The notes beneath the pieces were generated by a model that was given only the letters and a program-made list of their open reading frames with translations, did not search any database and was not told where the DNA came from. The position numbers and the translations under genes were made by a program. This document shows, piece by piece, positions 1 to 64,000 of a stretch of DNA of 64,000 nucleotides (within the stretch, counting starts at the first letter, position 1; each line of letters opens with the position of its first letter). This DNA comes from Streptomyces sp. NBC_01335 (GTDB lineage: Bacteria > Actinomycetota > Actinomycetes > Streptomycetales > Streptomycetaceae), in contig NZ_CP108370.1 of assembly GCF_035953295.1 (NCBI RefSeq), forward strand, positions 6,991,001-7,055,000. The letters are read 5' to 3'.

Positions 1-235
1 CCTGACCATGACCGAAATCGCCGAGATCCTGTCCCGCGCCGTGGGCGTCCCGCTGACGGCCCCGGACATGACCGAGGACCAGGCCCGCGCCGCCGGAATG
101 GGAGACATGGGCGCCACGCACGAGTTCGTGGAGGTGGTCGGCCAGCCGGCCCGGCCGGAGTTCGCCCGTGCGCGGGGCATCGACGTGACCAGCTTCGAGG
201 AGTGGGCGCACGAACACCTGCGGACCGCCGCCTGA
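1..235 (+). CDS. NmrA-like NAD(P)-binding protein, C-terminal end (5' end outside window)
   Basis: Only the last 78 or so codons are present; the reading frame is open to the left edge. The visible part, beginning Leu-Thr-Met-Thr-Glu-Ile-Ala-Glu, resembles the C-terminal segment of NmrA/YesF-type atypical short-chain dehydrogenases, where a phrase such as 'LTMAEIA' precedes a helix and the protein ends in an 'F-E-E-W-A' helix (here SFEEWAHEH). Such proteins bind NAD(P) and act as redox sensors or reductases. The Rossmann part is not visible, so the family call rests on the tail alone. Confidence 0.5.
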   Translation, partial: LTMTEIAEILSRAVGVPLTAPDMTEDQARAAGMGDMGATHEFVEVVGQPARPEFARARGIDVTSFEEWAHEHLRTAA

Positions 236-369
236 GCAGGGGGTATCGCGTCGGTCTGTCGCGCGCCCGAAGCCGGCCGTGGCCCGCGGCCGCCCGGCAG
301 TCCCGTCCGAGTCCAGGGGGCCCGGGAGCCTCTCGTGGCTCCAGGGTCCGGCGGTCCCGTCGCGCGGCC

Positions 370-1260
370 TCAGGCCGACGGGTCGCCCGGACCGCCGAAC
401 CCCCGGTGGAGCCGGTCCCCGCCGGCCAGGATCGCGGCGGCCAGGGCGTCCGCCGCCTCCGGCGAACCACCCCGGCGGTGGCCGTGCAGCAGGACGAAGT
501 CGACGTCGCCGAGGTCCGGCAGCCCGGCCCTGGCCGGCACCTCCACCAGCCCCGGCGGGATCAGGCCCCGGGTGTGCGCCATCACGCCCAGCCCGGCCCG
601 GGCCGCCGCGATCAGTCCGCTGAGGCTGCTGCTCGTGCAGGCCAGCCGCCAGGACCGGCCGTGCCGCTCCAGCACCTCCAGTGCGCGCGCCCGGGTGATG
701 CCGGGCGGCGGGAACACGATCAGCGGCAGCGGCCGCTCCGGGTCGATCCGCAGCTGCGGCGCCCCGATCCAGGTCAGCGCGTCCCGCCCGACCAGCTCCC
801 CGTGGGTGTCGCCGGTCCGCCGCTTCGCCAGCACGAGGTCCAGCCGACCGGCCGCGAGCGACTGGTGGAGCGAGCCGGACAGCTCCACCGTCAGCTCCAG
901 GTCGACCTCCGGGTGCTCCTTGCGGAAGCCCTCCAGGATCTCCGGCAGCTGGGTCAGTACGAAGTCCTCCGAGGCGCCGAAGCGCAGCCGGCCGCGCAAC
1001 CGGGTCCCGGCGAAGAACGCGGAGGCCCGCTCGTGCGCCCGCAGGATCGTGCCGGCGAACCCGAGCATCGCCTCGCCGTCCTCCGTGAGGTCCACCCGAT
1101 GGGTGTCCCGCGTGAACAGCTGCCGGCCGGTTGCCTCCTCCAGCCGCCGCACGTGCTGGCTCACCGTTGACTGCCGGACGCCGAGCCGCCGGGCGGCCTG
1201 CGTGAAGCTCAAGGTCTGGGCGACCGCCAGGAAGGTGCGGAGCTGTGCGGGGTCGTACAT
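370..1260 (-). CDS. LysR-family transcriptional regulator
   Basis: A 296-residue protein of normal LysR length. The N-terminal winged helix-turn-helix (about residues 3-62) reads QLRTFLAVAQTLSFTQAARR then LGVRQSTVSQHVRRLE, the classic LysR signature. The rest (about 90-290) is the two-lobed effector-binding domain. It starts at the ATG at 1258-1260, directly before the conserved Tyr-Asp-Pro-Ala-Gln-Leu; longer upstream readings are not family-like. It is divergent from the carrier gene beginning at 1381, the usual layout for a LysR protein controlling its neighbour. The effector cannot be deduced. Confidence 0.93.
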   Translation of the reverse strand: MYDPAQLRTFLAVAQTLSFTQAARRLGVRQSTVSQHVRRLEEATGRQLFTRDTHRVDLTEDGEAMLGFAGTILRAHERASAFFAGTRLRGRLRFGASEDFVLTQLPEILEGFRKEHPEVDLELTVELSGSLHQSLAAGRLDLVLAKRRTGDTHGELVGRDALTWIGAPQLRIDPERPLPLIVFPPPGITRARALEVLERHGRSWRLACTSSSLSGLIAAARAGLGVMAHTRGLIPPGLVEVPARAGLPDLGDVDFVLLHGHRRGGSPEAADALAAAILAGGDRLHRGFGGPGDPSA

Positions 1261-1380
1261 GAAGGGCAGGTTATCGCGAACCGCGATGACAGTGAGTTCG
1301 GTATGCGGGTTTCCCGATGGGGTGGGGCAGGAGCAGAATGGCGACTGTATACATTCGACCGTGAGACGAACGTGGAGCAC

Positions 1381-2415
1381 ATGAGCCCCCGCACCCTGAG
1401 GCTGCCGTCCTGGCTGCCCGTCGACCCGTACATCCTGGCGCTCATCGGGACAGTCGTGGTCGCCGCGCTGCTCCCCGCGTCGGGCACCGCCGCCGACGTG
1501 GCGGGCGACACCTCCACCGCCGCGGTCGCCTTCCTCTTCTTCCTCTACGGCTCCCGGCTCTCCACGGCCGAGGCGATGGACGGCCTGCGCCACTGGCGGC
1601 TCCACCTGACCGTGCTCTGCTCCACCTTCGTGGTCTTCCCGCTGCTGGGGCTGGCGAGCAAGGGCCTCGTCCCCTTCGTCCTGAGCCCGCAGCTCCAGTC
1701 CGGGTTTCTCTTCCTCTGCCTGGTGCCGTCCACCATCCAGTCGTCGATCGCCTTCACCTCGATCGCACGCGGAAACGTCCCTGCGGCGATCTGCGCGGGC
1801 TCCTTCTCCAGCATCGCCGGGATCGTGATCACCCCGCTGCTCGCCGCCCTGCTGCTCGGCGGCTCCGCCGGAGGCTTCTCCGCCGACTCCCTGGTGAAGA
1901 TCGTCCTGCAGCTGTTCGTCCCCTTCGTCGTGGGACAGCTGCTGCGCCGCTGGACCAGCGGCTTCCTCGGCCGCCACAAGAAGATCCTGGGCTACGTCGA
2001 CCGCGGCTCGATCCTGCTCGTCGTCTACACCGCGTTCAGCGAGGGCATGGTCGCCGGCATCTGGCACCAGGTGACCCCGCTGCGCCTCGTCGCGCTGCTG
2101 GCCGCCGAGGCGGTCCTGCTGGCCGTCATGCTGGCGGTCACCTGGTACGGAGCCAAGCGGCTCGGCTTCGACCGCGCCGACAGGATCGCCATCCAGTTCG
2201 CCGGATCGAAGAAGAGCCTGGCGTCCGGGCTGCCGATGGCCAGCGTCCTGTTCGGCGCGCACGCGAGCCTCGCGGTCCTGCCGCTGATGCTCTTCCACCA
2301 GATGCAGCTGATGGTCTGCGCGGTCATCGCCAAGCGCCGCGCCCGCGACCCCGAGGAGCCGGAGCAGCCGGTCTCCGGTGTGGCCGCCGGGAGCGTGGCC
2401 GCCGCCGCGAGCTGA
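1381..2415 (+). CDS. Bile acid:sodium symporter family protein (SBF-like)
   Basis: A 344-residue, very hydrophobic protein with about nine or ten membrane segments, starting with LALIGTVVVAALLPASG (near residue 20). It matches the SBF-like/DUF4137 branch of the bile acid:sodium symporter superfamily, including the GSRLSTAEA motif after the second helix and SKKSLASGLPMA near the C-terminus. In bacteria these carriers move organic acids; the substrate here is unknown. The ATG at 1381 is preferred over an in-frame ATG at 1303 because the region before it is not hydrophobic or conserved in appearance. The gene is divergent from the LysR gene, its likely regulator. Confidence 0.88.
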   Translation: MSPRTLRLPSWLPVDPYILALIGTVVVAALLPASGTAADVAGDTSTAAVAFLFFLYGSRLSTAEAMDGLRHWRLHLTVLCSTFVVFPLLGLASKGLVPFVLSPQLQSGFLFLCLVPSTIQSSIAFTSIARGNVPAAICAGSFSSIAGIVITPLLAALLLGGSAGGFSADSLVKIVLQLFVPFVVGQLLRRWTSGFLGRHKKILGYVDRGSILLVVYTAFSEGMVAGIWHQVTPLRLVALLAAEAVLLAVMLAVTWYGAKRLGFDRADRIAIQFAGSKKSLASGLPMASVLFGAHASLAVLPLMLFHQMQLMVCAVIAKRRARDPEEPEQPVSGVAAGSVAAAAS

Positions 2416-2428
2416 CGGGCCGGAACGA

Positions 2429-2462
2429 CGGGCGGGGCCTCGGACGACCGGGGCCCCGCCCG
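2429..2462. terminator. Hairpin terminator between convergent genes
   Basis: Perfect 11-bp arms (2429-2439 and 2452-2462, CGGGCGGGGCC and its complement) lie 13 bases after the symporter stop and 56 bases after the convergent fdhD stop, so they can serve both genes. There is no U-tract, as is usual in Streptomyces. Confidence 0.7.
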
Positions 2463-2517
2463 CCGTTCCCGGGACGCGTAGGTGCCGCCGCTCCCGGTCC
2501 GTGCGGTGGCGGGAGCC

Positions 2518-3366
2518 TCAGCCTCCGGTGACCGGGGTCTCCAGCGCGATCCGGTGCTCGCCCGCGTACACGTTCATCGACGGCCCCCGCAGGAAACCGA
2601 CCAGGGTCAGCCCGCTCTCCGCCGCCAGGTCGACGGCGAGCGACGACGGTGCCGACACCGCCGCCAGGACCGGAATCCCGGCCATCACCGCTTTCTGCGC
2701 GAGCTCGAACGAGGCCCGCCCCGACACCAGCAGCACCGACCGCGACAGCGGCAGCCGGTCGTCCGTCAGCGCCCGCCCGACCAGCTTGTCGACCGCGTTG
2801 TGGCGGCCGACGTCCTCCCGGACGTCCCGAAGCTCGCCCTCCTCGGAGAAGAGCGCGGCGGCGTGCAGCCCGCCGGTCCGGTCGAAGACCCGCTGCGCCG
2901 CGCGGAGCCGGTCCGGCAGGGCCGAGAGCAGCGCCGGGGTGACCCGTACCGGCGGCTCGTCGGCGACCGGATACCGGGTCGTCGTCCGTACCGCGTCGAG
3001 ACTGGCCTTGCCACAGAGGCCGCACGAGGACGTCGTGTACACGTTGCGTTCGAGGGTGATGTCCGGCACCGGAACGCCCGGCGCCAGTCGCACGTCCACC
3101 ACGTTGTACGTGTTGACGCCGTCCGCCGTCGCACCGGCGCAGTAGACGATCGACCGGACATCGGACCCCGCGCCGATGACCCCTTCGCTGACCAGGAACC
3201 CCGCCGCCAGCGCGAAATCGTCGCCCGGGGTGCGCATCGTGATGGCGAGCGGCTTGCCGTTGAGGCGGATCTCCAGCGGCTCCTCGGCGACGAGCGTGTC
3301 GGCGCGGCTCGACACCGCCCCGTCCCGGATGCGGAGAGTGCGGCGTCGCTCGGTGACCCGTCCCAT
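2518..3366 (-). CDS. fdhD: Formate dehydrogenase accessory sulfurtransferase FdhD
   Basis: A 282-residue protein matching FdhD, the sulfurtransferase that passes sulfur from a cysteine desulfurase to the bis-MGD molybdenum cofactor so that formate dehydrogenase becomes active. Seen directly: the N-terminal [10 protein letters not shown], the CGLCG motif with the two loop cysteines at about 115 and 118, and the C-terminal [11 protein letters not shown] and VSGRASFEL motifs. The length is normal. No formate dehydrogenase subunit is next to it, which is common for this gene in actinomycetes. It converges on the symporter gene. Confidence 0.96.
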
Positions 3367-3772
3367 GGCTCAGACCCGATTCCTGTACGTGGGGAGGCCT
3401 CGGCGGCCCTTGCGCGGCGGAGGCACCCGCTCTCCCGGACCTCGCCCGGCCGGTCACCTTCACCCTCTCATGGTCCGCCGCACGTGCCGGGGGCCGCAGG
3501 GCCCCGCCGCCGCACACTCAGGTCCCGTTCTCCGTACCGCCCACGGCCGGACGCGGTACCCGGACGCGGTACGGGGACCCGCCGCCCGGCACGGCAAGGA
3601 ACCTGACGGCCCGGCAGGACGGAGAACGGCCCGGCACCGCCCGTCCGGAGCACGCCTGTCGCCAAGGCTCCAACCCGCGGTCCGTATTCCTGTCGGATCA
3701 CGTGCCCCCGTACCGGACAGTAGCGACCAAGACTGGATGGTTCCTGCCATACGTAGCGAGGGGAACCCGTAC
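3367..3772. other. Intergenic region with no gene seen
   Basis: This 406-base stretch separates divergent fdhD and the fabH-like gene and should contain both promoters. I see no convincing small gene and no clear -35/-10 pair. A Shine-Dalgarno-like GCGAGGGG lies about 9 bases before the ketosynthase start. Confidence 0.5.
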
Positions 3773-4723
3773 ATGACCGGCTCACGTGTCGTGGCGCTCG
3801 GCCACTACCAGCCCGCGAAGGTGCTGACCAACGACGACCTTGCCGCCATGGTCGACACCAGCGACGAGTGGATCACCAGCCGCGTCGGCATCCGGACCCG
3901 CCACGTGGGGGGCCCGGACGAGCCGGTGGACGAACTGGCCGCGCACGCCGCCGCCAAGGCGCTCGCGACGGCCGGACTCCAGGCCTCCGACATCGATCTC
4001 GTCCTCGTCGCGACCTCCACCGCCATCGACCGCTCGCCCAGCATGTCGGCGCGGGTCGCCGCACGGCTGGGCATGGGATCCCCGGCGGTGATGGACATCA
4101 ACGTGGTCTGCTCGGGCTTCACCCACGCACTCGCCACGGCCGACCACGCGATCCGTGCCGGAGCGGCCACCCGCGCACTGGTCATCGGCGCCGACAAGAT
4201 GGGCGACATCGCCGACTGGACCGACCGCAGCACCTGCGTCCTGGTCGGCGACGGAGCGGGCGCCGCCGTGGTCGTGGCGGACCCGGGGGAGAGCGGCGCA
4301 CCGGGCATCGGCCCCGTGCTGTGGGGCTCGGTCCCGGAGATGGGCAACGCCGTACGCATCGAGGGGACGCCGCCGCGCTTCGCCCAGGAGGGCCAGTCCG
4401 TCTACCGCTGGGCCACCACGCAACTGCCGCCGATCGCGCGCCAGGTGTGCGAGAAGGCGGGGATCGCCCCCGAGGACCTGGCGGCCGTCGTACTCCACCA
4501 GGCCAACCTCAGGATCATCGAACCGGTGGCCCGCAAGATCGGCGCCGTCAACGCGGTCATCGCCCGGGACGTGGTGGACTCCGGCAACACCTCAGCGGCG
4601 TCCATCCCCATGGCCCTGTCCAAGCTGGTGGAACGGGGCGAGATCGAGAGCGGCGCCCCCGTCCTGCTCTTCGGCTTCGGCGGCAACCTCTCCTATGCCG
4701 GCCAGGTCATCCGCTGTCCGTGA
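3773..4723 (+). CDS. Beta-ketoacyl-ACP synthase III (FabH-type)
   Basis: A 316-residue KASIII. Such enzymes condense an acyl-CoA with malonyl-ACP to start fatty-acid or polyketide chains. The catalytic triad is complete: Cys113 in VVCSGF, His242 in HQAN and Asn272 in SGNTSA. The DEWITSRVGI motif that identifies the family is near the N-terminus. The ATG at 3773 follows a GCGAGGGG ribosome-binding site. No acyl carrier protein, fabD or fabF is adjacent, so this is a solitary paralogue rather than the main fab-operon copy. A GntR regulator follows 78 bases downstream on the same strand and may control it. The substrate cannot be told from sequence. Confidence 0.92.
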   Translation: MTGSRVVALGHYQPAKVLTNDDLAAMVDTSDEWITSRVGIRTRHVGGPDEPVDELAAHAAAKALATAGLQASDIDLVLVATSTAIDRSPSMSARVAARLGMGSPAVMDINVVCSGFTHALATADHAIRAGAATRALVIGADKMGDIADWTDRSTCVLVGDGAGAAVVVADPGESGAPGIGPVLWGSVPEMGNAVRIEGTPPRFAQEGQSVYRWATTQLPPIARQVCEKAGIAPEDLAAVVLHQANLRIIEPVARKIGAVNAVIARDVVDSGNTSAASIPMALSKLVERGEIESGAPVLLFGFGGNLSYAGQVIRCP

Positions 4724-4752
4724 GACGGCTGTGCCCCTGCGGATCTTGATCG

Positions 4753-4765
4753 GTAGACTGTAGAC
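4753..4765 (+). promoter_or_regulatory. GTAGAC direct repeat upstream of GntR gene
   Basis: GTAGAC occurs twice with one base between (4753-4758 and 4760-4765), 37 bases before the GntR start and just after a TTGATC that could be a -35 box (4746-4751). FCD-type GntR proteins often bind short sites of this kind in their own promoters. This is a candidate only. Confidence 0.3.
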
Positions 4766-4801
4766 GATAAGCAATTACTCGCCGCCCGGAGGGGGAGCGC
4801 G

Positions 4802-5479
4802 ATGTTGTTTGACGGACTGCCGCAGGGGGCCGTGCCGAAGCTGGAACGACCGGGCCCACTGCGTGAACGCGTGTACGACGCGTTGCTCGAACTCATCACC
4901 ATCCGCGCTCTCCAGCCCGGTCAGCACCTGGTGGAGAGCGAGCTGGCCGGCCAACTCGGCGTGTCCCGGCAGCCGGTGCGCGAGGCGCTCCAGCGGCTCA
5001 ACACCGAGGGCTGGGTCGATCTGCGCCCCGCGCAGGGCGCGTTCGTGCACGAGCCGACCGAGGAGGAGGCCGACCAACTGCTCTCGGTCCGCACCCTGCT
5101 GGAGGCCGAGGCCGGCCGGCTGGCCGCCGCCCACGCGGACGCGGACGGCGTCGCGGCGCTGGAGGAGCTCTGCGACCGGGGCGAGGCGGCGGTCGCCGAG
5201 GACGACGTGGACCTCGCGGTCGCGCTGAACGCCGAATTCCACGACAAGGTCATGGAGCTGGCCGGAAACGTCGTGCTCTCGGCGCTCGCCGCCCAGGTCG
5301 GGCGCCGGGTCCGCTGGTACTACACCCCGGTGGCCCGCCGACGCGGGAAGCAGTCCTGGATCGAGCACCGTGAGCTGATCGCCGCCATCGCCACCCGCGA
5401 CGAGCGGCGCGCCACGGAGGCCATGCGGGCACACACCGAGCACACCCGCCGGACGTACCACCAGCGCGAGAAGGGCTGA
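4802..5479 (+). CDS. GntR-family regulator, FadR/FCD subfamily
   Basis: A 225-residue regulator. The N-terminal winged helix (about 18-82) has RERVYDALLELI, LAGQLGVSRQPVREAL and LRPAQGAFV, typical of GntR proteins. The C-terminal all-helical FCD domain (about 88-215) has LLEAEAGRLAA and the FHDKVMELAGN metal/ligand-binding stretch; His253-type ligands are represented by the later EHRELIAAI. FCD regulators usually sense organic acids. Start: ATG at 4802 after a strong CGGAGGGGG. It follows the ketosynthase by 78 bases and may be co-transcribed or self-regulated. Confidence 0.93.
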   Translation: MLFDGLPQGAVPKLERPGPLRERVYDALLELITIRALQPGQHLVESELAGQLGVSRQPVREALQRLNTEGWVDLRPAQGAFVHEPTEEEADQLLSVRTLLEAEAGRLAAAHADADGVAALEELCDRGEAAVAEDDVDLAVALNAEFHDKVMELAGNVVLSALAAQVGRRVRWYYTPVARRRGKQSWIEHRELIAAIATRDERRATEAMRAHTEHTRRTYHQREKG

Positions 5480-5509
5480 CCCGGCACGTGGTCACGGGGC
5501 AGGGGAGGT

Positions 5510-5543
5510 GCTGACCCGCCCCCGCGAACCGGGGTGGGTCAGC
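5510..5543. terminator. Hairpin terminator after GntR gene / DUF2254 gene
   Basis: Thirteen-base arms (5510-5522 and 5531-5543), pairing throughout with one G:U, form a GC-rich hairpin 30 bases past the GntR stop. Its right arm overlaps the last codons of the convergent DUF2254 gene, so it probably ends transcription from both sides. Confidence 0.65.
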
Positions 5544-6915
5544 CGAGGCCCTTCCGGTCGGGGACCAGCGCGAACGTCCGCTCGGCATGCTCCGGCGACG
5601 TCCGCTCCACCGCCAGGACCAGGAGCGCGCGGTGCCTGAGCAGTGGCGCCGCGCGCTCCTCGGGCACGAACAGCAACAGGTCGTCCAGGCCTGCCAGCAG
5701 CCGCCTGACGACCTGCGGTCCCGCCTCCGGAACACACCGCCTGACCTCCTCGAACGCCAGATCCACGAGGTCGGTCCAGTCCGGCGTCTCCAGGACGAGC
5801 CGCACCTCGCCCCGGTGGTCGCGGTGGCGCACCGTACCGAGCGGCCGGTCCGCGTACGCCGCCAGGAACTGCACCATCCGGTCCAGGCACTGCACCGCGG
5901 TGGTCGGGTCGTTCACGGAGGTGGACAGGGCGTGCAGCGCGATGTCCGTGAGCTGCCGCAGCCCGAACGACGGATCGCGCCGCAGCGTGCGCTCGACACC
6001 CACCGACACGGCGTCGCCGGGGAAGGCCCCGGTTCCGGTGCCGGACCTGGGCCCGGCTCCGGTGCCGTCCCCGGAGTTGTCGCCGGTGCCGCCGTGCACC
6101 GCGAGCAAGGGCATCCCCGGCACCAGGAAGTCGCCCACGCGGGGGAGCAGCCGCAGCACCGCCCCGTGCCGCCGTGCCGCCCGTACGAGCAGTGTCACGT
6201 CCACGTCCCGCAGCACCCCCGCCCGTCCCCCGTAAGCCACTTGGCCGGTCTCCGGCGGGAGCGGCGGCGTACCGGCCGACCCGGCGGCCCCCGCGCGGTT
6301 CTCCTCCCTCGGCTGGCGCTCCAGCGCGCGCAGTGAGTCGCGGGCGATCCGGTCGACGACCGGGCCGACCTGGAGCAGCCGCAGGGTCGACGACACGTAG
6401 GTGATGAAGAGCAGCAGGCTCAGGGCGACCATCGCCAGGGTCAGCAGGCTCTGCAGCACCGGCACCGAGGTCAGGCGCGGGATCTCCGTCTCGCTCTCGT
6501 ACGAGGTCAGGACCAGCAGCGAGAAGACGAAGGTCGCCAGGAACACCGTCAGGGTGAGCTTGGTGATCCGGCTCCGTACGAAGATCCGGACGATGCGCGG
6601 CGTCAGCTGCCCGCTCGCCATCTGCACGGCCACCAGCGAGATGCTGAAGACGACACCGATGAAGGTCATCATCGCCGCGCTGACGGTGGTGACGACCGTC
6701 CGCGCGTCGTTGGCGAAGGAGGCGAGATCGCCCAGCTCCCGGTACGCCTTGTCGACCCGCAGGTGCGCGACGATCGCCGCATCCAGCGAGGAGACCCCCC
6801 ACCAGAGGAGGAAGGCGCCCAGGAGCCCCGCGGCCGGAGCGAACCAGAAGGTGTCCCGCAGATGCTCACGCAGGTCCGAGAGGGCGAAAGGGCGCAGGTG
6901 GTACCGGACATTCAT
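5539..6915 (-). CDS. DUF2254 family membrane protein
   Basis: A 458-residue protein. The N-terminal third has four membrane segments (about 20-45, 75-105, 120-142 and 155-180), including VSAAMMTFIGVVFSISLVAVQ followed by SGQLTPRIVR, a hallmark of DUF2254. The remaining soluble part contains the conserved DPSFGLRQLTDIALHALS and NDPTTAVQCLD motifs. Function is not established. The start (ATG 6913-6915) is chosen because it sits just ahead of the conserved N-terminus; an in-frame start at 7038 would add 41 unconvincing residues. A Gly/Thr-rich insert near residues 295-312 interrupts the soluble domain. Confidence 0.88.
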   Translation of the reverse strand: MNVRYHLRPFALSDLREHLRDTFWFAPAAGLLGAFLLWWGVSSLDAAIVAHLRVDKAYRELGDLASFANDARTVVTTVSAAMMTFIGVVFSISLVAVQMASGQLTPRIVRIFVRSRITKLTLTVFLATFVFSLLVLTSYESETEIPRLTSVPVLQSLLTLAMVALSLLLFITYVSSTLRLLQVGPVVDRIARDSLRALERQPREENRAGAAGSAGTPPLPPETGQVAYGGRAGVLRDVDVTLLVRAARRHGAVLRLLPRVGDFLVPGMPLLAVHGGTGDNSGDGTGAGPRSGTGTGAFPGDAVSVGVERTLRRDPSFGLRQLTDIALHALSTSVNDPTTAVQCLDRMVQFLAAYADRPLGTVRHRDHRGEVRLVLETPDWTDLVDLAFEEVRRCVPEAGPQVVRRLLAGLDDLLLFVPEERAAPLLRHRALLVLAVERTSPEHAERTFALVPDRKGLG

Positions 6916-7115
6916 GACCGCGAAGGTAGCCCGCGCGACGGTGGGTGCGGGCCCGGTGACACACCGTGGAGAATGCTGCCCGGCGGTCCACGGATCGGCC
7001 CCCGCGGCATCCCGCACCGCACTGACCACGGGAAACACTGGTGATCGGGGGTCGAAACCCCTGGTATTGTTTTCTTTGTCGCCGCGGGGAACACACCGCG
7101 AACGACAGACACCTT

Positions 7116-7203
7116 GTCCGGGTGGCGGAATGGCAGACGCGCTAGCTTGAGGTGCTAGTGCCCTTTATCGGGCGTGGGGGTTCAAGTCCCCCCTCGGACA
7201 CCA
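7116..7203 (+). tRNA. tRNA-Leu (anticodon GAG)
   Basis: The acceptor stem GTCCGGG pairs with CTCGGAC (one G:U), followed by a discriminator A and an encoded CCA. The anticodon stem CTAGC/GCTAG encloses the loop TTGAGGT, giving anticodon GAG, which reads CUC/CUU leucine codons. The long variable arm (GTGCCCTTTATCGGGCGT region) is that of a class II tRNA, and GGGGGTTCAAGTCCCCC is the T arm. Confidence 0.96.
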
Positions 7204-7218
7204 TGGTCAACCGACCAA

Positions 7219-7264
7219 ACAGAGCCGGTCGAAGCGACAGTTTGTCGCTTCGACCGGCTCTGTT
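7219..7264 (+). terminator. Perfect 21-bp hairpin after tRNA-Leu
   Basis: Arms of about 21 bp with perfect pairing (around 7219-7239 and 7243-7264) and a three-base loop begin 15 bases after the tRNA CCA, followed by TTGTTGTGT. This is an unusually strong, T-flanked terminator for this genome. Confidence 0.85.
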
Positions 7265-7662
7265 GTTGTGTCCGGCGTGCGGAAGGTCAGCTGCGGTTCG
7301 CCTGCCCGGTAGGGATGCCGGCGGACGCCCTCAGCCGGTGTTCTCCCACCGCCGGCCGCCCCTCGTGCCGGGCCCGGCCACGCATCCCGGCGTCCGCCCG
7401 CGCGCGTCAGCGCGACGCCGTGCGATGTCCGGCGGTTCCCCCTGCGCGTTCCCGGCTCGCCTGTTACACGATCGCCACAGAGGCCGGACGACCGCGTCAC
7501 CTGCGGTTTCCTCAGTCCTCCTACCGTTGGTCACGGCGAAAGGGCGGCCCGGCCGCCCCTTCGACCGGGGGGGCGAACCGTCTGTTCGGGACGTCCTGTT
7601 CTCCAGCGTGACCGGCGCCGCCGCCGCGCTCCAGGTGTCGACACACGACGGGATCACCAGCC
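7265..7662. other. Intergenic region with no gene seen
   Basis: 398 bases between the tRNA terminator and the DUF4232 lipoprotein. Short open frames exist on both strands but none looks like a protein. The promoter of the lipoprotein gene is presumably here; I see no obvious -10/-35 pair or repeat. Confidence 0.5.
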
Positions 7663-8358
7663 ATGCGCTCTGTCCGATTCGCCTCATCCGCCTCCGCCGC
7701 CCTCGGAACGGCCGCCCTGGCACTCGCCCTCACGGCGTGCGGTGGCGGCGGTGACGGCTCGGCGTCATCGGCCGCCGGCTCCGCCGCCGGGGGTGCGACA
7801 ACCAGCCCGTCCACCTCCTCCGCCCCGGCGGCCACCTCCTCCGACAGCTCGGCCGGAGTGACCGCCACCCCCGCCGCCGCCAAGGACGCCTCGGGCACCT
7901 CGACGTCCGGCGGCTCGGGTTCGTCCGGTTCCTCGGCCTCGTCCGGAGACGACGACTGCACCCTCGACTCGTCGAGCATCAAGCTCGAGGAGACCGGCGG
8001 CACCATCCCCTCCATCCTGCTCACGCTCACCAACACCGGAAGCAAGGAATGCGCGGTCTACAACGCGCCCTTCGTCTCCGACCCGGTCGCGGGCAAGAAC
8101 CTGCCGGTCAACAAGGACACCGTCCCGCAGGCCGTGGTGGAGCTGGCCCCCGGCCACACCGCGTACGCGGCGATCTACCTCTCCGAGAAGCCCACCCACC
8201 GCACCAAGACCCTCAACGTCACCCTGGCCGACCGCAGCGGCGGCGGCACGGACGGCCACGTCACGGTCACCGCGCCCGCCTCCGGCTCCGGTCTCGGCCT
8301 CGACGACAGCTCCCAGGTCACGTATTGGCAGGTCAGCGAGGAGCTGGCGCTGCAGTAG
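7663..8358 (+). CDS. DUF4232 domain-containing lipoprotein
   Basis: A 231-residue exported lipoprotein. The signal peptide ends in the lipobox LTAC (acylated cysteine near residue 26). A low-complexity Ser/Thr/Ala/Gly linker follows (about 27-95), and the DUF4232 domain (about 100-228) begins around the DDDCTLDSSS segment and has the second cysteine at KECAVYN. It should be tethered to the outer face of the membrane. The role of DUF4232 is unknown; many streptomycetes carry several paralogues. It is monocistronic. Confidence 0.85.
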   Translation: MRSVRFASSASAALGTAALALALTACGGGGDGSASSAAGSAAGGATTSPSTSSAPAATSSDSSAGVTATPAAAKDASGTSTSGGSGSSGSSASSGDDDCTLDSSSIKLEETGGTIPSILLTLTNTGSKECAVYNAPFVSDPVAGKNLPVNKDTVPQAVVELAPGHTAYAAIYLSEKPTHRTKTLNVTLADRSGGGTDGHVTVTAPASGSGLGLDDSSQVTYWQVSEELALQ

Positions 8359-8549
8359 GCGGCTCCCCGCCGCTTTCCCACCGCTCAACCGCCCCGTGAC
8401 CGTCCGGTCCAGTGCGACCTGGCCCGGACGAGGCCGGCCCGTCCAGTGCTGTTGGCCACGCCCGCCGGCGATCGGGTCCGGAACCGATGAAGGCGCCGTT
8501 CGCACTGGTGAGTGCCCGCGCGGCCAGTACGACCGGGGTGCGGCCGGGG

Positions 8550-10109
8550 TCAGGAGATGGAGAAGACCGATGCCCACTTCTGGCTGGCCGAACCGGCGGA
8601 TGCGGTGTTGGCGGTGACCGCCTGGCCCGCGGTGGCGTTGCCGTCGAGGACGAAGCCGGTGGCCGGGTTGGTCAGGGTGTAGGTGCCGGCGGAGTTCTGT
8701 GTCACCTGCCAGCGCTGGTTGGCCGCACCGAGGCTGATGGCCTGCAGGGAGATCTGGCCGCCGGCGGTAGCCGGTGCGGTCAGGGTCAACGGGATCGCGC
8801 AGCTGTCGTAGACCCGCGCGGTGCCGTCGCCGTTGGCGGCGAACTTCCAGCGCTGGGATGCCCGGGAGGTGTCGAGGGCGGCGAACTGGGCCACCGCGGA
8901 GACGGCGATGCTGCAGCCCGTCCCCCGCTGGAGGGCGACGCCGCCGCCGTTGCTGAGCGCGTGGTAGGCGTTGTCACCGACGACCGTGGGGCCGTAGTTG
9001 ATGGCGAAGGCGTCCAGCGCGATCAGTGCCGAGCCGGTGGTGGACAGCGGCGGCACGGCCGTGGGGCGGACGTTCTTGAACCAGTCGGCGAAGGTGGAGG
9101 GTGTGTGCGAGGCCAGGGTGGCGATGGTGCGGTCCCAGCTGCCGTCCACCTGGTTCCACAGCTGGAGCAGCGCGCCGTCCACGTTGCCCTGCACCTGGTC
9201 GCCGGTCTGCCAGCCCGCGGCCGTGGTGAACGGGTAGGACGAGCCGTCGGGGAACACGTAGCGCTGGTCGCCCAGAAGGTAGGCGGCCACCGAGTCGGCG
9301 AAGCCCTCGGTCCAGGCGCAGGTGGCGGACGACGCCAACTGGATGTAGTGCGGGTTGCAGTTGGTGATGGTGGGCCACGTGCCGTTGTAGAGCCGATGCT
9401 GGAAGAAGTGGCCCGCTTCGTGGAGCACGGTGTGCTCGGAGTCCGGGTCGCCCTCGGCCAGGTGGACGGTGTTCGACAGGTCGTAGTACGGCCCGTCGTT
9501 GGAACCGGTCTGCCAGCGCAGCGTCAGCGTGGTGCAGGTCGCCGCGTTGTTCTCGGCGGTCGTCCAGCACGGCGTGGTCGAGTTGGCCCGGCGCGACCAG
9601 AGCGGGTTGACGGTGTCGAAGGCGTGCCAGGCGCGAGCCGCGGTGGTCGGCTTGACGGTACCGAGAGCCACATTCGTCGATACGTTCGCCTGTGTCGGCG
9701 TGTCGTAGGTGTAGACCGTGCCGGCGGCGTTGGCGACCCGCCACACCTGGTTGTTCCGGGTGGCGAAGCGGACGAACAGATGGTCCAGAGCCGTGGTGTT
9801 GACCGGCGTGTAGCAGAGGCTGAACGAGCCGTCGGCCGCACCGGTCAGCTGCGTGCCGGTGTTCAGCTTGTGGTCCGTTTCGGTCGCCAGCTCGCGGCCC
9901 CACAGTTCGACCGAGGCGCTGCGGGCGGCCCGGGTCAGCGTCGGCTTCGCGGTACCCGCCTCGGCGGACTGGTAGTCGAACTGCAGGGTGCCGCTCGCGC
10001 AGATCGGCTGCGCGGCGGAGGCGGTGCCTGCCGAAAGCGGCACGAGCGCGCCGGCGGCGAGTACCGCGGGCACAAGCAGGCGGAGTAAAGCACTGGGTCT
10101 GCCTGACAT
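8550..10109 (-). CDS. Secreted zinc metalloprotease-like protein with ricin-type lectin domain; TTA codon 8
   Basis: A 519-residue secreted protein. A cleavable signal peptide (about 1-32, ending AGTASAAQ) is followed by a domain of about 330 residues with the zincin motif HEAGH (230-234), which supplies two zinc ligands and the catalytic Glu. Cysteine pairs suggest disulfides. The C-terminal part (about 365-519) shows QRWKF and NQRWQV repeats of a ricin B / RICIN beta-trefoil, likely a carbohydrate-binding module. I cannot assign the peptidase to a named family. The start ATG (10107-10109) precedes the signal peptide. Codon 8 is TTA, the rare leucine codon read by bldA tRNA, so translation is probably restricted to late growth. 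Confidence 0.82.
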   Translation of the reverse strand: MSGRPSALLRLLVPAVLAAGALVPLSAGTASAAQPICASGTLQFDYQSAEAGTAKPTLTRAARSASVELWGRELATETDHKLNTGTQLTGAADGSFSLCYTPVNTTALDHLFVRFATRNNQVWRVANAAGTVYTYDTPTQANVSTNVALGTVKPTTAARAWHAFDTVNPLWSRRANSTTPCWTTAENNAATCTTLTLRWQTGSNDGPYYDLSNTVHLAEGDPDSEHTVLHEAGHFFQHRLYNGTWPTITNCNPHYIQLASSATCAWTEGFADSVAAYLLGDQRYVFPDGSSYPFTTAAGWQTGDQVQGNVDGALLQLWNQVDGSWDRTIATLASHTPSTFADWFKNVRPTAVPPLSTTGSALIALDAFAINYGPTVVGDNAYHALSNGGGVALQRGTGCSIAVSAVAQFAALDTSRASQRWKFAANGDGTARVYDSCAIPLTLTAPATAGGQISLQAISLGAANQRWQVTQNSAGTYTLTNPATGFVLDGNATAGQAVTANTASAGSASQKWASVFSIS

Positions 10110-11035
10110 GGACGACCTTCCGAAGGGCGCCCAGGCCCGCTGACGGCAGACCTGGCGCGCGGAGAGACCGGGTGAACCCCGGCCCTTGATACGCCGCCAG
10201 GTACCGGCGGGCTGAACCGTGAGCCATCGTCGGGGCAACACCGGGCTGCCGCCAGAGGCGCACGGAAACACAGCCAGTAGTTGTGTGACGTGTGTGAAGT
10301 TCCAGCAGGGATTCCGCGCGCACACCCGGCGCCTGCTCCGACCGGCCGCGCGCCCCTCGGCCGCTGCTCAGCCTCGTGCCGTTTGGCCGCTGAGCTGCGC
10401 GTTTCCGGCAGAGCGTGAAGGCCACGGCGGATCGGTGAGGTGCTTGGTGAGCGCACGGAAGCCCGTGCGCCCCCATGGCCTTACTGAGGGAGGCGCGCAC
10501 CTTGGCCAGGATGTCCCTCGTGGAGGCGCCAGAGAACTTCCCGCGCGTCGGTGCGACGTCGGCAACAGCGTCCCGCTGCTGAAGAAGGTCGGCAGCGTGC
10601 CGCCGGGCCGCGGTGGAGGAGACCCACGGCCGAGTTGCCCGTCTGCTCACCGGCGAGCAGATGCGGGGCCTGGGGGACTTGCCCTGGCCGAGTCCCGCAA
10701 GGACCCGGAACTCCGACAGGTGAGGCGAACTGCAAGGGGTGTCCGCACACGGAGGCCCGCAGCCGGACCGCGGTCCCTGCCGCGTGGGGCGGGACAGGGC
10801 CGTCTGCTCAGGAGCGGGAAGCGCGTATGTGCTGGTTCCTGGACTGTGGCGGGGCCCGGGGTGTCATGCTGGGCGAGTCGAGGGGGCCAACTCCGTTGGC
10901 CGCCAGGGATGTTCGCTCCGTCGTGGGTACGTCCTGGTGGCGGTGACCGGGGGCCGGTGAGCACGCGGCGTCCTCGGGTCGCCCCCTTCGGCTCCCTGAC
11001 GCGGGGCGGGCCTCGAAGAAGGGTTGAGGCACCTG
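10110..11035. other. Long intergenic region; contains a possible gene relic
   Basis: 926 bases between divergent secreted-protein genes. It must hold both promoters. Apart from a possible degenerate MarR-like relic (10485-10724) I see nothing coding; the frames that stay open lack family-like sequence. Confidence 0.45.
10485..10724 (-). pseudogene. Possible degenerate MarR-like regulator remnant
   Basis: Reading the minus strand gives HLSEFRVLAGL, similar to the helix before the MarR recognition helix, then frame-shifted pieces. It ends with TRDILAKVRAS, like the dimerisation helix of MarR proteins. No single frame carries the whole domain. This could be chance in GC-rich DNA, so the call is weak. 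Confidence 0.2.
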
Positions 11036-12826
11036 ATGTCCTCACGTTCCGTGTTACGCCCGTCGCGTCCGCGACGCAGATTCTCCGCGCTGGTCGCCGC
11101 CGGCGCGCTCGCCGTCGCCGGGCTGGTCGCGCTGCCCGCCCCCGCCGCGCAGGCGCTGCCGCCCGCCCCGGTGGCGTACGTCCCCGACCTGTTCGGCAAC
11201 ACCGTGACGGCGCTCGACACGGCCACCAACACGGCGGTCGCGACCATCCCCGTCGGTTCTTCCCCGATCGGTGTGGCGGTGTCCCCGGACGGTACCCGCG
11301 CCTACGCCGCCAACAACGGCTCCGGCTCGGTGTCGGTGATCGACACCGCCACGAACACCGTCACCGCGACCATCGCGGTCGGCGCCGGCCCCCTCAAGCT
11401 CGCGGTGTCCCCGGACGGCGGCACCCTCTACACCGCCGACTCCGGCGCGAACACCGTGTCCGTCGTCGACACCGCCACGAACACGGTCACCGGGACGGTC
11501 GCGGTCGGCGCCCTGCCGTTCGGCCTCGCGCTGTCCCCGGACGGCACCCGCGCCTACGTCTCCAACAACAACGGCAACACGGTGTCGGTGATCGACACCG
11601 TCACCGACACCGTCGTCGCGACCGTCGGCACCGGCCTCAAACCCAACGTCATCAAGGTGACTCCGGACGGCACCCGCGCCTACGTCGGCAACCAGAACTC
11701 CCACACCGTCTCGGTGATCGACACCGCCACCAACACCGTCACCGCGACCGTCCCCGTCGGTATCGGCCCGTTCGGCCTCTCGCTGTCCCCGGACGGCACC
11801 CGCGCCTACGCCAGCAACAACAGCTCGGCTTCTGTGTCGGTGATCGACACCACCAGCAACACCGTCGTCGCCACCGTCGGCGTCGGCAGCGGCCCGTTCG
11901 AGTCCGCGGTCACCCCCGACGGCGCCTCGGTGTACGTCCCCAACGGCTACGACGGCACCGTCTCGGTCATCGACACCGCCACGAACACCGTCACCACGAC
12001 CTTCCCGCTCGGCTCCTTCCCCTACGCTGTCGCCTTCGCCCCTGCAGCCGCCGCCGTACCCACCGCGGACCTGACCGTCGCCGTCACCGATGCCCCCGAC
12101 CCCGTCAACGCGGGCGACCCCCTCACCTACACCGCCATCGTCGACAACAACGGCTCCGACGCCGCCACGGGCACCACCGCCACGATCACCCTCTCCGGAA
12201 CCGCCCGCACCATCACCTCCGCGACCGCCTCCCAGGGCTCCTGCGCCATCACCGCGCCGACCGTCACGTGCGCCCTGGGCACCGTCGCCGACGGTGCGTC
12301 GGCCACCGTCACCGTGCACGTGACCCCGACCGCGGCCGGCACCCTGACCGCCACCGCCACCGCCTCTGCCACGGAGACCGACCCGGTGCCCGGCGACAAC
12401 ACAGCCGCCCAGTCCACCACCGTCGCCACCCCGCCGACCGCGGACATCGACGTCGATCTCACCGCGCAGCCCCACATCGGCATCCTGGTGCCCTACCTGA
12501 GCTACACCCTCACCGCCCACAACACCGGCCCCAACGCCGTCACGTCCGCGACCCTGACCGCGACGCTCCCGCCGGGTGCGTCCGCCACCAACCTCTCCGC
12601 CGGATGCACCGCCGCGGGCACCACGGTGACCTGCTCCTACGGGCCCATCGCCAACAGCGCCGGCGTGAACAAGACCTTCCGCGTCCCGCTGAGTCTGCTG
12701 ACCCTCGGAGCGGTCACCGTCACCGGCCAGCGGACCACCTCCGCACCCACCGACCCCAACACCGTCAACAACAGCGCGAGTGCCACCTGCACCGCGCTCT
12801 CCATCCTCCTCGTCACCTGCCCCTGA
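11036..12826 (+). CDS. Secreted YVTN beta-propeller protein with DUF11-type C-terminal domains
   Basis: A 596-residue exported protein. A signal peptide (about 1-42) ends AAQALPP. Residues about 45-340 contain seven repeats of roughly 42 residues, each with a VSPDGTRAYV-like strand and a VSVIDTATNTVTATI-like strand. This is the YVTN seven-bladed propeller pattern of surface-layer and lactonase-like proteins. Two DUF11/CARDB-type beta-sandwich domains follow (about 345-465 and 470-590), with LTYTAIVDNNGSDA and LSYTLTAHNTGPNA. There is no sortase motif or C-terminal anchor. Start: ATG 11036 with GAGG six bases upstream; an in-frame TTG at 11024 is less likely. Role unknown, probably extracellular binding. 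Confidence 0.86.
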   Translation: MSSRSVLRPSRPRRRFSALVAAGALAVAGLVALPAPAAQALPPAPVAYVPDLFGNTVTALDTATNTAVATIPVGSSPIGVAVSPDGTRAYAANNGSGSVSVIDTATNTVTATIAVGAGPLKLAVSPDGGTLYTADSGANTVSVVDTATNTVTGTVAVGALPFGLALSPDGTRAYVSNNNGNTVSVIDTVTDTVVATVGTGLKPNVIKVTPDGTRAYVGNQNSHTVSVIDTATNTVTATVPVGIGPFGLSLSPDGTRAYASNNSSASVSVIDTTSNTVVATVGVGSGPFESAVTPDGASVYVPNGYDGTVSVIDTATNTVTTTFPLGSFPYAVAFAPAAAAVPTADLTVAVTDAPDPVNAGDPLTYTAIVDNNGSDAATGTTATITLSGTARTITSATASQGSCAITAPTVTCALGTVADGASATVTVHVTPTAAGTLTATATASATETDPVPGDNTAAQSTTVATPPTADIDVDLTAQPHIGILVPYLSYTLTAHNTGPNAVTSATLTATLPPGASATNLSAGCTAAGTTVTCSYGPIANSAGVNKTFRVPLSLLTLGAVTVTGQRTTSAPTDPNTVNNSASATCTALSILLVTCP

Positions 12827-12987
12827 CACCGGCCAGGCAGGCGGTGAACCCGCGCCACCCCGCCGCTGCCATGCGTCAGCTCCGTACTACCCGGTCGCCA
12901 AAGGCCCCCCGGTTCCACAACTCGCGGCAGCAGCACATGACCAGCGAGGACGAAGTCACGGACGGGCACAACCTGCGGTACTGACCA

Positions 12988-13015
12988 GCCCCGGCCGCCG
13001 CGCTGCGGCCGGGGC
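12988..13015. terminator. GC-rich hairpin, possible terminator
   Basis: Ten-base perfect arms (12988-12997 and 13006-13015, GCCCCGGCCG) surround an eight-base loop. It lies 160 bases past the propeller gene, rather far, so assignment to that gene is tentative. Confidence 0.4.
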
Positions 13016-13519
13016 GAGTGCGCGCCACGGGCCCCGGGGACGCTTGGGTTCCAACGGTCCTCGCAGCACCCGCGATCTGTGGGAGTTGCGGGGGCCGCGG
13101 GTGTTGAGCGGGTTGATCTCGTAGGGTTGCGGAAGCGTCTCCCCATGCGGCCGTATGTCGTGGGGAACGTGACGGTGGTTGCGCGCGAGGCGGGTCAAAC
13201 GGCCCGAGCGCATGCCGGCCACGGCTGCTTGACCTTGCCGCCGGCGGCAGGGTCGCACGATGGCCGGTATGAACAGCCCCGCAGCGCACAGCAGCAGGGG
13301 TGTGGCCGTCACCGGAGTTGCTGACCCGCAGCTGGGCGGTCGAGTTGGCATCCCGCAGGATCCGGGTGGTGGCGGGTCGCCCCCCAGTGCGATCGGCCCC
13401 CCATCGGCGAGCACCGGCCCCCGGTCCCCGGTCGGCCCCTGCGCGGGCCGGCTCTACGGTCGAAGTCCCTTGCGCCGGAAGGGGATTGAAGGAAACCCGT
13501 GCGCAGATTCCCCTTGCCC

Positions 13520-13543
13520 AATGGTCAAGAATCGTTGACCATT
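13520..13543 (+). promoter_or_regulatory. Palindromic operator before the ArsR-like gene
   Basis: A perfect 9-bp inverted repeat (AATGGTCAA at 13520-13528, TTGACCATT at 13535-13543, six-base spacer) ends seven bases before the chosen ATG at 13550. Its placement across the likely promoter and translation start fits autoregulation by the encoded winged-helix protein. Confidence 0.65.
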
Positions 13544-13549
13544 GCTCGT

Positions 13550-14089
13550 ATGCCAGCCGACGAGCTTCCCGAGACCCTTCACGTCACGACGGACGAGCAG
13601 TTGCGCGCCGTCTCCAACCTCACCCGCCACCGGATCATGGCCGTGCTCCGCTTCGAGCCCGCGACGATCACGCAGATCGCCGAGCGGGTGGGCCTCGCGA
13701 AGGGGAGTTCCAGCTACCACGTACGGCTGTTGGAGCGGGCCGGCCTGGTGAAGGTGGTACGGACCCGGAAGGTGCGGGGAGTCCATGAGCGGTACTACGC
13801 CATGGCCGCGCGGACGATCGTGCTGCCGGATCCGGGCCGGGGAGGGCCGGATGCGCTGATGCGCCACGCGCTGGCGGACCTGGAGGCATCGCCGGTGGAC
13901 GGTGAGCGGCACATCGGGATGGCACATCTGCGGCTCAGCGACGAGCAGTTCACGGAGTTGGGGGAGCGGTTGCAGGCGCTGGCGGAGGAGTACCGGGAAC
14001 TGTCCGATCCGTCGCGCGGGGACGCGTCGTTCGTCTTCGCGCTGTTCCACCCGGCACCGCGCGAGCAGGCCGAGGGGAGCGCCAAGTGA
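13550..14089 (+). CDS. ArsR-type winged-helix transcriptional regulator
   Basis: A 179-residue regulator. Residues about 15-90 form an ArsR-like winged helix: RHRIMAVLRFEPATITQIAE, VGLAKGSSSYHVRLLERAGLV and a wing with VRGVHERYY. The C-terminal half is helical and probably the dimer/effector part; no CxC metal site is present, so a small-molecule or drug ligand is more likely than a metal. The ATG at 13550 is preferred to a GTG at 13499 because the operator palindrome would otherwise lie inside the coding region. There is no clear Shine-Dalgarno, so translation may be nearly leaderless. It overlaps the MFS gene by 4 bases (GTGA). Confidence 0.87.
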   Translation: MPADELPETLHVTTDEQLRAVSNLTRHRIMAVLRFEPATITQIAERVGLAKGSSSYHVRLLERAGLVKVVRTRKVRGVHERYYAMAARTIVLPDPGRGGPDALMRHALADLEASPVDGERHIGMAHLRLSDEQFTELGERLQALAEEYRELSDPSRGDASFVFALFHPAPREQAEGSAK

Positions 14090-15381
14090 AGAAAGATGTA
14101 CGGAAGTTGCCGGCCGGGTTCGCGCGGCTGTGGACCGCGCAGACGGTGTCCTCGCTCGGTGACGGGGTGTCGCACGCCGCGCTGCCGCTGATCGCGCTGA
14201 CGTTGACGCGGGACCCGATGGCGCTCGCCGTCGTCACGGCCGCCGGGACGCTGCCGTGGCTGCTCTTCGGGGTGCTCGGCGGTGCGCTGGTGGACCGCTG
14301 GGACCGCCGCCGCACGATGTGGGTCACCGACGCGGCACGCGCGGCGTTACTCGCGATACCGGCGGCAGCGGCCGCGCTCGACGTGCTGAGCATTCCGCTG
14401 CTCGCGACCGTCGCCTTCCTGCTCGGCCTCGGCGGCCTCTTCTTCGACACCGCCGCAACGGCCTATCTGCCGGACCTGCTCGGCCGGGACCCCGCACACC
14501 TGGAGCGCGCCAACTCCCGTCTGCGCGGCGCCCAGACCGCCATGTCCGGCTTCGCGGGACCGCCCGCGGGCAGCGCGCTGCTCACGCTCGGGCGGGCGGT
14601 ACCGTTGCTCGCCGACGCCGTGTCGTTCCTGCTCTCCGCCCTGTTGGTACGTACGCTGCCCGCCATGCCCCCGCCCGTGCCGGAGGTCCGCGAGTCGCTG
14701 CTCCGGCAGGCGCGGGCCGGGGCCTCGTACGTCTTCCGTAACCGGTTGCTGCTCGGGCTCGCGCTCCGCCCGGCGGTCGGGAACGTCGCCTTCCTCGCCG
14801 TGGAGACCGTCCTCGCCCTCTTCGCGCACGAACGTCTCGGCATCGACGGCTACGGTTTCGGCCTGCTCCTCACGGCGGAGGCCACCGGTGGTCTGCTCGG
14901 TGCGGGCATCGCCTCCCACCTCGGTCGGCGACTCGGCACCGGCACCGCGCTGACCTGCACGGCTGCCGTCGAAGGGCTTGCCGTCCTGGGCCTGGCCGCC
15001 GCTCCGGACCCGTACGTGGCCGGCCTCGCGCTCGCCGTCTGCGGGGCCGGCATGGGTGCCACGATGGTGCTCGCGCCCTCCCTGCGGCAGGCGATCGTCC
15101 CGCCCCACCTCATGGGCCGGGTCGCCTCCACCTCCCGCATGCTGGCCATGTGCGCCGCCCCCGTCGGGGCCTTCGTCGGGGGCTGGCTGGCCACCGCCTA
15201 CGACATCCGCACCCCGCTCTACGCCGCCGCCGGCCTCCTCCTGGCGATGACCGCCGTCACGGCGACCATGACCAGCAACCGGCGAGTCGAAGCGGCGCTG
15301 CGTGCCGCCGCCCCGGCCGATGAACCGGATCACCCTGCACCCGGGGATCTTGTCCGGGAGAGCGCGCCTGAGGCGGCGTGA
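14086..15381 (+). CDS. MFS transporter (drug-efflux type); TTA codon 88
   Basis: A 431-residue major facilitator with about 12 membrane segments. RLWTAQTVSSLGDGVSHAALP at the start and the loop VDRWDRRRTMW (the motif A position) match the MFS_3/enterobactin-exporter-like group. It probably exports a toxic compound or antibiotic. It begins with GTG, overlapping the regulator stop by 4 bases, so the two form an operon, the usual regulator-pump pair. Codon 88 is TTA (14347-14349), making production dependent on the bldA tRNA. Confidence 0.9.
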   Translation: MKKDVRKLPAGFARLWTAQTVSSLGDGVSHAALPLIALTLTRDPMALAVVTAAGTLPWLLFGVLGGALVDRWDRRRTMWVTDAARAALLAIPAAAAALDVLSIPLLATVAFLLGLGGLFFDTAATAYLPDLLGRDPAHLERANSRLRGAQTAMSGFAGPPAGSALLTLGRAVPLLADAVSFLLSALLVRTLPAMPPPVPEVRESLLRQARAGASYVFRNRLLLGLALRPAVGNVAFLAVETVLALFAHERLGIDGYGFGLLLTAEATGGLLGAGIASHLGRRLGTGTALTCTAAVEGLAVLGLAAAPDPYVAGLALAVCGAGMGATMVLAPSLRQAIVPPHLMGRVASTSRMLAMCAAPVGAFVGGWLATAYDIRTPLYAAAGLLLAMTAVTATMTSNRRVEAALRAAAPADEPDHPAPGDLVRESAPEAA

Positions 15382-15438
15382 CGCGCTCGTGGCGGGCGTC
15401 ACGACGCCCGCGGCGGTTCGCCCTCGGCCCTCGGGCCG

Positions 15439-15602
15439 AGGCCGTGTCTGACCCTTCCCGCCGGGCGGTCGGCGCCCGGCACGGCACCTCGCGGCGTTGT
15501 CGGACCGCCCGAGTACATCCAGTACTCGGGCGGTCCTCCGCCTTGCGATGCACCGCACCGGACACCGCCCGCCGATCCGACGCGAATTGTCAGACACGGC
15601 CT
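15439..15602. mobile_element. 164-bp MITE-like element with 14-bp terminal inverted repeats
   Basis: Perfect 14-bp terminal inverted repeats (AGGCCGTGTCTGAC at 15439-15452; its complement at 15589-15602) bound a non-coding 164-bp segment. Inside is a perfect 15-bp hairpin (15502-15516 / 15522-15536, loop ATCCA). No transposase is encoded, so it would be moved in trans by an IS with the same ends. No clear target duplication is visible. It sits between convergent genes, 57 bases after the MFS stop and 22 bases from the ATP-grasp stop, and its hairpin can act as a terminator for both. Confidence 0.72.
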
Positions 15603-15624
15603 AGCGACCCGGGGCCCGTCCCCG

Positions 15625-16806
15625 TCAGGGCAGCTCCGCCCCCTGCGACGCGCCGGCCACCGGCAGGACCGAGGCCAGGCCGACCACGGGGCCGACCACC
15701 GGGGCGACGACGACTCCCGGGCCAGGCCCGGGAGTGAGCGGGGCGTACGCGGGCGGCGGCGACTGGGTCCGCTGCTGCGGGAGCACCGGGCGCAGGGGGC
15801 GGGGGCCGGGGACCACCGCGTAGTCGGAGCCGAGGAAGTCCGGGGTCAGGGCGCCGGGGTCGTCGCCGAGGGCGAGGCGCACGGCCGCCCACGGGGCGTT
15901 GAGGCCGCACTGGGAGAGCTGGTGCAGGCCCCCGGCGGGGCGGGTGTTGACGTCCATCAGGACGGGTTCGCCCGCGTGCACGCGGAACTGGATGTTCGTC
16001 AGCCAGTGCAGACCGAAGGACCGGGCGATCAGGCGGGCCGGCTCGATCCACGCGGGGTCGAGCGTGAAGCCGCGCCGCCGGCCGTTCTTCGTACGGCCCA
16101 CCGCCAACCGGACCTCTCCGTCGGGGCCGGTGAGGCAGTCGACGGAGACCTCCGGCTCGTCCAGGCGCGGCATGACGAGCCAGTCGACGGACCGCTCGGT
16201 GCGCCGCAACGCCCGGGTCACCAGCTCCAACGGCACGTACGGGCTGGGGAATCCGGTCAGGTGCAACATGGAGAACGGCGCCCGGGTGATGATCCGGAAC
16301 CCGACGCCGCCTTCGCCGCCGGTCGGCTTGAAGCACGCCTTCTCGCCCTGCGCCTCGATGGCGTCCACCGCCGCAAGCAGTTGGGCCTCGTCGCGCACCC
16401 GCCACCACGGCGGCACCGGGGCGCCGACCCGCTGCACGGTCTCGTACGCCCGCGCCTTGTCGGCGAAGAGACCTATCGCCTCGGCGGGCGGCGCGAGCAG
16501 CGCCGTCCCGAGCGCCGCGAAGTCCTCGCGGTGCGCGGCCAGAGCCGCCTGGTGGAGGACGGGTACGAACACGTCGATGCCGCGCCGCGCGCACTGGTCC
16601 AGCGCGTACTCGACGTACGCGGCGGGCGACAGGTTCTCCGGCTCCGGCGCCGAGGTGTCGGCCGCCGCGAGCACCGGGGAGTCCGGGTCGGCGTGCGTGG
16701 CGTGGATCTCGACGGGACGGCCCTGCGGATTGCGCCGCAACTGATCGATGAAGAACACGTTCTCCGCGTACGTGCGGTTGAGCCAGACGCGTACGGGAGA
16801 GACCAT
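15625..16806 (-). CDS. ATP-grasp domain protein
   Basis: About 393 residues. The N-terminal part (VRVWLNRTYAENVFFIDQLR) is the pre-ATP-grasp domain. Residues about 100-310 form the ATP-grasp fold, with GEKACFKPTGGEGGVGF as nucleotide-binding loop and the metal-binding LMDVNTRPAGGLHQ motif. These enzymes join a carboxylate to an amine or thiol using ATP; the partner cannot be deduced. The C-terminal 60 residues are Pro/Val/Gly-rich and probably disordered. ATG at 16806 is chosen because it lies just before the conserved N-terminus with AAGG upstream; a GTG at 16833 would add nine residues. Confidence 0.82.
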   Translation of the reverse strand: MVSPVRVWLNRTYAENVFFIDQLRRNPQGRPVEIHATHADPDSPVLAAADTSAPEPENLSPAAYVEYALDQCARRGIDVFVPVLHQAALAAHREDFAALGTALLAPPAEAIGLFADKARAYETVQRVGAPVPPWWRVRDEAQLLAAVDAIEAQGEKACFKPTGGEGGVGFRIITRAPFSMLHLTGFPSPYVPLELVTRALRRTERSVDWLVMPRLDEPEVSVDCLTGPDGEVRLAVGRTKNGRRRGFTLDPAWIEPARLIARSFGLHWLTNIQFRVHAGEPVLMDVNTRPAGGLHQLSQCGLNAPWAAVRLALGDDPGALTPDFLGSDYAVVPGPRPLRPVLPQQRTQSPPPAYAPLTPGPGPGVVVAPVVGPVVGLASVLPVAGASQGAELP

Positions 16807-16879
16807 GCAGGCCGCCTTCGGGGTCGCGGACACGGCGGGGCAGGGCCGTACCCGGTCGGTGGGAGAGGGAGAACGCGGA

Positions 16880-16908
16880 CCACCTGCGGTAGGAGGAACC
16901 GCAGGTGG
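16880..16908. other. Hairpin in the leader of the ATP-grasp gene
   Basis: Perfect 11-bp arms (CCACCTGCGGT at 16880-16890; complement at 16898-16908) with the seven-base loop AGGAGGA. It lies about 75-100 bases upstream of the ATP-grasp start and 160 bases past the YceI stop on the same strand. It could be a late terminator for yceI or a leader structure. Confidence 0.4.
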
Positions 16909-17069
16909 GGGCGTTGGGGTGATCCTAGGGCGCGGGACGGCCCGCTTTGCTACGTCCGTGTTACGGATTCAGGGGCCGGCGTTCCAGGTCCCGCGCCCCG
17001 GACTCCGGGTCCGCCGGTGCCGTCCGGCGGACCTCTCCCGTCCTCGTCGCTCCGCCGCGACGGAACTCC

Positions 17070-17717
17070 TCACTCCGCGATCGGCTTCCGGATCGCCGCG
17101 ATGTCGAACTGGAGGCGGAGCCGCTCGCTGACCATGGCACCGCCTTCGGCGAGGCGGGCGTTGTAGGTGAGGCCCCAGTCGGAGCGGTTGATGGTGGTGG
17201 TGCCGTCGAAGCCGACGCGCTCGTAGCCGAACGGGTCGGTGACGTGGCCGATGTAGGTGAGCTCCAGATCGACCGGGTTGGTGGTGTCCCTGATGGTGAG
17301 GTCGCCGGTCATGCGGTAGACGTCCTGCGCCTGGAGGGTCACGGCGGTGCTGGTGAAGACCATCCGCGGGTGCCGCTGGGCGTCCAGGAACTCCCGCCCG
17401 ACGAGGTGCCCGTCACGCTGTTCGACCCCGGTGTCGACGCTGGCGGTGGCGATGGAGATCTCGGCCCGTGAGCGGGCGGGGTTGCCGCCGTCGAAGTAGA
17501 GGAGGCTCTCGTACTCGGCGAACGAGCCCCGCACCGTCGTCACCATGGCATGCCGCACGGAGAACCCGATCCTGCTGTGCGCCGGATCGATCATCCATTC
17601 CCCGGTGAGCCCCTTCAGCGCCGGATGGGGGAGCACGGCGGCGGGAGGCGCGACCGTCGTGCCCGCGCCCGTGTCCGCTGTGCGTCGGGGCGTTGAGCTG
17701 CGGCTGAAGATGTTCAT
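17070..17717 (-). CDS. YceI family protein
   Basis: A 215-residue protein. Residues about 38-210 match the YceI lipocalin-like barrel: GEWMIDPAHSRIGFSVRHAMV, then FLDAQRHPRMVFTS and SDWGLTYN. YceI proteins bind isoprenoid-type lipids or amphiphiles. There is no signal peptide, unlike the periplasmic E. coli protein; the first 35 residues are Pro/Ala/Thr-rich. The ATG at 17715-17717 has no Shine-Dalgarno, and a TACATA -10-like box ends five bases before it, so the mRNA may be leaderless. Confidence 0.88.
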   Translation of the reverse strand: MNIFSRSSTPRRTADTGAGTTVAPPAAVLPHPALKGLTGEWMIDPAHSRIGFSVRHAMVTTVRGSFAEYESLLYFDGGNPARSRAEISIATASVDTGVEQRDGHLVGREFLDAQRHPRMVFTSTAVTLQAQDVYRMTGDLTIRDTTNPVDLELTYIGHVTDPFGYERVGFDGTTTINRSDWGLTYNARLAEGGAMVSERLRLQFDIAAIRKPIAE

Positions 17718-17721
17718 GAAC

Positions 17722-17766
17722 TATGTAGTTACTTTGAGAGAGCGATCAACGTAAGAGAAAGTTGAT
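17722..17766 (-). promoter_or_regulatory. Candidate yceI promoter with inverted repeat
   Basis: On the minus strand TTGATC (17744-17749) and TACATA (17722-17727) are 16 bases apart, five bases before the yceI ATG. An inverted repeat ATCAAC (17745-17750) / GTTGAT (17761-17766) overlaps the -35 box and could be an operator. The region is markedly AT-rich for this genome. Confidence 0.45.
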
Positions 17767-17994
17767 GAATTCGAACATTTCCGCGTGAATCTTCACGGGG
17801 GTGAAGCCCTTGTGGACACGGGGCGTAGCGACTCGGAAGACCGCGCTCCCGTGCGGCTCCTCTGCGGACAGTGACTGACGCTCTCCCGGCCCCGCGAGTG
17901 TTCCACGGTTCATTTGCCATTCCTTCACATCACCTGACAAGATCCCGTCCTTCGGCGTGCAGAATGCCGTCGCTGAGCCGGGGGGACCAGCCGC

Positions 17995-20067
17995 GTGAGG
18001 ATACGCATCAGCCTTCGACGTGCCGTGATGGCCATGGTCGCGTTGCTCGTCGCCGCCGCCGCGCTCGGCGTGGGGGCGTCACCCGCCGCCGCTCACCGGG
18101 ACGGCTGCCACCGATGGCACTCCTGCCCCTCCGACACCGGCTCGTACGTCTGCGGGGACCTCGGGTACTTCTCGGAATGCGGGTACACCTCCCTGCCGGG
18201 CTCCGGAACCGGAACGGGCAGCGGCAGCGACAGCGGAAGCGACCCCGGCGCGGACACCGAGGTGGTCCTGGACGACGAGGCGCCCGAGCGACCCGCCACG
18301 CGCGGCGCGGACGCGGGGGCCGGCGGACGCGTAGGCGTCGTGGTGTCGGCCGAGAAGGGGGCCCGGATCGAGGTACGGGACGAGGCGGACTCGGTCGTCG
18401 CCCACGCCACGGCCACCGGGGTGGAGCAGAAGATCGCCTTCGACGCGGAGGACGGCGAGCACGCCTACACCGTCGTGGCCGTCGACTCCGCGGGCAACAC
18501 CAGCGACGCGAGCGACGAGTTCACCGTGACGGTCGACGGCACCGCCCCCGAGGCGGGCACACCCGCGCTGGGGGCGACGGACCCGGAGACGGGTGCGGCC
18601 GAGGTGTCCCTCGACGCCGAGGCGGGCGCCACGTACGAGGTGACGGTCGAGGGCCGCAAGGAAGCGCTGAGCGGCACGGTCGGCGTCGCCGGAACGGTCA
18701 GCGGATCGTTCCGCCTGCCCGACGGCTCGTACCGGCTCGTCGCCGTCGTACGGGACGAGGCCGGCAACCGCACCCGTACGGTCGCGGCCGTCCGCGTCGC
18801 CCTGAAGGCACTCCGGCCCCGGGTGCGGGTGGGGACCCCGGAGGACGGGCGTACCCGGGTCGATGTCGTCGGGCCGCCCGGATCGACGGGGACCGTGACC
18901 GCGGGGGGCGGGACGGAGCCCGTCCGGCTGGACGGCGACGGACGCGGCGGCGTGTCCCTTCCGCTGGAGGACGGGGCGTACCGGGCGACGGTGACGCTGA
19001 CCGACCCGTTCGGGCGCGAAGGGAACGCGCGCTCGGCGGAGTTCGTCGTCGACACGGTCGCCCCGGCGCTGCGCCTCGGCTACGACGAGGAGCGGGCGCG
19101 CCACGGTGACGTGGTGCTGACGGTGGCCGGTGAACGAGGCGCCACCCTGCGGCTCGACGGAGCGGACCGGAAGCGTTCCGTGGTCCTGGACCGCGCGCAC
19201 CAGGTACTGACCTGGCACGCGCGGCCCGGCGACCACCGGTTGGTGGCCCGGCTGACCGACGCGCACGGCAACACCACCGAGCGGGAGCTCGTCGTGCGGG
19301 TATCGGACGACATGACCGGTGCCGAGATCCGCGACGCCCTGCTCGGCCTCGCCGTGACCCTGGTCGTGCCGGCGGCTGTCGGCGTGCTGCTGTGGCGGCG
19401 GCGCAGAGCGATCATCGTGTGGCGGGCCCGACGGCGCGAGTCCGCGCGGATCGCGGCGCAGGAGCGGGCCGCCCTGGCCGTGGTCGCGCGGCAGGAAGCC
19501 GAGGAGCGCCGGCGCGAGGACGAGCGCCGCCGCGCCCGGGAGGCGCACGGGCGCCAGTTGGCCGTCTGGCTGAACACCCGCGAACGGCTCGCCGCGGAAC
19601 ACGACTTCGTCCGGGGACTGCTCGGCACGGAGTACAGCGCGGCGGACTTCCGCTGGGCGGCGCGCAAGTCCGGTGAGCGCGTGCTCTTCGTCGCGCCCGC
19701 GTCCCTCGTGGAGGTACGTACCCGGCAGGGGGTGAGCCATCTGGAGACCACCTGGGCGGGGGAGCTGGCGGTCACCGACCGGCGCGTCCTGTTCAGCGGT
19801 CCGGGCGGCCGGCGGGAGTGGGCGTACGGAAAGTGGCTCAGCCACGAGCACGACGAGCGCGCCGGGCTGACCCTCATCTCCGTGAGCAACCGCCAGAAGA
19901 ATTCGGGGGTTTCCTACGTCCACGGCGAGGCCTTCCGCGTGCGGATGGCGATCGACCTCGCGGTGGGGCGGGCGCGGGGCCGTGGCGACGAGGTGACCGA
20001 CCGGGCCCGGGCGGCACTGGAGGCCCACGAGCGGAACAAGCCGGAGAATCCCGCTCAGGCGCGGTGA
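17995..20067 (+). CDS. Secreted/membrane protein: Cys-His N-terminal domain, Ig-like repeats, TM, coiled coil, PH-like tail
   Basis: A 690-residue, type I membrane-type protein. In order: signal peptide (about 1-33, ending PAAAHRDG); a small Cys/His module (about 34-65, DGCHRWHSCPSDTG and VCGD) of the kind found in several secreted actinobacterial proteins; an acidic Gly/Ser linker; several Ig-like beta-sandwiches (about 100-440; AVDSAGNTSD, VRDEAGNRTR and LTDAHGNTTE mark strand ends); one membrane helix (about 447-465); a charged Arg/Glu coiled coil (about 470-530); and a cytoplasmic PH-like domain (about 565-665; ERVLFVAPASLVEV, LAVTDRRVLFSG). It looks like a receptor linking outside and inside. 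Start is GTG. Function unknown. Confidence 0.75.
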   Translation: MRIRISLRRAVMAMVALLVAAAALGVGASPAAAHRDGCHRWHSCPSDTGSYVCGDLGYFSECGYTSLPGSGTGTGSGSDSGSDPGADTEVVLDDEAPERPATRGADAGAGGRVGVVVSAEKGARIEVRDEADSVVAHATATGVEQKIAFDAEDGEHAYTVVAVDSAGNTSDASDEFTVTVDGTAPEAGTPALGATDPETGAAEVSLDAEAGATYEVTVEGRKEALSGTVGVAGTVSGSFRLPDGSYRLVAVVRDEAGNRTRTVAAVRVALKALRPRVRVGTPEDGRTRVDVVGPPGSTGTVTAGGGTEPVRLDGDGRGGVSLPLEDGAYRATVTLTDPFGREGNARSAEFVVDTVAPALRLGYDEERARHGDVVLTVAGERGATLRLDGADRKRSVVLDRAHQVLTWHARPGDHRLVARLTDAHGNTTERELVVRVSDDMTGAEIRDALLGLAVTLVVPAAVGVLLWRRRRAIIVWRARRRESARIAAQERAALAVVARQEAEERRREDERRRAREAHGRQLAVWLNTRERLAAEHDFVRGLLGTEYSAADFRWAARKSGERVLFVAPASLVEVRTRQGVSHLETTWAGELAVTDRRVLFSGPGGRREWAYGKWLSHEHDERAGLTLISVSNRQKNSGVSYVHGEAFRVRMAIDLAVGRARGRGDEVTDRARAALEAHERNKPENPAQAR

Positions 20068-20189
20068 ACGGGCGGGTCGGTGAACGGGCGGGCCGGGGGT
20101 CGGTGAACGGGCGGGCCGGGGGTGGTGAACGGGCAGGCCGGGGGTGGTGAACGGGCAGGCCGGGGGTTGGTGAACGGGCGGGCCGGGGG
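20063..20189. repeat. Six-copy tandem repeat, unit about 21 bp
   Basis: Six imperfect head-to-tail copies of GGTGAACGGGCGGGCCGGGGG-like units, 16 to 23 bases each. The first copy contains the TGA stop of the upstream gene. The tract lies between two convergent genes. It looks like a slippage-prone minisatellite; it is not a CRISPR because there are no unique spacers. Confidence 0.85.
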
Positions 20190-20242
20190 CTCACGTCGGA
20201 GGCGTCCCGTCCCGGACCGCGTCGAGGGTCTTGACGGCGTTC

Positions 20243-21181
20243 CTACCGGGTCGTCCGATCGGGGGCCTCTCCGGAGGAGGGGAGCCGCCAGCCGTACGGA
20301 TAGAAGTCCGTCTCCCACGAGGTGTGCGAGGCCAGTGCGGCCGCGTTCTCGGGCGTGCGCAAGAGGCAGCGGTTGAGGACCAGTTGGCGCCGCTCGACCG
20401 GGGTCAGCAGCGCCTCGGCGGGATCGAGGTTCTCCGGGGCGTCGATGTCCTGGCGGCCGTCCGCGTTGACGCGTCCGCCTGCCGACGTCCGGTGGTCCAG
20501 ACGGAACTCGGTGCGCCACTGCGAGTTGCCGCCCCAGCCCTGCGACAGGTCGACCGTGGGCCGGTGGCGGCGCAGGAAGGTCCAGTAGAGCGGGGAACGG
20601 TCGGCCACGCCGCGCTCCGCGTGCCGCGCGCCGGCCCGGACGCGAACGCCCGCACGGCTGAACAGCAGCGGACCCAGCCACAGCCCCGGCCAGACCGCCC
20701 CGGTCACCCGGACGGGCTCCTCCGGGTCCTCGGCCTGCTCGACCTCCACGATCTCGTGCAGGAAGGGGTCGAAGGAGCCCGTCTCCCGGAACGGCACCAG
20801 CCCCAGGCCGGTGAAGAGCTGGAGGTACTCCGCCGGGTCGAGCGCCGACTGCTGGTCGAGCGTGCGCATCCGGCGGGCCCGGGGTGTCTCGTCCCCCGCG
20901 TCCGGGGGCGGCTGGTGGGGCAGGAGCAGCACGTCGCTGACCCGGCTGAGGGCGTACAACTCCCAGCTCAACTCCGCGCGGAGGTGCCGAGGCCGGCTGG
21001 AGTCCTCCTGGCAGAGCGACTCCGCGGCCTTGGCCAGCCAGGCCCGGTGGCCGACGGCGGTGGCGTGTGCGAGCCACGGCGCGACCACCGACCCGAAGGC
21101 GTCGGGGCCGTGATGGTCCCGCAGCGCCTCGTAGAGCTCCCTGGCGTCGGCCGTCGGCCGGGGCGGCAGTTCCTCATCCAT
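20243..21181 (-). CDS. Hypothetical protein
   Basis: A 312-residue soluble protein that I do not recognise. It is acidic at the N-terminus (MDEELPPRP), helical in the first third (ADARELYEALRDHHG, SWELYALSRVSDVLLLPHQ), and rich in Trp/Arg/Gly in the last third, with QGWGGNSQWRTEF and HTSWETDFYPYGWRLP. No signal peptide or membrane segment is seen. The ATG at 21179-21181 is chosen because upstream residues look unstructured. Its coding pattern is normal for the genome, so it is probably a real streptomycete gene of unknown role. Confidence 0.65.
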   Translation of the reverse strand: MDEELPPRPTADARELYEALRDHHGPDAFGSVVAPWLAHATAVGHRAWLAKAAESLCQEDSSRPRHLRAELSWELYALSRVSDVLLLPHQPPPDAGDETPRARRMRTLDQQSALDPAEYLQLFTGLGLVPFRETGSFDPFLHEIVEVEQAEDPEEPVRVTGAVWPGLWLGPLLFSRAGVRVRAGARHAERGVADRSPLYWTFLRRHRPTVDLSQGWGGNSQWRTEFRLDHRTSAGGRVNADGRQDIDAPENLDPAEALLTPVERRQLVLNRCLLRTPENAAALASHTSWETDFYPYGWRLPSSGEAPDRTTR

Positions 21182-21495
21182 CCGCGCAGCGTAAGGGTGC
21201 CGCGGAGGCGGCATCGAGCGGTTTTCCGAAGGCGAGCCGAATCGGTCCACCACCGGCGGCAACCTTTTGGTTCCGTGCGGCGACTACGAGTCCGAACCCC
21301 CTGTCTCCCACGGGGGACAGAGGAACGGAAGCGCCATGGCACCGTACGGACGCAGGCCACCGGACCAGTGGGCGGCGCTGGACGGGCGGGTGGCGGTCCC
21401 GGCTCCGAATCGTCCCCGGCCGTCCGGAGTCACGGGACTCCCCGGGCTGTCCGGGGGCGTGGGGCTTCCCGCTCCCTGACTCCTTCCCAGGAGGT

Positions 21496-21511
21496 GTCGA
21501 AGCGCTTCGAC
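21496..21511. promoter_or_regulatory. LacI-type operator O1 (16-bp palindrome)
   Basis: GTCGAAGCGCTTCGAC is a perfect 16-bp palindrome centred 177 bases before the LacI start. The inner 14 bases are identical to the two sites in the GH3/binding-protein promoter region. Confidence 0.8.
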
Positions 21512-21597
21512 GCCTCTCTGGACAGTTCACAGGAGTCCGTCTAGCCTGGATTGAATCTTCGCATGTCAGAGGGGGATTGAGAGGGAAGTCGCTCGTT

Positions 21598-21609
21598 TCG
21601 AAGCGCTTC
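21598..21609. promoter_or_regulatory. LacI-type operator O2 (partial palindrome)
   Basis: TCGAAGCGCTTC, followed by A instead of G, keeps the 10-bp palindromic core GAAGCGCTTC. It is 101 bases centre-to-centre from O1 and 72 bases before the LacI start. Confidence 0.75.
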
Positions 21610-21680
21610 ACCAACCGTTCCGTCCTCTCCGTTGTTCTGCCGCACCCCCACTTGTCACTGTCACCCGTAAGGGAGAGCGC

Positions 21681-22691
21681 ATGGTCACCCTGGCCGAGGT
21701 CGCCCAGCACGCCGGAGTCTCCGCGAGCACGGTGAGCTACGTCCTCAGCGGGAAGCGGTCCATCTCCGCTCCCACCCGGGAGCGCGTGGAGCTGAGCATC
21801 CAGCAACTCGGCTACCACCCCAACGCCGGGGCCCGCGCGCTCGCCAGCAGTCGCTCCAACATCATCGCCCTGATGGTGCCGTTGCGTACGGACATGTACG
21901 TGCCGGTGATGATGGAGATCGCCATCGCGGTCGCCACCACCGCCCGCACGCACGGCTACGACGTGCTGCTCCTCACCGGCGAGGAGGGTCCCGCGGCGGT
22001 CCGGCGGATCGCCGGGAGCTCGCTCGCCGACGCGCTGATCCTCATGGACGTGGAACTGCACGACGAACGCCTGCCCGTGCTCCGGGACACCCAACGGGCC
22101 GCCGTCCTCATCGGGTTGCCCGCCGACGTGGCCGGACTGACCTGTGTGGACCTCGACTTCGAGGCGACCGGGGCGCTGTGCCTGGAGCACCTCGCCGGAC
22201 TCGGGCACCGCGAGGTCGCGGTGATCGGTGAGGCGCCCGCCGTCTACGAACGGCACACCGGCTTCGCCGAACGCACCATCGACGGCATCCGGGCCAAGGC
22301 GCGGGAGACCGGCGTGACCGTGCTGCACCGGCCCTGCGAGGGCGGCTACGCGGCGATGGCGCAGACCCTGTCGCGGATCTTCGACGAACGGCCGAGCACC
22401 ACCGGCTTCATCGTCCAGAACGAATCCGCGGTGGAGCCGCTGCTCAACCTCCTCCAGCAGCAGGGCCGTGCCGTGCCCGAGGACGTCTCGGTCGTCGCGA
22501 TCTGCCCCGAACAGGTGGCGGCCCAGGCCTCCGTGCGGCTCACCTCCGTCGCCATCCCCGCCCAGGAGATGGGGCGCCGGGCGGTCGAGCTGGTGGTGGC
22601 CAAGCTCACCGGCTGCGGCAAGGACGAAGTCGAGCTGATCGCGCCGGAGTTGACGATACGGGCGAGTACGGGCCCGGCGCCCGCGGTCTGA
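21681..22691 (+). CDS. LacI-family transcriptional regulator of the glycan locus
   Basis: A 336-residue LacI/GalR protein. The N-terminal headpiece (1-60) has VTLAEVAQHAGVSASTVSYVLSG and the hinge helix NAGARALASSRSN. The rest is a periplasmic-binding-protein fold (about 60-330) that would bind a sugar or oligosaccharide. It starts at ATG 21681 after GGGAGA. Two copies of its presumed operator precede it, suggesting autoregulation. Identical palindromes in the divergent GH3/binding-protein promoter suggest that it represses the whole xyloglucan-type locus. By family precedent (CebR) the inducer would be an oligosaccharide. I infer this from site sharing; no binding is shown. Confidence 0.93.
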   Translation: MVTLAEVAQHAGVSASTVSYVLSGKRSISAPTRERVELSIQQLGYHPNAGARALASSRSNIIALMVPLRTDMYVPVMMEIAIAVATTARTHGYDVLLLTGEEGPAAVRRIAGSSLADALILMDVELHDERLPVLRDTQRAAVLIGLPADVAGLTCVDLDFEATGALCLEHLAGLGHREVAVIGEAPAVYERHTGFAERTIDGIRAKARETGVTVLHRPCEGGYAAMAQTLSRIFDERPSTTGFIVQNESAVEPLLNLLQQQGRAVPEDVSVVAICPEQVAAQASVRLTSVAIPAQEMGRRAVELVVAKLTGCGKDEVELIAPELTIRASTGPAPAV

Positions 22692-22708
22692 GCCGCGCCG
22701 GTGGACCC

Positions 22709-22757
22709 GTGAGCTCCCGGCCGGTCGCGCGCACGCCGCGACCGGCCGGGAGCTCAC
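22709..22757. terminator. Strong bidirectional terminator
   Basis: Perfect 21-bp arms (22709-22729 and 22737-22757) and a seven-base loop lie between the convergent LacI and GH95 genes, 18 and 24 bases from their stops. Confidence 0.88.
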
Positions 22758-22780
22758 CGGCGGAGGGGCCGCCGGGCCGT

Positions 22781-25078
22781 TCACCCGTCCGCCGCCTCCC
22801 GGCGCGGCACCGTCAGGACCCGGTCGGCCCCCGCGGTGAGCGTGATCCAGGACGCCGTGCCCGGCTCCGCCGCACCCTCCGGGGCGCCCGGCGGCGGCCC
22901 CGTACGCAGCTCGATCCGGGCGTCACGGGCGGGCCGGAGCACCGCGGTGACCTCCTCGGGGGTCCAGCCGAGGTCGAGCGTCGCGCCGAACCTCGTACGG
23001 ACGCCCCGGAGCGTGCCCCTGGGGTACGCGGCCGGGAGCGCGGGCAGCAGGACCAGGCGGTCCGGTGCCGACTGGACCAGCATCTCCAGCACCACCGCCG
23101 GCAGCGCGTGGGCGGCGTCCGCGTTGTAGACGTCGCGGCCCGGGTAGTGCGCGCTCATCAGCGAGTCGTGGAAGAAGTCCCCGGCCAGCACCGACGCCAG
23201 AGCCGAGGAGACCCGCGATCCGTCCCGCAGCCGCGCCGCGACCAGCGCGTGGTGCAGATGGCCGTGGGCCGAGTCGTTCTCCGAACCCCGCAGCTCCAGC
23301 GCGCGGTGAGCGGCGCGGGCCGGCCCGGGGGTGTCGTACGGGTTGATCTCGTCGAGCGGCCACACCGGGTAGAGGTGGCTGAGGTGGCGGTGGTCGTACG
23401 TCTCGCGCAGACCGGGCCACGCCCACTCCGCGAGCGCGCCGTCCTCGTTGACCAGATAGCGCGGCAGCCGGCCGGCGAGGGCGAGCCAACGGTCCGCGTC
23501 CGGATGGGCGGGGGCGAGCTCCGCCGCCGTCGTCAGGGCGTGACGGGCCGCCGCGATGTCCATCGTGGCATTGACGGTGCCCCAACTCGCGTTCGCCGGG
23601 CGGTTCTCCGGGGAGTACGACGGGACGACGGCCACACTCCCGTCCGGGGCCCGGCGGGTGAGGAAGTCCGTGTAGAAATCGGCCACTTCGATACAGGAGG
23701 AGACCAGCTCCCGCGGGGTCCGGCCGGTGGTCGCCGCGCGTTCGACCAGCGGGTGCAGCAGCCAGTCGGCACCGGCCGTCCACAGGTGCAGCGGATAGGC
23801 GCGCTGGAAGTGACGGGTGTGGCCGGACTCGCCGTCCGAGTGGGAGGGCGCGACGATGCCCCGGGCGCCGAACAGGGCACGGGCGTTCTCCCGCCAGTGC
23901 TCCGACTGACCCTCGATCAGGCGGGCGTGGGCGTCGAGCACCTCGGGCAGGTCCGCCGCGGCGGCCGAGGCCAGCTGGAGGTTGAGGTTGGCGTTGGTGG
24001 TGAACGCCCCCGACCAGGCGGTGTTCCAGTCGCCCGTCCACAGCCCGGTCAGGCGGGGCGGCAACAGCCCCGAAGCGGAGAGCAGGTGGTAGCGGCCCGC
24101 CGCGAACAGCCGCTCCAGCAGCGCGGGGCTGCCCGGATGACGCAGCAGCTCGCTTCCCGGGAGGTCCGGACGGGCCGGGTCCTCGTCGTGCAGGGAGAGC
24201 GCGCACCGCAGGAACGCGGCCTGATGAAGCGGTAGATGACGGGCCATCAGGGTCGGGTAGTCGGCATCCGGCAAGGCCGACCACTCGGCTTCGAGGTCCG
24301 GGTCGCCGGGGCCCCGGCGCACCCGGGTGAGCAGCAGCAGGCTCCGGGCGCCCGTGACGCGCACGCCGTCGCCGTCCACCGAGACCGTGCCGCCCTCCGC
24401 GCGCAGCGTTGCCACGCCGACGCAGGACAGGTCGCTGTCCGGGTAGCGCAGCCGCACCGCGAGGCGGGCGCCGTGCGGCGTCAGCGCCGTGGAGCGGCCG
24501 ATCGCGAGGCCCGCCGGGGCGCCGGGGAGGGCCGGGTCGAGCGCGACCTCGATGTCCGGCGCGGGTCCGGTGATGTGCTGCACGATCACGTCGTCGGCCC
24601 GCGACACGAACACCTGACTGCGCCAGGGGCCGGAGGAGGCGGTGGCCTCACCCGAGGTGAAGTCCAGCTCGCGGCGGTAGGGCGCCGGGTCGGACTCGGC
24701 CCCGTGTCTGGCTGAAGTGGAGTACGGGAGAGCGCTGTTGTCCCCGTCGGCTGTGGCCTGTGCCCCGCTCCGTCGCACCCGGGTCTGGAACGCCGGGTGG
24801 AACGGCTGGACCCACACCAGCGGGCGGCCCGCACCGAAGTGTTCGGCCGCCTCGGTGTCCCCGGCGAGCAACGCGTCCTGGAGCCGGCCGAGTTCGCCCG
24901 AGAGCTCCGGTGGGCGCAGGTGCTCGCTGCCGTTGGGCCGGACGAGCGTGTGGTGGTTGACGATCACCCGGTCGTCGGCCGGGTCGCCGTAGACCATCGC
25001 CCCGTGGTGCCCGTTCCCGCTGAGGAAGGCGTCCTCCCAGCGCGCCGCGGGCCGGGGCTCCCAGGTGCCCCGGCTCAT
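22781..25078 (-). CDS. Glycoside hydrolase family 95 (alpha-L-fucosidase type), divergent
   Basis: A 765-residue cytoplasmic enzyme (no signal peptide). The N-terminal beta domain begins WEDAFLSGNGHHGAMVYGD, and the (alpha/alpha)6 barrel has TGLWTGDWNTAWSGAFTTN followed by NANLNLQ, the GH95 catalytic-asparagine region, plus HRHLSHLYPVWP. Known GH95 enzymes remove alpha-1,2-fucose (or alpha-L-galactose) from glycans by inversion. The usual DGNFGG stretch near the C-terminus is replaced by YNADAAHALPAV, so this is a divergent member and the exact sugar is uncertain. It overlaps the GH42 gene by 4 bases (ATGA), the last gene of the six-gene operon. Confidence 0.85.
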   Translation of the reverse strand: MSRGTWEPRPAARWEDAFLSGNGHHGAMVYGDPADDRVIVNHHTLVRPNGSEHLRPPELSGELGRLQDALLAGDTEAAEHFGAGRPLVWVQPFHPAFQTRVRRSGAQATADGDNSALPYSTSARHGAESDPAPYRRELDFTSGEATASSGPWRSQVFVSRADDVIVQHITGPAPDIEVALDPALPGAPAGLAIGRSTALTPHGARLAVRLRYPDSDLSCVGVATLRAEGGTVSVDGDGVRVTGARSLLLLTRVRRGPGDPDLEAEWSALPDADYPTLMARHLPLHQAAFLRCALSLHDEDPARPDLPGSELLRHPGSPALLERLFAAGRYHLLSASGLLPPRLTGLWTGDWNTAWSGAFTTNANLNLQLASAAAADLPEVLDAHARLIEGQSEHWRENARALFGARGIVAPSHSDGESGHTRHFQRAYPLHLWTAGADWLLHPLVERAATTGRTPRELVSSCIEVADFYTDFLTRRAPDGSVAVVPSYSPENRPANASWGTVNATMDIAAARHALTTAAELAPAHPDADRWLALAGRLPRYLVNEDGALAEWAWPGLRETYDHRHLSHLYPVWPLDEINPYDTPGPARAAHRALELRGSENDSAHGHLHHALVAARLRDGSRVSSALASVLAGDFFHDSLMSAHYPGRDVYNADAAHALPAVVLEMLVQSAPDRLVLLPALPAAYPRGTLRGVRTRFGATLDLGWTPEEVTAVLRPARDARIELRTGPPPGAPEGAAEPGTASWITLTAGADRVLTVPRREAADG

Positions 25079-27072
25079 GCCGCGCCGACCGGCTTCAGGG
25101 CCGCCACGCCGTAACGCCCCAGCTCCACGGCACCGTCCGTCTTCGCGCCGCTGAGCACGTCGACGTACGTGCCCGGCAGCGGCACGGTCACCGTGCCCTG
25201 CCCGTGGTGGAGCAGGAAGAGCAGCTCGCCCCGGCGCACCGCCTCCACGCCCTCGGGCAGTTGGGCCACCACCGGGCGGACGCCCGCCTCGCCGGCCACC
25301 CGGCCGAGCAGTTCGCGCAGTGCGCCGGGCTCCGGCAGCGTCGAGAGGTACCAGGCGCCGCCCTTGCGGAGCACGGCGGGCAGGCCGTCCAGTTCGCCGC
25401 CCCGGTAGGCGGCGACGGTCTCGCCGGTGCCGTCCGTCTCCAGCTCCTCCGACCACAGCAGCCCCTGGAAGCCGTCGCAGGCGACGCTCGCGTCCGGCTC
25501 GACGGGCCACCACTCGTGGAGCGTGCGGATCGAGAAGAGCTCGCGCAGCCGCGCGTCCATGCCGCCCGGCCGGATGCGGTCGTCCACGTCGGCGACGCCG
25601 GTGAAGAACCCGCTGACCAGGGTGCCGCCGCCCGCCACGTACGCGACCAGGTTGTCGACGGCGGCGTCGGTCAGGAGGTAGAGCTGCGGCACCACGACCA
25701 TCCGGTAGCCGCTCAAGTCCGCCTCGGGGCGGGCGAAATCGGTCGCCGTGCCGTTCTCCCAGAGCGCCCGGTGCCAGGCTTGTACGATCTCCGCGTAGTC
25801 CAGGTGCGAGGAGGGGCGGCCCTCCTGCGCGCTGCCCCACCAGGCGTCCCAGTCGTGCAGTACCGCCACCTCGGCCGGGGCGTGTGCGCCGCTCACCTCC
25901 GGTGCGAGGGTGGCCAGTTCGGAGCCGATGCGGGTGATCTCCCGGAAGGCGCGGCCCTCGGGTCCGGCGTGCGACACCATCCCGGAGTGGAACTTCTCCG
26001 AGCCCTGCCGGGACTGGCGCCACTGGAAGTAGCAGACGGCGTCCGCACCCCGGGCCACCGACTGGAGGGACCAGAGCCGGTTGAGCCCCCGCGGCTTCGG
26101 GTGGTTCACCGGGCGCCAGTTGACCGCGCTCGCGGCCTGCTCCATCAGCATCCACGGCCCCCGGGCCTGCGAGCGCGTCATGTCGGCGAGCATCGCGTTG
26201 TACTGCCCCGCTCCCGGGTCCGCCGGGTCCGGGTAGACGTCCACCGAGACGACGTCCTCCTGCCCGGCCCACGCCCACGCGTCCTGACCCGACCAGAGCG
26301 GCATGAAGTTGGACGTCACCGGAAGGGCGGGGGAGTGGCGGCGCACGATGTCCCGCTCGGCGGAGTAGCACTCCAGCAGGGCGTCGGAGGTGAACCGCTT
26401 GAAGTCGAGCACCTGTGTGGGGTTGCGCGTGTACTGGGCCTTGCGGGGCGGCAGGATCTCCGCCCAGGTGTCGTAGCGCTGGCTCCAGAAGGCCGTCCCC
26501 CAGGCCTCGTTGACCGCGTCGAGCGTGCCGTACCGGCCGGCGAGCCAGCGGCGGAAGTGCGCCGCCGTCTCGTCGCACCAGCAGTGCGTGCAGTACTCGT
26601 TGTTGATGTGCCACATGGTCAGCGCCGGATGGCCGGCGTACCGGGCCGCCAGGTCCTCGGTGAGGGCTGCGGCGTACCGGCGGTACACCGGTGAACTCGC
26701 GCAGAAGTGCTGGCGCGAGCCGTACCACACGACCGATCCGTCCTCCGCGCGCGGCAGCGTCTCCGGGTGCAGCGCACCCATCCACGGCGGCGGGGAGGAG
26801 GTCGGGGTGGCGAGGACCACCCCGATGCCGTGCTCCTCCATGAGCCCCATCAGCCGGTCGAGCCAGCCGAACTCCCGTGCCCCGGGGCGCGGTTCGATCT
26901 TCGCCCAGGAGAAGACGCCCAGCGTCACCGAGTTGACCCCGGCCTCCTTCATCAGGGCCACGTCCTCGGCCCACACCTCCTCGGGCCACTGCTCGGGGTT
27001 GTAGTCGCCGCCGAAGAGAAGGCGGCCACGGGTGGCGTCACGCAGGGACGGCATGGTGTTCTCGATCCTCAT
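25075..27072 (-). CDS. Glycoside hydrolase family 42 beta-galactosidase
   Basis: A 665-residue enzyme. The TIM barrel starts GGDYNPEQWPEEVW. The acid/base Glu159 is in HINNEY and the nucleophile Glu311 in MLMEQ, both as expected for GH42. Cys124, Cys161, Cys164 and Cys166 form the typical structural zinc site. The trimerisation and small beta domains follow (about 400-660). No signal peptide, so it works on imported oligosaccharides, probably removing beta-galactosyl units. ATG 27072 overlaps the upstream GH74 stop by 4 bases; an alternative ATG at 27054 would lose that overlap. Confidence 0.93.
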   Translation of the reverse strand: MRIENTMPSLRDATRGRLLFGGDYNPEQWPEEVWAEDVALMKEAGVNSVTLGVFSWAKIEPRPGAREFGWLDRLMGLMEEHGIGVVLATPTSSPPPWMGALHPETLPRAEDGSVVWYGSRQHFCASSPVYRRYAAALTEDLAARYAGHPALTMWHINNEYCTHCWCDETAAHFRRWLAGRYGTLDAVNEAWGTAFWSQRYDTWAEILPPRKAQYTRNPTQVLDFKRFTSDALLECYSAERDIVRRHSPALPVTSNFMPLWSGQDAWAWAGQEDVVSVDVYPDPADPGAGQYNAMLADMTRSQARGPWMLMEQAASAVNWRPVNHPKPRGLNRLWSLQSVARGADAVCYFQWRQSRQGSEKFHSGMVSHAGPEGRAFREITRIGSELATLAPEVSGAHAPAEVAVLHDWDAWWGSAQEGRPSSHLDYAEIVQAWHRALWENGTATDFARPEADLSGYRMVVVPQLYLLTDAAVDNLVAYVAGGGTLVSGFFTGVADVDDRIRPGGMDARLRELFSIRTLHEWWPVEPDASVACDGFQGLLWSEELETDGTGETVAAYRGGELDGLPAVLRKGGAWYLSTLPEPGALRELLGRVAGEAGVRPVVAQLPEGVEAVRRGELLFLLHHGQGTVTVPLPGTYVDVLSGAKTDGAVELGRYGVAALKPVGAA

Positions 27073-29360
27073 TCCGGGTCGGCGTACTGGATGCCCCGGC
27101 CGTTGGTGCCCAGATACACCCGGCCGTGGACACGGGGGTCGCCGGCGATCACCTCGCCGGTCCACCCCCACTGGTGCTGGTCGTCGTTGATGCGAATCCA
27201 GGTGACGCCCGCGTCGTCCGAGCGCAGCACGGCCACGCCGTCGTGCGTCGCGGACGCCCGTCCCGTCTGGAAGACCGCGGGGTACCCCGGGCGTCCGGGC
27301 CGTCCCTTCGGGGCGGGGGCGGCCTTGCCGAAGCCCAGCGCGTGCGACTCCTGGACCCCGGCCACGGCCGTGAACGTGCCTCCGCCGTCCGTCGAGCGGT
27401 GCAGCCCGCCGGTCTTCGCCGACAGCCAGAGGTCGCCCGTCCTGCCCGGCGCCGCCGCCATCTTGAACTGCGCGTCACCGGAAGGGAGTCCGGTGGCGCC
27501 GGCGGTGAAGGTCGCGCCCGCGTCCGTGGAGAGGTGGACGGTGCCGGTGTCCGTGTCGTAGGCGTAGAAGCGGGCGGAGTCCACCGGGTCGGCGACGGGC
27601 GTCGCGCCCTTCGGGAACGTCACCACCTCGCTCCAGCTCGCACCGCCGTCCGTGGACCGGTGCGCCGGGTACTTCGTGCCGTCCCAGTGGATGAACGTCC
27701 AGAGCAGCGTCGTCCCGTCCGCGCTCACCGCGATCGGGCCCGGCGCGGACGCCGCGATCTGCGGCTGCGCCGCAAACGGCTGCCAACTGGCCCCTCCGTC
27801 AAGGGAGTACGCCCCGGCGGCGTCCGACCCCGAGGGCCAGCCGGTCCGTACGACGTACGAGGGGACACGTGCCGCGAGGGCCAGGCCGGTCGCGGTGCCG
27901 AACACCGGGTTCGACGCCATGCCGCGCGAGGGGGAGGAGGTGAGAGACTCGTGGTACATCACCCCGATGTCCCCCAGCCCGCTAAGGAGTTGGGCTCCCC
28001 GGGTGCTGGGCGGCGCGACCAGGTGGCGTACCGACGACTCCTCCAGGCCCCGGACCTCCGGCGCCCAGTGCACCAGGTCCCGGGTGCCGAAGACCGTGGC
28101 GCCGGTCCCGTAGAGGAGGTGGCGGGAGTCGAAGGGGTCGACCGCGACGGCCTGGATCCACCAGCCGAACTTCGCCTCCCCACCCCAGCGCAGGTACGGC
28201 GTCTCCGAGACGTCCAGCACCGCCGTGTCCTTGAGGGAGGTCCAGGTGCGCCCGTGGTCGGTGGAGCGGAAGAGCGTGTCGACCGGCCCCCAGCGGTTGT
28301 TGGTGGAGACGACGACCGTCCCGGGGCGCCGGGCGTCCACCGCGATCCCGCCGTAGCCGAACGCGTCCGCCCCGCCCGGCACCACGGGCGTCACGTCCGA
28401 CCAGGCGCCGGTCACCGTGTCGAGGCGGCGCACCGCGCCGTCGCTCTGGTTGTTGGGCCCCGGGCCGTTCGCCCAACTCACGTACAGGGCACGGGAGACG
28501 GCGTCGTACGCGGCCCGGACCGGCACCCGGGTAGACCCGTCGGCCACCGGCGCGCCGGGGACCGGCTCCCACCCGCCGGACGGGGTCGAGCGGTACAGGG
28601 AGGTGGTGCCGTCGCCCCAGCCCGCGTACACCGTCCGCCCCACCGCCACCAGCAGGGTGACCCCCTGGCCGGAGGCGGACGGCACGGCGGGGAAGGAGGG
28701 GTCCGGCGCCCAGGTGGCGCCCTGGTCGGTGGAGCGCAGCAGCCCGTCGTGGCGGGTGCCGAGCCAGAGGGTCCGACTGTCGCGCGGGTCGACCAGCAGG
28801 CGCTCACCGGTACCGCGGCCGTCCTCGTTGGCACCGAGCCGCACCGTCAGGTCCGCACGGGTCCAGGTCGCGCCCCGGTCCTCCGAGCGCAGCACCGCCC
28901 CGGGACCTGCCCAGGACTGGGCGTACGTACCGAGCGCGAGGTACACCCGGTCCGGGTGGGCCGGGTCCACGGCGATCGCCTCGACGCCGAGCAGGTTCCA
29001 GTCGTCCCAGCCGGTGAAGTCGGTGAGCGCCGTCCAGCGGGCCTTCGCGGCGTCCCACCGGTAGGCTCCGCCGATGTCCGTCCGGGCGTAGGCCAGGCCG
29101 CGCACCGACGGGTGGAACATCAGCCCGGTGACGAACCCGGTGCCGCCGATGGCGGCGGTGCGCCAGCGGTACGCCTGGGCCCCCGGCCGGCCGGAGGGGC
29201 GTTCCGCCGCCGAGGCCGTACCCGCGGCGGGCAGTACGCAGGCGGCCGCGGCGACGGCGGCCGCCCCGGCCAGCACCGAGCGGCGCCCGGGCGGCGACGG
29301 CACGGGGTTGGTCGTGGGTGCGGGTGCGGCAGGACCGGGATCGGAACGGAACGCGGGCAC
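27069..29360 (-). CDS. Secreted glycoside hydrolase family 74 (endo-xyloglucanase type)
   Basis: A 763-residue exported enzyme. The signal peptide has a twin-arginine start (GRRSVLAGAAAV) and ends around GTASAAE. The mature part is two seven-bladed propellers with repeated sialidase-like 'STDGGASW' Asp-box turns. The N-terminal signature VTGLMFHPSVRGLAYARTDIGG followed by AYRWD is diagnostic of GH74 and includes the catalytic Asp. GH74 enzymes cut the beta-1,4-glucan backbone of xyloglucan. No cellulose-binding module is attached. It starts at GTG 29360 after GGAAGGA; the region before it is not protein-like. It is the only secreted hydrolase in the locus. Confidence 0.92.
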   Translation of the reverse strand: MPAFRSDPGPAAPAPTTNPVPSPPGRRSVLAGAAAVAAAACVLPAAGTASAAERPSGRPGAQAYRWRTAAIGGTGFVTGLMFHPSVRGLAYARTDIGGAYRWDAAKARWTALTDFTGWDDWNLLGVEAIAVDPAHPDRVYLALGTYAQSWAGPGAVLRSEDRGATWTRADLTVRLGANEDGRGTGERLLVDPRDSRTLWLGTRHDGLLRSTDQGATWAPDPSFPAVPSASGQGVTLLVAVGRTVYAGWGDGTTSLYRSTPSGGWEPVPGAPVADGSTRVPVRAAYDAVSRALYVSWANGPGPNNQSDGAVRRLDTVTGAWSDVTPVVPGGADAFGYGGIAVDARRPGTVVVSTNNRWGPVDTLFRSTDHGRTWTSLKDTAVLDVSETPYLRWGGEAKFGWWIQAVAVDPFDSRHLLYGTGATVFGTRDLVHWAPEVRGLEESSVRHLVAPPSTRGAQLLSGLGDIGVMYHESLTSSPSRGMASNPVFGTATGLALAARVPSYVVRTGWPSGSDAAGAYSLDGGASWQPFAAQPQIAASAPGPIAVSADGTTLLWTFIHWDGTKYPAHRSTDGGASWSEVVTFPKGATPVADPVDSARFYAYDTDTGTVHLSTDAGATFTAGATGLPSGDAQFKMAAAPGRTGDLWLSAKTGGLHRSTDGGGTFTAVAGVQESHALGFGKAAPAPKGRPGRPGYPAVFQTGRASATHDGVAVLRSDDAGVTWIRINDDQHQWGWTGEVIAGDPRVHGRVYLGTNGRGIQYADPE

Positions 29361-29482
29361 GGCGGAGTCCTTCCGGAGCGGGAGCGGGACGGGGGACGGC
29401 GAAGAGGGAGAACGGGATGCTCCGTGCCGCGCGCGGGAGGACCCGGCGCGCGGCACGTACGGCAGCGGAGAACGCGGTGGGC

Positions 29483-30463
29483 TCAGCCCTTCACGGCCCC
29501 GGTGAGCATCCCCTTCTGGAAGTGCTTCTGGACGAACGGCGACAGCACCGCCACCGGGATCAGCGCGAGGACCATGACGGCCATCTGCACCGCGAGGCTG
29601 TTGATCTGCCCGCTGCTCACCGCCGCCCCCATCGCACCCGGCGGCACCTGGTGCTGGAGCACCAGCTGACGGAGGATCATCTGGAGCGGGTACTTGTCGC
29701 TGTCCTGGATGTAGAGCATGGCGTTGAACCACTGGCTCCAGTAACCCACCGCGTAGAAAAGCGAGATGACGGCGACCACGGCGCGGGAGAGCGGCATGAC
29801 GATCTGGAGCAGGATGCGCCACTCGCCGGCGCCGTCGATGCGTGCCGCGTCGATCAGTTCGGGGGCGGTGTCCATGAAGAAGCCGCGGAGCACGAGGATG
29901 TTGAAGACGGAGATCGCGCTCGGCAGGATCATCGACCAGTAGCTGTCGCTCAGACCGATCCCGGTCACCAGCAGATACGTGGGGATGAGCCCGGCGCCGA
30001 AGAACATCGTCGCCATGAGCGTCATCAGCAGCGGCCGGTGGGCGATCGAGTCGCGCCGGCTGAGGCCGTAGGCGCAGAGGATCGAGATCACCATGCTGAA
30101 CACCGTGCCGACGACGGTCAGTCCAATGCTGACCATCGCGGCCCGGGTGACCGCGCCGCCGCTCAGCAGCTCCTTGTACGCGACGAAGGTGACGCTCTTC
30201 GGCCAGACGACCAGCCCGCCCGCGTCGTTGATGGCCTTGGTGTCGGAGAGGCTGGTGACGACCACCACCCAGATGGGGATGAGGATGACGGCGCAGATCG
30301 CCACCAGGCCGAAGCCCTTGAAGGCGAGCCCGGCCTTCGTCGGCTCGTCCTCCCAGGCGGGGCGCTGCTCGGTGCCGAGGAGGCGCTGCAGCGGGGTGCG
30401 GGCCGGGGTGGTGTCCACGGGCCACCCGCCCGGGGTCTTCTCGAGGTCCAGGAGAGTCGTCAT
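29483..30463 (-). CDS. Carbohydrate ABC transporter permease (LplC/MalG type)
   Basis: A 326-residue inner-membrane permease with six membrane segments. After a 55-residue cytoplasmic tail it has FGLVAICAVILIPIWVVVV as the first helix. The cytoplasmic EAA loop, which contacts the ATPase, reads DAARIDGAG. It pairs with the next upstream permease, which it overlaps by 4 bases. It belongs to the LplC/YtcP branch associated with complex-polysaccharide oligomers. No ATPase gene is present, so a shared ATPase such as MsiK must energise it. Confidence 0.93.
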   Translation of the reverse strand: MTTLLDLEKTPGGWPVDTTPARTPLQRLLGTEQRPAWEDEPTKAGLAFKGFGLVAICAVILIPIWVVVVTSLSDTKAINDAGGLVVWPKSVTFVAYKELLSGGAVTRAAMVSIGLTVVGTVFSMVISILCAYGLSRRDSIAHRPLLMTLMATMFFGAGLIPTYLLVTGIGLSDSYWSMILPSAISVFNILVLRGFFMDTAPELIDAARIDGAGEWRILLQIVMPLSRAVVAVISLFYAVGYWSQWFNAMLYIQDSDKYPLQMILRQLVLQHQVPPGAMGAAVSSGQINSLAVQMAVMVLALIPVAVLSPFVQKHFQKGMLTGAVKG

Positions 30464-31623
30464 TTCTTGGAGTACACCCCCTGCTCGCCCAGCATGTGGG
30501 CGACCTTGTTCGCGCCCAGCACCATCGCGACGCTGAACAGTCCCTTGAAGATTCCGGCGGCGGCGGCGTAGCCGAAGTCACCGGTCTTGATGCCCGTCCA
30601 CCAGATGTAGGTGTCGAGGATCTCGGAGGCGCCGGCGCCCACCTGGTCGCGCTGGAGCAGGATCTGCTCGAAGTCCAGGTTGAGCGCGCTGCCCACCCGC
30701 AGCACCAGCAGCAGGGCGATCACCGGGCGCAGCGCGGGCAGCGTGACGTGCCACATGCGGCGCCAGCGCCCCGCGCCGTCCACCGCGGCGGCCTCGTACA
30801 GGTCGGTGTTGACGGCGGCGAGCGCGGCGAGGAAGACGATCACGCCCCAGCCCGCGTCCTTCCAGACGGCCTGCGCGGTCACCAGGAACTTGAAGAACCC
30901 GGGGTTGGTCATGAGGTCGAAGCCCTCGTGGCCGTGTTCGCGCAGCCACTGGGCGACGAGGCCGGCGCCGCCGAACATCTGCTGGAAGACGGTGACGACG
31001 AGGACCCAGGAGAAGAAGTGCGGCAGGTAGACGATCGCCTGCACCCACGCCTTCACCCGCGCACTCATCAGACTGTTCAGGAGCAGTGCGATGGCGATCG
31101 GGATCGGGAAGAAGAGGATCAACTGCGTCAGGAAGATGACCAGCGTGTTGATCAGGACTTCCCAGAAACGGTAGTCGTCGAAGATCCGCGTGAAGTTGTC
31201 GAAACCGACGAAGGGGCTGCCGGTGATGCCCAGGTCGTAGACGTCGTAGTTCTGGAACGCGACGATGTTCCCGAGCAGCGGTATGTAGTTGAAGATCAGC
31301 AGCAGCACGATGGCGGGGACCGTCATCAGGACCAGCGTGCGGTCCCGCCGCAGCCGGTGCCGCCAGGTGATGCCCCCGGCAGGCAGCCCGGATGCCAGGT
31401 GCCCGCCGCCCTTCGCCGCCTTGCCGGACCGGCCGCCGCGTGCGCGGACAGCCGCGTTCTTGCCGGTGGCCCGCGGCCTGTCCGTACCGTCCTTGACTCC
31501 GCCGTCCCCGCCCCCGCCGTCCGGCGTACTGCCGTCCCGCGTTCCGCCGTCCTCGCCGGCCGGGACGTCGGTCCCGTCCGCCGCGCGGCCCGTGCCGGCC
31601 GCCGCCGTGGCCCGTGGCTTCAC
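30460..31623 (-). CDS. Carbohydrate ABC transporter permease (LplB type)
   Basis: A 387-residue permease. An unusual 85-residue cytoplasmic N-terminus, rich in Gly, Lys, Asp and Arg, precedes six membrane helices that start at LVLMTVPAIVLLLIFNYIP. The EAA loop reads EAAAVDGAGRW. LplB/YtcP-like sequences such as FNYIPLLGNIVAFQNY place it in the same importer type as its partner. Start is GTG 31623 with GGGGAG eight bases before it; without the extension the protein would have normal length (about 300), so the extension may be a linker. Confidence 0.9.
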   Translation of the reverse strand: MKPRATAAAGTGRAADGTDVPAGEDGGTRDGSTPDGGGGDGGVKDGTDRPRATGKNAAVRARGGRSGKAAKGGGHLASGLPAGGITWRHRLRRDRTLVLMTVPAIVLLLIFNYIPLLGNIVAFQNYDVYDLGITGSPFVGFDNFTRIFDDYRFWEVLINTLVIFLTQLILFFPIPIAIALLLNSLMSARVKAWVQAIVYLPHFFSWVLVVTVFQQMFGGAGLVAQWLREHGHEGFDLMTNPGFFKFLVTAQAVWKDAGWGVIVFLAALAAVNTDLYEAAAVDGAGRWRRMWHVTLPALRPVIALLLVLRVGSALNLDFEQILLQRDQVGAGASEILDTYIWWTGIKTGDFGYAAAAGIFKGLFSVAMVLGANKVAHMLGEQGVYSKK

Positions 31624-31727
31624 CGTGAGCTCCCCATGTCGTGCTGCTCCGCCCCGGCCGCCGGGCGTCACTGCGCCCGGCGGCCACTCTCCGTTTGTGC
31701 GTGGGTCCTGCCGTCTGCCGCGTACGG

Positions 31728-33437
31728 TCAGTTGCCGGAGCCGTTCTTGTCGAGGATGTCCTGGTACCAGGAGCGGAGCTCGTCGCCGCCGCTCTTCTTC
31801 CAGGTCGACACCGCCGACTCCAGGTCGCTGACCTTCTTGCGCCCGCGCCGGATGTCCTTCTGCAGGTCGTCGAAGGGCGTGTACAGGGAGGCGTACCGCT
31901 GGGGCTCGACGATCTGCATGCCGAAGAAGAGAGGCTTCTTGATGTTCGGCGCCTGCCGGGCCATCCACCCCGCGTAGTCCTGGACCAGCTTCGGCTCGTC
32001 GGGGAAGGCGATGGTGTGCGGCGGGGAGGCGAGGAAGAGGAAGGTGGAGGGCTGGGCCTCCTGGATGCCCTGGTCGGTGAAGGTCGGCACGCCGCCCTTC
32101 ACGTCGTAGTGGGTGCCCTGGACGCCGTAGTTGGTGAGCATGAACTCCTCGGTGCCGTACGGGGCGGCGGCGAAGTCGGCGATGGCGAGCATCTCCTCGA
32201 TCTTCGCCTTGGGGAGCTTCTTGCTGAGGAAGGTGAAGATCCCGGCCGGGTCGTCCTGCCAGAGGACCGGCTTGCCGCCGTCGGCCGAGAAGAAGTCCAG
32301 CGCCTGCATGTCGAACTTCGGGTTGGCGGTCTTCTGTTCGGTCACCATGCCCTTCCAGCCGCCGGTGCCGTCGTTGTACATGACGATGTGGCCGCTGGTG
32401 AAGCGGATCTTGGAGTCCGCGTCCTTGTTCGCCTCGGCGTCCGGGTGGACGTAGCCGAGGTCGTGGAGCTTGCGCGCGAAGGCCAGGGCCTCGCGGTACT
32501 CCTTCGTCTCGAGCTTGTGGACGAGCTTGCCGTCCTGGAGCTGCCAGTAGTGCGGGGCGTCCGGCAGCACGCCGTAGATCTTCTGGATGCAGGTCCACAG
32601 GTCGTCGAAGGCCCAGACCTTGCTCTTCGGCGCGGTGTACTCCTTGCCGAAGGCGAGCAGGTCGTCGGCGCTGGCCGGGACCGCGCCGGAGCCGATGATG
32701 TCCTTGCGGTAGAAGATCGCGTTGCCGATGACCGGCGAGGGCATGGGCAGGCCGCGCAGCTTGCCGCCGAAGACCGAGTACTGCCAGGCCCCGGTGGGGA
32801 TGTTGGCGAGGTTCGGGTACTTCTTCACCGCGTCGCCGGCCAGGTAGGGGCTGAGGTCGGCGAACTTCGCGGTGATGGCGTTGCGGATCTGGCCCTGCAT
32901 GTTCCAGCCGGGGATCGTCATCACGTCCGGGATGTCGTCGCCGGCGAGGACGGCACCGATCTTGTCCTGGTACGTGTTGCCGTCCTGCGGGTCGAAGTTC
33001 AGCGTCGCGCCGACCGCCTTGTTCACCGCCGCGTAGTACGGGTTGTTCTTCTTCGGGACGGTGCCCCACAGCGGGGTCATCACCCGGAAGGAAGAGCCCT
33101 TGCCGGGAACGGACTTGACCGACTTCGCCAGCGGGTCGGGCAGCTTGGTGAACCCGGGGCTCGACCCGTTGACGCTGGCCACGTCGGGCTGCACCAGGTC
33201 GGAGGGGACGTAACTCGGCACGACCTTGCTGAGCGCCTTGCCGGTCGTCGTGCCCTCCCGGGTCCCCGAGTCGGATCCGGAGCCGCCGCACGCGGCCAGC
33301 AGCGGTACGCCGCCCGCCACGGCCACCGCTGCGAAGGCGCTCGAAGCGAGGAAGCTCCGGCGGTTCGGAGTGATGGCACTGAGGCCCGTCGCGTCGTTCT
33401 CGGACCGGTTCGTGGCGGGGGAGGAATTCGGCGTCAT
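31728..33437 (-). CDS. Extracellular solute-binding lipoprotein, Tat type
   Basis: A 569-residue binding lipoprotein, first gene of the leftward operon. The Tat motif NRRSFLA (about 25-31) and lipobox LLAAC (Cys50) show export of a folded protein and anchoring to the membrane surface. The mature part belongs to the large family-1 binding proteins (LipO/YtcQ group) that work with LplB/LplC permeases; YYAAVNKAVGATLNF and SWYQDIL are typical. The size suits a long oligosaccharide. Start: ATG 33437 after GAAGGG. A 104-base gap separates it from the permease, where partial termination could raise its level. Confidence 0.92.
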   Translation of the reverse strand: MTPNSSPATNRSENDATGLSAITPNRRSFLASSAFAAVAVAGGVPLLAACGGSGSDSGTREGTTTGKALSKVVPSYVPSDLVQPDVASVNGSSPGFTKLPDPLAKSVKSVPGKGSSFRVMTPLWGTVPKKNNPYYAAVNKAVGATLNFDPQDGNTYQDKIGAVLAGDDIPDVMTIPGWNMQGQIRNAITAKFADLSPYLAGDAVKKYPNLANIPTGAWQYSVFGGKLRGLPMPSPVIGNAIFYRKDIIGSGAVPASADDLLAFGKEYTAPKSKVWAFDDLWTCIQKIYGVLPDAPHYWQLQDGKLVHKLETKEYREALAFARKLHDLGYVHPDAEANKDADSKIRFTSGHIVMYNDGTGGWKGMVTEQKTANPKFDMQALDFFSADGGKPVLWQDDPAGIFTFLSKKLPKAKIEEMLAIADFAAAPYGTEEFMLTNYGVQGTHYDVKGGVPTFTDQGIQEAQPSTFLFLASPPHTIAFPDEPKLVQDYAGWMARQAPNIKKPLFFGMQIVEPQRYASLYTPFDDLQKDIRRGRKKVSDLESAVSTWKKSGGDELRSWYQDILDKNGSGN

Positions 33438-33666
33438 TGCGTCAACCCTTCATGGCGCACCAGGACGACACCCGGCGGGCGACCGCCGTTCGGCTCCTGA
33501 GTCTGAGGTGGGCGTAACTGGACGGAACCGCTCGGATCGAGCGGTACACGACCGGGCGGTGACGGCTTGAAGCCACCGCCGGCGGCGAGACCGGGAACGG
33601 ACCGCGGGGGACCAGGCCACCCTCGGTACTTTCCGGAGACACCGGCTGAGCACCCTCGAAGTGCTG

Positions 33667-33680
33667 TCGAAGCGCTTCGA
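33667..33680. promoter_or_regulatory. LacI-type operator O3
   Basis: TCGAAGCGCTTCGA, perfect 14-bp palindrome, 230 bases upstream of the binding-protein start. It is identical to the inner part of O1 before the LacI gene. Confidence 0.82.
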
Positions 33681-33819
33681 TGTTGCAGCGAGGTTAAGTG
33701 AAGGGGACCGGTCGCACAAGGGTTCGCCCACACATTCATGGGAGCTGTTTCCGTAACGTTTCCGGCGCTCCCGTGCGGCCCCCGTGAGCCGGGCAGGCCG
33801 AGTCAACCCCCGTGCACCC

Positions 33820-33862
33820 TTGACACTTTGCCGGTCGGCCACCGAGCATCGAAGCGCTTCGA
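33820..33862 (+). promoter_or_regulatory. GH3 promoter with overlapping LacI-type operator O4
   Basis: A consensus TTGACA (33820-33825) is followed 18 bases later by GAGCAT (33844-33849), a poor but possible -10. The operator TCGAAGCGCTTCGA (33849-33862) starts on that -10 and covers the expected transcription start, 82 bases before the GH3 gene. This is the ideal position for repression. Confidence 0.72.
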
Positions 33863-33943
33863 AAGATCACTCGCTGATGTTCCGAAGGACCGTGGCGGCC
33901 CATGGCTCCGCCAGACCTCCCACCTTTCCAAGGGGACCCGCAC

Positions 33944-36865
33944 GTGACGGACCTTCCGCTTCCCTTCCGCGACCCGCAGTTGCCCTTCGAGGCGCGCGTC
34001 GACGACCTGCTCCAGCGGCTCACGACCGACGAGCGGATCGCGATGCTGCACCAGTTCGCGCCGCCGGTGGAGCGGCTGGGACTGGCCTCCTTCCGCACCG
34101 GTCAGGAGGCGCTGCACGGTGTGGCCTGGATGGGCGGGGCGACCGTGTTCCCCCAGGCCGTCGGCCTCGGCGCCACCTGGAACGACGACCTGGTGCGCCG
34201 CGTCGGCGAAGCCGTGGGCGACGAGGTACGGGCCAAGCGCCGGAGCGACGACCGGGTCGGCCTCAACGTCTGGGCCCCGACAGTGAATCTCCTGCGCCAC
34301 CCCCTGTGGGGGCGCGGCGAGGAGGGGTACTCCGAGGACCCCGCGCTCACCTCCGCCATCGCCGTCGCGTACACCCGCGGCCTGCGCGGCGAGCACCCCC
34401 GCTACTGGCGCACCGCCCCGGTCCTCAAGCACTGGCTCGCCCACAACAACGAGACCGACCGGGACACCGCCTCCTCCTCCGTGCGCCCCCGCGTCCTGCA
34501 CGAGTACGACCTGCGCGCCTTCCGCGACGCGGTCCGCGCCGGAGCGGTCGCCGGGGTCATGCCGGCCTACAACCTCGTCAACGGCCGCCCCAACCACGTC
34601 TCCCCGCTGCTCGACCGGGAGCTGCGGCAGTGGACCGACCAGCCGCTCGTCGTCTGCTCCGACGCCGGCGCGCCCTCCAACCTGGTCGACTCCGAGCACT
34701 ACTTCGACACCCACGAGGAGGCCACCGCCGCCTCCCTCAAGGCGGGCGTGGACAGCTTCACCGACCACGGCACGGACTCCTCCGTGATGACCGGCCGCAT
34801 CCGCGACGCGCTCGCCAAGGGGCTGCTCGACCCCGAGGACATCGACCGGGCGGTGCGCAGGCTGCTCCATCTGCGCTTCGCGCTCGGCGAGTTCGACCCT
34901 GAGCTCGACCCCTACGCGGACACCGACGCCTTCGACACCCCCGCCCACCGCGAACTCGCCCTGGAAACGGCCGAACAGGCCGCGGTCCTGCTGAAGAACG
35001 ACGGTCTGCTGCCGCTCGCGCCGCGCGCGGGGCGGAAGATCGCGGTCGTCGGCCTGCTCGCCGACGCCTGCAAACTCGACTGGTACAGCGGCACCCTGCT
35101 GCACCGCTCCACCCCGCTCGACGGGATGCGCGCCCGCTACGGCGCCGACGACGTGCTGTACGCCGAAGGCGTCGACCGGGCCCTGCTCACCTGCGAGGCC
35201 GGTCAACTCCTCGTGCCCGCAGCACAGTCGGCGACCGGCGGGGCGCGCGGCGAGGAAGGCGCGCTCGACCCGGCGCTCCTCACCGGCCGCACCGACCTCC
35301 CGCCGCTCGTCGCCGCCCCCGAGGGCACCGCCCTCGCCGTGGTCGACTGGGGCGACGGCGTCCTCACCTTCCGCACCGACGAGGGGCTCCACCTCTCCGT
35401 CGCCGAGGACGGCTTCGTACGCGCCTCCGCCGAGGAGCCGGGCGGCTGGATCGTCCAGGAGACGTTCCGCCTGGAAGCGGTCGAGGGACACGACGGAGGA
35501 CACCGCCTTCTGCACATCGGTACGGGTGGGTACGTGTCTGTCGCCGCCGACGGAGCAAAGGTTGCCGAGAACGGCGAAAAGATTTCGGCCGACCGCGCGA
35601 CCGTCTTCGGCGTCGAGATCGTCGAGCGCGGCGCGGACGAGGTCGCCCGGGTCGCGGCCGAGGCCGACACCGTCGTCGTCGTCGCGGGCAACGACCCGCA
35701 CATCAACGGACGCGAGACCGAGGACCGCACCACCCTCGCCCTCCCCGCCCAGCAGGAGAAGCTCTGGCGCGCCGCGCACGCCGCCAACCCGCGCACCGTG
35801 CTCGTCCTCACCTCGGCCTACCCGTACGCCGTACCGGAGGCCGACGCCACCCTCCCCGCCCTGCTGTGGACCGCGCACGGCGGCCAGGCCGCCGGCACCG
35901 CGCTCGCCCGGGTCCTCGCCGGAGACGTCTCCCCGGCCGGACGCCTCCCGCAGACCTGGTACGCCGGTGACGACGACCTGCCCGACCTGTTCGACTACGA
36001 CGTCATCGGGTCCCGCCAGACGTACCTCTACTTCGACGGCACCCCGCTCTACCCGTTCGGCCACGGCCTCTCCTACGCCTCCTTCGCGTACGAGGACCTC
36101 ACCGTCGCCCGCGAGGACGACCTGCTCCGGGTCGGCCTGACCGTCACCCACACCGGCGCGGCAGCCTCCGACGGGGCCGCCTCCGACGCGGCCGCCCCCG
36201 GTGCGGCGGCCTCCGACGAGGTCGCCCAGCTCTACGTACGCCGCACCGCCCCGGACGCCGCCCGTCTGCCGCTGCGCAAACTGGTCGGCCACCGCAGGCT
36301 GAGCCTCGCCCCCGGCGGCTCCGAGCGACTCGAATTCCTTGTGCCGGTCGCCGAGTTGGGTCACTGGGACGTGGCGCACGGCCGCTGGACCGTGGAGCCG
36401 GGCTCCTACGAGCTGCTGGCCGGGGCGTCCAGCGCGGACATCCGGCTCGCCGCCGCCGTGGAGGTGGACGGAGAGCCCTCCGGGCCCCGCCCCGTCCTCG
36501 CCGCCGGCATCGAGGCCGCCGACTACGACGAGCAGTACGGCACCGGGATCGTGGACCGCGCGAAGACGGACGGCGACGCGGTCACCGCCACCGGCACGGA
36601 GGGCGGCCGACTGGTCTTCGGGGCCTGCGACTTCGGGCCGGGGGTGCGCAGCGTCACCGTCCACGCGGCCGGTGAGGGCACGGTCGAGATCGAGACGGAC
36701 ACCGCCGCCGCGGCCGTCGACGTCCCCGCCACCGGCGGGCCGTACGACTACCGGTCGGTGACCGCGGCGTTCGGGGCGGACGGGGTGGCGGACCTCCGGG
36801 TCACCCTGCGCGGCGCGCTGCGCCTCGCCCGCCTCACCTTCGCCCCCTCGGGAGCGTCCGAGTGA
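33944..36865 (+). CDS. Glycoside hydrolase family 3 beta-glucosidase with inserted beta-trefoil and C-terminal CBM-like domain
   Basis: A 973-residue cytoplasmic enzyme. The N-terminal barrel has the nucleophile Asp240 in VVCSDAGAP; KHWLAHNNE is the conserved KH-loop. The C-terminal alpha/beta domain is split by an insert (about 410-560) with FRTDEGLHLSV and GTGGYVSVAADG repeats of a fascin-like beta-trefoil, then resumes with GNDPHINGRETEDR, where the acid/base Glu resides. An FnIII-like domain and a C-terminal CBM6-like sandwich (about 840-973) follow. It removes non-reducing beta-glucosyl units. GTG 33944 is chosen because AAGGGGA precedes it; ATG 33902 has none. Confidence 0.9.
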   Translation: MTDLPLPFRDPQLPFEARVDDLLQRLTTDERIAMLHQFAPPVERLGLASFRTGQEALHGVAWMGGATVFPQAVGLGATWNDDLVRRVGEAVGDEVRAKRRSDDRVGLNVWAPTVNLLRHPLWGRGEEGYSEDPALTSAIAVAYTRGLRGEHPRYWRTAPVLKHWLAHNNETDRDTASSSVRPRVLHEYDLRAFRDAVRAGAVAGVMPAYNLVNGRPNHVSPLLDRELRQWTDQPLVVCSDAGAPSNLVDSEHYFDTHEEATAASLKAGVDSFTDHGTDSSVMTGRIRDALAKGLLDPEDIDRAVRRLLHLRFALGEFDPELDPYADTDAFDTPAHRELALETAEQAAVLLKNDGLLPLAPRAGRKIAVVGLLADACKLDWYSGTLLHRSTPLDGMRARYGADDVLYAEGVDRALLTCEAGQLLVPAAQSATGGARGEEGALDPALLTGRTDLPPLVAAPEGTALAVVDWGDGVLTFRTDEGLHLSVAEDGFVRASAEEPGGWIVQETFRLEAVEGHDGGHRLLHIGTGGYVSVAADGAKVAENGEKISADRATVFGVEIVERGADEVARVAAEADTVVVVAGNDPHINGRETEDRTTLALPAQQEKLWRAAHAANPRTVLVLTSAYPYAVPEADATLPALLWTAHGGQAAGTALARVLAGDVSPAGRLPQTWYAGDDDLPDLFDYDVIGSRQTYLYFDGTPLYPFGHGLSYASFAYEDLTVAREDDLLRVGLTVTHTGAAASDGAASDAAAPGAAASDEVAQLYVRRTAPDAARLPLRKLVGHRRLSLAPGGSERLEFLVPVAELGHWDVAHGRWTVEPGSYELLAGASSADIRLAAAVEVDGEPSGPRPVLAAGIEAADYDEQYGTGIVDRAKTDGDAVTATGTEGGRLVFGACDFGPGVRSVTVHAAGEGTVEIETDTAAAAVDVPATGGPYDYRSVTAAFGADGVADLRVTLRGALRLARLTFAPSGASE

Positions 36866-36929
36866 CCCGGCACCGCACCGCAGCAGCCGCCCAGCCTCCG
36901 CTCACCACCGTCCCCGGCAAGGAGTCCTC

Positions 36930-39230
36930 ATGAAGTTCACCGACGGATTCTGGCTCATGCGGGAGGGAGTCAGCGCCTCCTACGCCACCGAGATCCGCGA
37001 TCTGCGCGTGGACGCCGACCGGATCACCGCCCATGCGGCGGTCATGCGGGTCACCGGGCGCGGCGACACCCTCAACACCCCGCTGATCACGGTCGAATGC
37101 TTCACGCCCGCCGAGGGGATCATCGGCGTCCGCGCCACCCACCACGCCGGGAAGGTCAACCACGGCCCGGACTTCGAGCTGACGGCCGATGCCGAGCCGC
37201 ACGCATCGGTGCGCACCGTGCGGGAGGGTTCGGTCGCCGAACTCACCAGCGGACCACTGACCTTGAGGCTGGACAAGGACGGTCCCTGGGGTCTCACCTT
37301 CCTCGACGCCGACGGCCGACGGCTCACCGGAGCCGACCGCAAGGGCACCGCCTTCGCCACCACCCCCGACGGCGCCCACCACATGGTCGCCCAACTCGCT
37401 CTGGCTGTCGGGGAGAACGTCTACGGCCTCGGCGAGCGGTTCACCCCCTTCGTGAAGAACGGCCAAGTCGTCGACGTCTGGCAGGCGGACGGCGGCACCA
37501 GCAGTGAACAGGCCTACAAGAACATCCCGTTCTACCTCTCCTCGCGCGGCTACGGCGTCTTCGTCAACCACCCCGGCAAGGTGGGCTTCGAGATCGGCTC
37601 CGAGTCCGTGGGCCAGGTGCAGTTCAGCGTCGAGGACCAGACGCTGGAGTACTACGTCGTCGCCGGCCCGACGCCCAAGGACGTACTCACCCGCTACACC
37701 GCCCTCACCGGCCGCCCCGCGCTCCCCCCGGCCTGGTCCTTCGGGCTGTGGCTCACCACCTCCTTCTGCACCTCCTACGACGAGGAGACGGTGACCTCCT
37801 TCGTGGAGGGCATGGCCGAACGCGACATCCCGCTCTCCGTCTTCCACTTCGACTGCTTCTGGATGCGCGAGTACCAGTGGTCGGACTTCCTCTGGGACCC
37901 CGACGTCTTCCCCGACCCGGAGGGGATGCTCGCCCGCCTCAAGGAGCGCGGGCTGCGCATCAGCATGTGGATCAACCCCTACATCGCCCAGAAATCGGCC
38001 CTGTTCGCCGAAGGTGCCGAGAAGGGCTACCTCGTCCGCCGGCCCAACGGCGACGTCTGGCAGTGGGACCTCTGGCAACCGGGCATGGCCCTGGTCGACT
38101 TCACCAACCCCGAGGCGGCCGCCTGGTTCCAGAGCAAGCTGAAGGTCCTCCTCGACCAGGGAGTCGACTGCTTCAAGACGGACTTCGGCGAGCGCATCCC
38201 CACCGAGGTCGTCTGGCACGACGGCTCCGACCCCGAGCGGATGCACAACTACTACGCGCAGATCTACAACCGCGCGGTCTTCGAACTCCTGGAGAAGGAA
38301 CGCGGAAGCGGCGAGGCCGTCCTCTTCGCCCGCTCGGCGACCGCCGGCGGCCAGCAGTTCCCCGTCCACTGGGGCGGCGACTGCTTCGCCTCCTTCAACG
38401 CGATGGCCGAATCCCTGCGCGGCGGACTCTCGCTGAGCCTCTCCGGCTTCGGCTTCTGGAGCCACGACATCGGCGGCTTCGAAGGCACCCCCGACCCGGC
38501 CGTCTTCAAGCGCTGGGTCGCCTTCGGCCTCCTCTCCTCGCACAGCCGCCTCCACGGCAACGTCTCCTACCGCGTGCCGTGGGAGTTCGGCGAGGAAGCG
38601 GTCGAGGTGACACGGCAGTTCACCCTCCTCAAGCACCACCTGATGCCGTACCTCTACGGCGCCGCCGCCGAGGCCCACCGCACCGGCGTCCCGGTGATGC
38701 GCCCGATGCTGCTGGAGTTCCCGGACGACCCGGCGACCCGCACCCTGGACCGGCAGTACATGCTCGGCCCCGATCTGCTCGTCGCCCCGGTCTTCTCCGA
38801 GGAGGGCGAGGTGGAGTACTACGTCCCCGAGGGCACCTGGACCCACCTGCTCACCGGCGAGACCGTCACCGGACCGGTCTGGCGCCAGGAGGTCCACGGG
38901 TTCGACAGCCTCCCGCTGTACGTACGGCCCGGCGCGGTGCTCCCCTGGAGCAGTGACGACCAGCGCCCGGACGGCGACTGGCTCGCCGACCTCACCCTGC
39001 GGGCCTTCGGCCCCGCGCCGGACTCCGGGACGAGCACGGCCACGACCACGACCGAGGTCACCGTCCCCGGCCTGACCGGCGAAGCGGCCGCGACCTTCCA
39101 CGTCGTCCGCGACGGGGACGGCGTACGGGCCACGGCGGAGGGCAGCGGCCGGCCCTTCCGCGTCACGGTCGAGGCCACGGGCGCGACGGCGGAGGGAACG
39201 GGCACGGTGGAGGTGCCGCCCGTCGGCTGA
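36930..39230 (+). CDS. Glycoside hydrolase family 31 alpha-xylosidase (YicI-like)
   Basis: A 766-residue cytoplasmic enzyme. The nucleophile Asp418 is in KTDFGERIPTEV, the YicI-type signature (GERIP rather than the GMNE of alpha-glucosidases), and the acid/base Asp484 is in WGGDCFASF. FHFDCFWMREYQWSDFLWD is also YicI-like. The preference should be alpha-1,6-xylose on glucose, as in xyloglucan oligosaccharides. The ATG follows AAGGAG by six bases and lies 64 bases after the GH3 stop, so both are one transcript. The last 80 residues are Thr/Ala-rich and form the distal beta domain. Confidence 0.93.
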   Translation: MKFTDGFWLMREGVSASYATEIRDLRVDADRITAHAAVMRVTGRGDTLNTPLITVECFTPAEGIIGVRATHHAGKVNHGPDFELTADAEPHASVRTVREGSVAELTSGPLTLRLDKDGPWGLTFLDADGRRLTGADRKGTAFATTPDGAHHMVAQLALAVGENVYGLGERFTPFVKNGQVVDVWQADGGTSSEQAYKNIPFYLSSRGYGVFVNHPGKVGFEIGSESVGQVQFSVEDQTLEYYVVAGPTPKDVLTRYTALTGRPALPPAWSFGLWLTTSFCTSYDEETVTSFVEGMAERDIPLSVFHFDCFWMREYQWSDFLWDPDVFPDPEGMLARLKERGLRISMWINPYIAQKSALFAEGAEKGYLVRRPNGDVWQWDLWQPGMALVDFTNPEAAAWFQSKLKVLLDQGVDCFKTDFGERIPTEVVWHDGSDPERMHNYYAQIYNRAVFELLEKERGSGEAVLFARSATAGGQQFPVHWGGDCFASFNAMAESLRGGLSLSLSGFGFWSHDIGGFEGTPDPAVFKRWVAFGLLSSHSRLHGNVSYRVPWEFGEEAVEVTRQFTLLKHHLMPYLYGAAAEAHRTGVPVMRPMLLEFPDDPATRTLDRQYMLGPDLLVAPVFSEEGEVEYYVPEGTWTHLLTGETVTGPVWRQEVHGFDSLPLYVRPGAVLPWSSDDQRPDGDWLADLTLRAFGPAPDSGTSTATTTTEVTVPGLTGEAAATFHVVRDGDGVRATAEGSGRPFRVTVEATGATAEGTGTVEVPPVG

Positions 39231-39236
39231 CCTGGG

Positions 39237-39281
39237 GCCGGTCGTACCGGGGGACGGCCCACCGCCCCCGGCGCGACCGGC
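39237..39281 (+). terminator. Hairpin terminator after GH31 gene
   Basis: Seventeen-base arms (39237-39253 and 39265-39281) pair except for two central positions; it begins seven bases after the stop, ending the GH3-GH31 operon. Confidence 0.7.
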
Positions 39282-39368
39282 GACCGGACCGGGTACCACA
39301 GCCCCCGGTCCGGGGCGCCGTCCCCCTCGGGTTCGGGGGCGTCCGGCGGGGCTGGCTAACATGCCCGC

Positions 39369-39875
39369 ATGCCGTCCCCGTCCCTCTCCCTTGCACCGCT
39401 CCGCTTCTCCCCGCAGGAGATCGCCGAGCTGGTCGACCTCTACACCAGCAACCCGGAGTACTGCCGCGCCGCCGGCGAGTACGACCCCGAGAACGTCCGG
39501 GCCGACCAGGTCGAAGCCGATCTGCGGCGGGAATCCGGCATCGAGGGCGGTGAGGTGCTGCTCGCCCGTGACGAGCGGGGACGGCTCGTCGGGCTGCTCT
39601 GCCTCCTCGGCCGTCATCCGAAGGACGGCCTGCCCTGGATCGGGCTGCTGATGGTGCACGGCGGCGTCCGCCGCAAGGGCATCGGCCGGTCGCTGGCCGG
39701 CCTGGTCGAGGAGCGGTTCGCCGCCGAGGGCCGGGACGGCATCCGCCTCGCGGTCCTGGAGAACAACCCCGACGCCCTCACCTTCTGGAGCTCGCTGGGC
39801 TGGCAGGAGATCGACCGGCGTACCGACCGCGAACACGGCCGGCCCTGCTACGTCATGCACAAGCGGCTGACCTGA
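39369..39875 (+). CDS. GNAT-family N-acetyltransferase
   Basis: A 168-residue protein with a GNAT fold. The acetyl-CoA pyrophosphate loop is RRKGIGRSLAG (about residues 98-108), preceded by strand PWIGLLMVHGGV. The C-terminal LENNPDALTFWSSLGWQE is the usual GNAT ending. It transfers an acyl group from CoA to an unknown amine. Start: ATG 39369, with no strong Shine-Dalgarno, possibly leaderless. It stands alone. Confidence 0.92.
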   Translation: MPSPSLSLAPLRFSPQEIAELVDLYTSNPEYCRAAGEYDPENVRADQVEADLRRESGIEGGEVLLARDERGRLVGLLCLLGRHPKDGLPWIGLLMVHGGVRRKGIGRSLAGLVEERFAAEGRDGIRLAVLENNPDALTFWSSLGWQEIDRRTDREHGRPCYVMHKRLT

Positions 39876-39910
39876 GCCCTCGGGCGGCCACAGGCGGTGT
39901 CCGGGTCCGG

Positions 39911-40297
39911 TCAGACGCGGGGGACGGCCACGATCTGGACCTCGTCCTCGTAGACGACACGGCCCGGATCGGCCGACTCCACCCGGACACAGGGGACCCC
40001 GTGGGCGGCCAGCAGGTCGAGGTAGCCGTCCACCCGTTCGATGAGATGGACCGCGGAGGTCTTGAACCACGCCACCGCGCCGGGGTTCACGGCGGAGTCG
40101 TAGACCTCCGGATCGGTGGCGGACGGGTTCGGGTAGTGGCCGTCGTACCAGTCGTTCGCCGCCCGCCAGAAGCGGAACTGCTCCTCGCTCAGCCGGCCCT
40201 CCCGGGCGAGCCCGTTGGCGAGACCGAACACGCCCGGGTACTGGCCCCGGTGGTTGCGGACCGGGCCCTGGAACCTGACGTAACCGTGGTCGGTCAT
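39911..40297 (-). CDS. Hypothetical protein
   Basis: A 128-residue soluble protein without a recognised domain. It is rich in aromatic residues, with FRFWRAANDWYDGHYPNP in the middle and a C-terminal YEDEVQIVAVPRV. It looks like a conserved small streptomycete protein. The ATG at 40295-40297 follows GAGAGGTAC. It converges on the GNAT gene. No function can be given. Confidence 0.72.
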   Translation of the reverse strand: MTDHGYVRFQGPVRNHRGQYPGVFGLANGLAREGRLSEEQFRFWRAANDWYDGHYPNPSATDPEVYDSAVNPGAVAWFKTSAVHLIERVDGYLDLLAAHGVPCVRVESADPGRVVYEDEVQIVAVPRV

Positions 40298-40401
40298 GCC
40301 GTACCTCTCCCACCTGCCGAGGCCGCCCCGGGCGCCCGGGACGGGACGTGCGGGGCCACCCTACGGCGGCGGGCGCGGGGGCCGGACGGGACGCCCCCGG
40401 T

Positions 40402-41982
40402 TCACAGCCCCACGAGCAGCTGGACGCAGACGATCTTCACCAGGATGCTCAGCGCGAACAGCGTCGAGTAGCCGCTGTTGACCCGGCTGTCGCTCACCCG
40501 GCTGTTGGTGTACGCGAGGATCGCCGGGTTGCCCACGTACCCCGAGAGCAGGCCCATGGTCCGCTCCCGGCTCTGGCCGAGGGCCTTCGCGACCAGGACC
40601 ATCAGCGCGTAGCTGACGACCGCGCCGACCACCAGGACCGCCAGCAGTTTCAGGCCGAACATCGAGAAGGCGTTCTCCCGGAAGGAGTAGCCCGAGCTGA
40701 GGCCGACGATGGCCAGGAAGAGCAGCAGGCCGATCTGGCGCAGGGTGAGGTTGGCCCGGGTCGGCAGCGTCCAGACCAGGGGGCCGGTGCGCCGCAGCCA
40801 GCCGAGGACCATGCCCATCACCAGCGGGCCCGCGCCGGTGCCCAGGGCCAGAGTGGTGTTGCCGAGGGTCAGGGACGGGATGCCGACGAGGAAGCCGAGC
40901 GCGAGGCCGAGGCCGAGGCTCACCGCGCTGACCTCGCTGACCTTCGCCTCCGTGTCGCCGAGGAACCGGGTGACCTCGGCGGAGCGCTCACGGGGCATGA
41001 CCACGCGGAGCCGGTCGTCCAGCTGGAGGACGAGGCCGTCGTGGGCGAGCATGTCGAAGTCGCCGCGCCGCACCCGGCTGACGGCCGCCCCGTAGGTCTC
41101 GGCCAGCCGGAGCTCGGCGACGGTGTGGCCGGCCAGGTCCGGGTTGGTGAGCAGGACGCGGCGGTAGTCGACGGTGGACCGGTCGTCGAGCAGGTGGGCG
41201 GCGGCGAGTTCGCCGAGGCGGGCGGTGGCCGCCACCACGTCCTCCTCGCCGCCCACGACCTCGACCAGGTCGCCCGGGTACAGCCGGTCCAGCCGCGTGG
41301 CGACCCGGGGCGCGGCGCCCACCGCGCGGTACTCGCTGGCCAGGACGCGGTGCTCGGCGACGCCCGGTACGTCCGCCCAGGCGATCTCGCGGGTGACGTG
41401 CACCGTCCGGGTGACGAGGGTGGCGGGCAGCCCGGAGCCGGGGTCGCGCCGGGCGGACCACCGGCGGCGGGCGGCGATCGCCGCGACGAACATGATCGTG
41501 ATCACCACGGCGAGCGGGTAGCCGATCGCGTATCCGACGGCGGGCTGCGCCGGGTCCTCGGACGCGGCCTGGGCGGCGGCGAGCCCCGGGGTGGTGGTCC
41601 CGATGCCCGCGAACCCGCCGGCGAGGAACGGGCCGCTGATGCCCAGGGCGCCGTGGCCGAGCGCGCCCACCACGACCGCGGTGACCGCGAGCGCCACGAT
41701 CGCCCCGGCCATCACCGCGAGCTGGCCACGGAGTTCACGGAAGAACGCGGGCCCCGACTCCAGCCCGACGGTGTAGACGTACAGGGCCAGCCCCAGGGCC
41801 GACACCCCGGCGGGCAGGGCGGCGGCGATGTCCTTGTCCAGGGCGCCCACGAAGAGGCCGACGAAGAGCACGCCCGCCGCGCCGAGCCTGACCGGGCCGA
41901 AGCGCACCATGCCGAGCAGGGCGCCGACCGTGATCACCGAGAACACGGTCACCCAGGGGTTGTCCGCGAAGAACTGCCACAC
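40402..41982 (-). CDS. AspT/YbjL-type transporter with TrkA-C domains
   Basis: A 526-residue membrane protein with about 10 helices arranged in two halves (about 5-175 and 345-526). Between them are two soluble RCK_C/TrkA-C-like domains (about 185-340; YPGDLVEVVGGEEDV and LVLQLDDRLRVVMP). GIGTTTPGLAAAQ and the later GYVGNPAILAYTNSR form the signature of the aspartate:alanine exchanger family. Substrates are probably small carboxylates. GTG 41982 is chosen because AGGAGG lies eight bases before it. No decarboxylase is adjacent. Confidence 0.9.
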   Translation of the reverse strand: MWQFFADNPWVTVFSVITVGALLGMVRFGPVRLGAAGVLFVGLFVGALDKDIAAALPAGVSALGLALYVYTVGLESGPAFFRELRGQLAVMAGAIVALAVTAVVVGALGHGALGISGPFLAGGFAGIGTTTPGLAAAQAASEDPAQPAVGYAIGYPLAVVITIMFVAAIAARRRWSARRDPGSGLPATLVTRTVHVTREIAWADVPGVAEHRVLASEYRAVGAAPRVATRLDRLYPGDLVEVVGGEEDVVAATARLGELAAAHLLDDRSTVDYRRVLLTNPDLAGHTVAELRLAETYGAAVSRVRRGDFDMLAHDGLVLQLDDRLRVVMPRERSAEVTRFLGDTEAKVSEVSAVSLGLGLALGFLVGIPSLTLGNTTLALGTGAGPLVMGMVLGWLRRTGPLVWTLPTRANLTLRQIGLLLFLAIVGLSSGYSFRENAFSMFGLKLLAVLVVGAVVSYALMVLVAKALGQSRERTMGLLSGYVGNPAILAYTNSRVSDSRVNSGYSTLFALSILVKIVCVQLLVGL

Positions 41983-42092
41983 GTGCGCCGCCTCCTGTCT
42001 TCCGACCGGCAAACGAAAGGCTCGGCCCTGTCGGGGGCAGCTTCCGGCAGGCCCGTACGCCCCGCCACTCGGCGGCGCACGGTCCGGACACG

Positions 42093-42129
42093 ACCGCGCC
42101 GCCGTCCCGGAGGGGGACGGCGGCGCGGT
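42093..42129 (-). terminator. Hairpin terminator after the membrane-protein/VWA operon
   Basis: Perfect 16-bp arms (42093-42108 and 42114-42129) with a five-base loop lie 17 bases downstream of the operon's last stop. Confidence 0.85.
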
Positions 42130-42146
42130 GGTTCCCGGCGTTCGGG

Positions 42147-43040
42147 TCAGACGCCCGGCGGTACGTGCGACGGGCGGCCCCGGCCGCGCGTCACGGAGTA
42201 GCCGAAGACACCGGCCAGGGCGGCGAGCACCGCTCCGCCCGCGCTCCACAGCCAGCGCTGCGTCCACCAGCCGGAGGACCAGCCGTCCTCCGGCTCGCTG
42301 CCGGCCACCACGACCGGCTCGTCCGTCGCGCCGTCCGTGGGGGAGGCGGACGCACCGGAGCCGGCGGCGGCCCGTACGGCGGAGGAGCCGGGCACCAGCG
42401 GCTCGGAGAGGGTGCCGTCCACGTCGTGCGCGCTGCCCGCGTCGATCGAGGTGGCCTCCACCCGGGCCCCGATGGGCTGGCCGAGGTCGGTGTCGGGCAG
42501 GTCCAGCACGGTCAGCCGTACGTAGTAGCTGCCCGGCAGCGGGTCGTTGGCCCACGGCTCGGACCAGGCGCGCACCGGGCGCAGCACGCAGTCGAGCTCG
42601 ACCGTCGCCGCGTCGGCCGCCGCCGTGCGGGTCTGGTGGCCGTACATGCACGCCTGACGGCGGCGCAGGCCGTCGTAGACGTCGATCTGCCAGGTGGACG
42701 CCCCGTGCCGGAGCGACGCCTCGGGGAGGGTCACGGTGGCCCGTACGGTCGGCCGCTGCCCGGCGTCGGCCGGGAAGACCCAGTAGAGGTAGTCGCCGGT
42801 CGAGGCCTGCGCGGTGCCCGCCTGGTCCTGCTGGAGGGCGGTCGCGGTACGGAAGGTGGTGCCGGCCTCGGTGGGGCCGGCGTCCGAGCCGTCCTCACCG
42901 GGGCTCGCGGAGGCCGACGGGTCGTCGGCCAGGGCCGGGCCGGCCGAGGAGAACAGGGCGAGGCCGGCGACCAGGGCGCCCGCGCTCGCGCGCAGCACCC
43001 GGTGCGTGCGCGTGGTCCGGGTACGGGGGGTCGTACGCAT
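42147..43040 (-). CDS. Exported membrane-anchored protein of unknown function
   Basis: A 297-residue protein with a signal peptide (about 1-36, ending GPALADD), an extracellular part of about 220 residues and a C-terminal membrane helix (about 263-283; SAGGAVLAALAGVFGYSV) before an Arg-rich tail. The middle part (GTTFRTATAL, GDYLYWVFPADAG, and a single disulfide-capable pair RRRQACMYG/VELDCVLRP) resembles bacterial pre-peptidase-like sandwiches. The ATG at 43040 shares its A with the stop of the VWA gene (TGATG) and has GGAGG nine bases upstream. The gene therefore depends on, and probably works with, the VWA protein. Confidence 0.75.
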   Translation of the reverse strand: MRTTPRTRTTRTHRVLRASAGALVAGLALFSSAGPALADDPSASASPGEDGSDAGPTEAGTTFRTATALQQDQAGTAQASTGDYLYWVFPADAGQRPTVRATVTLPEASLRHGASTWQIDVYDGLRRRQACMYGHQTRTAAADAATVELDCVLRPVRAWSEPWANDPLPGSYYVRLTVLDLPDTDLGQPIGARVEATSIDAGSAHDVDGTLSEPLVPGSSAVRAAAGSGASASPTDGATDEPVVVAGSEPEDGWSSGWWTQRWLWSAGGAVLAALAGVFGYSVTRGRGRPSHVPPGV

Positions 43041-44311
43041 CAGTTGGTCCTCCATACGGCGACGCGCCAGCGCGAGATCCAGCCGAACAGCAGCCCCGCC
43101 AGCAGACCGGCGAGCAGCATCAGGCCGAGGAACCACCAGCCGCGGCCGAGGCCGAAGGCCGCGGTGTCCGCCGCCTCGTCGGGGGAGTCCACCACGTCGA
43201 TGGTCAGCTCGACCGGCATGCCGGGGCCGGTCTTCACCGAGGTGGGGGAGGAGAAGGAGTCGCTGACCTGGAGGCAGACGGCCTCGGGGGTCTCGGCGTC
43301 GGCGTCGTCGTCCGCTTCGGCCTTCGGGTAGCGCAGACCGGTGGAGATGGCGTCGGTGCGGCCGGTGCCCGATTCGGAGCCCCGGACGATCTCCCGCCCG
43401 TGCGTGGTGAGCGCGCGCAGCAGGATGCCGTAGTCGGGGTTGACGGCCCGGTCGGCCGACACGCTGACGGAGGCCCGCAGTTCCTGGCCGGGCCGGACGT
43501 TCACCCGGTACCAGCGGTGCTCGCCCAGCTTCGCGCGGTCGGTGTACAGGCCGGCGGTGAGCTCGGGGGCCTTGGCACAGCTCGCGGCGCCCTCGGTCGC
43601 CACCGGGGTGACGACGGGTTCGGCGGCCCGGTCGACCAGCTGGGTGACCCGGTGGGACAGGTCCTCCTTGTGCTGGACGGCCGTGTACGTGCCGCCGGTG
43701 GCCTCGGCGATGCAGGTCAGCTGCTGCCGGATCTTCGCGTTGGGCACCAGGCCCAGGGTGTCGATCACGAGGTGCACCCCGCGGGCGGCGATGTCGCGCG
43801 CCACCTCGCACGGGTCGAGCGGGCCGCAGGTGTCCTCGCCGTCGGTGATCAGGACGATCCGCCGGGTGGACTCACCGCCGTCCAGGTCGTCCGCGGCGCC
43901 CAGCAGAGCCGGGCCGATCGGGGTCCAGCCGGTGGGCGTGAGGGTCGCGACCGCCGTCTTGGCCTCCGTACGGTCCAACGGGCCGACCGGGTACAGCTGC
44001 TTGGTGTCCTTGCAGCCGACCTGCCGGTCGTCGCCCGGGTAGTTCGCGCCGAGGGTGCGTATGCCGAGCTGGACCTCCTCGGGTACGGCGTCCAGCACGT
44101 CGTTGAACGCCTGCTTGGCCGCGCTCATGCGCGACTCGCCGTCGATGTCACGGGTGCGCATGGACCCACTGACGTCGAGGACCAGTTCGACCTTGGGCGA
44201 GGAGGCGGTGGGGGGTTCGTCGGCGGCGGCCGGCACGACGGTGCCGATTCCGGCGGCCAGGGTGGCGAGCAGCAGGCCCACCCCGGTCGTCAGCCGTTTG
44301 GTTGTGATCAT
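43040..44311 (-). CDS. VWA-domain protein, exported and membrane-anchored
   Basis: A 423-residue protein. Signal peptide about 1-30 (ending VVPAAADE). The von Willebrand factor A domain (about 40-225) has a complete MIDAS start, VLDVSGSM (Asp46, Ser48, Ser50), and the later ITDGEDTC, so it binds a metal-bridged ligand. A beta-rich domain follows, then a C-terminal helix (about 396-417) and a short basic tail. It is translationally coupled to the downstream membrane protein. It probably forms a surface complex; the ligand is unknown. Confidence 0.86.
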   Translation of the reverse strand: MITTKRLTTGVGLLLATLAAGIGTVVPAAADEPPTASSPKVELVLDVSGSMRTRDIDGESRMSAAKQAFNDVLDAVPEEVQLGIRTLGANYPGDDRQVGCKDTKQLYPVGPLDRTEAKTAVATLTPTGWTPIGPALLGAADDLDGGESTRRIVLITDGEDTCGPLDPCEVARDIAARGVHLVIDTLGLVPNAKIRQQLTCIAEATGGTYTAVQHKEDLSHRVTQLVDRAAEPVVTPVATEGAASCAKAPELTAGLYTDRAKLGEHRWYRVNVRPGQELRASVSVSADRAVNPDYGILLRALTTHGREIVRGSESGTGRTDAISTGLRYPKAEADDDADAETPEAVCLQVSDSFSSPTSVKTGPGMPVELTIDVVDSPDEAADTAAFGLGRGWWFLGLMLLAGLLAGLLFGWISRWRVAVWRTN

Positions 44312-44340
44312 CGCCGGATCCTATTGAACATCGGTTCGCA

Positions 44341-44375
44341 TCCCCAAACCCGCTGCGCGGAAGCGGGTTCGGGGA
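44341..44375 (-). terminator. Hairpin terminator after xylB
   Basis: Fourteen-base arms (44341-44354 and 44362-44375) with one mismatch, 38 bases downstream of the xylB stop. Confidence 0.72.
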
Positions 44376-44412
44376 TGCCCGAGGTGATCCGGCGGTACTC
44401 CCGGGGGTGTCG

Positions 44413-45903
44413 TCAGCCGCCGAGAAGGGGCTGCGCGGACCGGTCGAGCACCGATCCGATCCGCTCCCAGGCCTCCGTGTCCCGCTCGACCGCGTCGAGT
44501 TGACGGTCCGTACCCGCCGTGCCGTTGCCGTTCCACTCCGTCGCCAGGGCGACCGGGTCGCCGCCGCCGGCCGCCGAGGCCGCGAGGGCGGCGGCGCCGA
44601 GGGCGACCAACTCGCCGTTGGCGGGCAGGACCAGGGGCCGGCCGGAGAGCCGGCGCACGGTCTCGATCCAGGTGGTGCCCTGCGCGCCGCCGCCGATCAG
44701 GCGCAGCGGGCGGGCGGCGACCTCCGGGTCCGCCGGGTCGAGCCCGCAGGCACGGAGCAGTTCGTCCATGGCGTGCAGCACGGTGAACGCGGCGCCTTCG
44801 TAGGCGGCGCCCAGGAGTTGCTGCGGGGTGGTGTCGTGCCGCAGCCCCGTGAGCAGCCCGGAGGCGTGCGGCAGGTCGGGGGTGCGCTCGCCGTCCAGGT
44901 ACGGGAGGAGCACGGCCTCGCCGCCGGGTGACGCGTCGTCACGGTGCAGCCCGAGCAGCGCGGCCACCTTGTCCACGGCGAGGGTGCAGTTCAGCGTGCA
45001 GGCGAGCGGGAGGTACGTACCGTCGGCCGCCGCGAAACCGGCGAGCGCCGGGGAGGCGGGGCGGGTGCGCGAGGCCGCGAAGACGGTGCCGGAGGTGCCG
45101 AGGCTGAGCACGGGGTGGTCGAGCAGCCCGGCCGCGCCGAGACCGAGGCCGACGGCGGCGCTCATGTTGTCGCCGGTACCGGCCGCGACGGCGATGCCGG
45201 CGGGCAGCCCGAGCTCCTCGGCCGCCTTCGCGGTCAGCGACCCGGCGCGGGCGCCGCCGGTCGGGGCGACCTCGGGCAGCAGGGCGGGGTCCAGGCCGAT
45301 CAGGGCGAGCAGCTCGGGGTCGTACGCGCCGGTGGCGGTGGAGTACCAGCAGGTGCCGGAGGCGTCACCGGGGTCGGTCACCGCGACACCGGTGAGGCGC
45401 TCGGTGAGGAAGTCGTGCGGGAGGCGTACGCCCGCGGCGGCGTCCGCGCTCGCCGGGTCGTTCTCCCGCAGCCACTGCCACTTGGCGGCGGTCATCGAGG
45501 CGACCGGCACCGATCCGGTGCGCGCGGTCCACGCCTCCGGGCCGCCGAGCGCGGTGGTCAGGGCGGCGGCCTGCGGGGCGGAGCGGGTGTCGTTCCAGAG
45601 CAGGGCGGGGCGCAGCGGACGGCCGCCGCGGTCCAGTACCACGAGGCCGTGCTGCTGCCCGGCGACCGCGATGCCCGTGACGGCGGAGGCGGGGACCCCG
45701 GACTCCTTCATTCCGGCGGCCACCGCCTCGCGCAGCGCCTGCCACCAGATCTCGGGGTCGCTCTCGCGGGCACCGCCCTCGCCGAGGACCGTGTGCGGGG
45801 CGCGGCCCACGGCGAGGAGCTCGCCGGTGACGGCGTCGGTGACAGCTGCTTTGGTGGACTGGGTGGAACTGTCCACACCGATGACGACCGTGCGCGGCGG
45901 CAT
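44413..45903 (-). CDS. xylB: Xylulokinase
   Basis: A 496-residue FGGY-family kinase that phosphorylates D-xylulose to xylulose 5-phosphate. VIGVDSSTQSTKAAV is the N-terminal phosphate-binding loop and GQQHGLVVLD the xylulokinase-specific substrate region. GTSGTVFAA and RLIGGGAQGTTW are the ATP-site motifs. Length is normal. ATG 45903 follows AGAGG. It is divergent from xylA, and the 201-base region between them has a candidate ROK operator. Confidence 0.95.
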   Translation of the reverse strand: MPPRTVVIGVDSSTQSTKAAVTDAVTGELLAVGRAPHTVLGEGGARESDPEIWWQALREAVAAGMKESGVPASAVTGIAVAGQQHGLVVLDRGGRPLRPALLWNDTRSAPQAAALTTALGGPEAWTARTGSVPVASMTAAKWQWLRENDPASADAAAGVRLPHDFLTERLTGVAVTDPGDASGTCWYSTATGAYDPELLALIGLDPALLPEVAPTGGARAGSLTAKAAEELGLPAGIAVAAGTGDNMSAAVGLGLGAAGLLDHPVLSLGTSGTVFAASRTRPASPALAGFAAADGTYLPLACTLNCTLAVDKVAALLGLHRDDASPGGEAVLLPYLDGERTPDLPHASGLLTGLRHDTTPQQLLGAAYEGAAFTVLHAMDELLRACGLDPADPEVAARPLRLIGGGAQGTTWIETVRRLSGRPLVLPANGELVALGAAALAASAAGGGDPVALATEWNGNGTAGTDRQLDAVERDTEAWERIGSVLDRSAQPLLGG

Positions 45904-45928
45904 GGCTACCTCTTCTCGTGCTGCGGGA

Positions 45929-45951
45929 TTTGCTCGTGCGACAAACAAATT
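45929..45951. promoter_or_regulatory. Candidate ROK/XylR operator between xylB and xylA
   Basis: TTTGCTCGTGCGACAAA (45929-45945) is an imperfect inverted repeat with TTTG...CAAA ends, like XylR sites in other bacteria, 26 bases before the xylB start. The octamer AACAAATT overlaps its right edge (45944-45951) and recurs at 46049-46056 near xylA. Confidence 0.45.
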
Positions 45952-46104
45952 ACGTGATCGGAGGGGGTGCGAACAGCGGAGTGAAGACTTTTTGGTTCCC
46001 AAGGGTTTCGCTTCGGGCCCTCTCGGTGTCATATTAGTAATGGCACTGAACAAATTGGTCGGTCGGCAGAGCAGCCGTCCTGGCCCGTCGATCAAGAGGC
46101 AGAC

Positions 46105-47274
46105 ATGTCGGACCGCTTCACTCCCACTTCCGCTGACAAGTTCACCTTCGGTCTCTGGACCGTGGGCTGGCGGGGCAACGACCCCTTCGGCGAGCCGACC
46201 CGCCCGGCCCTGGACCCGGTCGAGTCCGTCGAGCGGCTCGCGGAGCTCGGCGCGCACGGCGTGACCTTCCACGACGACGACCTGATCCCCTTCGGCTCCT
46301 CCGACAGCGAGCGCGCCGCGGTGATCGGCCGGTTCAAGGACGCCCTGGAGCGCACCGGCCTCAAGGTCCCGATGGCCACCACCAACCTGTTCACGCACCC
46401 CGTGTTCAAGGACGGCGGCTTCACCTCCAACGACCGCGACGTCCGCCGCTACGCGCTGCGCAAGGTCATCCGCAACATCGACCTCGCCGCCGAGCTCGGC
46501 GCCGAGACCTACGTCGCCTGGGGAGGCCGCGAGGGCGCCGAGTCCGGTGGCGCCAAGGACGTCCGCGACGCCCTCGACCGCATGAAGGAGGCGTTCGACC
46601 TCCTCGGCGAGTACGTCACCGACAAGGGCTACGACATCCGCTTCGCGATCGAGCCCAAGCCCAACGAGCCCCGCGGCGACATCCTCCTGCCCACCGTCGG
46701 CCACGCCCTCGCCTTCATCGAGCGCCTGGAGCGCCCCGAGCTGTACGGCGTGAACCCCGAGGTCGGCCACGAGCAGATGGCCGGGCTCAACTTCCCGCAC
46801 GGCATCGCCCAGGCCCTGTGGGCGGGCAAGCTCTACCACATCGACCTCAACGGCCAGTCCGGCATCAAGTACGACCAGGACTTCCGCTTCGGCGCCGGCG
46901 ACCTGCGCCAGGCCTTCTGGCTCGTCGACCTCCTGGAGAACTCCGACTACACCGGCCCCCGCCACTTCGACTTCAAGCCGGTGCGCACCGACGGCATCGA
47001 CGGTGTCTGGGAGTCCGCGAAGAACTGCATGCGCAACTACCTGATCCTCAAGGAGCGCGCGGCCGCCTTCCGCAACGACCCGGCCGTCCAGGAGGCCCTC
47101 GTCGCCTCCCGCCTGGACGAGCTGGCGCAGCCCACCGCCGCCGACGGCCTCAAGGGCCTCCTCGCCGACACCTCCGCCTACGAGGAGTTCGACGTCGACG
47201 CCGCCGCCGAGCGCTCCATGGCCTTCGAGGCCCTCGACCAGCTCGCCCTGGACCACCTCCTCGGCGTCCGCTGA
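46105..47274 (+). CDS. xylA: Xylose isomerase
   Basis: A 389-residue class I (short, actinobacterial) xylose isomerase that converts D-xylose to D-xylulose. It shows [10 protein letters not shown], the catalytic-His segment [18 protein letters not shown] and the metal-site motifs [10 protein letters not shown] and NPEVGHEQM. The TIM barrel is followed by the helical dimerisation arm. The ATG follows AAGAGG. It may use xylose freed by the GH31 enzyme. Confidence 0.98.
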
Positions 47275-47340
47275 ACCGACCCGTCGCGCGCCTCGCGTCC
47301 CGCTCTCCGTCGGGCGGCTCGCGCCACGTGATGCGTCAAC

Positions 47341-47384
47341 CGGCAGGGGCCGGGCCGTCCACCAGGACGGCCCGGCCCCTGCCG
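47341..47384. terminator. Perfect 20-bp bidirectional terminator
   Basis: Arms 47341-47360 and 47365-47384 pair completely around ACCA, between the convergent xylA and ROK genes. Confidence 0.9.
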
Positions 47385-47412
47385 TGCGTGTGCGGGGACG
47401 AGCCCCGGTGCC

Positions 47413-48657
47413 TCAGCGCTCCCGGGAGGCGTACGCCACCGGGTCGGCCAGCACGTCCTGCATCACCAGGGCCGCCGCGCCCCGGGCCGCGTCCCCGGCC
47501 ACCGACGACGCCCGGAGCCTGCCGCTGCCCGGCGACCACAGGCCGGAGACCACCCGGCCGGTCAGCTCCTCGTCGGCGGGCCGCGCCAGCCACGGCATCA
47601 GGCCGCGGTAGATGCCGCCGAGCACCACCGCGTCCGGGTCGATCAGGTTCACCGCGCCCGACAGGACGCGCCCCAGCATCCGGCCCGCCTCACCGACCGC
47701 CGCCTCGGCGCGCGCGTCGCCGGCGCGCACCCGGCGTTCCAGCTCGATCACCGCCGCACCACCCCCGGCCCCCTCTATGCCCGCCGCCCGCAGCAGCGCC
47801 GCCTGGCCGGCGTACTGCTCCAGGCAGCCGCGCGAGCCGCACCGGCACTCGGGGCCGGACGGGTCCACCACCACGTGGCCGATCTCCCCGGCGAAGCCGT
47901 GCGCGCCGCGCAGCAGCTCGCCGCCGATCACCAGGGCGCCGCCGACGCCGATCTCGCCCGTCAGGTAGAGGAAGCTGCGGACGTCGCCGAGACCGCCGAA
48001 CCACAGCTCGGCCAGGGCCGCCAGGTTCGCCTCGTTCTCCGAACTGACGGGGAGCGGGCGCAGCCCCGGGCTCAGGACCGCCAGCGCCTCGGCGAACAGG
48101 CGCTCCGCCGGTACCTTGTTCCAGCCGAGGTTGGGGGCCTGGCGCACCGCGCCGCCGGAGACGAGGCCCGGCAGGGCGAGGGCGGCGCCCACGGGATCGA
48201 GTTCCTGTTCGCGGGCGGAGTCCAGGGTCCGCGCGGCGATCCGGGCGGCGCGCACCAGGACCTCCTCGGGCGGCTCCCCCCGGTTGTCCAGGTGTTCCGT
48301 CTGCCGCACCCGCCCGGTGCCCGCCAGGTCGACGACGCACACCGAGACGTAGTCGATGTTGACCTCCACGCCGATGCCCGCGGGCCCGGTGCGGGCGACC
48401 TTGAGCGCCGTGCCGGGGCGCCCCGCCTGACCGCTGAAGGTCTTGCCGGACTCGGTGAGGAAGCCGGTCTCCAGCAACTGCTCGACCAGCGAGGACACCG
48501 CCGCGCGCGTGAGGCCCACGCGGGCCGCGACACCGGCCCTGGTCGCCTCGCCGGTCTCGTCCTCGTCGCGGACGGCGCGCAGGACGAGGCTCAGGTTGTG
48601 CCGCCGGACGGTGTCCTTGTCGGCCTTGGGACCCAGCTGCGTGGAGTTGTTCTTCAT
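47413..48657 (-). CDS. ROK-family transcriptional regulator (XylR-like)
   Basis: A 414-residue ROK protein. The N-terminal winged helix (about 20-85) has VAARVGLTRAAVSSLVEQLLETGFL. The sugar-kinase-like part has IGVEVNIDYVSVCVVDLAG, GEIGHVVVDPSG and the zinc motif CRCGSRGCLEQY. These are regulator-type features. Its position beside xylA/xylB is that of a xylose repressor. ATG at 48657; an in-frame start at 48723 would add residues unlike the family. Inducer assignment is by context only. Confidence 0.92.
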   Translation of the reverse strand: MKNNSTQLGPKADKDTVRRHNLSLVLRAVRDEDETGEATRAGVAARVGLTRAAVSSLVEQLLETGFLTESGKTFSGQAGRPGTALKVARTGPAGIGVEVNIDYVSVCVVDLAGTGRVRQTEHLDNRGEPPEEVLVRAARIAARTLDSAREQELDPVGAALALPGLVSGGAVRQAPNLGWNKVPAERLFAEALAVLSPGLRPLPVSSENEANLAALAELWFGGLGDVRSFLYLTGEIGVGGALVIGGELLRGAHGFAGEIGHVVVDPSGPECRCGSRGCLEQYAGQAALLRAAGIEGAGGGAAVIELERRVRAGDARAEAAVGEAGRMLGRVLSGAVNLIDPDAVVLGGIYRGLMPWLARPADEELTGRVVSGLWSPGSGRLRASSVAGDAARGAAALVMQDVLADPVAYASRER

Positions 48658-48766
48658 ATCGTCCACGAGCCTATGTGATGGCGGGCACGAGGAGACGGGA
48701 GCGGGGGACCGGTCCGCCCGCACCGCTCCCGCCGCTCCCTGTTCCCCGCCCCGCCCCGAGCTCCGG

Positions 48767-49426
48767 TCAGGGCTTCGCGCCGCGCTCGCGGAGCATGTCC
48801 GCCATGAGCGCGATCTCCGACCGCTGACCGCGCACCATGCCGGTGGCCAGGTTCTCGATCACCTCGGTCGTGGCCGTGTCGGCCGCCGCCTGCGCCATCT
48901 CCGCGCCCGCGGTGTGGTGCGCCGTCATGAGCCGCAGATAGAGGACTTCGGCCTCCTCGCCCTTCGCCGCCCGCAGCGCGTCCAGCTGCGTGTCGGTGGC
49001 CATGCCGGGCATCAGCGCGCCGTCGTGCGGCGTGACCGTGTGCCCCATCCAGCGCATCGGGGGGACCGCCGAGCTCTTGGGCAGCCCCCACGCCTCCAGC
49101 CAGCCCAGCATCATGCCGCGCTGGTTGGCCTGCGTGTTGATGATGTCGTACGCGAGCCTGCGCACGTCCTCGTCGTCGGTGCGGTCCCGGACGATGAACG
49201 ACATCTCCACGGCCTGCTGGTGGTGTACGGACATGTCGCGGGCGAAACCGGCGTCCACCGATCCGTCCGCGGGCGCCGACCGCCCGGCCGGGGACGCGGT
49301 GCCGGACGAGGAGGCGGAGGACGGCCGTACGACCATCAGCGCCACCAGCCCCAGGGCGAGCAGCAGTACGGCGGCGCCCGCCACCGCCAGCCGCCGTGAC
49401 CCGGCCGCGCGGCCGGCGCGCGTCAC
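48767..49426 (-). CDS. DUF305 family protein
   Basis: A 219-residue membrane-anchored protein. One helix (about 13-33; LAVAGAAVLLLALGLVALMVV) leads to an extracellular four-helix DUF305 domain (about 60-215). The domain has His/Met-rich motifs DMSVHHQQAVEMS and MTAHHTAGAEM, which suggest metal binding in a ferritin-like fold. Start GTG 49426 overlaps the DUF3105 stop by 4 bases. The partner order DUF3105-DUF305 is common in streptomycetes. Role unproven. Confidence 0.9.
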   Translation of the reverse strand: MTRAGRAAGSRRLAVAGAAVLLLALGLVALMVVRPSSASSSGTASPAGRSAPADGSVDAGFARDMSVHHQQAVEMSFIVRDRTDDEDVRRLAYDIINTQANQRGMMLGWLEAWGLPKSSAVPPMRWMGHTVTPHDGALMPGMATDTQLDALRAAKGEEAEVLYLRLMTAHHTAGAEMAQAAADTATTEVIENLATGMVRGQRSEIALMADMLRERGAKP

Positions 49427-50073
49427 TTCTCGATCCCGCCGGTGCAGGCGGCACCCGGCTCCGGGGTCTGCGCGCCCTGCACGTACTTGGTGAAGAACTG
49501 CGCGACCCGCGGGTCGGACGCGCTGGTGACGGTGACCTGCTTGCCCCAGGCGCTCAGGATCAGCGGGTCGGCCTGGTCCTCCAGCGGGCTCATGAGGGAG
49601 TACGGGGTGGCCTCGACCCGCTCGGCGAGCGCCTTCACGTCGGCGTCGGCGGCCTTGCTGTTGTAGGTGACCCAGACGGCGCCGTGCTCCATGGAGTGGA
49701 CGGCGTTCTCCTTCGGTATCGCCTCGGTGTACACGTCGGCGTCGCAGTTCATCCAGACCGGATTGTGGTCGCCGCCGACCGGCGGGTTCATCGGGTAGGT
49801 CACGGGCGTCTCGACGTGGTTCTGGGTGAGCTTGTCCCAACTGCGCTCGCCCACGATGGCATCGGTCTTGGCCTTCGCCTCGGCCTTGTCCTGGTCGTTC
49901 GCCCTCGTCATCAGGTAGCCGCCGCCGACGGCGAGAGCGGCGACCACCACGACGGCGGCCGAGATGGCGATGATCCGGGCGCGGCGCTCGCGGCCGCGCT
50001 CCTTGCGGCGCGCCTCCTCCAACTTGGCGCGCCGCGCGGCGGAGGCGGGGTTCTGGTCCTTGGTGGAAGTCAT
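49423..50073 (-). CDS. DUF3105 family membrane protein
   Basis: A 216-residue protein. A basic cytoplasmic N-terminus (AARRAKLEEARRKERGRERR) precedes one membrane helix (about 35-55), and the extracellular DUF3105 domain (about 75-213) has YPMNPPVGGDHNPVWMNC, HSMEHGAVWVTY and a second cysteine near the C-terminus. The His/Cys content suggests a metal or redox role, unproven. The ATG follows GAGGA. It is the first gene of a two-gene operon. Confidence 0.9.
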   Translation of the reverse strand: MTSTKDQNPASAARRAKLEEARRKERGRERRARIIAISAAVVVVAALAVGGGYLMTRANDQDKAEAKAKTDAIVGERSWDKLTQNHVETPVTYPMNPPVGGDHNPVWMNCDADVYTEAIPKENAVHSMEHGAVWVTYNSKAADADVKALAERVEATPYSLMSPLEDQADPLILSAWGKQVTVTSASDPRVAQFFTKYVQGAQTPEPGAACTGGIEK

Positions 50074-50411
50074 GGTCGTCCTCGGGGTTCGGCATCGACG
50101 GGAAGTGCGCCGGGCGGATGGTGCCCCGTACGGGCGGCCCGGGGCAACACCCCCTTGGACGGAGGAACTTGTTTTCGCCCCTCGCCGGGTGGACCCGGCG
50201 GGGTACGGCACCGGCCCCACGGGCCCGTGACGGGAGGGCACGTGCCCGGCCGGTCGGGGCGGAGCCCGCGAACACGCGGCCCGCCCACCCGTGGACCCGC
50301 CACCGGGCCGTACGTCCTGCCGCGCCCCCGGTCACCGCCCAAGGTCAACCGTTATAGGTGTGTGAAGTTCCGGGACGTGTCCGCAGCCCGGTCGCGGGAT
50401 AGTGTGCGTCG
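50074..50411. other. Divergent intergenic region, no gene seen
   Basis: 338 bases between DUF3105 and the scramblase-like gene. A 7-bp GC-rich inverted repeat lies near 50121-50145; nothing else stands out. Confidence 0.45.
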
Positions 50412-51272
50412 GTGACCACGACCTCGAACATACCTGCGGGTTGGTTCCCTGACCCGCACGGTGCCACGGAGCTGCTCCGCTACTGGGACGGCTCCCAGTG
50501 GACCGAGCACACCCACCCCGCCGCCGGCGCCCAGCCGACGGCCCCGGCGGGCTCTCCGCAGGCCGCCGCCGTGCAGGCCCCGGCCCCTCAGGCGGCCGTG
50601 CCCCAGCAGCAGACGGCGCCCGCCCAGACCGCTCAGCCGGGCCAGACCGCTCAGCCCGGCCAGATCAGCGCCGGAACGCTCTTCAATCAGCAGGTCCTGG
50701 TGGTGAACCAGAAGGCCAAGCTGATCGAGGTGACGAACGAGTACCGCGTCTTCGACCAGCAGGGCGCGACCCTCGGCTCGGTCGTGGAGGTCGGGCAGAG
50801 CCTCTTCCGCAAGGTGATCCGCTTCGCCACCAGCTGGGACCAGTACCTGACGCACCGCCTGGAGATCCGGGACGCCTACGGTCAGCCCCAGCTGCTGCTG
50901 ACCCGTCCCGCCAAGTTCATCAAGTCGCGCGTGATCGTCCAGCGCCCCGACGGGCAGACGGTCGGCGAGATCGTCCAGCAGAACGCGATCGGCAAGATCA
51001 ACTTCGCGATCATGGTGGACGGCCAGAAGGTCGGCGCGATCAAGGCCGAGAACTGGCGCGCCTGGAACTTCGCGATCGTCGACCAGAACGACGCCGAGAT
51101 CGCCCGGATCACCAAGACCTGGGAAGGGCTCGCCAAGACGCTCTTCACCACCGCGGACAACTACGTCCTCCAGATCCACTACCAGCTGCCCGAGCCGATG
51201 CTGAGCCTCGTCGTCGCGACGGCGCTCACGGTGGACACCGCCCTCAAGCAGGACTCGCGCGGACTCGGCTGA
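50412..51272 (+). CDS. DUF2510 plus phospholipid-scramblase-like (LURP-one related) protein
   Basis: A 286-residue protein. Residues about 8-35 are a DUF2510 module (AGWFPDPHGATELLRYWDGSQWTEH). A Pro/Ala/Gln linker follows (about 36-85, with QTAQPGQ repeats). The rest (about 90-275) is a Tubby/LURP-one-like barrel: NQQVLVVNQKAKLIEVTNEY, LTRPAKFIKSRV and WNFAIVDQNDAEIARI match bacterial scramblase-related proteins. The final hydrophobic helix (LSLVVATALTVDTAL) may touch the membrane. Lipid scrambling itself is not shown for such proteins. Start is GTG 50412. Confidence 0.85.
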   Translation: MTTTSNIPAGWFPDPHGATELLRYWDGSQWTEHTHPAAGAQPTAPAGSPQAAAVQAPAPQAAVPQQQTAPAQTAQPGQTAQPGQISAGTLFNQQVLVVNQKAKLIEVTNEYRVFDQQGATLGSVVEVGQSLFRKVIRFATSWDQYLTHRLEIRDAYGQPQLLLTRPAKFIKSRVIVQRPDGQTVGEIVQQNAIGKINFAIMVDGQKVGAIKAENWRAWNFAIVDQNDAEIARITKTWEGLAKTLFTTADNYVLQIHYQLPEPMLSLVVATALTVDTALKQDSRGLG

Positions 51273-51290
51273 GCCGCAGACCCGACCGGT

Positions 51291-51323
51291 GGTGCCCCGT
51301 ACGCGCGACGCGTACGGGGCACC
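51291..51323 (+). terminator. Perfect 15-bp hairpin terminator
   Basis: Arms 51291-51305 and 51309-51323 with a CGA loop begin 18 bases after the scramblase-like gene's stop. Confidence 0.88.
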
Positions 51324-51362
51324 GGCGTTTTCCTTCCAGGCGGAACGCGTCCGCTGGCCGCC

Positions 51363-51500
51363 GGAGAGCAGCGCGCCCCGGAAGAGCCCCGGGAAGGCGC
51401 CCGAGGAGGGGCCCCGGAAAGCGCTGGGGGAGAGACACCGGGAGGCGCCCGGGGAGAGACGCCGGAAGGTGCCGGGGGAGGGGCCCCGGAAGGTGCCCCG
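51363..51500. repeat. Degenerate GC-rich repeats before the truncated FUSC gene
   Basis: Irregular copies of CCCCGGAAG/GGGAGAGAC-like units (15-30 bases) fill this interval, directly ahead of the point where FUSC-like sequence begins. They may mark the deletion edge. Confidence 0.45.
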
Positions 51501-51626
51501 CCGCCCACCGCCCTGCTCCGCACGCAGTCCCGGGTCCTCGCGCTCGCCGAATCCGCCCGGGTCGCCGGGGTCGCCCTGGACATCGCGCTCAACGGCGTAC
51601 CGGCCCGGAGCCCCGCCCCACGGGCC

Positions 51627-52706
51627 ATGTTCTGGTACGCGGAGCTCGCCGCACCGCGCCTGTGGGCACGGCGGGTCCTGGGCAACGTGACCCTGCGGTC
51701 GGTCCTCTTCCAGAACGCCGTCCGGACCGCGCTCGGCCTCGCGGCGGCCCGGCTGGTCGCCGGATCGCTCGACCTGACCCACGGGTTCTGGGTGCTGCTG
51801 GCCGTACTGACCCTCGGGCGCTCGACTCTGGGGGCCACCTGGCAGGCGATCCGCCGAGCGGTGGCGGGCAACGCCGCCGGGGCCGTGGCGGCGGGCGCGC
51901 TGCTGATCGGGATCGGCCCGTACACGGAGGGGTACGCCGTGCTGCTCGCCCCCCTGATGCTGCTGGCCTTCTTCGGCGGGCCGATGCTGGGGATCGCCTG
52001 CACGCAGGCGCTCTTCACCCTGGTCGTGGCCACCGCGTTCGCCCAGATCTCGCCGGTCACCTGGCGGCTCTCGGAGGCGCGGATGATCGACGTCGTCACC
52101 GGAAGCGTGATCGGACTGCTCTGCGGGCTCCTCGCCTGGCCGGCCGGGGCCCGGCGCGAGGTCCGGCGGGCCATGGCCGCGCTGCTGCGCTCCTGCGGCG
52201 CGCTGGTGCCCGGCACCGCGGAGGCTCTGCTGACGGCACCGCCGGGGGCACGGGCCGTGCCGGGGGCGATGGTGAGCGTGCACCGGATGCGCCTGGCCGA
52301 GGCCGCGTACACCCAGTACCGCACCGAGGCGTCGGCCAAGCCGGGGGCGCCGGAGGGGCCCGAGGCCGACTGGCACGCCCTGCTCGTCGCCGCCGACGAC
52401 ATGCTGTGGGGCGCGCACCGGCTCCCCCTGTTCGGCCTCCGCCCGGCGGTCCCGGCCCCGCCGGACGCCTGGACCCGGCGCAGTGCGGAGGGCCTTCAGG
52501 AGGCGGCCCTCCGCATCGCGGCACGGCTCGACGGCGGCGACAACCGCAGCAGCGCACCGGCCGCGCCCGGCGGGAGCCCGCCGGTCCCGCCCTCCGTCGA
52601 CCTGGAGGTGTGGATCACGACCCTCGGGCACCAGCTCGCGCGGATCGAGGCGTCGATGGCGGGGCGGGAGCCACCAGGACAGGGGCGGCCGGGGCGGGAG
52701 CCTTGA
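51627..52706 (+). CDS. FUSC family protein, C-terminal half only (truncated, possible remnant)
   Basis: 359 residues from the first ATG. About six membrane segments (RTALGLAAARLVAG to IGLLCGLLAWPAG) and a soluble tail match the second half of FUSC/aromatic-acid-exporter proteins, which are normally near 700 residues with two such halves. FUSC-like sequence continues in frame upstream of the ATG (about 51513-51626; LLRTQSRVLALAESARVAGVAL as two pieces), but no ATG, GTG or TTG lies in that frame back to 51273. The N-terminal half is therefore missing. It is either an expressed fragment starting at 51627 or a decayed gene. Upstream lies a degenerate repeat tract. Confidence 0.65.
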   Translation: MFWYAELAAPRLWARRVLGNVTLRSVLFQNAVRTALGLAAARLVAGSLDLTHGFWVLLAVLTLGRSTLGATWQAIRRAVAGNAAGAVAAGALLIGIGPYTEGYAVLLAPLMLLAFFGGPMLGIACTQALFTLVVATAFAQISPVTWRLSEARMIDVVTGSVIGLLCGLLAWPAGARREVRRAMAALLRSCGALVPGTAEALLTAPPGARAVPGAMVSVHRMRLAEAAYTQYRTEASAKPGAPEGPEADWHALLVAADDMLWGAHRLPLFGLRPAVPAPPDAWTRRSAEGLQEAALRIAARLDGGDNRSSAPAAPGGSPPVPPSVDLEVWITTLGHQLARIEASMAGREPPGQGRPGREP

Positions 52707-52764
52707 AAGGGCACCGGGACAGGGGCCTTGAGGGCATCGGAGAGGCCGACCTCCGCCGTATATC

Positions 52765-52789
52765 TTTTACAGGTGTAATACCTGTTAAA
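52765..52789 (+). promoter_or_regulatory. MarR-type operator before the FUSC-MarR operon
   Basis: ACAGGT (52769-52774), spacer GTAAT, ACCTGT (52780-52785), flanked by TTT and AAA, forms a near-palindrome that ends about ten bases before the GTG start. It is strongly AT-rich compared with its surroundings, typical of a MarR site covering the promoter. Confidence 0.75.
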
Positions 52790-52797
52790 GTAAATGG

Positions 52798-54492
52798 GTG
52801 AGTGAGACAACCGACGTTCCCCGGCGCCCATCCGTCCGCAGACTCCCCCTGAAGGCGGCGCTCCGCCTCAACCACCCCTCGGACACCTGGTTCAAGCCGG
52901 CGCTGAGCGTGGTCGTCGCCTCCCTCGTACCGAACCTGCTGCTCTTCGCCGTCGACCGGCTGGACCTCGTGATGTACACGATGGCCGGATCGCTCTGCGC
53001 CCTGTACGGGCACGCCCTTCCGTACGCCCGCCGCGCCGGGACCGTCGTGCGCGTCGTCGTCGGGATGCTCGCCGGGCTGGCCGTGGCGCTGGTCGCGGGC
53101 TCGCTCACCGACTCCACCGCGATCCTCATCGCCGTCGGCGCGCTGCTCGCCGCCGTGCAGAAGGCGCTCTGCGACGCGTCGCGCATCGGGCCGCCCGGAC
53201 ACGTGATCTTCACCTTCGTCACCTCCGCGGCCCTCTTCGCGCCCCAGCAGCTCGCCCAGGTGCCCGGCCACCTCGCGCTCACTCTCGCCGCCGGTGCCTT
53301 CTCCTGGTGCGTCACCGTGGTGGGCCCCGCCCTGCTGCGCCGCGAGGGGCCCGAACGCCGGGCCACCGCGCGGGCCCTGGACGCGGCCGCCGCCTGCGTC
53401 GCCGACCCGGGTCCGCGTACGCGCGGCGCCGCCGCCGCGGCCGTGCACGGAGCCTGGCAGACCCTGCTCGCCTCCGGCCGCGCCACGCCCGCCCGCCGGG
53501 CGCTGGAACGCCTCGTCGTGCACGCCGAGGCCGCCCTCGCCGAAAGCTCCCCGGCCGGACACCGCGCCGCCGCCGACCCCGCGCAGCTGCGCGAGTGGGC
53601 CGCGCTGACCCGGGCCCGCGGACCCGTCCCGACGCCGCCCGCCGCTCCCGGCACCACCGCGGAGCTCTTCGGCGTCGACGCGGAGCGCGCCGGCCGCCGG
53701 GCCCGTACGACCCGGGGCGAGCTGCTGCGCCGCCTCGGCCCCGGCTCCCACGTGCTGCCCGTCGCCGTCCGTACCCTCATCGGCTGCGCCCTCGCCGGAT
53801 ACGCCTGCGAGGCGCTCGGCGTCGGCCGCCCCTACTGGGCCATCGTCACCGCCGCCTCCCTCTACCAGGCCAACGTCACCCTCTCCTGGAACCGGGCCCT
53901 CCAGCGCACCCTGGGCAACCTGCTCGGCGTGCTCGTCTTCGCCGCGGTCCTCCCGCTCACCCGGGTGAGCCCGCTGCTGCTGATCGTCTGCGTCCTCTGC
54001 TTCAACTTCGCCGCCGAGGCCCTCATCACCCGCAACTACTGGCTCGGCTCGGTCGCGGTCACCCCGATGGCGCTCCTGGTCATCGAGTTCGGCGGCGCCC
54101 ACCCCGCCGGAGAACTCATCGGCGACCGGGTCATCGACACCGTGGTCGGCGCGGCGGTCGGCTTCCTCGCCGCCGTACTGGTCACCAACCGCCGGGCCAC
54201 CGGCCGGGTCGAACGCGCCCTGGAGGCCACCGAGCGGGCCCGCGCCCACGCCGTGCGCGTCCTCGCCGACGACACCGCGGACCCCGCCGCCCTCGACGCC
54301 TCCCGCCGCGGGCTCACCGCCTCCCTGGTCGAGCTGCGCGAGGCCGGCGACACCGCCGCCGGGGAGTGGTGGCAGCGCGCCCTGCCGGAGGAGGACCTCG
54401 TCGCGGCCGAACGGGCCGGACACCGTACGCTCGCCGCGACGGCACAACGGCAGGGGCTCATCTCCCTCGCCCCGGAGAACGGAGCGGTGTGA
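52798..54492 (+). CDS. FUSC family membrane protein
   Basis: A 564-residue inner-membrane protein with two bundles of membrane helices (about 30-175 and 320-465) separated by a cytoplasmic helical stretch, the layout of FUSC/YccS-like exporters. SLYQANVTLSWNRALQRTLGNLLG is the conserved FUSC loop. Members expel aromatic acids or related toxic compounds. GTG 52798 follows directly after the operator; an ATG at 52794 is out of frame. It overlaps the MarR gene by 4 bases, so the pump is likely under MarR control. Confidence 0.9.
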   Translation: MSETTDVPRRPSVRRLPLKAALRLNHPSDTWFKPALSVVVASLVPNLLLFAVDRLDLVMYTMAGSLCALYGHALPYARRAGTVVRVVVGMLAGLAVALVAGSLTDSTAILIAVGALLAAVQKALCDASRIGPPGHVIFTFVTSAALFAPQQLAQVPGHLALTLAAGAFSWCVTVVGPALLRREGPERRATARALDAAAACVADPGPRTRGAAAAAVHGAWQTLLASGRATPARRALERLVVHAEAALAESSPAGHRAAADPAQLREWAALTRARGPVPTPPAAPGTTAELFGVDAERAGRRARTTRGELLRRLGPGSHVLPVAVRTLIGCALAGYACEALGVGRPYWAIVTAASLYQANVTLSWNRALQRTLGNLLGVLVFAAVLPLTRVSPLLLIVCVLCFNFAAEALITRNYWLGSVAVTPMALLVIEFGGAHPAGELIGDRVIDTVVGAAVGFLAAVLVTNRRATGRVERALEATERARAHAVRVLADDTADPAALDASRRGLTASLVELREAGDTAAGEWWQRALPEEDLVAAERAGHRTLAATAQRQGLISLAPENGAV

Positions 54493-54995
54493 GCGACGAC
54501 ATCGTGGCCTCGGTGGTACGGCAGTGGCAGGCGGTGAGCCCCGGTCTCGACACCGGGCCGATGGAGCTGATCGGCCGGATCAACCGCTGTGCGGCCCTCC
54601 TCCAGCAGGCCGAGGACGCCCCGCTGCGCGCCGCCGGACTCAACCGCGCGGAGTTCGACCTGCTCGGCGCGGTCCGCCGGACGGGCCGGGAGCTCACCCC
54701 CGGCGAACTGGCCCGGGAGACCTTCTCCTCCGGGGCCGCCGTCACCAAACGGCTGCGCGCCCTCCAGGAGCGCGGTCTCGTCGAGCGCCGGGGCGACGAC
54801 CGGGACCGCAGGGTCACCTACGTCCGCCTCACCGAGGAGGGACGCGGCCTGGTCGACCGGCTGCTGCCCCAGCAACTCGCCTACGAGCGCTCGGTACTGG
54901 CCGGGCTGGACGAACCGGCGCGCGACCGCCTCAGCGCCCAGCTCAGCGAGCTGCTGGTGCAGCTGGAAGGGCGGATCGGCGGCGCCGGGCGCTGA
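54489..54995 (+). CDS. MarR-family transcriptional regulator
   Basis: A 168-residue MarR protein. The winged helix (about 55-115) has LNRAEFDLLGAVRR, LTPGELARETFSSGAAVTKRLRALQERGLV and the wing GDDRDRRVTYVRLT, followed by a dimerisation helix. Start is GTG 54489, overlapping the FUSC stop (GTGA). It most likely binds the palindrome at 52765-52789 and releases it when a phenolic ligand is present, as known MarR proteins do. Confidence 0.94.
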   Translation: MSDDIVASVVRQWQAVSPGLDTGPMELIGRINRCAALLQQAEDAPLRAAGLNRAEFDLLGAVRRTGRELTPGELARETFSSGAAVTKRLRALQERGLVERRGDDRDRRVTYVRLTEEGRGLVDRLLPQQLAYERSVLAGLDEPARDRLSAQLSELLVQLEGRIGGAGR

Positions 54996-55028
54996 GTCCC
55001 GCCGCCCCACTCCCCGGCGTCGGCGCGG

Positions 55029-55811
55029 TCAGCCGGCGGCGGGCCGCTCCAGCGCCGCCGCCGACTGCCGCAGCCGCACCGCGTGTTCGCCCAACTCGGC
55101 CTCGCCGCCCCGGTCGGCGGGGACCGAGGCCACCAGGGCGAGCCGGTCGCGCGGGCCCGAACCGGCGAGCGGTACCGCGACGGCGTTCATGCCCGGCGCC
55201 GACTCGCCGCCGCTCAGCGCATAGCCCCGGTCGCGGATCCGGTCCAGCTCCGCCAGCAGCGCGGTCCGCGAGGCGGTCGTGCGCACGGTGACCCGCTCCA
55301 GCTCCTCGTCCGGATAGAGGGCGCCGACCTGATCGGGCGTCATCAGCGCGAGCAGCATCTTGCCCCCCGCCGTCGCGTGCGCCGGGTGGGTCAGGCCCGT
55401 CCCCGGCCGCACCCGCACCGGGTGCGGGGACTCCCGCCCGTCCGTGACGATGATCCGGTCCCCGATCAGCGCCACCGCCTGCACGGTCTCCCCGGTGCGC
55501 CGGACGGCGTCGTCCAGGGCACCGGCCACCCGCTCCCGGGCGGCCGTACCGAACCCGGCGGGGCGGCCCAGCCGCATCAGCTCCGGCCCCGCGGAGTAGC
55601 CGCGCCCCGAGGCGTCGCGCCCGGCGAACCCCCGCCCCTCCAGGGTCGCGAGCACCCGGTGCGCGGTGGAACGCCCCACGTCCAGCAGTTCGGCGGCCTC
55701 GCTGACGGTGAGCGTGTCATGGGTCAGGAACAGCCGCATCAGCCGCAGGCCGGTGTCCAGTGACTCGATGGTGTAACCCGGCGCCGATGCCATGGGGGTG
55801 CCCGCTCTCAT
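55029..55811 (-). CDS. IclR-family transcriptional regulator
   Basis: A 260-residue protein. The N-terminal winged helix (about 10-75) has LMRLFLTHDTLTVSEAAELL and VGRSTAHRVLATLEGRGF. The C-terminal GAF-like effector domain has HPAHATAGGKMLLA, the IclR signature, and YALSGGESAPGMNAVAVPL. It is slightly truncated at the N-terminus compared with typical 250-270-residue forms. ATG 55811 has GAGAA upstream; ATG 55793 is also possible. No catabolic gene is adjacent, so its target is unknown. Confidence 0.92.
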   Translation of the reverse strand: MRAGTPMASAPGYTIESLDTGLRLMRLFLTHDTLTVSEAAELLDVGRSTAHRVLATLEGRGFAGRDASGRGYSAGPELMRLGRPAGFGTAARERVAGALDDAVRRTGETVQAVALIGDRIIVTDGRESPHPVRVRPGTGLTHPAHATAGGKMLLALMTPDQVGALYPDEELERVTVRTTASRTALLAELDRIRDRGYALSGGESAPGMNAVAVPLAGSGPRDRLALVASVPADRGGEAELGEHAVRLRQSAAALERPAAG

Positions 55812-56371
55812 CCGGTTCTCGCCGCGGCGTGCGGAGGCGCGGGCGGGCCTCACCGGCCGTCAAACCGGGCGACTTTGCCCGCCACTCTTCCGCGGGGCGT
55901 GAATCCGCCCCTTTCGATCCACTTCGAGTGTGTGTGCGTACGTACTGCTCTGCGGGACGGTCGGGGTGAGGCCGTCCCGGCGGCGAGCTTAGAGCCTCTC
56001 CCGTGGATCGTGGCGCAGCCCCGGCCGCGTTGGTCCGCGCAAGCGCCGGGTCGCCCAGGATGATTACGGTCCGTTCCCGTGGCGCTGCGTACGTCTTCGT
56101 ACCACTGTGCGGGACGGAAGCCCCGAATCCCGCCCGTCCGGCGCGGTTCGTCACTATCCGCGCACGTCCGGAAGCGTTGAGTGCGAAAACTGGCGAGTGT
56201 ATTACCCCCGGAGTCCGCCCGCAGGGCGTTGGGTGAATGTGCCGACCCCCTGTTCTGATCTGGCTAAGCTCACGCGCAGTGAAGCCGAGTTGGCACCAAT
56301 TCGCGCACATGTTCATGAGTGTCAGCACCTGTGGGCATACATCCCGGAATCAACCGCCAGAGGGTTTTTAG
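55812..56371. other. Divergent intergenic region upstream of the conservon
   Basis: 560 bases without a convincing gene. It contains the candidate conservon promoter at 56177-56205. It is AT-richer near 56160-56370 than the rest. Confidence 0.5.
56177..56205 (+). promoter_or_regulatory. Candidate promoter of the conservon
   Basis: TTGAGT (56177-56182) and TATTAC (56200-56205) are 17 bases apart, a good match to housekeeping promoters, 167 bases before cvnA. Confidence 0.55.
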
Positions 56372-58003
56372 ATGGTCCGTGTTGAATCACCACCGACCGA
56401 CCGACGGATCCCCGTCGTCCGCGTACTTCTCCTGCCCGTCGCGCTGGTCGTCGGCGCCTCCGCGCTGGGCGTCACCCTGGTCACGGACGCCGCGCGGATA
56501 CCACTCGCCGTGAGCGGCGCGCTCGCCGCCGTCGTGGTCGGTGCGCTCGCCGTCGCACTGAACCGGCGACGGTGCGAGACACGCGTCCTGCGCGCGAAGT
56601 ACGAACAGCGCATCGCCCAGCTCGAATCGCGCATCGCCGCACACGACGAAGAGACCGTGCGGCTCACCAAGGAACTGATGCCCTCCGCCATCAGGATGCT
56701 GCGTGCGAGCAACTCGCCCGAAGAAGTCATGCGCGAGGTGGTGGACGGGGACGAGTCGTACCGCAACCTCCCCAAGGCGCTGCGGCGCCTCGTCTACACC
56801 GTCCTGCAGATCATCGACGACGAGGAGGCCCGGCGTGACTCCGCGCAGCGCGCCTTCGTCAGCGTCGCCCGGCGCGTGCAGGCCATCGTCCACCGCCAGG
56901 CGAGCGAACTGCGGGAGATGGAGGACCACTACGGGCGCAACCCCGAGGTCTTCGACGACCTGCTCCGCATCGACCACGGCACCGCGCTGATCGGCCGCCT
57001 CGCCGACTCCATCGCCGTGCTCGGCGGTGCCCGCCCCAGCCGCCAGTGGCCCAAGCCCGTACCGCTGTTCAGCGTGCTGCGGGGTGCGATGTCCCGCATC
57101 CTGGAGTACCAGCGCGTCGATCTGCACTCGATCGCCAAAGTCGCCATCGTCGGCACCTCCGTCGAGCCGCTCATCCACGCCTGCGCCGAACTCCTCGACA
57201 ACGCCACGCGCTACTCCCCGCCGCAGACCCGGGTGCACGTCACCGCGGTCGAGGTGCAGACGGGGATCGCGATCGAGATCGAGGACGGCGGCGTCAGCCT
57301 CAGCGAGGAGGCCCGCGCCCGGGCCGAGAACATGCTCGCCCAGGCCCAGGCCGGCATCAACATGAACGACCTCGGGGAATCCCCGCGCCTCGGCATGGCG
57401 GTCGTCGGCCGGCTGTCGCGCATGTACCAACTCCAGGTATCGCTGCGCCAGTCCGCGTACGGCGGCGTCCGGGCCGTACTCATCGTCCCCCGGGACATGA
57501 TCACCACCGGACCCGCGCCCGGCATCGCCCACGGCATCGGCGCCACCTCGCGGCCCACCAGCTCACTGGACATGTCGCAGCTCCAGCACGTCGTACCGCC
57601 CGCGGGAAAGCGGAAGGCCAGGGTCGCGGCCACCGGCCCGGTGCCCTCGGCAACCGTCTCGCCGGCCGCCTCCGCGCGCCCGGCCGCGCCCGCAGCGGCC
57701 ATGGAGGACGAGGTCCCCGTGGTGACCGAGTGGACCGAGAACGGCCTGCCCCAGCGCCGCAGCCGGGGCCGCGCCCCGCTCGGCTCGCACAACCTCCCGC
57801 AGCAGGCCCCGGCACCGGCGACGGAAGGCGCCCCCGCGGCGCTCAACGGCGCCGCCCCGCACGCCGCCGGCCGCGCGGGCGGCGAGGAGAAGCCCCCCGG
57901 CCTCTGGCTGGAGGCATTCACCAAGGCCGTCAACGGCGTGCCGCACGACCCGAAGAACGGCGAAGACTCTGACGACGCGTGGGACAAGGGAGACCTCAAG
58001 TGA
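56372..58003 (+). CDS. cvnA: Conservon sensor-kinase-like ATP-binding protein CvnA
   Basis: A 543-residue protein. Two membrane helices near the N-terminus (about 17-37 and 44-65) are followed by a coiled-coil/dimer region (about 70-190). The HATPase_c domain (about 250-375) shows the N-box ELLDNATRYSPP (Glu273, Asn277) and the G-box-like RLGMAVVGRL. The C-terminal 170 residues are Ala/Pro-rich and disordered. No phosphoacceptor His motif of classical kinases is evident, as is usual for CvnA. In S. coelicolor conservons, CvnA acts at the membrane with the B-D proteins like a receptor/G-protein system. Confidence 0.93.
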   Translation: MVRVESPPTDRRIPVVRVLLLPVALVVGASALGVTLVTDAARIPLAVSGALAAVVVGALAVALNRRRCETRVLRAKYEQRIAQLESRIAAHDEETVRLTKELMPSAIRMLRASNSPEEVMREVVDGDESYRNLPKALRRLVYTVLQIIDDEEARRDSAQRAFVSVARRVQAIVHRQASELREMEDHYGRNPEVFDDLLRIDHGTALIGRLADSIAVLGGARPSRQWPKPVPLFSVLRGAMSRILEYQRVDLHSIAKVAIVGTSVEPLIHACAELLDNATRYSPPQTRVHVTAVEVQTGIAIEIEDGGVSLSEEARARAENMLAQAQAGINMNDLGESPRLGMAVVGRLSRMYQLQVSLRQSAYGGVRAVLIVPRDMITTGPAPGIAHGIGATSRPTSSLDMSQLQHVVPPAGKRKARVAATGPVPSATVSPAASARPAAPAAAMEDEVPVVTEWTENGLPQRRSRGRAPLGSHNLPQQAPAPATEGAPAALNGAAPHAAGRAGGEEKPPGLWLEAFTKAVNGVPHDPKNGEDSDDAWDKGDLK

Positions 58004-58407
58004 TCCAGCAGCGGGGAAACATGGACTGGATGCTCAAGGAACTGGCCGACGACGTTCCGAGCATCCACCAGATCGTGGTGCTCTCCTCGGACGGTCTGCG
58101 CATCGCCATGCACGGCGGAGACCCGGACGTCGGGGACCGGCTGGCCGCGGCCTGCGCCGGCCTGCAGAGCCTGGCCGCCGCCGTCGCCTCCGAAATCCCC
58201 TACAGCGACGGCCTGATGAAGCTCGTCGTCATCGAGGTGACCGGCGGGTTCTTCTACCTGATGGCGGCCGGCACCGGCGCCTACCTCGCGGTGCTGGCCG
58301 GTGAGACGGTCGACGCCGGGCTGGTCGGCGCGCGGATGCGCGACATGGTCGTCCGGATCGGGGCCCATCTGACCAGCCCGCCGCGCCACGACGGGCAGGC
58401 CGGATGA
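58000..58407 (+). CDS. cvnB: Conservon roadblock/LC7 protein CvnB
   Basis: A 135-residue roadblock/LC7-domain protein: MDWMLKELADDVPSIHQIVVLSSDGLRIA, then the LMKLVVIEVTGGFFYLMAAGTGAYLAVLA strand region, cited here in part. Roadblock proteins act as GTPase regulators, here of CvnD. GTG 58000 overlaps the cvnA stop by 4 bases; an ATG at 58021 is a possible alternative. Confidence 0.93.
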   Translation: MIQQRGNMDWMLKELADDVPSIHQIVVLSSDGLRIAMHGGDPDVGDRLAAACAGLQSLAAAVASEIPYSDGLMKLVVIEVTGGFFYLMAAGTGAYLAVLAGETVDAGLVGARMRDMVVRIGAHLTSPPRHDGQAG

Positions 58408-58775
58408 ACGCTCCCCGACGGGAACGCCGCAATGCCGACCCGGCGCTCAACGATCCCGAGCGCCTGTACGTCATCACCGGCGATCTTGACGGCAGCGAGC
58501 GGGCAGCGCTCGACCTGGTCACCATGGTCGTCGCCCAGGCGGAACCCTCACCGACGTTCCAGCCCGAGCAGGCCGCGATCCTGCGGCTCTGCCAGGCACC
58601 CCTGTCCGTCGCCGAGATCTCCGCCTATCTCGGCCTCCCGTTCAGCGTCGTCACCTCACTCCTGACCGAATTACTCGCGTCCGAACTGATCGAATCGCGC
58701 GCACCCATCGTCCGCGCCAATCTCCCCGACAGGTCCCTTCTCGAAGCGGTGATGCATGGACTTCAGAAGCTCTGA
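58404..58775 (+). CDS. cvnC: Conservon DUF742 protein CvnC; contains TTA codon 90
   Basis: A 123-residue DUF742 protein with a winged-helix-like core: LYVITGD, ILRLCQAPLSVAEISAYL and VVTSLLTELLASELIE, ending PDRSLLEAVMHGLQKL. It overlaps cvnB by 4 bases and cvnD by 20. Leu90 is encoded by TTA (58671-58673), which is very rare in this genome and requires the bldA tRNA. Its role is thought to be an adaptor between the sensor and the GTPase. Confidence 0.92.
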   Translation: MNAPRRERRNADPALNDPERLYVITGDLDGSERAALDLVTMVVAQAEPSPTFQPEQAAILRLCQAPLSVAEISAYLGLPFSVVTSLLTELLASELIESRAPIVRANLPDRSLLEAVMHGLQKL

Positions 58776-59370
58776 CACGATCACCGGCCCCCGTACCGAG
58801 GACGTCCTGCCCACCACGGCCACCGCCGCGGTGAAGGTCGTGATCGTCGGTGGATTCGGGGTCGGCAAGACCACCATGGTCGGTTCGGTCAGCGAGATCC
58901 GGCCTCTGACGACCGAAGAGACCATGACGCAGGCAGGCGTCGGCGTCGACGACAACGCCGGGGTGGAGAGCAAGACCGCCACCACCGTCGCCATGGACTT
59001 CGGCCGGATCAGCCTCAGCGAGGAACTGATCCTCTACCTGTTCGGCACGCCCGGCCAGGAACGTTTCTGGTTCCTGTGGAACGGCCTCTTCGAGGGCGCT
59101 CTCGGCGCCGTCGTCCTGATCGACACCCGGCGCCTCGAAACCAGCTTCGACGTCATCGGACGGCTGGAGGAGCGCGGGGTGCCGTTCGTCGTCGCCGTCA
59201 ACACCTTCCCCGACGCCCCGCACCATCCGGTCGAGACGTTGCGGCAGGCGCTGGACCTGCCCGACGAAGTCCCCATGATCGACTGCGACGCGCGCCTTCG
59301 GGCGTCCAGCCGGGACGTGCTGATGACGCTCATGCGCTACCTGCACAGCCTGGCCGTACCCCTCGTATGA
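58756..59370 (+). CDS. cvnD: Conservon small GTPase CvnD
   Basis: A 204-residue Ras-like/MglA-type GTPase. The P-loop is GGFGVGKTT (about 32-40), the G3 motif LFGTPGQERF, and the G4 base-recognition motif appears as AVNTFPDA (Asn and Asp spaced as NxxxD rather than NKxD). It should cycle between GTP and GDP states under control of CvnB and be linked to CvnA. Its start lies inside cvnC, giving translational coupling. A strong hairpin follows immediately after its stop. Confidence 0.94.
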   Translation: MDFRSSDTITGPRTEDVLPTTATAAVKVVIVGGFGVGKTTMVGSVSEIRPLTTEETMTQAGVGVDDNAGVESKTATTVAMDFGRISLSEELILYLFGTPGQERFWFLWNGLFEGALGAVVLIDTRRLETSFDVIGRLEERGVPFVVAVNTFPDAPHHPVETLRQALDLPDEVPMIDCDARLRASSRDVLMTLMRYLHSLAVPLV

Positions 59371-59672
59371 CGTCCGGGGCGGCCGGCCGGATCGTCCGGC
59401 GGGCCGCCCCAAACCCGGGCCGTGTCGTGAAAGTCCCGCCCGTCGGGCGACGCCTGGCACGAACACGACCCGGCCGCGCGGCGCCGAAAGTGTCCGGCGG
59501 ACCGGACCGGGCGCAGCGCGGCTCCGGTACGACGCGTCACCCCGACGCGAGCTACCGGACCGGGCGCGCGAGCCCGGCCGTGATCCGCCGGACACCCCCT
59601 TCGGGTCGTGTCCCCTCCCCGCCCGCGCAGCCCTCCCGCGCGACCCTTGAAAGCCTCATCACTGGAGCCACT
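59371..59672. other. Spacer between cvnD and the P450 gene
   Basis: 302 bases without a gene. The hairpin at 59376-59410 is at the left end. A 13-bp direct repeat, CCGGACCGGGCGC, occurs at 59501-59513 and 59554-59566 and could be a binding site for a regulator of the P450. Confidence 0.5.
59376..59410 (+). terminator. Hairpin after cvnD
   Basis: Outer arms GGGGCGGCC (59376-59384) and GGCCGCCCC (59402-59410) enclose a second short hairpin. It begins six bases after the cvnD stop and may reduce read-through into the P450 gene. Confidence 0.55.
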
Positions 59673-61199
59673 GTGACAACCCCCTTCTCCCACGAACCCG
59701 GAGCGCCGACGGGAGCCGCCCCGCCGCCCGGATGCCCCGCCCACGGACTCGGCCCCGGCGGGCTGCGCCGCTACTACGGCGCCGAGGTGGAGAACGACAT
59801 CGTCGGGCTGAACGAGAAGCTGCGCGCCGAACACGGCAGCGTCGCTCCGGTGCTGCTCCACGGTGACGTACCCGCCTGGCTCGTCCTCGGCCACAGCGAG
59901 AACCTCTACGTCACCCGGACCCCCTCGCAGTTCTCCCGCGACTCCCGGCGCTGGCGCGCCCTGCAGGACGGCAGCGTGGGCCCCGAGCACCCGCTCGCGC
60001 CGATCTTCACGTACCAGCCCATCTGCGCCTTCGCGGACGGCGCGACCCACGAACGTCAGCGCGGCGCGATCACGGACAGCATGGCCCGGATCGACACCCG
60101 CGGCGTGCGGCGCCACATCAACCGCTTCAGCAACCGCCTCGTCAACGACTTCTGCCTCAAGGGCACCGCCGACATCGTCAGCCAGTTCGCCGAGCACCTG
60201 CCGATGATGGTCATGTGCGCGATCTTCGGCATGCCCGAGGAGTACGACGACCGGCTGGTGCAGGCCGCCCGCGACATGACGCGGGGTACCGAGACCGCCG
60301 TCACCAGCAACGCGTACGTCGTCGGCGTGCTCACCCGGCTCGTCGAGCGCCGACGGGGTGCCCCGGAGTCCGACTTCGCCACCTGGCTCGTCGAACACCC
60401 CGCCAGGATGAGCGACATCGAGGTCATCGAGCACCTCCGGCTGACGCTCATCGCGGCGTACGAGTCCACCGCCAACCTGATCGCCAACGTGATCCGGATG
60501 GTGCTGACCGACCCGCGCTTCCGGGCGCGTCTCAGCGGCGGCCACATGACCGTCCCCGAGGCGGTCGAGCAGACCCTGTGGGACGAGCCCCCCTTCTCCG
60601 CGGTCTTCGGCCGCTGGGCCGTCGGCGACACCGAGCTCGGCGGGAAGCAGATCAAGGCCGGCGACGCTCTGCTCGTCAGCATCGCGGGCGCCAACAGCGA
60701 CCCCGCCGTACGGCCCGACCTCAGCGCCTCCATGGAGGGCAACCGCGCCCACCTCGCCTTCAGCGGCGGCCCCCACGAGTGCCCCGGCCAGGACATCGGC
60801 CGTGCCATCGCGGACGTCGGCGTGGACGCGCTGCTCATGCGGCTGCCCGACCTCGAACTCGCGGCGGACGAGAGCGAACTGCGCTGGGTGGGCAACATCA
60901 TGTCGCGCCACCTGACCGAACTCCCGGTCCAGTTCGCGCCCAGCCCGCAGCAGGAGATCGACGACGAACCCATGACGTCGATGGCCGCCCGCTCCGTCCC
61001 CCGCAACGACTGGGAGATCTCGTCGCCGTCGCCGACCGCCGCACCCGGCCGGCCGGCCGGCGGACAGGAGGCCGCCGCGGCCCCGGCCGACAGCGCCCCG
61101 GTCCACGGCGCCCCGGCCCCCGCGATCCCGGAGCAGCGCACCCAGAGCGCCACGGGCCGCCTCTGGCACGCCGTCTCCAGCTGGTGGAAGGGGTACTGA
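59673..61199 (+). CDS. Cytochrome P450 of the conservon (CYP157-like, lacks ExxR)
   Basis: A 508-residue P450, longer than the usual 400 because of a Pro/Ala-rich C-terminal tail of about 85 residues ending WHAVSSWWKGY. The haem-thiolate Cys370 sits in FSGGPHECPG. The I-helix segment is AAYEST (261-266) rather than the typical AGxDT. In the K helix, where almost all P450s have ExxR, it reads EQTLW (Glu299), as reported for the CYP157 family. Conservon-linked P450s are known from S. coelicolor. Whether it oxidises a substrate or acts as a sensor is unknown. GTG 59673 follows GGAG. Confidence 0.92.
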   Translation: MTTPFSHEPGAPTGAAPPPGCPAHGLGPGGLRRYYGAEVENDIVGLNEKLRAEHGSVAPVLLHGDVPAWLVLGHSENLYVTRTPSQFSRDSRRWRALQDGSVGPEHPLAPIFTYQPICAFADGATHERQRGAITDSMARIDTRGVRRHINRFSNRLVNDFCLKGTADIVSQFAEHLPMMVMCAIFGMPEEYDDRLVQAARDMTRGTETAVTSNAYVVGVLTRLVERRRGAPESDFATWLVEHPARMSDIEVIEHLRLTLIAAYESTANLIANVIRMVLTDPRFRARLSGGHMTVPEAVEQTLWDEPPFSAVFGRWAVGDTELGGKQIKAGDALLVSIAGANSDPAVRPDLSASMEGNRAHLAFSGGPHECPGQDIGRAIADVGVDALLMRLPDLELAADESELRWVGNIMSRHLTELPVQFAPSPQQEIDDEPMTSMAARSVPRNDWEISSPSPTAAPGRPAGGQEAAAAPADSAPVHGAPAPAIPEQRTQSATGRLWHAVSSWWKGY

Positions 61200-61338
61200 C
61201 CGACGGACACCGGGGCGTCCGGCGCCCCGGCGACCACCCCGTGCCGAGCGGTCCCCGGCGGGTACGGCGCGCCGGAGGCCCGGCCCGCCGTCCCCCGCGT
61301 CCCGCCGGGCCGGGGCCGGACCCGTACCATCGAGCAGC

Positions 61339-62685
61339 GTGAAGCTGACAATTCTTGGCGGTGGCGGATTCCGGGTCCCCCTGGTGTACGGGGCACTGCT
61401 CGGCGATCACGCCGAGGGCCGCGTCTCCCGGGTCACCCTCTACGACACGGACCACGACCGCCTCGCGGCCGTCGCCCGGGTGCTGGACGAACAGGCCGGG
61501 GGAGTGCCGGACGCCCCCGCCGTCCTGGCCACCACCGACCTCGACGAGGCCCTGAAGGGCGCCGACTTCGTCTTCTCTGCGATCCGGGTCGGCGGCCTCG
61601 CCGGCCGCGCGGCCGACGAGCGGGTGGCCCTGGACCTGGGGGTGCTGGGGCAGGAGACGGTCGGGGCGGGCGGCATCGCGTACGGGCTGCGCACCGTTCC
61701 GGTCGCCGTCGACCTCGCCCGCCGCATCGCCCGGCTCGCCCCGGACGCCTGGGTCATCAACTTCACCAACCCCGCGGGCCTGGTGACCGAGGCGATGTCC
61801 CGGCACCTGGGGAACCGGGTCGTCGGCATCTGCGACACGCCCGTGGGCCTCGGCCGCCGCATCGCCCGGGTCCTCGGCGCCGACCCGGACCGCGCCTGGA
61901 TCGACTACGCGGGCCTCAACCACCTCGGCTGGGTCCAGGGCCTGTACGTGAACGGGCGGGACGAGCTTCCCCGGCTGCTCGCCGACGACACCCTGCTCGG
62001 CTCCTTCGAGGAGGGCAAGCTCTTCGGAACCGACCTGATCCGCTCGCTCGGTGCCGTGCCCAACGGGTACCTGCACTACTACTACTTCAACCGGGAAGCG
62101 GTCCGCGCCTACCAGCAGGCGAAGCTGACCCGGGGCGCCTTCCTCCGCGAGCAGCAGCAGGGCTTCTACGCGCGGATGCGGGAACCGGGCACCCCGGCCC
62201 TGGCCACCTGGGACCACACCCGCGCCGAGCGCGACGCGACCTACATGGCGGCCAACCGCGAGGTCGCGGGGGCCGGGGAGCGCGCCGCGAGCGACCTGGA
62301 GGCCGGCGGCTACGAACTGGTGGCCCTCGCCCTCATGCAGGCCGTCGCCCGCGACGAGCGCACCTCGCTCATCCTCAACGTCCGCAACGGCAGCACCCTT
62401 TCGGCGCTCGACGCGGACGCCGTGGTCGAAGTCCCCTGCCTGGTCGACGCGAACGGCGCCCACCCGGTGGCGGTGAGCCCGCTTCCGCTCCACGCGGCCG
62501 GGCTCGTCGCCTCCGTGAAGGCCGTCGAACGCGCCGTGCTCGAAGCGGCCGACAGCGGATCGCGCTCCGCCGCCGTGCGGGCGTTCGCGCTGCACCCGCT
62601 CGTGGACTCCGTCAACGTCGCCCGCGAACTGGTCGACGCCTACACCCGCGCCCACCCCCAGCTGGCCTACCTCGACAAGCCCTGA
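61339..62685 (+). CDS. Glycoside hydrolase family 4 (6-phospho-beta-glucosidase type)
   Basis: A 448-residue NAD+- and Mn2+-dependent GH4 enzyme. The Rossmann loop is LTILGGGGFRVP. The metal site is CDTPVG with Cys and the NHLGW His. VINFTNPAGLVTEA is also conserved. GH4 enzymes open the glycosidic bond by oxidation at C3 of the glycon. The CDTP form is that of 6-phospho-beta-glucosidases. No PTS genes adjoin it, so how a phosphorylated disaccharide would arise is open. GTG start; it overlaps the convergent neighbour's 3' end by 19 bases. Confidence 0.92.
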   Translation: MKLTILGGGGFRVPLVYGALLGDHAEGRVSRVTLYDTDHDRLAAVARVLDEQAGGVPDAPAVLATTDLDEALKGADFVFSAIRVGGLAGRAADERVALDLGVLGQETVGAGGIAYGLRTVPVAVDLARRIARLAPDAWVINFTNPAGLVTEAMSRHLGNRVVGICDTPVGLGRRIARVLGADPDRAWIDYAGLNHLGWVQGLYVNGRDELPRLLADDTLLGSFEEGKLFGTDLIRSLGAVPNGYLHYYYFNREAVRAYQQAKLTRGAFLREQQQGFYARMREPGTPALATWDHTRAERDATYMAANREVAGAGERAASDLEAGGYELVALALMQAVARDERTSLILNVRNGSTLSALDADAVVEVPCLVDANGAHPVAVSPLPLHAAGLVASVKAVERAVLEAADSGSRSAAVRAFALHPLVDSVNVARELVDAYTRAHPQLAYLDKP

Positions 62686-64000
62686 CCGGCCACCGTGACG
62701 GTCCGGCCCGGCACCCCGGCCGGACCGTCGGGGGCCGGACCGCCGTCCGCCGGGGCGCGCCGGACACCGCCGAGCGCCGTCAGGTCCGCGAGCACCTCGG
62801 ACGCGATCACCGGGTCCAGGCCGCCGAAGAGATGGGTGTACGTCCCGTGGGGCCAGTGGTCCCCGGGCCGGTCGCCGAGCCAGACCGCCTCCAGCCGCTG
62901 ATCGGGGAAGGCCTGCGGGGAGCCCGCCACGATGCCCTCGTAGAACCCGACGATCAGGTACAGCTCCTCGCCGAGGCGTCTGGAGATCCACCCCACCACC
63001 CCCGCGTCCTGCGGCGCGCCCCGCTCCCAGCCGCGCCGCTCCAGGCCCAGCACCTCGACCGTGGGCACGGTGACGCCCTCGAACCGGGCCAGCCGGTTGC
63101 CCGTCCGCTCCTCGTCCGTCAAGGCGAAGACCGCGCGCTCCAGTTGGGGGAACGGCTGGGACAGCTCCCGGCGGGCGAAGAGCTCCGACCAGGCGGCCCG
63201 CTCGTCGCCGAGGCGGAGCGGATGGGCCAGCCGCACGGACGCGTCGGCGGGCAGCACGGACACCTCGTCGCGCACATCGGCGAACGTCCGGTCCTCCGTG
63301 ACCCGGAAGGCGGTCGTGGTGCCCCGCGACTCGCTCAGCCACACCAGCCGCCGCACCAGATGCCCCACCAGCGGATGGGTGACGAACAGTTCCTGGAACT
63401 CGCGCGCCGTCCAGGACCGGCCCGACACCATCGCGGCCTCCAGCCGCTGCACCTGCCCGGAGGCGACCGCGCGTACGTCCTTCTTCAGGGCCAGGAACCG
63501 CTTGCGCCCCGCCGAGGCCAGCTCCCCGTCGTCCCGGGCCGCCGGGGCCGGCAGATCCCTGCGGCGGTTCCCCGCCCCGTCCAGGACGTACGCGCCGAGG
63601 CGCTCGTCGAAGCCGACGGTGAAGCGGCGCGGGCCGTAGTCCACGACCGTCGAGCCGTCCGCGTCCAGCCCGAAGTCCGGCACCAGGCGGTCGGACAACT
63701 GCTCGGCGGTGAGACCCAGAACCGCGGCCACCTCGGCGATCTTCTCCTGGGCGCGCGTCTTCAGCGCCTTGAACTTCACCCGCTGGCCGATGCCGTGCAG
63801 ATGGAGCAGGGCCACCTCGCTGCCGATGGCCGCCAGCACGTCCAGCCCCTCGACCGCCCGGTGGTGCGCACCCTCGCCCGGCCAGGCGCGGATGACCGGC
63901 GTGAGCCGCCGTACGGTCTCGTCGTCCCCGACCTCGCCCAGGGCGTACAGCGCCCAGGACTCCCTGGCCGGCAGCCGCGCGTCGAGCCACTGCTCGAAGA
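62667..64000 (-). CDS. DUF4132/HEAT-like protein, C-terminal part (5' end outside window)
   Basis: The reading frame is open to the right edge, so about 444 C-terminal residues are seen. The N-terminal visible part has alpha-alpha repeats (ESWALYALGEVGDDETVRRL) like HEAT repeats. The following VKFKALKTRAQEKIAEVA and YGPRRFTVGFDE...RRDLP match DUF4132, a domain associated with WGR/MolR-type proteins, ending in an Asp/Gly/Pro-rich tail. Function unknown. Its last 19 bases overlap GH4. Confidence 0.8.
   Translation of the reverse strand, partial: FEQWLDARLPARESWALYALGEVGDDETVRRLTPVIRAWPGEGAHHRAVEGLDVLAAIGSEVALLHLHGIGQRVKFKALKTRAQEKIAEVAAVLGLTAEQLSDRLVPDFGLDADGSTVVDYGPRRFTVGFDERLGAYVLDGAGNRRRDLPAPAARDDGELASAGRKRFLALKKDVRAVASGQVQRLEAAMVSGRSWTAREFQELFVTHPLVGHLVRRLVWLSESRGTTTAFRVTEDRTFADVRDEVSVLPADASVRLAHPLRLGDERAAWSELFARRELSQPFPQLERAVFALTDEERTGNRLARFEGVTVPTVEVLGLERRGWERGAPQDAGVVGWISRRLGEELYLIVGFYEGIVAGSPQAFPDQRLEAVWLGDRPGDHWPHGTYTHLFGGLDPVIASEVLADLTALGGVRRAPADGGPAPDGPAGVPGRTVTVAGQGLSR

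Follow-up and report, generated by a model that had tools for sequence, protein, structure and literature searches.

Gram-positive bacteria provide the closest described counterparts of the locus examined here. For Ruminiclostridium cellulolyticum it has been established experimentally that XXXG-type oligosaccharides are imported and then trimmed by the cytosolic enzymes Gal42A, Xyl31A and Glu3A, a route that was set against the periplasmic degradation found in Gram-negative organisms (PMC4780118). Comparable clusters were recognized in other genomes, and the Fig. 12 legend of that paper names alpha-fucosidase genes in similar clusters. ABC import of whole oligosaccharides has also been described for the thermophile Anaerocellum bescii in a preprint (PMC12710961), in which the GH74 product is imported intact and the xyloglucan solute-binding protein (SBP) binds XXXG with a Kd of 14 nM. 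Neither text mentions Streptomyces. Growth with xyloglucan as sole carbon source was seen in 4 of 6 Streptomyces isolates, and the authors remarked that the predicted enzymes were not always enough to explain growth (PMC11475409). In addition, tomato QTLs have been linked to Streptomyces variants in the xyloglucanase gene Xgh74A and in an alpha-xylosidase gene (PMC9203511). The open-access literature, searched through titles and the starts of abstracts and with most subscription papers outside it, yielded no description of the locus in Streptomyces among the papers listed.

The locus has the composition of a Gram-positive xyloglucan-oligosaccharide system: an SBP gene and two permease genes adjoin GH42, GH31 and GH3 genes, and the trimming enzymes are without signal peptides. 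The R. cellulolyticum locus (Ccel_2451-2458) likewise contains an SBP, two permeases and no ATPase gene nearby, together with cytosolic GH42, GH31 and GH3 enzymes in divergent gene groups (PMC4780118). It differs in that regulation is by the two-component system XygS/XygR (PMC8576529) rather than by a LacI protein, that its xyloglucanases are cellulosomal and encoded elsewhere whereas GH74 belongs to the Streptomyces locus, and that no GH95 is among its genes as described, whereas a divergent GH95 is found here (PMC4780118). The A. bescii genes Athe_2052-2054 resemble the locus in their 551 aa SBP with AlgQ/FusA-like neighbours, their ATPase encoded elsewhere and the co-located GH31; in that organism GH74 belongs to a large modular enzyme encoded elsewhere, and GH42 also lies elsewhere (PMC12710961).

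The original prediction had looked to Bacteroidetes and Xanthomonas for precedents, which are less close. The Xanthomonas citri xyloglucan utilization locus also combines GH74, GH31 and GH95, but it has TonB-dependent transporters, GH35 instead of GH42 and the acetylesterase CE20; GH74 has been lost from a small number of Xanthomonas species (PMC8245568). The X. citri GH31 and GH95 enzymes are only distant relatives of those of the Streptomyces locus. In Bacteroides ovatus, backbone and side-chain enzymes are encoded in one locus, as here, but capture is by SusC/SusD and trimming is periplasmic, unlike here. The mechanism had been established before in other Gram-positive bacteria, and the Streptomyces locus represents a further system of that kind. 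What is new is its conservation within the genus, its operator, the pattern of GH74 presence and its divergent GH95.

Organization of the locus

The window, by which we mean the whole 64,000-nt stretch of DNA that was analysed, contains nine contiguous genes between 21681 and 39230 (Table 1). All nine were identified where the original prediction had placed them, eight by Pfam and GH74 by its match to structure 5jwz. The minus-strand genes run in the order SBP, permease 1, permease 2, GH74, GH42 and GH95, with 4-base overlaps between the two permease genes and between GH42 and GH95. GH3 and GH31 diverge from the SBP group across a common intergenic region, and the LacI gene is at the opposite end. 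No TonB-dependent transporter or SusD pair was found among the nine gene products by Pfam. Scans of 33430-33910 and 21250-22900 for consensus promoters and terminators found none.

Table 1. Genes and predicted operator sequences of the locus, with positions in the 64,000-nt window
Feature	Position	Strand	Evidence or remark
Operator 1, TCGAAGCGCTTCGA, exact palindrome	21497..21510		170 bases upstream of LacI start
Degenerate operator, 2 mismatches, upstream of LacI	21598..21611		Mismatch search of window
LacI-family regulator, 336 aa	21681..22691	+	PF00356 60.7 bits, PF13377 95.4 bits
Divergent GH95-family enzyme, 765 aa, without signal peptide	22781..25078	-	Pfam
GH42 beta-galactosidase, 659 aa, cytosolic	25075..27054	-	PF02449 493 bits (longer ORF); best structure 9ta3, 547 bits
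GH74 xyloglucanase, 763 aa from GTG (start codon is a choice), Tat-type signal peptide	27069..29360	-	468 bits to 5jwz and 6p2m
ABC permease 2, 326 aa, about 6 TM segments	29483..30463	-	PF00528 29.5 bits, cut-off 26.4
ABC permease 1, 387 aa, about 6 TM segments	30460..31623	-	PF00528 56.9 bits (longer ORF)
Tat lipoprotein SBP, 569 aa, AlgQ/FusA-like	31728..33437	-	Pfam; twin-arginine motif and lipobox
Operator 2, divergent SBP/GH3 intergenic region	33667..33680		Exact TCGAAGCGCTTCGA
Operator 3, 182 bp from operator 2	33849..33862		Exact TCGAAGCGCTTCGA; 39 bases upstream of GH3 start
GH3 enzyme, 987 aa, without signal peptide	33902..36865	+	PF00933, PF01915, PF14310, PF03422
GH31 YicI-type alpha-xylosidase, 766 aa, cytosolic	36930..39230	+	NCBIfam PRK10658 1222 bits, cut-off 606

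Predicted transport and enzymatic functions

Export was assessed by hydropathy and motif checks. As originally proposed, GH74 is the only hydrolase with a signal, of the twin-arginine type; the same checks found no export segment in GH95, GH42, GH3 or GH31. The proposed Tat lipoprotein receptor was borne out by the twin-arginine motif and lipobox of the SBP, and the two proposed permeases by PF00528 matches above the cut-off and about six TM segments each. Fold neighbours of the SBP AlphaFold model include AlgQ2, AlgQ1, FusA and 5gx8, the four named for the A. bescii xyloglucan SBP (preprint PMC12710961). Together with its size of about 60 kDa, this AlgQ/FusA-like fold fits cluster G. Because the SBP found no match in a sequence search of the PDB, the AlphaFold model is the basis for this fold class; the preprint's xyloglucan SBP structure, 9PMY, was not among the best 50 structure matches listed. 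No ATPase gene lies within the nine-gene locus. In the whole genome one MalK-type ATPase scored above the cut-off and a second just below it, and the permeases are probably powered by a shared ATPase of this type (MsiK) encoded elsewhere.

The GH31 enzyme passes the cut-off of a curated equivalog model for alpha-xylosidase (Table 1) and contains the YicI-type GERIP motif noted originally. Residues equivalent to YicI F277 and C307, which have a role in xylose specificity, are conserved as well. The same genome encodes a second YicI-type GH31 (81%) beside an SBP-permease-permease-GH1 group. GH74 gave BNR/sortilin Pfam matches and aligned with 5jwz across query residues 76-773; both GH42 and GH74 align with solved members across most of their length. 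NCBIfam models gave no name to GH42, GH95 or the SBP. GH3 carries an insertion of about 160 aa in its C-domain and a CBM6-like tail, which the original prediction did not include. All seven of its NCBIfam matches were below the cut-off, the best being a beta-xylosidase model (439 of 1250 bits), and beta-xylosidases top its PDB list. The GH3 enzyme is probably a beta-glucosidase.

Gene content, the alpha-xylosidase cut-off, the SBP fold class and co-occurrence in 246 genomes all support the originally proposed 'cut outside, trim inside' scheme, and xyloglucan is very likely the substrate. That the locus as a whole is a LacI-controlled xyloglucan utilization system of this kind is a reading that we hold with high confidence. 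The exported GH74 would cut the xyloglucan backbone outside the cell, and the Tat lipoprotein SBP would capture whole branched oligosaccharides for passage through the two permeases. Once in the cytosol, these would lose an outer side-chain cap, probably L-fucose, to the GH95-type enzyme and galactose to GH42; GH31 and GH3 would then alternate from the non-reducing end, removing xylose and glucose, respectively.

A conserved palindrome, the putative operator

Exactly three copies of the palindrome TCGAAGCGCTTCGA are present in the 8.36 Mb genome, where base composition alone would predict about 0.02, and all three are in the locus, one ahead of LacI and two between SBP and GH3. Allowing up to two mismatches, four matches were found in the 64-kb window against 0.30 expected. 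The start of the region as originally delimited, 21496, is one base ahead of the first palindrome. Every perfect 14-bp palindrome was counted in the surroundings of SBP matches, 59 stretches in all, of which four are second copies of the same contig. Leaving aside a run of N in one locus, TCGAAGCGCTTCGA was by far the commonest, with 128 copies in 57 of the 59; the runner-up had 10. The two stretches without it were L056 and L082.

The arrangement of the sites was also conserved. By called ORF starts, 44 of 53 SBP/GH3 intergenic regions contained two copies, 8 contained one and 1 contained none. Three of the nine low-count regions (L036, L075 and L086) were undercounted, as their ORF starts ran into the intergenic region and two copies are present in each; after this correction, the single-operator regions are those of L057-L062. 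The spacing in the 44 two-copy regions was 169-172 in 34, 182-183 in 6, as in the window (182), and different in 4. For 20 of 31 LacI orthologs an exact operator was found within about 300 bp upstream, and for 11 none was found. The conserved palindrome stands, as a predicted site, at the promoters that LacI would control, and LacI is likely to be the repressor of the locus. In the absence of substrate, LacI bound to the TCGAAGCGCTTCGA sites would silence the putative SBP operon, the putative GH3-GH31 operon and its own gene, and an imported oligosaccharide or one of its breakdown products would release it.

Further operators were found in other genomes, and 20 stretches were picked among the places listed. 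In eight of them (L094, L097, L101, L102, L103, L106, L110 and L113), the operator is upstream of a cluster with a YicI-type GH31 (60-63%); permeases were present in seven of these clusters, a LacI paralog in seven and an SBP-like ORF in six, two of them Pfam-tested. The remaining 12 include the main locus itself (L100), a second, more distant SBP locus (L108) and several in which the exact operator is inside coding sequence. Both these coding-sequence sites and the LacI orthologs lacking an upstream copy weigh against the overall reading.

We also considered that the locus might serve mainly for cello-oligosaccharides or mixed beta-glucans, in which case the side-chain enzymes would be incidental and GH74 a general endoglucanase. 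GH74 has been grouped with endoglucanases (PMC4898821), and the A. bescii xyloglucan SBP binds plain beta-glucan as well (PMC12710961). However, the locus also encodes a curated alpha-xylosidase, a GH42 and a GH95-type enzyme, and the CebR box TGGGAGCGCTCCCA, which has no exact copy in the window, is unlike the operator. Hence we give this explanation very little credence and retain xyloglucan as the substrate. With two mismatches allowed, the CebR box had one match in the window, which is the chance level, and it was not found near the second GH31 of the genome.

Distribution in Streptomyces

An SBP match at 1e-60 was obtained in 132 of 246 Streptomyces genomes. In 122 of these the best E was 1e-150 or lower (strong SBP), and the 10 genomes with a weak SBP (best E about 1e-64 to 1e-75) were counted as without, giving a comparison group of 124. 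At the E-value thresholds used, and in counts that ignore shared ancestry, GH74 was found anywhere in the genome in 115 of 122 strong-SBP genomes versus 13 of 124 others, and a YicI-type GH31 in 108 versus 29. Seven strong-SBP genomes thus appeared to be without GH74 and 14 without GH31, among which missed proteins are possible because only the top 3 to 5 candidates were scored per genome. ORFs with less than 70% coverage, less than 150 bits or internal stops were left out before counting. At least two exact operators were present in all 122 strong-SBP genomes versus 8 of 124 others. Overall, roughly one in two of the sampled Streptomyces genomes carries a version of the locus. In a phylum sample of 396 genomes, the same genus included, the SBP profile matched 10 genomes at 1e-80, 8 of them of the same genus.

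The SBP query returned 24 named Streptomyces loci, 22 of them with close SBPs (L034-L055); among the strains that carry it are Streptomyces sp. SirexAA-E and one bearing the label S. griseus BIG105. The comparison of related genomes that had been suggested as a check showed permease 2, GH3 and a YicI-type GH31 in 22 of 22 close-SBP loci, and because of this the gene grouping is not due to chance. The exceptions among the 22 concern other details: permease 1 was undetected in L054, and GH31 is fragmented in L036 and differently oriented in L054. Of the distant-SBP loci, L056 is without GH3 and GH31 and L062 has a distant GH31. Most of the retrieved loci of the SBP clade at about 50% are without a YicI-type GH31 in the stretch, L074 and L075 having one. 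The original prediction cited no equally compact Streptomyces cluster; the core is common to all 22 close-SBP loci, and such a compact locus is not confined to this strain.

Presence and absence of GH74

In the gap between permease 2 and GH42, GH74 was intact in 25, a remnant in 6 and absent in 24 of 55 loci. Without four duplicates there are 51 distinct loci: 23 with an intact GH74, 5 with a remnant and 23 with none. SirexAA-E is among those without GH74 at this place; the layout differs in five of the loci without it, namely L062 and four from Actinacidiphila. A GH74 of at least 61% identity was found no more than 8 kb from the SBP in 76 genomes. S. avermitilis SaGH74A and SaGH74B are known Streptomyces GH74 xyloglucanases, SaGH74B being a CBM-free endo-enzyme; we presume that SaGH74B may be an ortholog of the locus-type GH74.

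The frequency of loci with a remnant or no GH74 would fit a system that mostly scavenges oligosaccharides freed by other organisms, with GH74 optional. Consistent with this possibility, no GH74 passed the threshold in 7 of the 43 strong-SBP genomes that lack one of at least 61% identity. However, the other 36 retain another GH74, the GH74 in the window is intact, and its absence may be ancestral in some clades. We consider scavenging improbable as the main role and continue to favour cleavage of the backbone by the organism's own GH74.

The divergent GH95-type enzyme

The locus GH95 matches the GH95 family profile and fold, but it belongs to a group that is set apart from other Streptomyces members. 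In 61 genomes, the locus-type group scored 182-240 bits with PF22124 versus 375-588 for 37 other matches, and identity to 25 of those 37 was 23-30%. In a tree containing these 25 sequences and L059, the locus group was separated by a split of 1.84 substitutions per site with support of 1.0. An SBP gene was within 8 kb of 18 of 22 locus-type GH95 genes versus none of the 37 others. The N-x-N, Glu and Asp residues, which we take to be catalytic, were largely retained in an alignment of 36 sequences (second Asn 36, Glu 36, Asp 35, first Asn 33); these roles are described in part in PMC8245568.

By contrast, in place of stretches found in many of the 25 other Streptomyces GH95 proteins (NxNxxMNYW in 18, FxIDGNxG in 19, RGDxGTGW-like in 16, but HxNTD in only 6), the locus orthologs have NANLNLQ, YNADAAH, RGSENDSAHGH and SHTDGESGH, and the replaced stretches would line the sugar pocket. 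Two candidate markers were set aside. HHNTD was rejected as a general GH95 motif, being present in only 6 of the 25, and the Thr/His position that might separate L-galactosidases from fucosidases in GH95 was dropped because PMC8245568 indicates that it is not decisive. The predicted model (pLDDT 66.0) is unfit for a reading of the pocket because confidence at the active site is too poor, with its loops below 50. A PHROGs search with GH95 gave no match.

Taken together, these data suggest that the locus GH95 is probably a side-chain alpha-L-fucosidase or a related exo-glycosidase. The original prediction had specified fucosylated and galactosylated xyloglucan; xyloglucan was upheld, whereas 'fucosylated' was not secured, since the enzyme belongs to a divergent subgroup and a fucosylated substrate is therefore only presumed. 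It is possible, although we think it unlikely, that the xyloglucan is galactosylated and the enzyme is not an alpha-1,2-L-fucosidase, removing instead another cap (e.g. L-galactose or arabinose) or having a different fucose pocket. The replaced stretches, the deep split and the proximity to the SBP would agree with such an activity. On the other hand, the catalytic residues are kept in 33-36 of 36 sequences, and the closest match by both sequence and structure is the X. citri xyloglucan fucosidase, which is fucose-specific despite an unusual residue (PMC8245568); moreover, placement of the stretches at the pocket is itself conjectural, and the active-site loops of the model are of low confidence. 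A side-chain fucosidase or related enzyme thus remains our preferred assignment. More speculatively, and with considerable doubt, the enzyme might found a distinct GH95 subfamily tied to the Streptomyces xyloglucan importer, acting on another terminal sugar or linkage with the catalytic residues kept. A distinct specificity is weakened because the supposedly canonical stretches vary among other Streptomyces GH95 proteins too.

Implications for xyloglucan utilization in Streptomyces

If the locus GH95 does represent a distinct subfamily with such a different specificity, an activity not yet described would give streptomycetes access to a class of xyloglucan side chains. The GH74 pattern would allow strains that cut the polymer to be compared with strains that may only import fragments. 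Growth of Streptomyces on xyloglucan has been documented and left unexplained, and the locus with its operator provides a testable genetic predictor of this ability for the genus.

Related genes and operator sites

The apparently cytosolic GH3 enzyme of the probable xyloglucan locus carries an insertion of ~160 aa inside its C-terminal domain and ends in a CBM6-like tail. A second YicI-type GH31, 81% identical to that of the locus, is encoded in the same genome next to a divergent SBP-permease-permease-GH1 group. A search of this second site found no CebR box.

Coordinates of features
Feature	Window	Elsewhere in the genome
ORF with ricin-type beta-trefoil lectin domains	8550-10325	
Operator pair	33667-33862	
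GH3	33902-36865	
Asp-Al_Ex permease with TrkA_C domain	40402-42651	
GH4-family glycosidase	61339-62685	
Second YicI-type GH31		G000:C1:6512224-6514443 (8225-10480 of fetched stretch L146)

Four Actinacidiphila loci (L057, L059, L060 and L061) contain the gene set in a different order, in which LacI follows the permeases; they have a single operator, a distant GH31 (about 30%) and a GH95 of about 29-30% identity, and the GH95 of L059 belongs to the ordinary type.

In other genomes, the exact 14-bp operator was also found in or close to a DapA-like ORF, named by eye (stretches L098, L099, L104, L111 and L112). These occurrences may reflect either a coincidence of coding sequence or an intragenic site. 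An IlvD/Edd-type dehydratase, tested against Pfam, starts about 200 bp after the operator in both L111 and L112, and L112 also has a LacI ortholog (78%) with its own operator.

The spacing between operators, in the window and related loci, was mostly 169-172 or 182-183 bp, two ranges that differ by about one DNA turn. This clustering might reflect looping.
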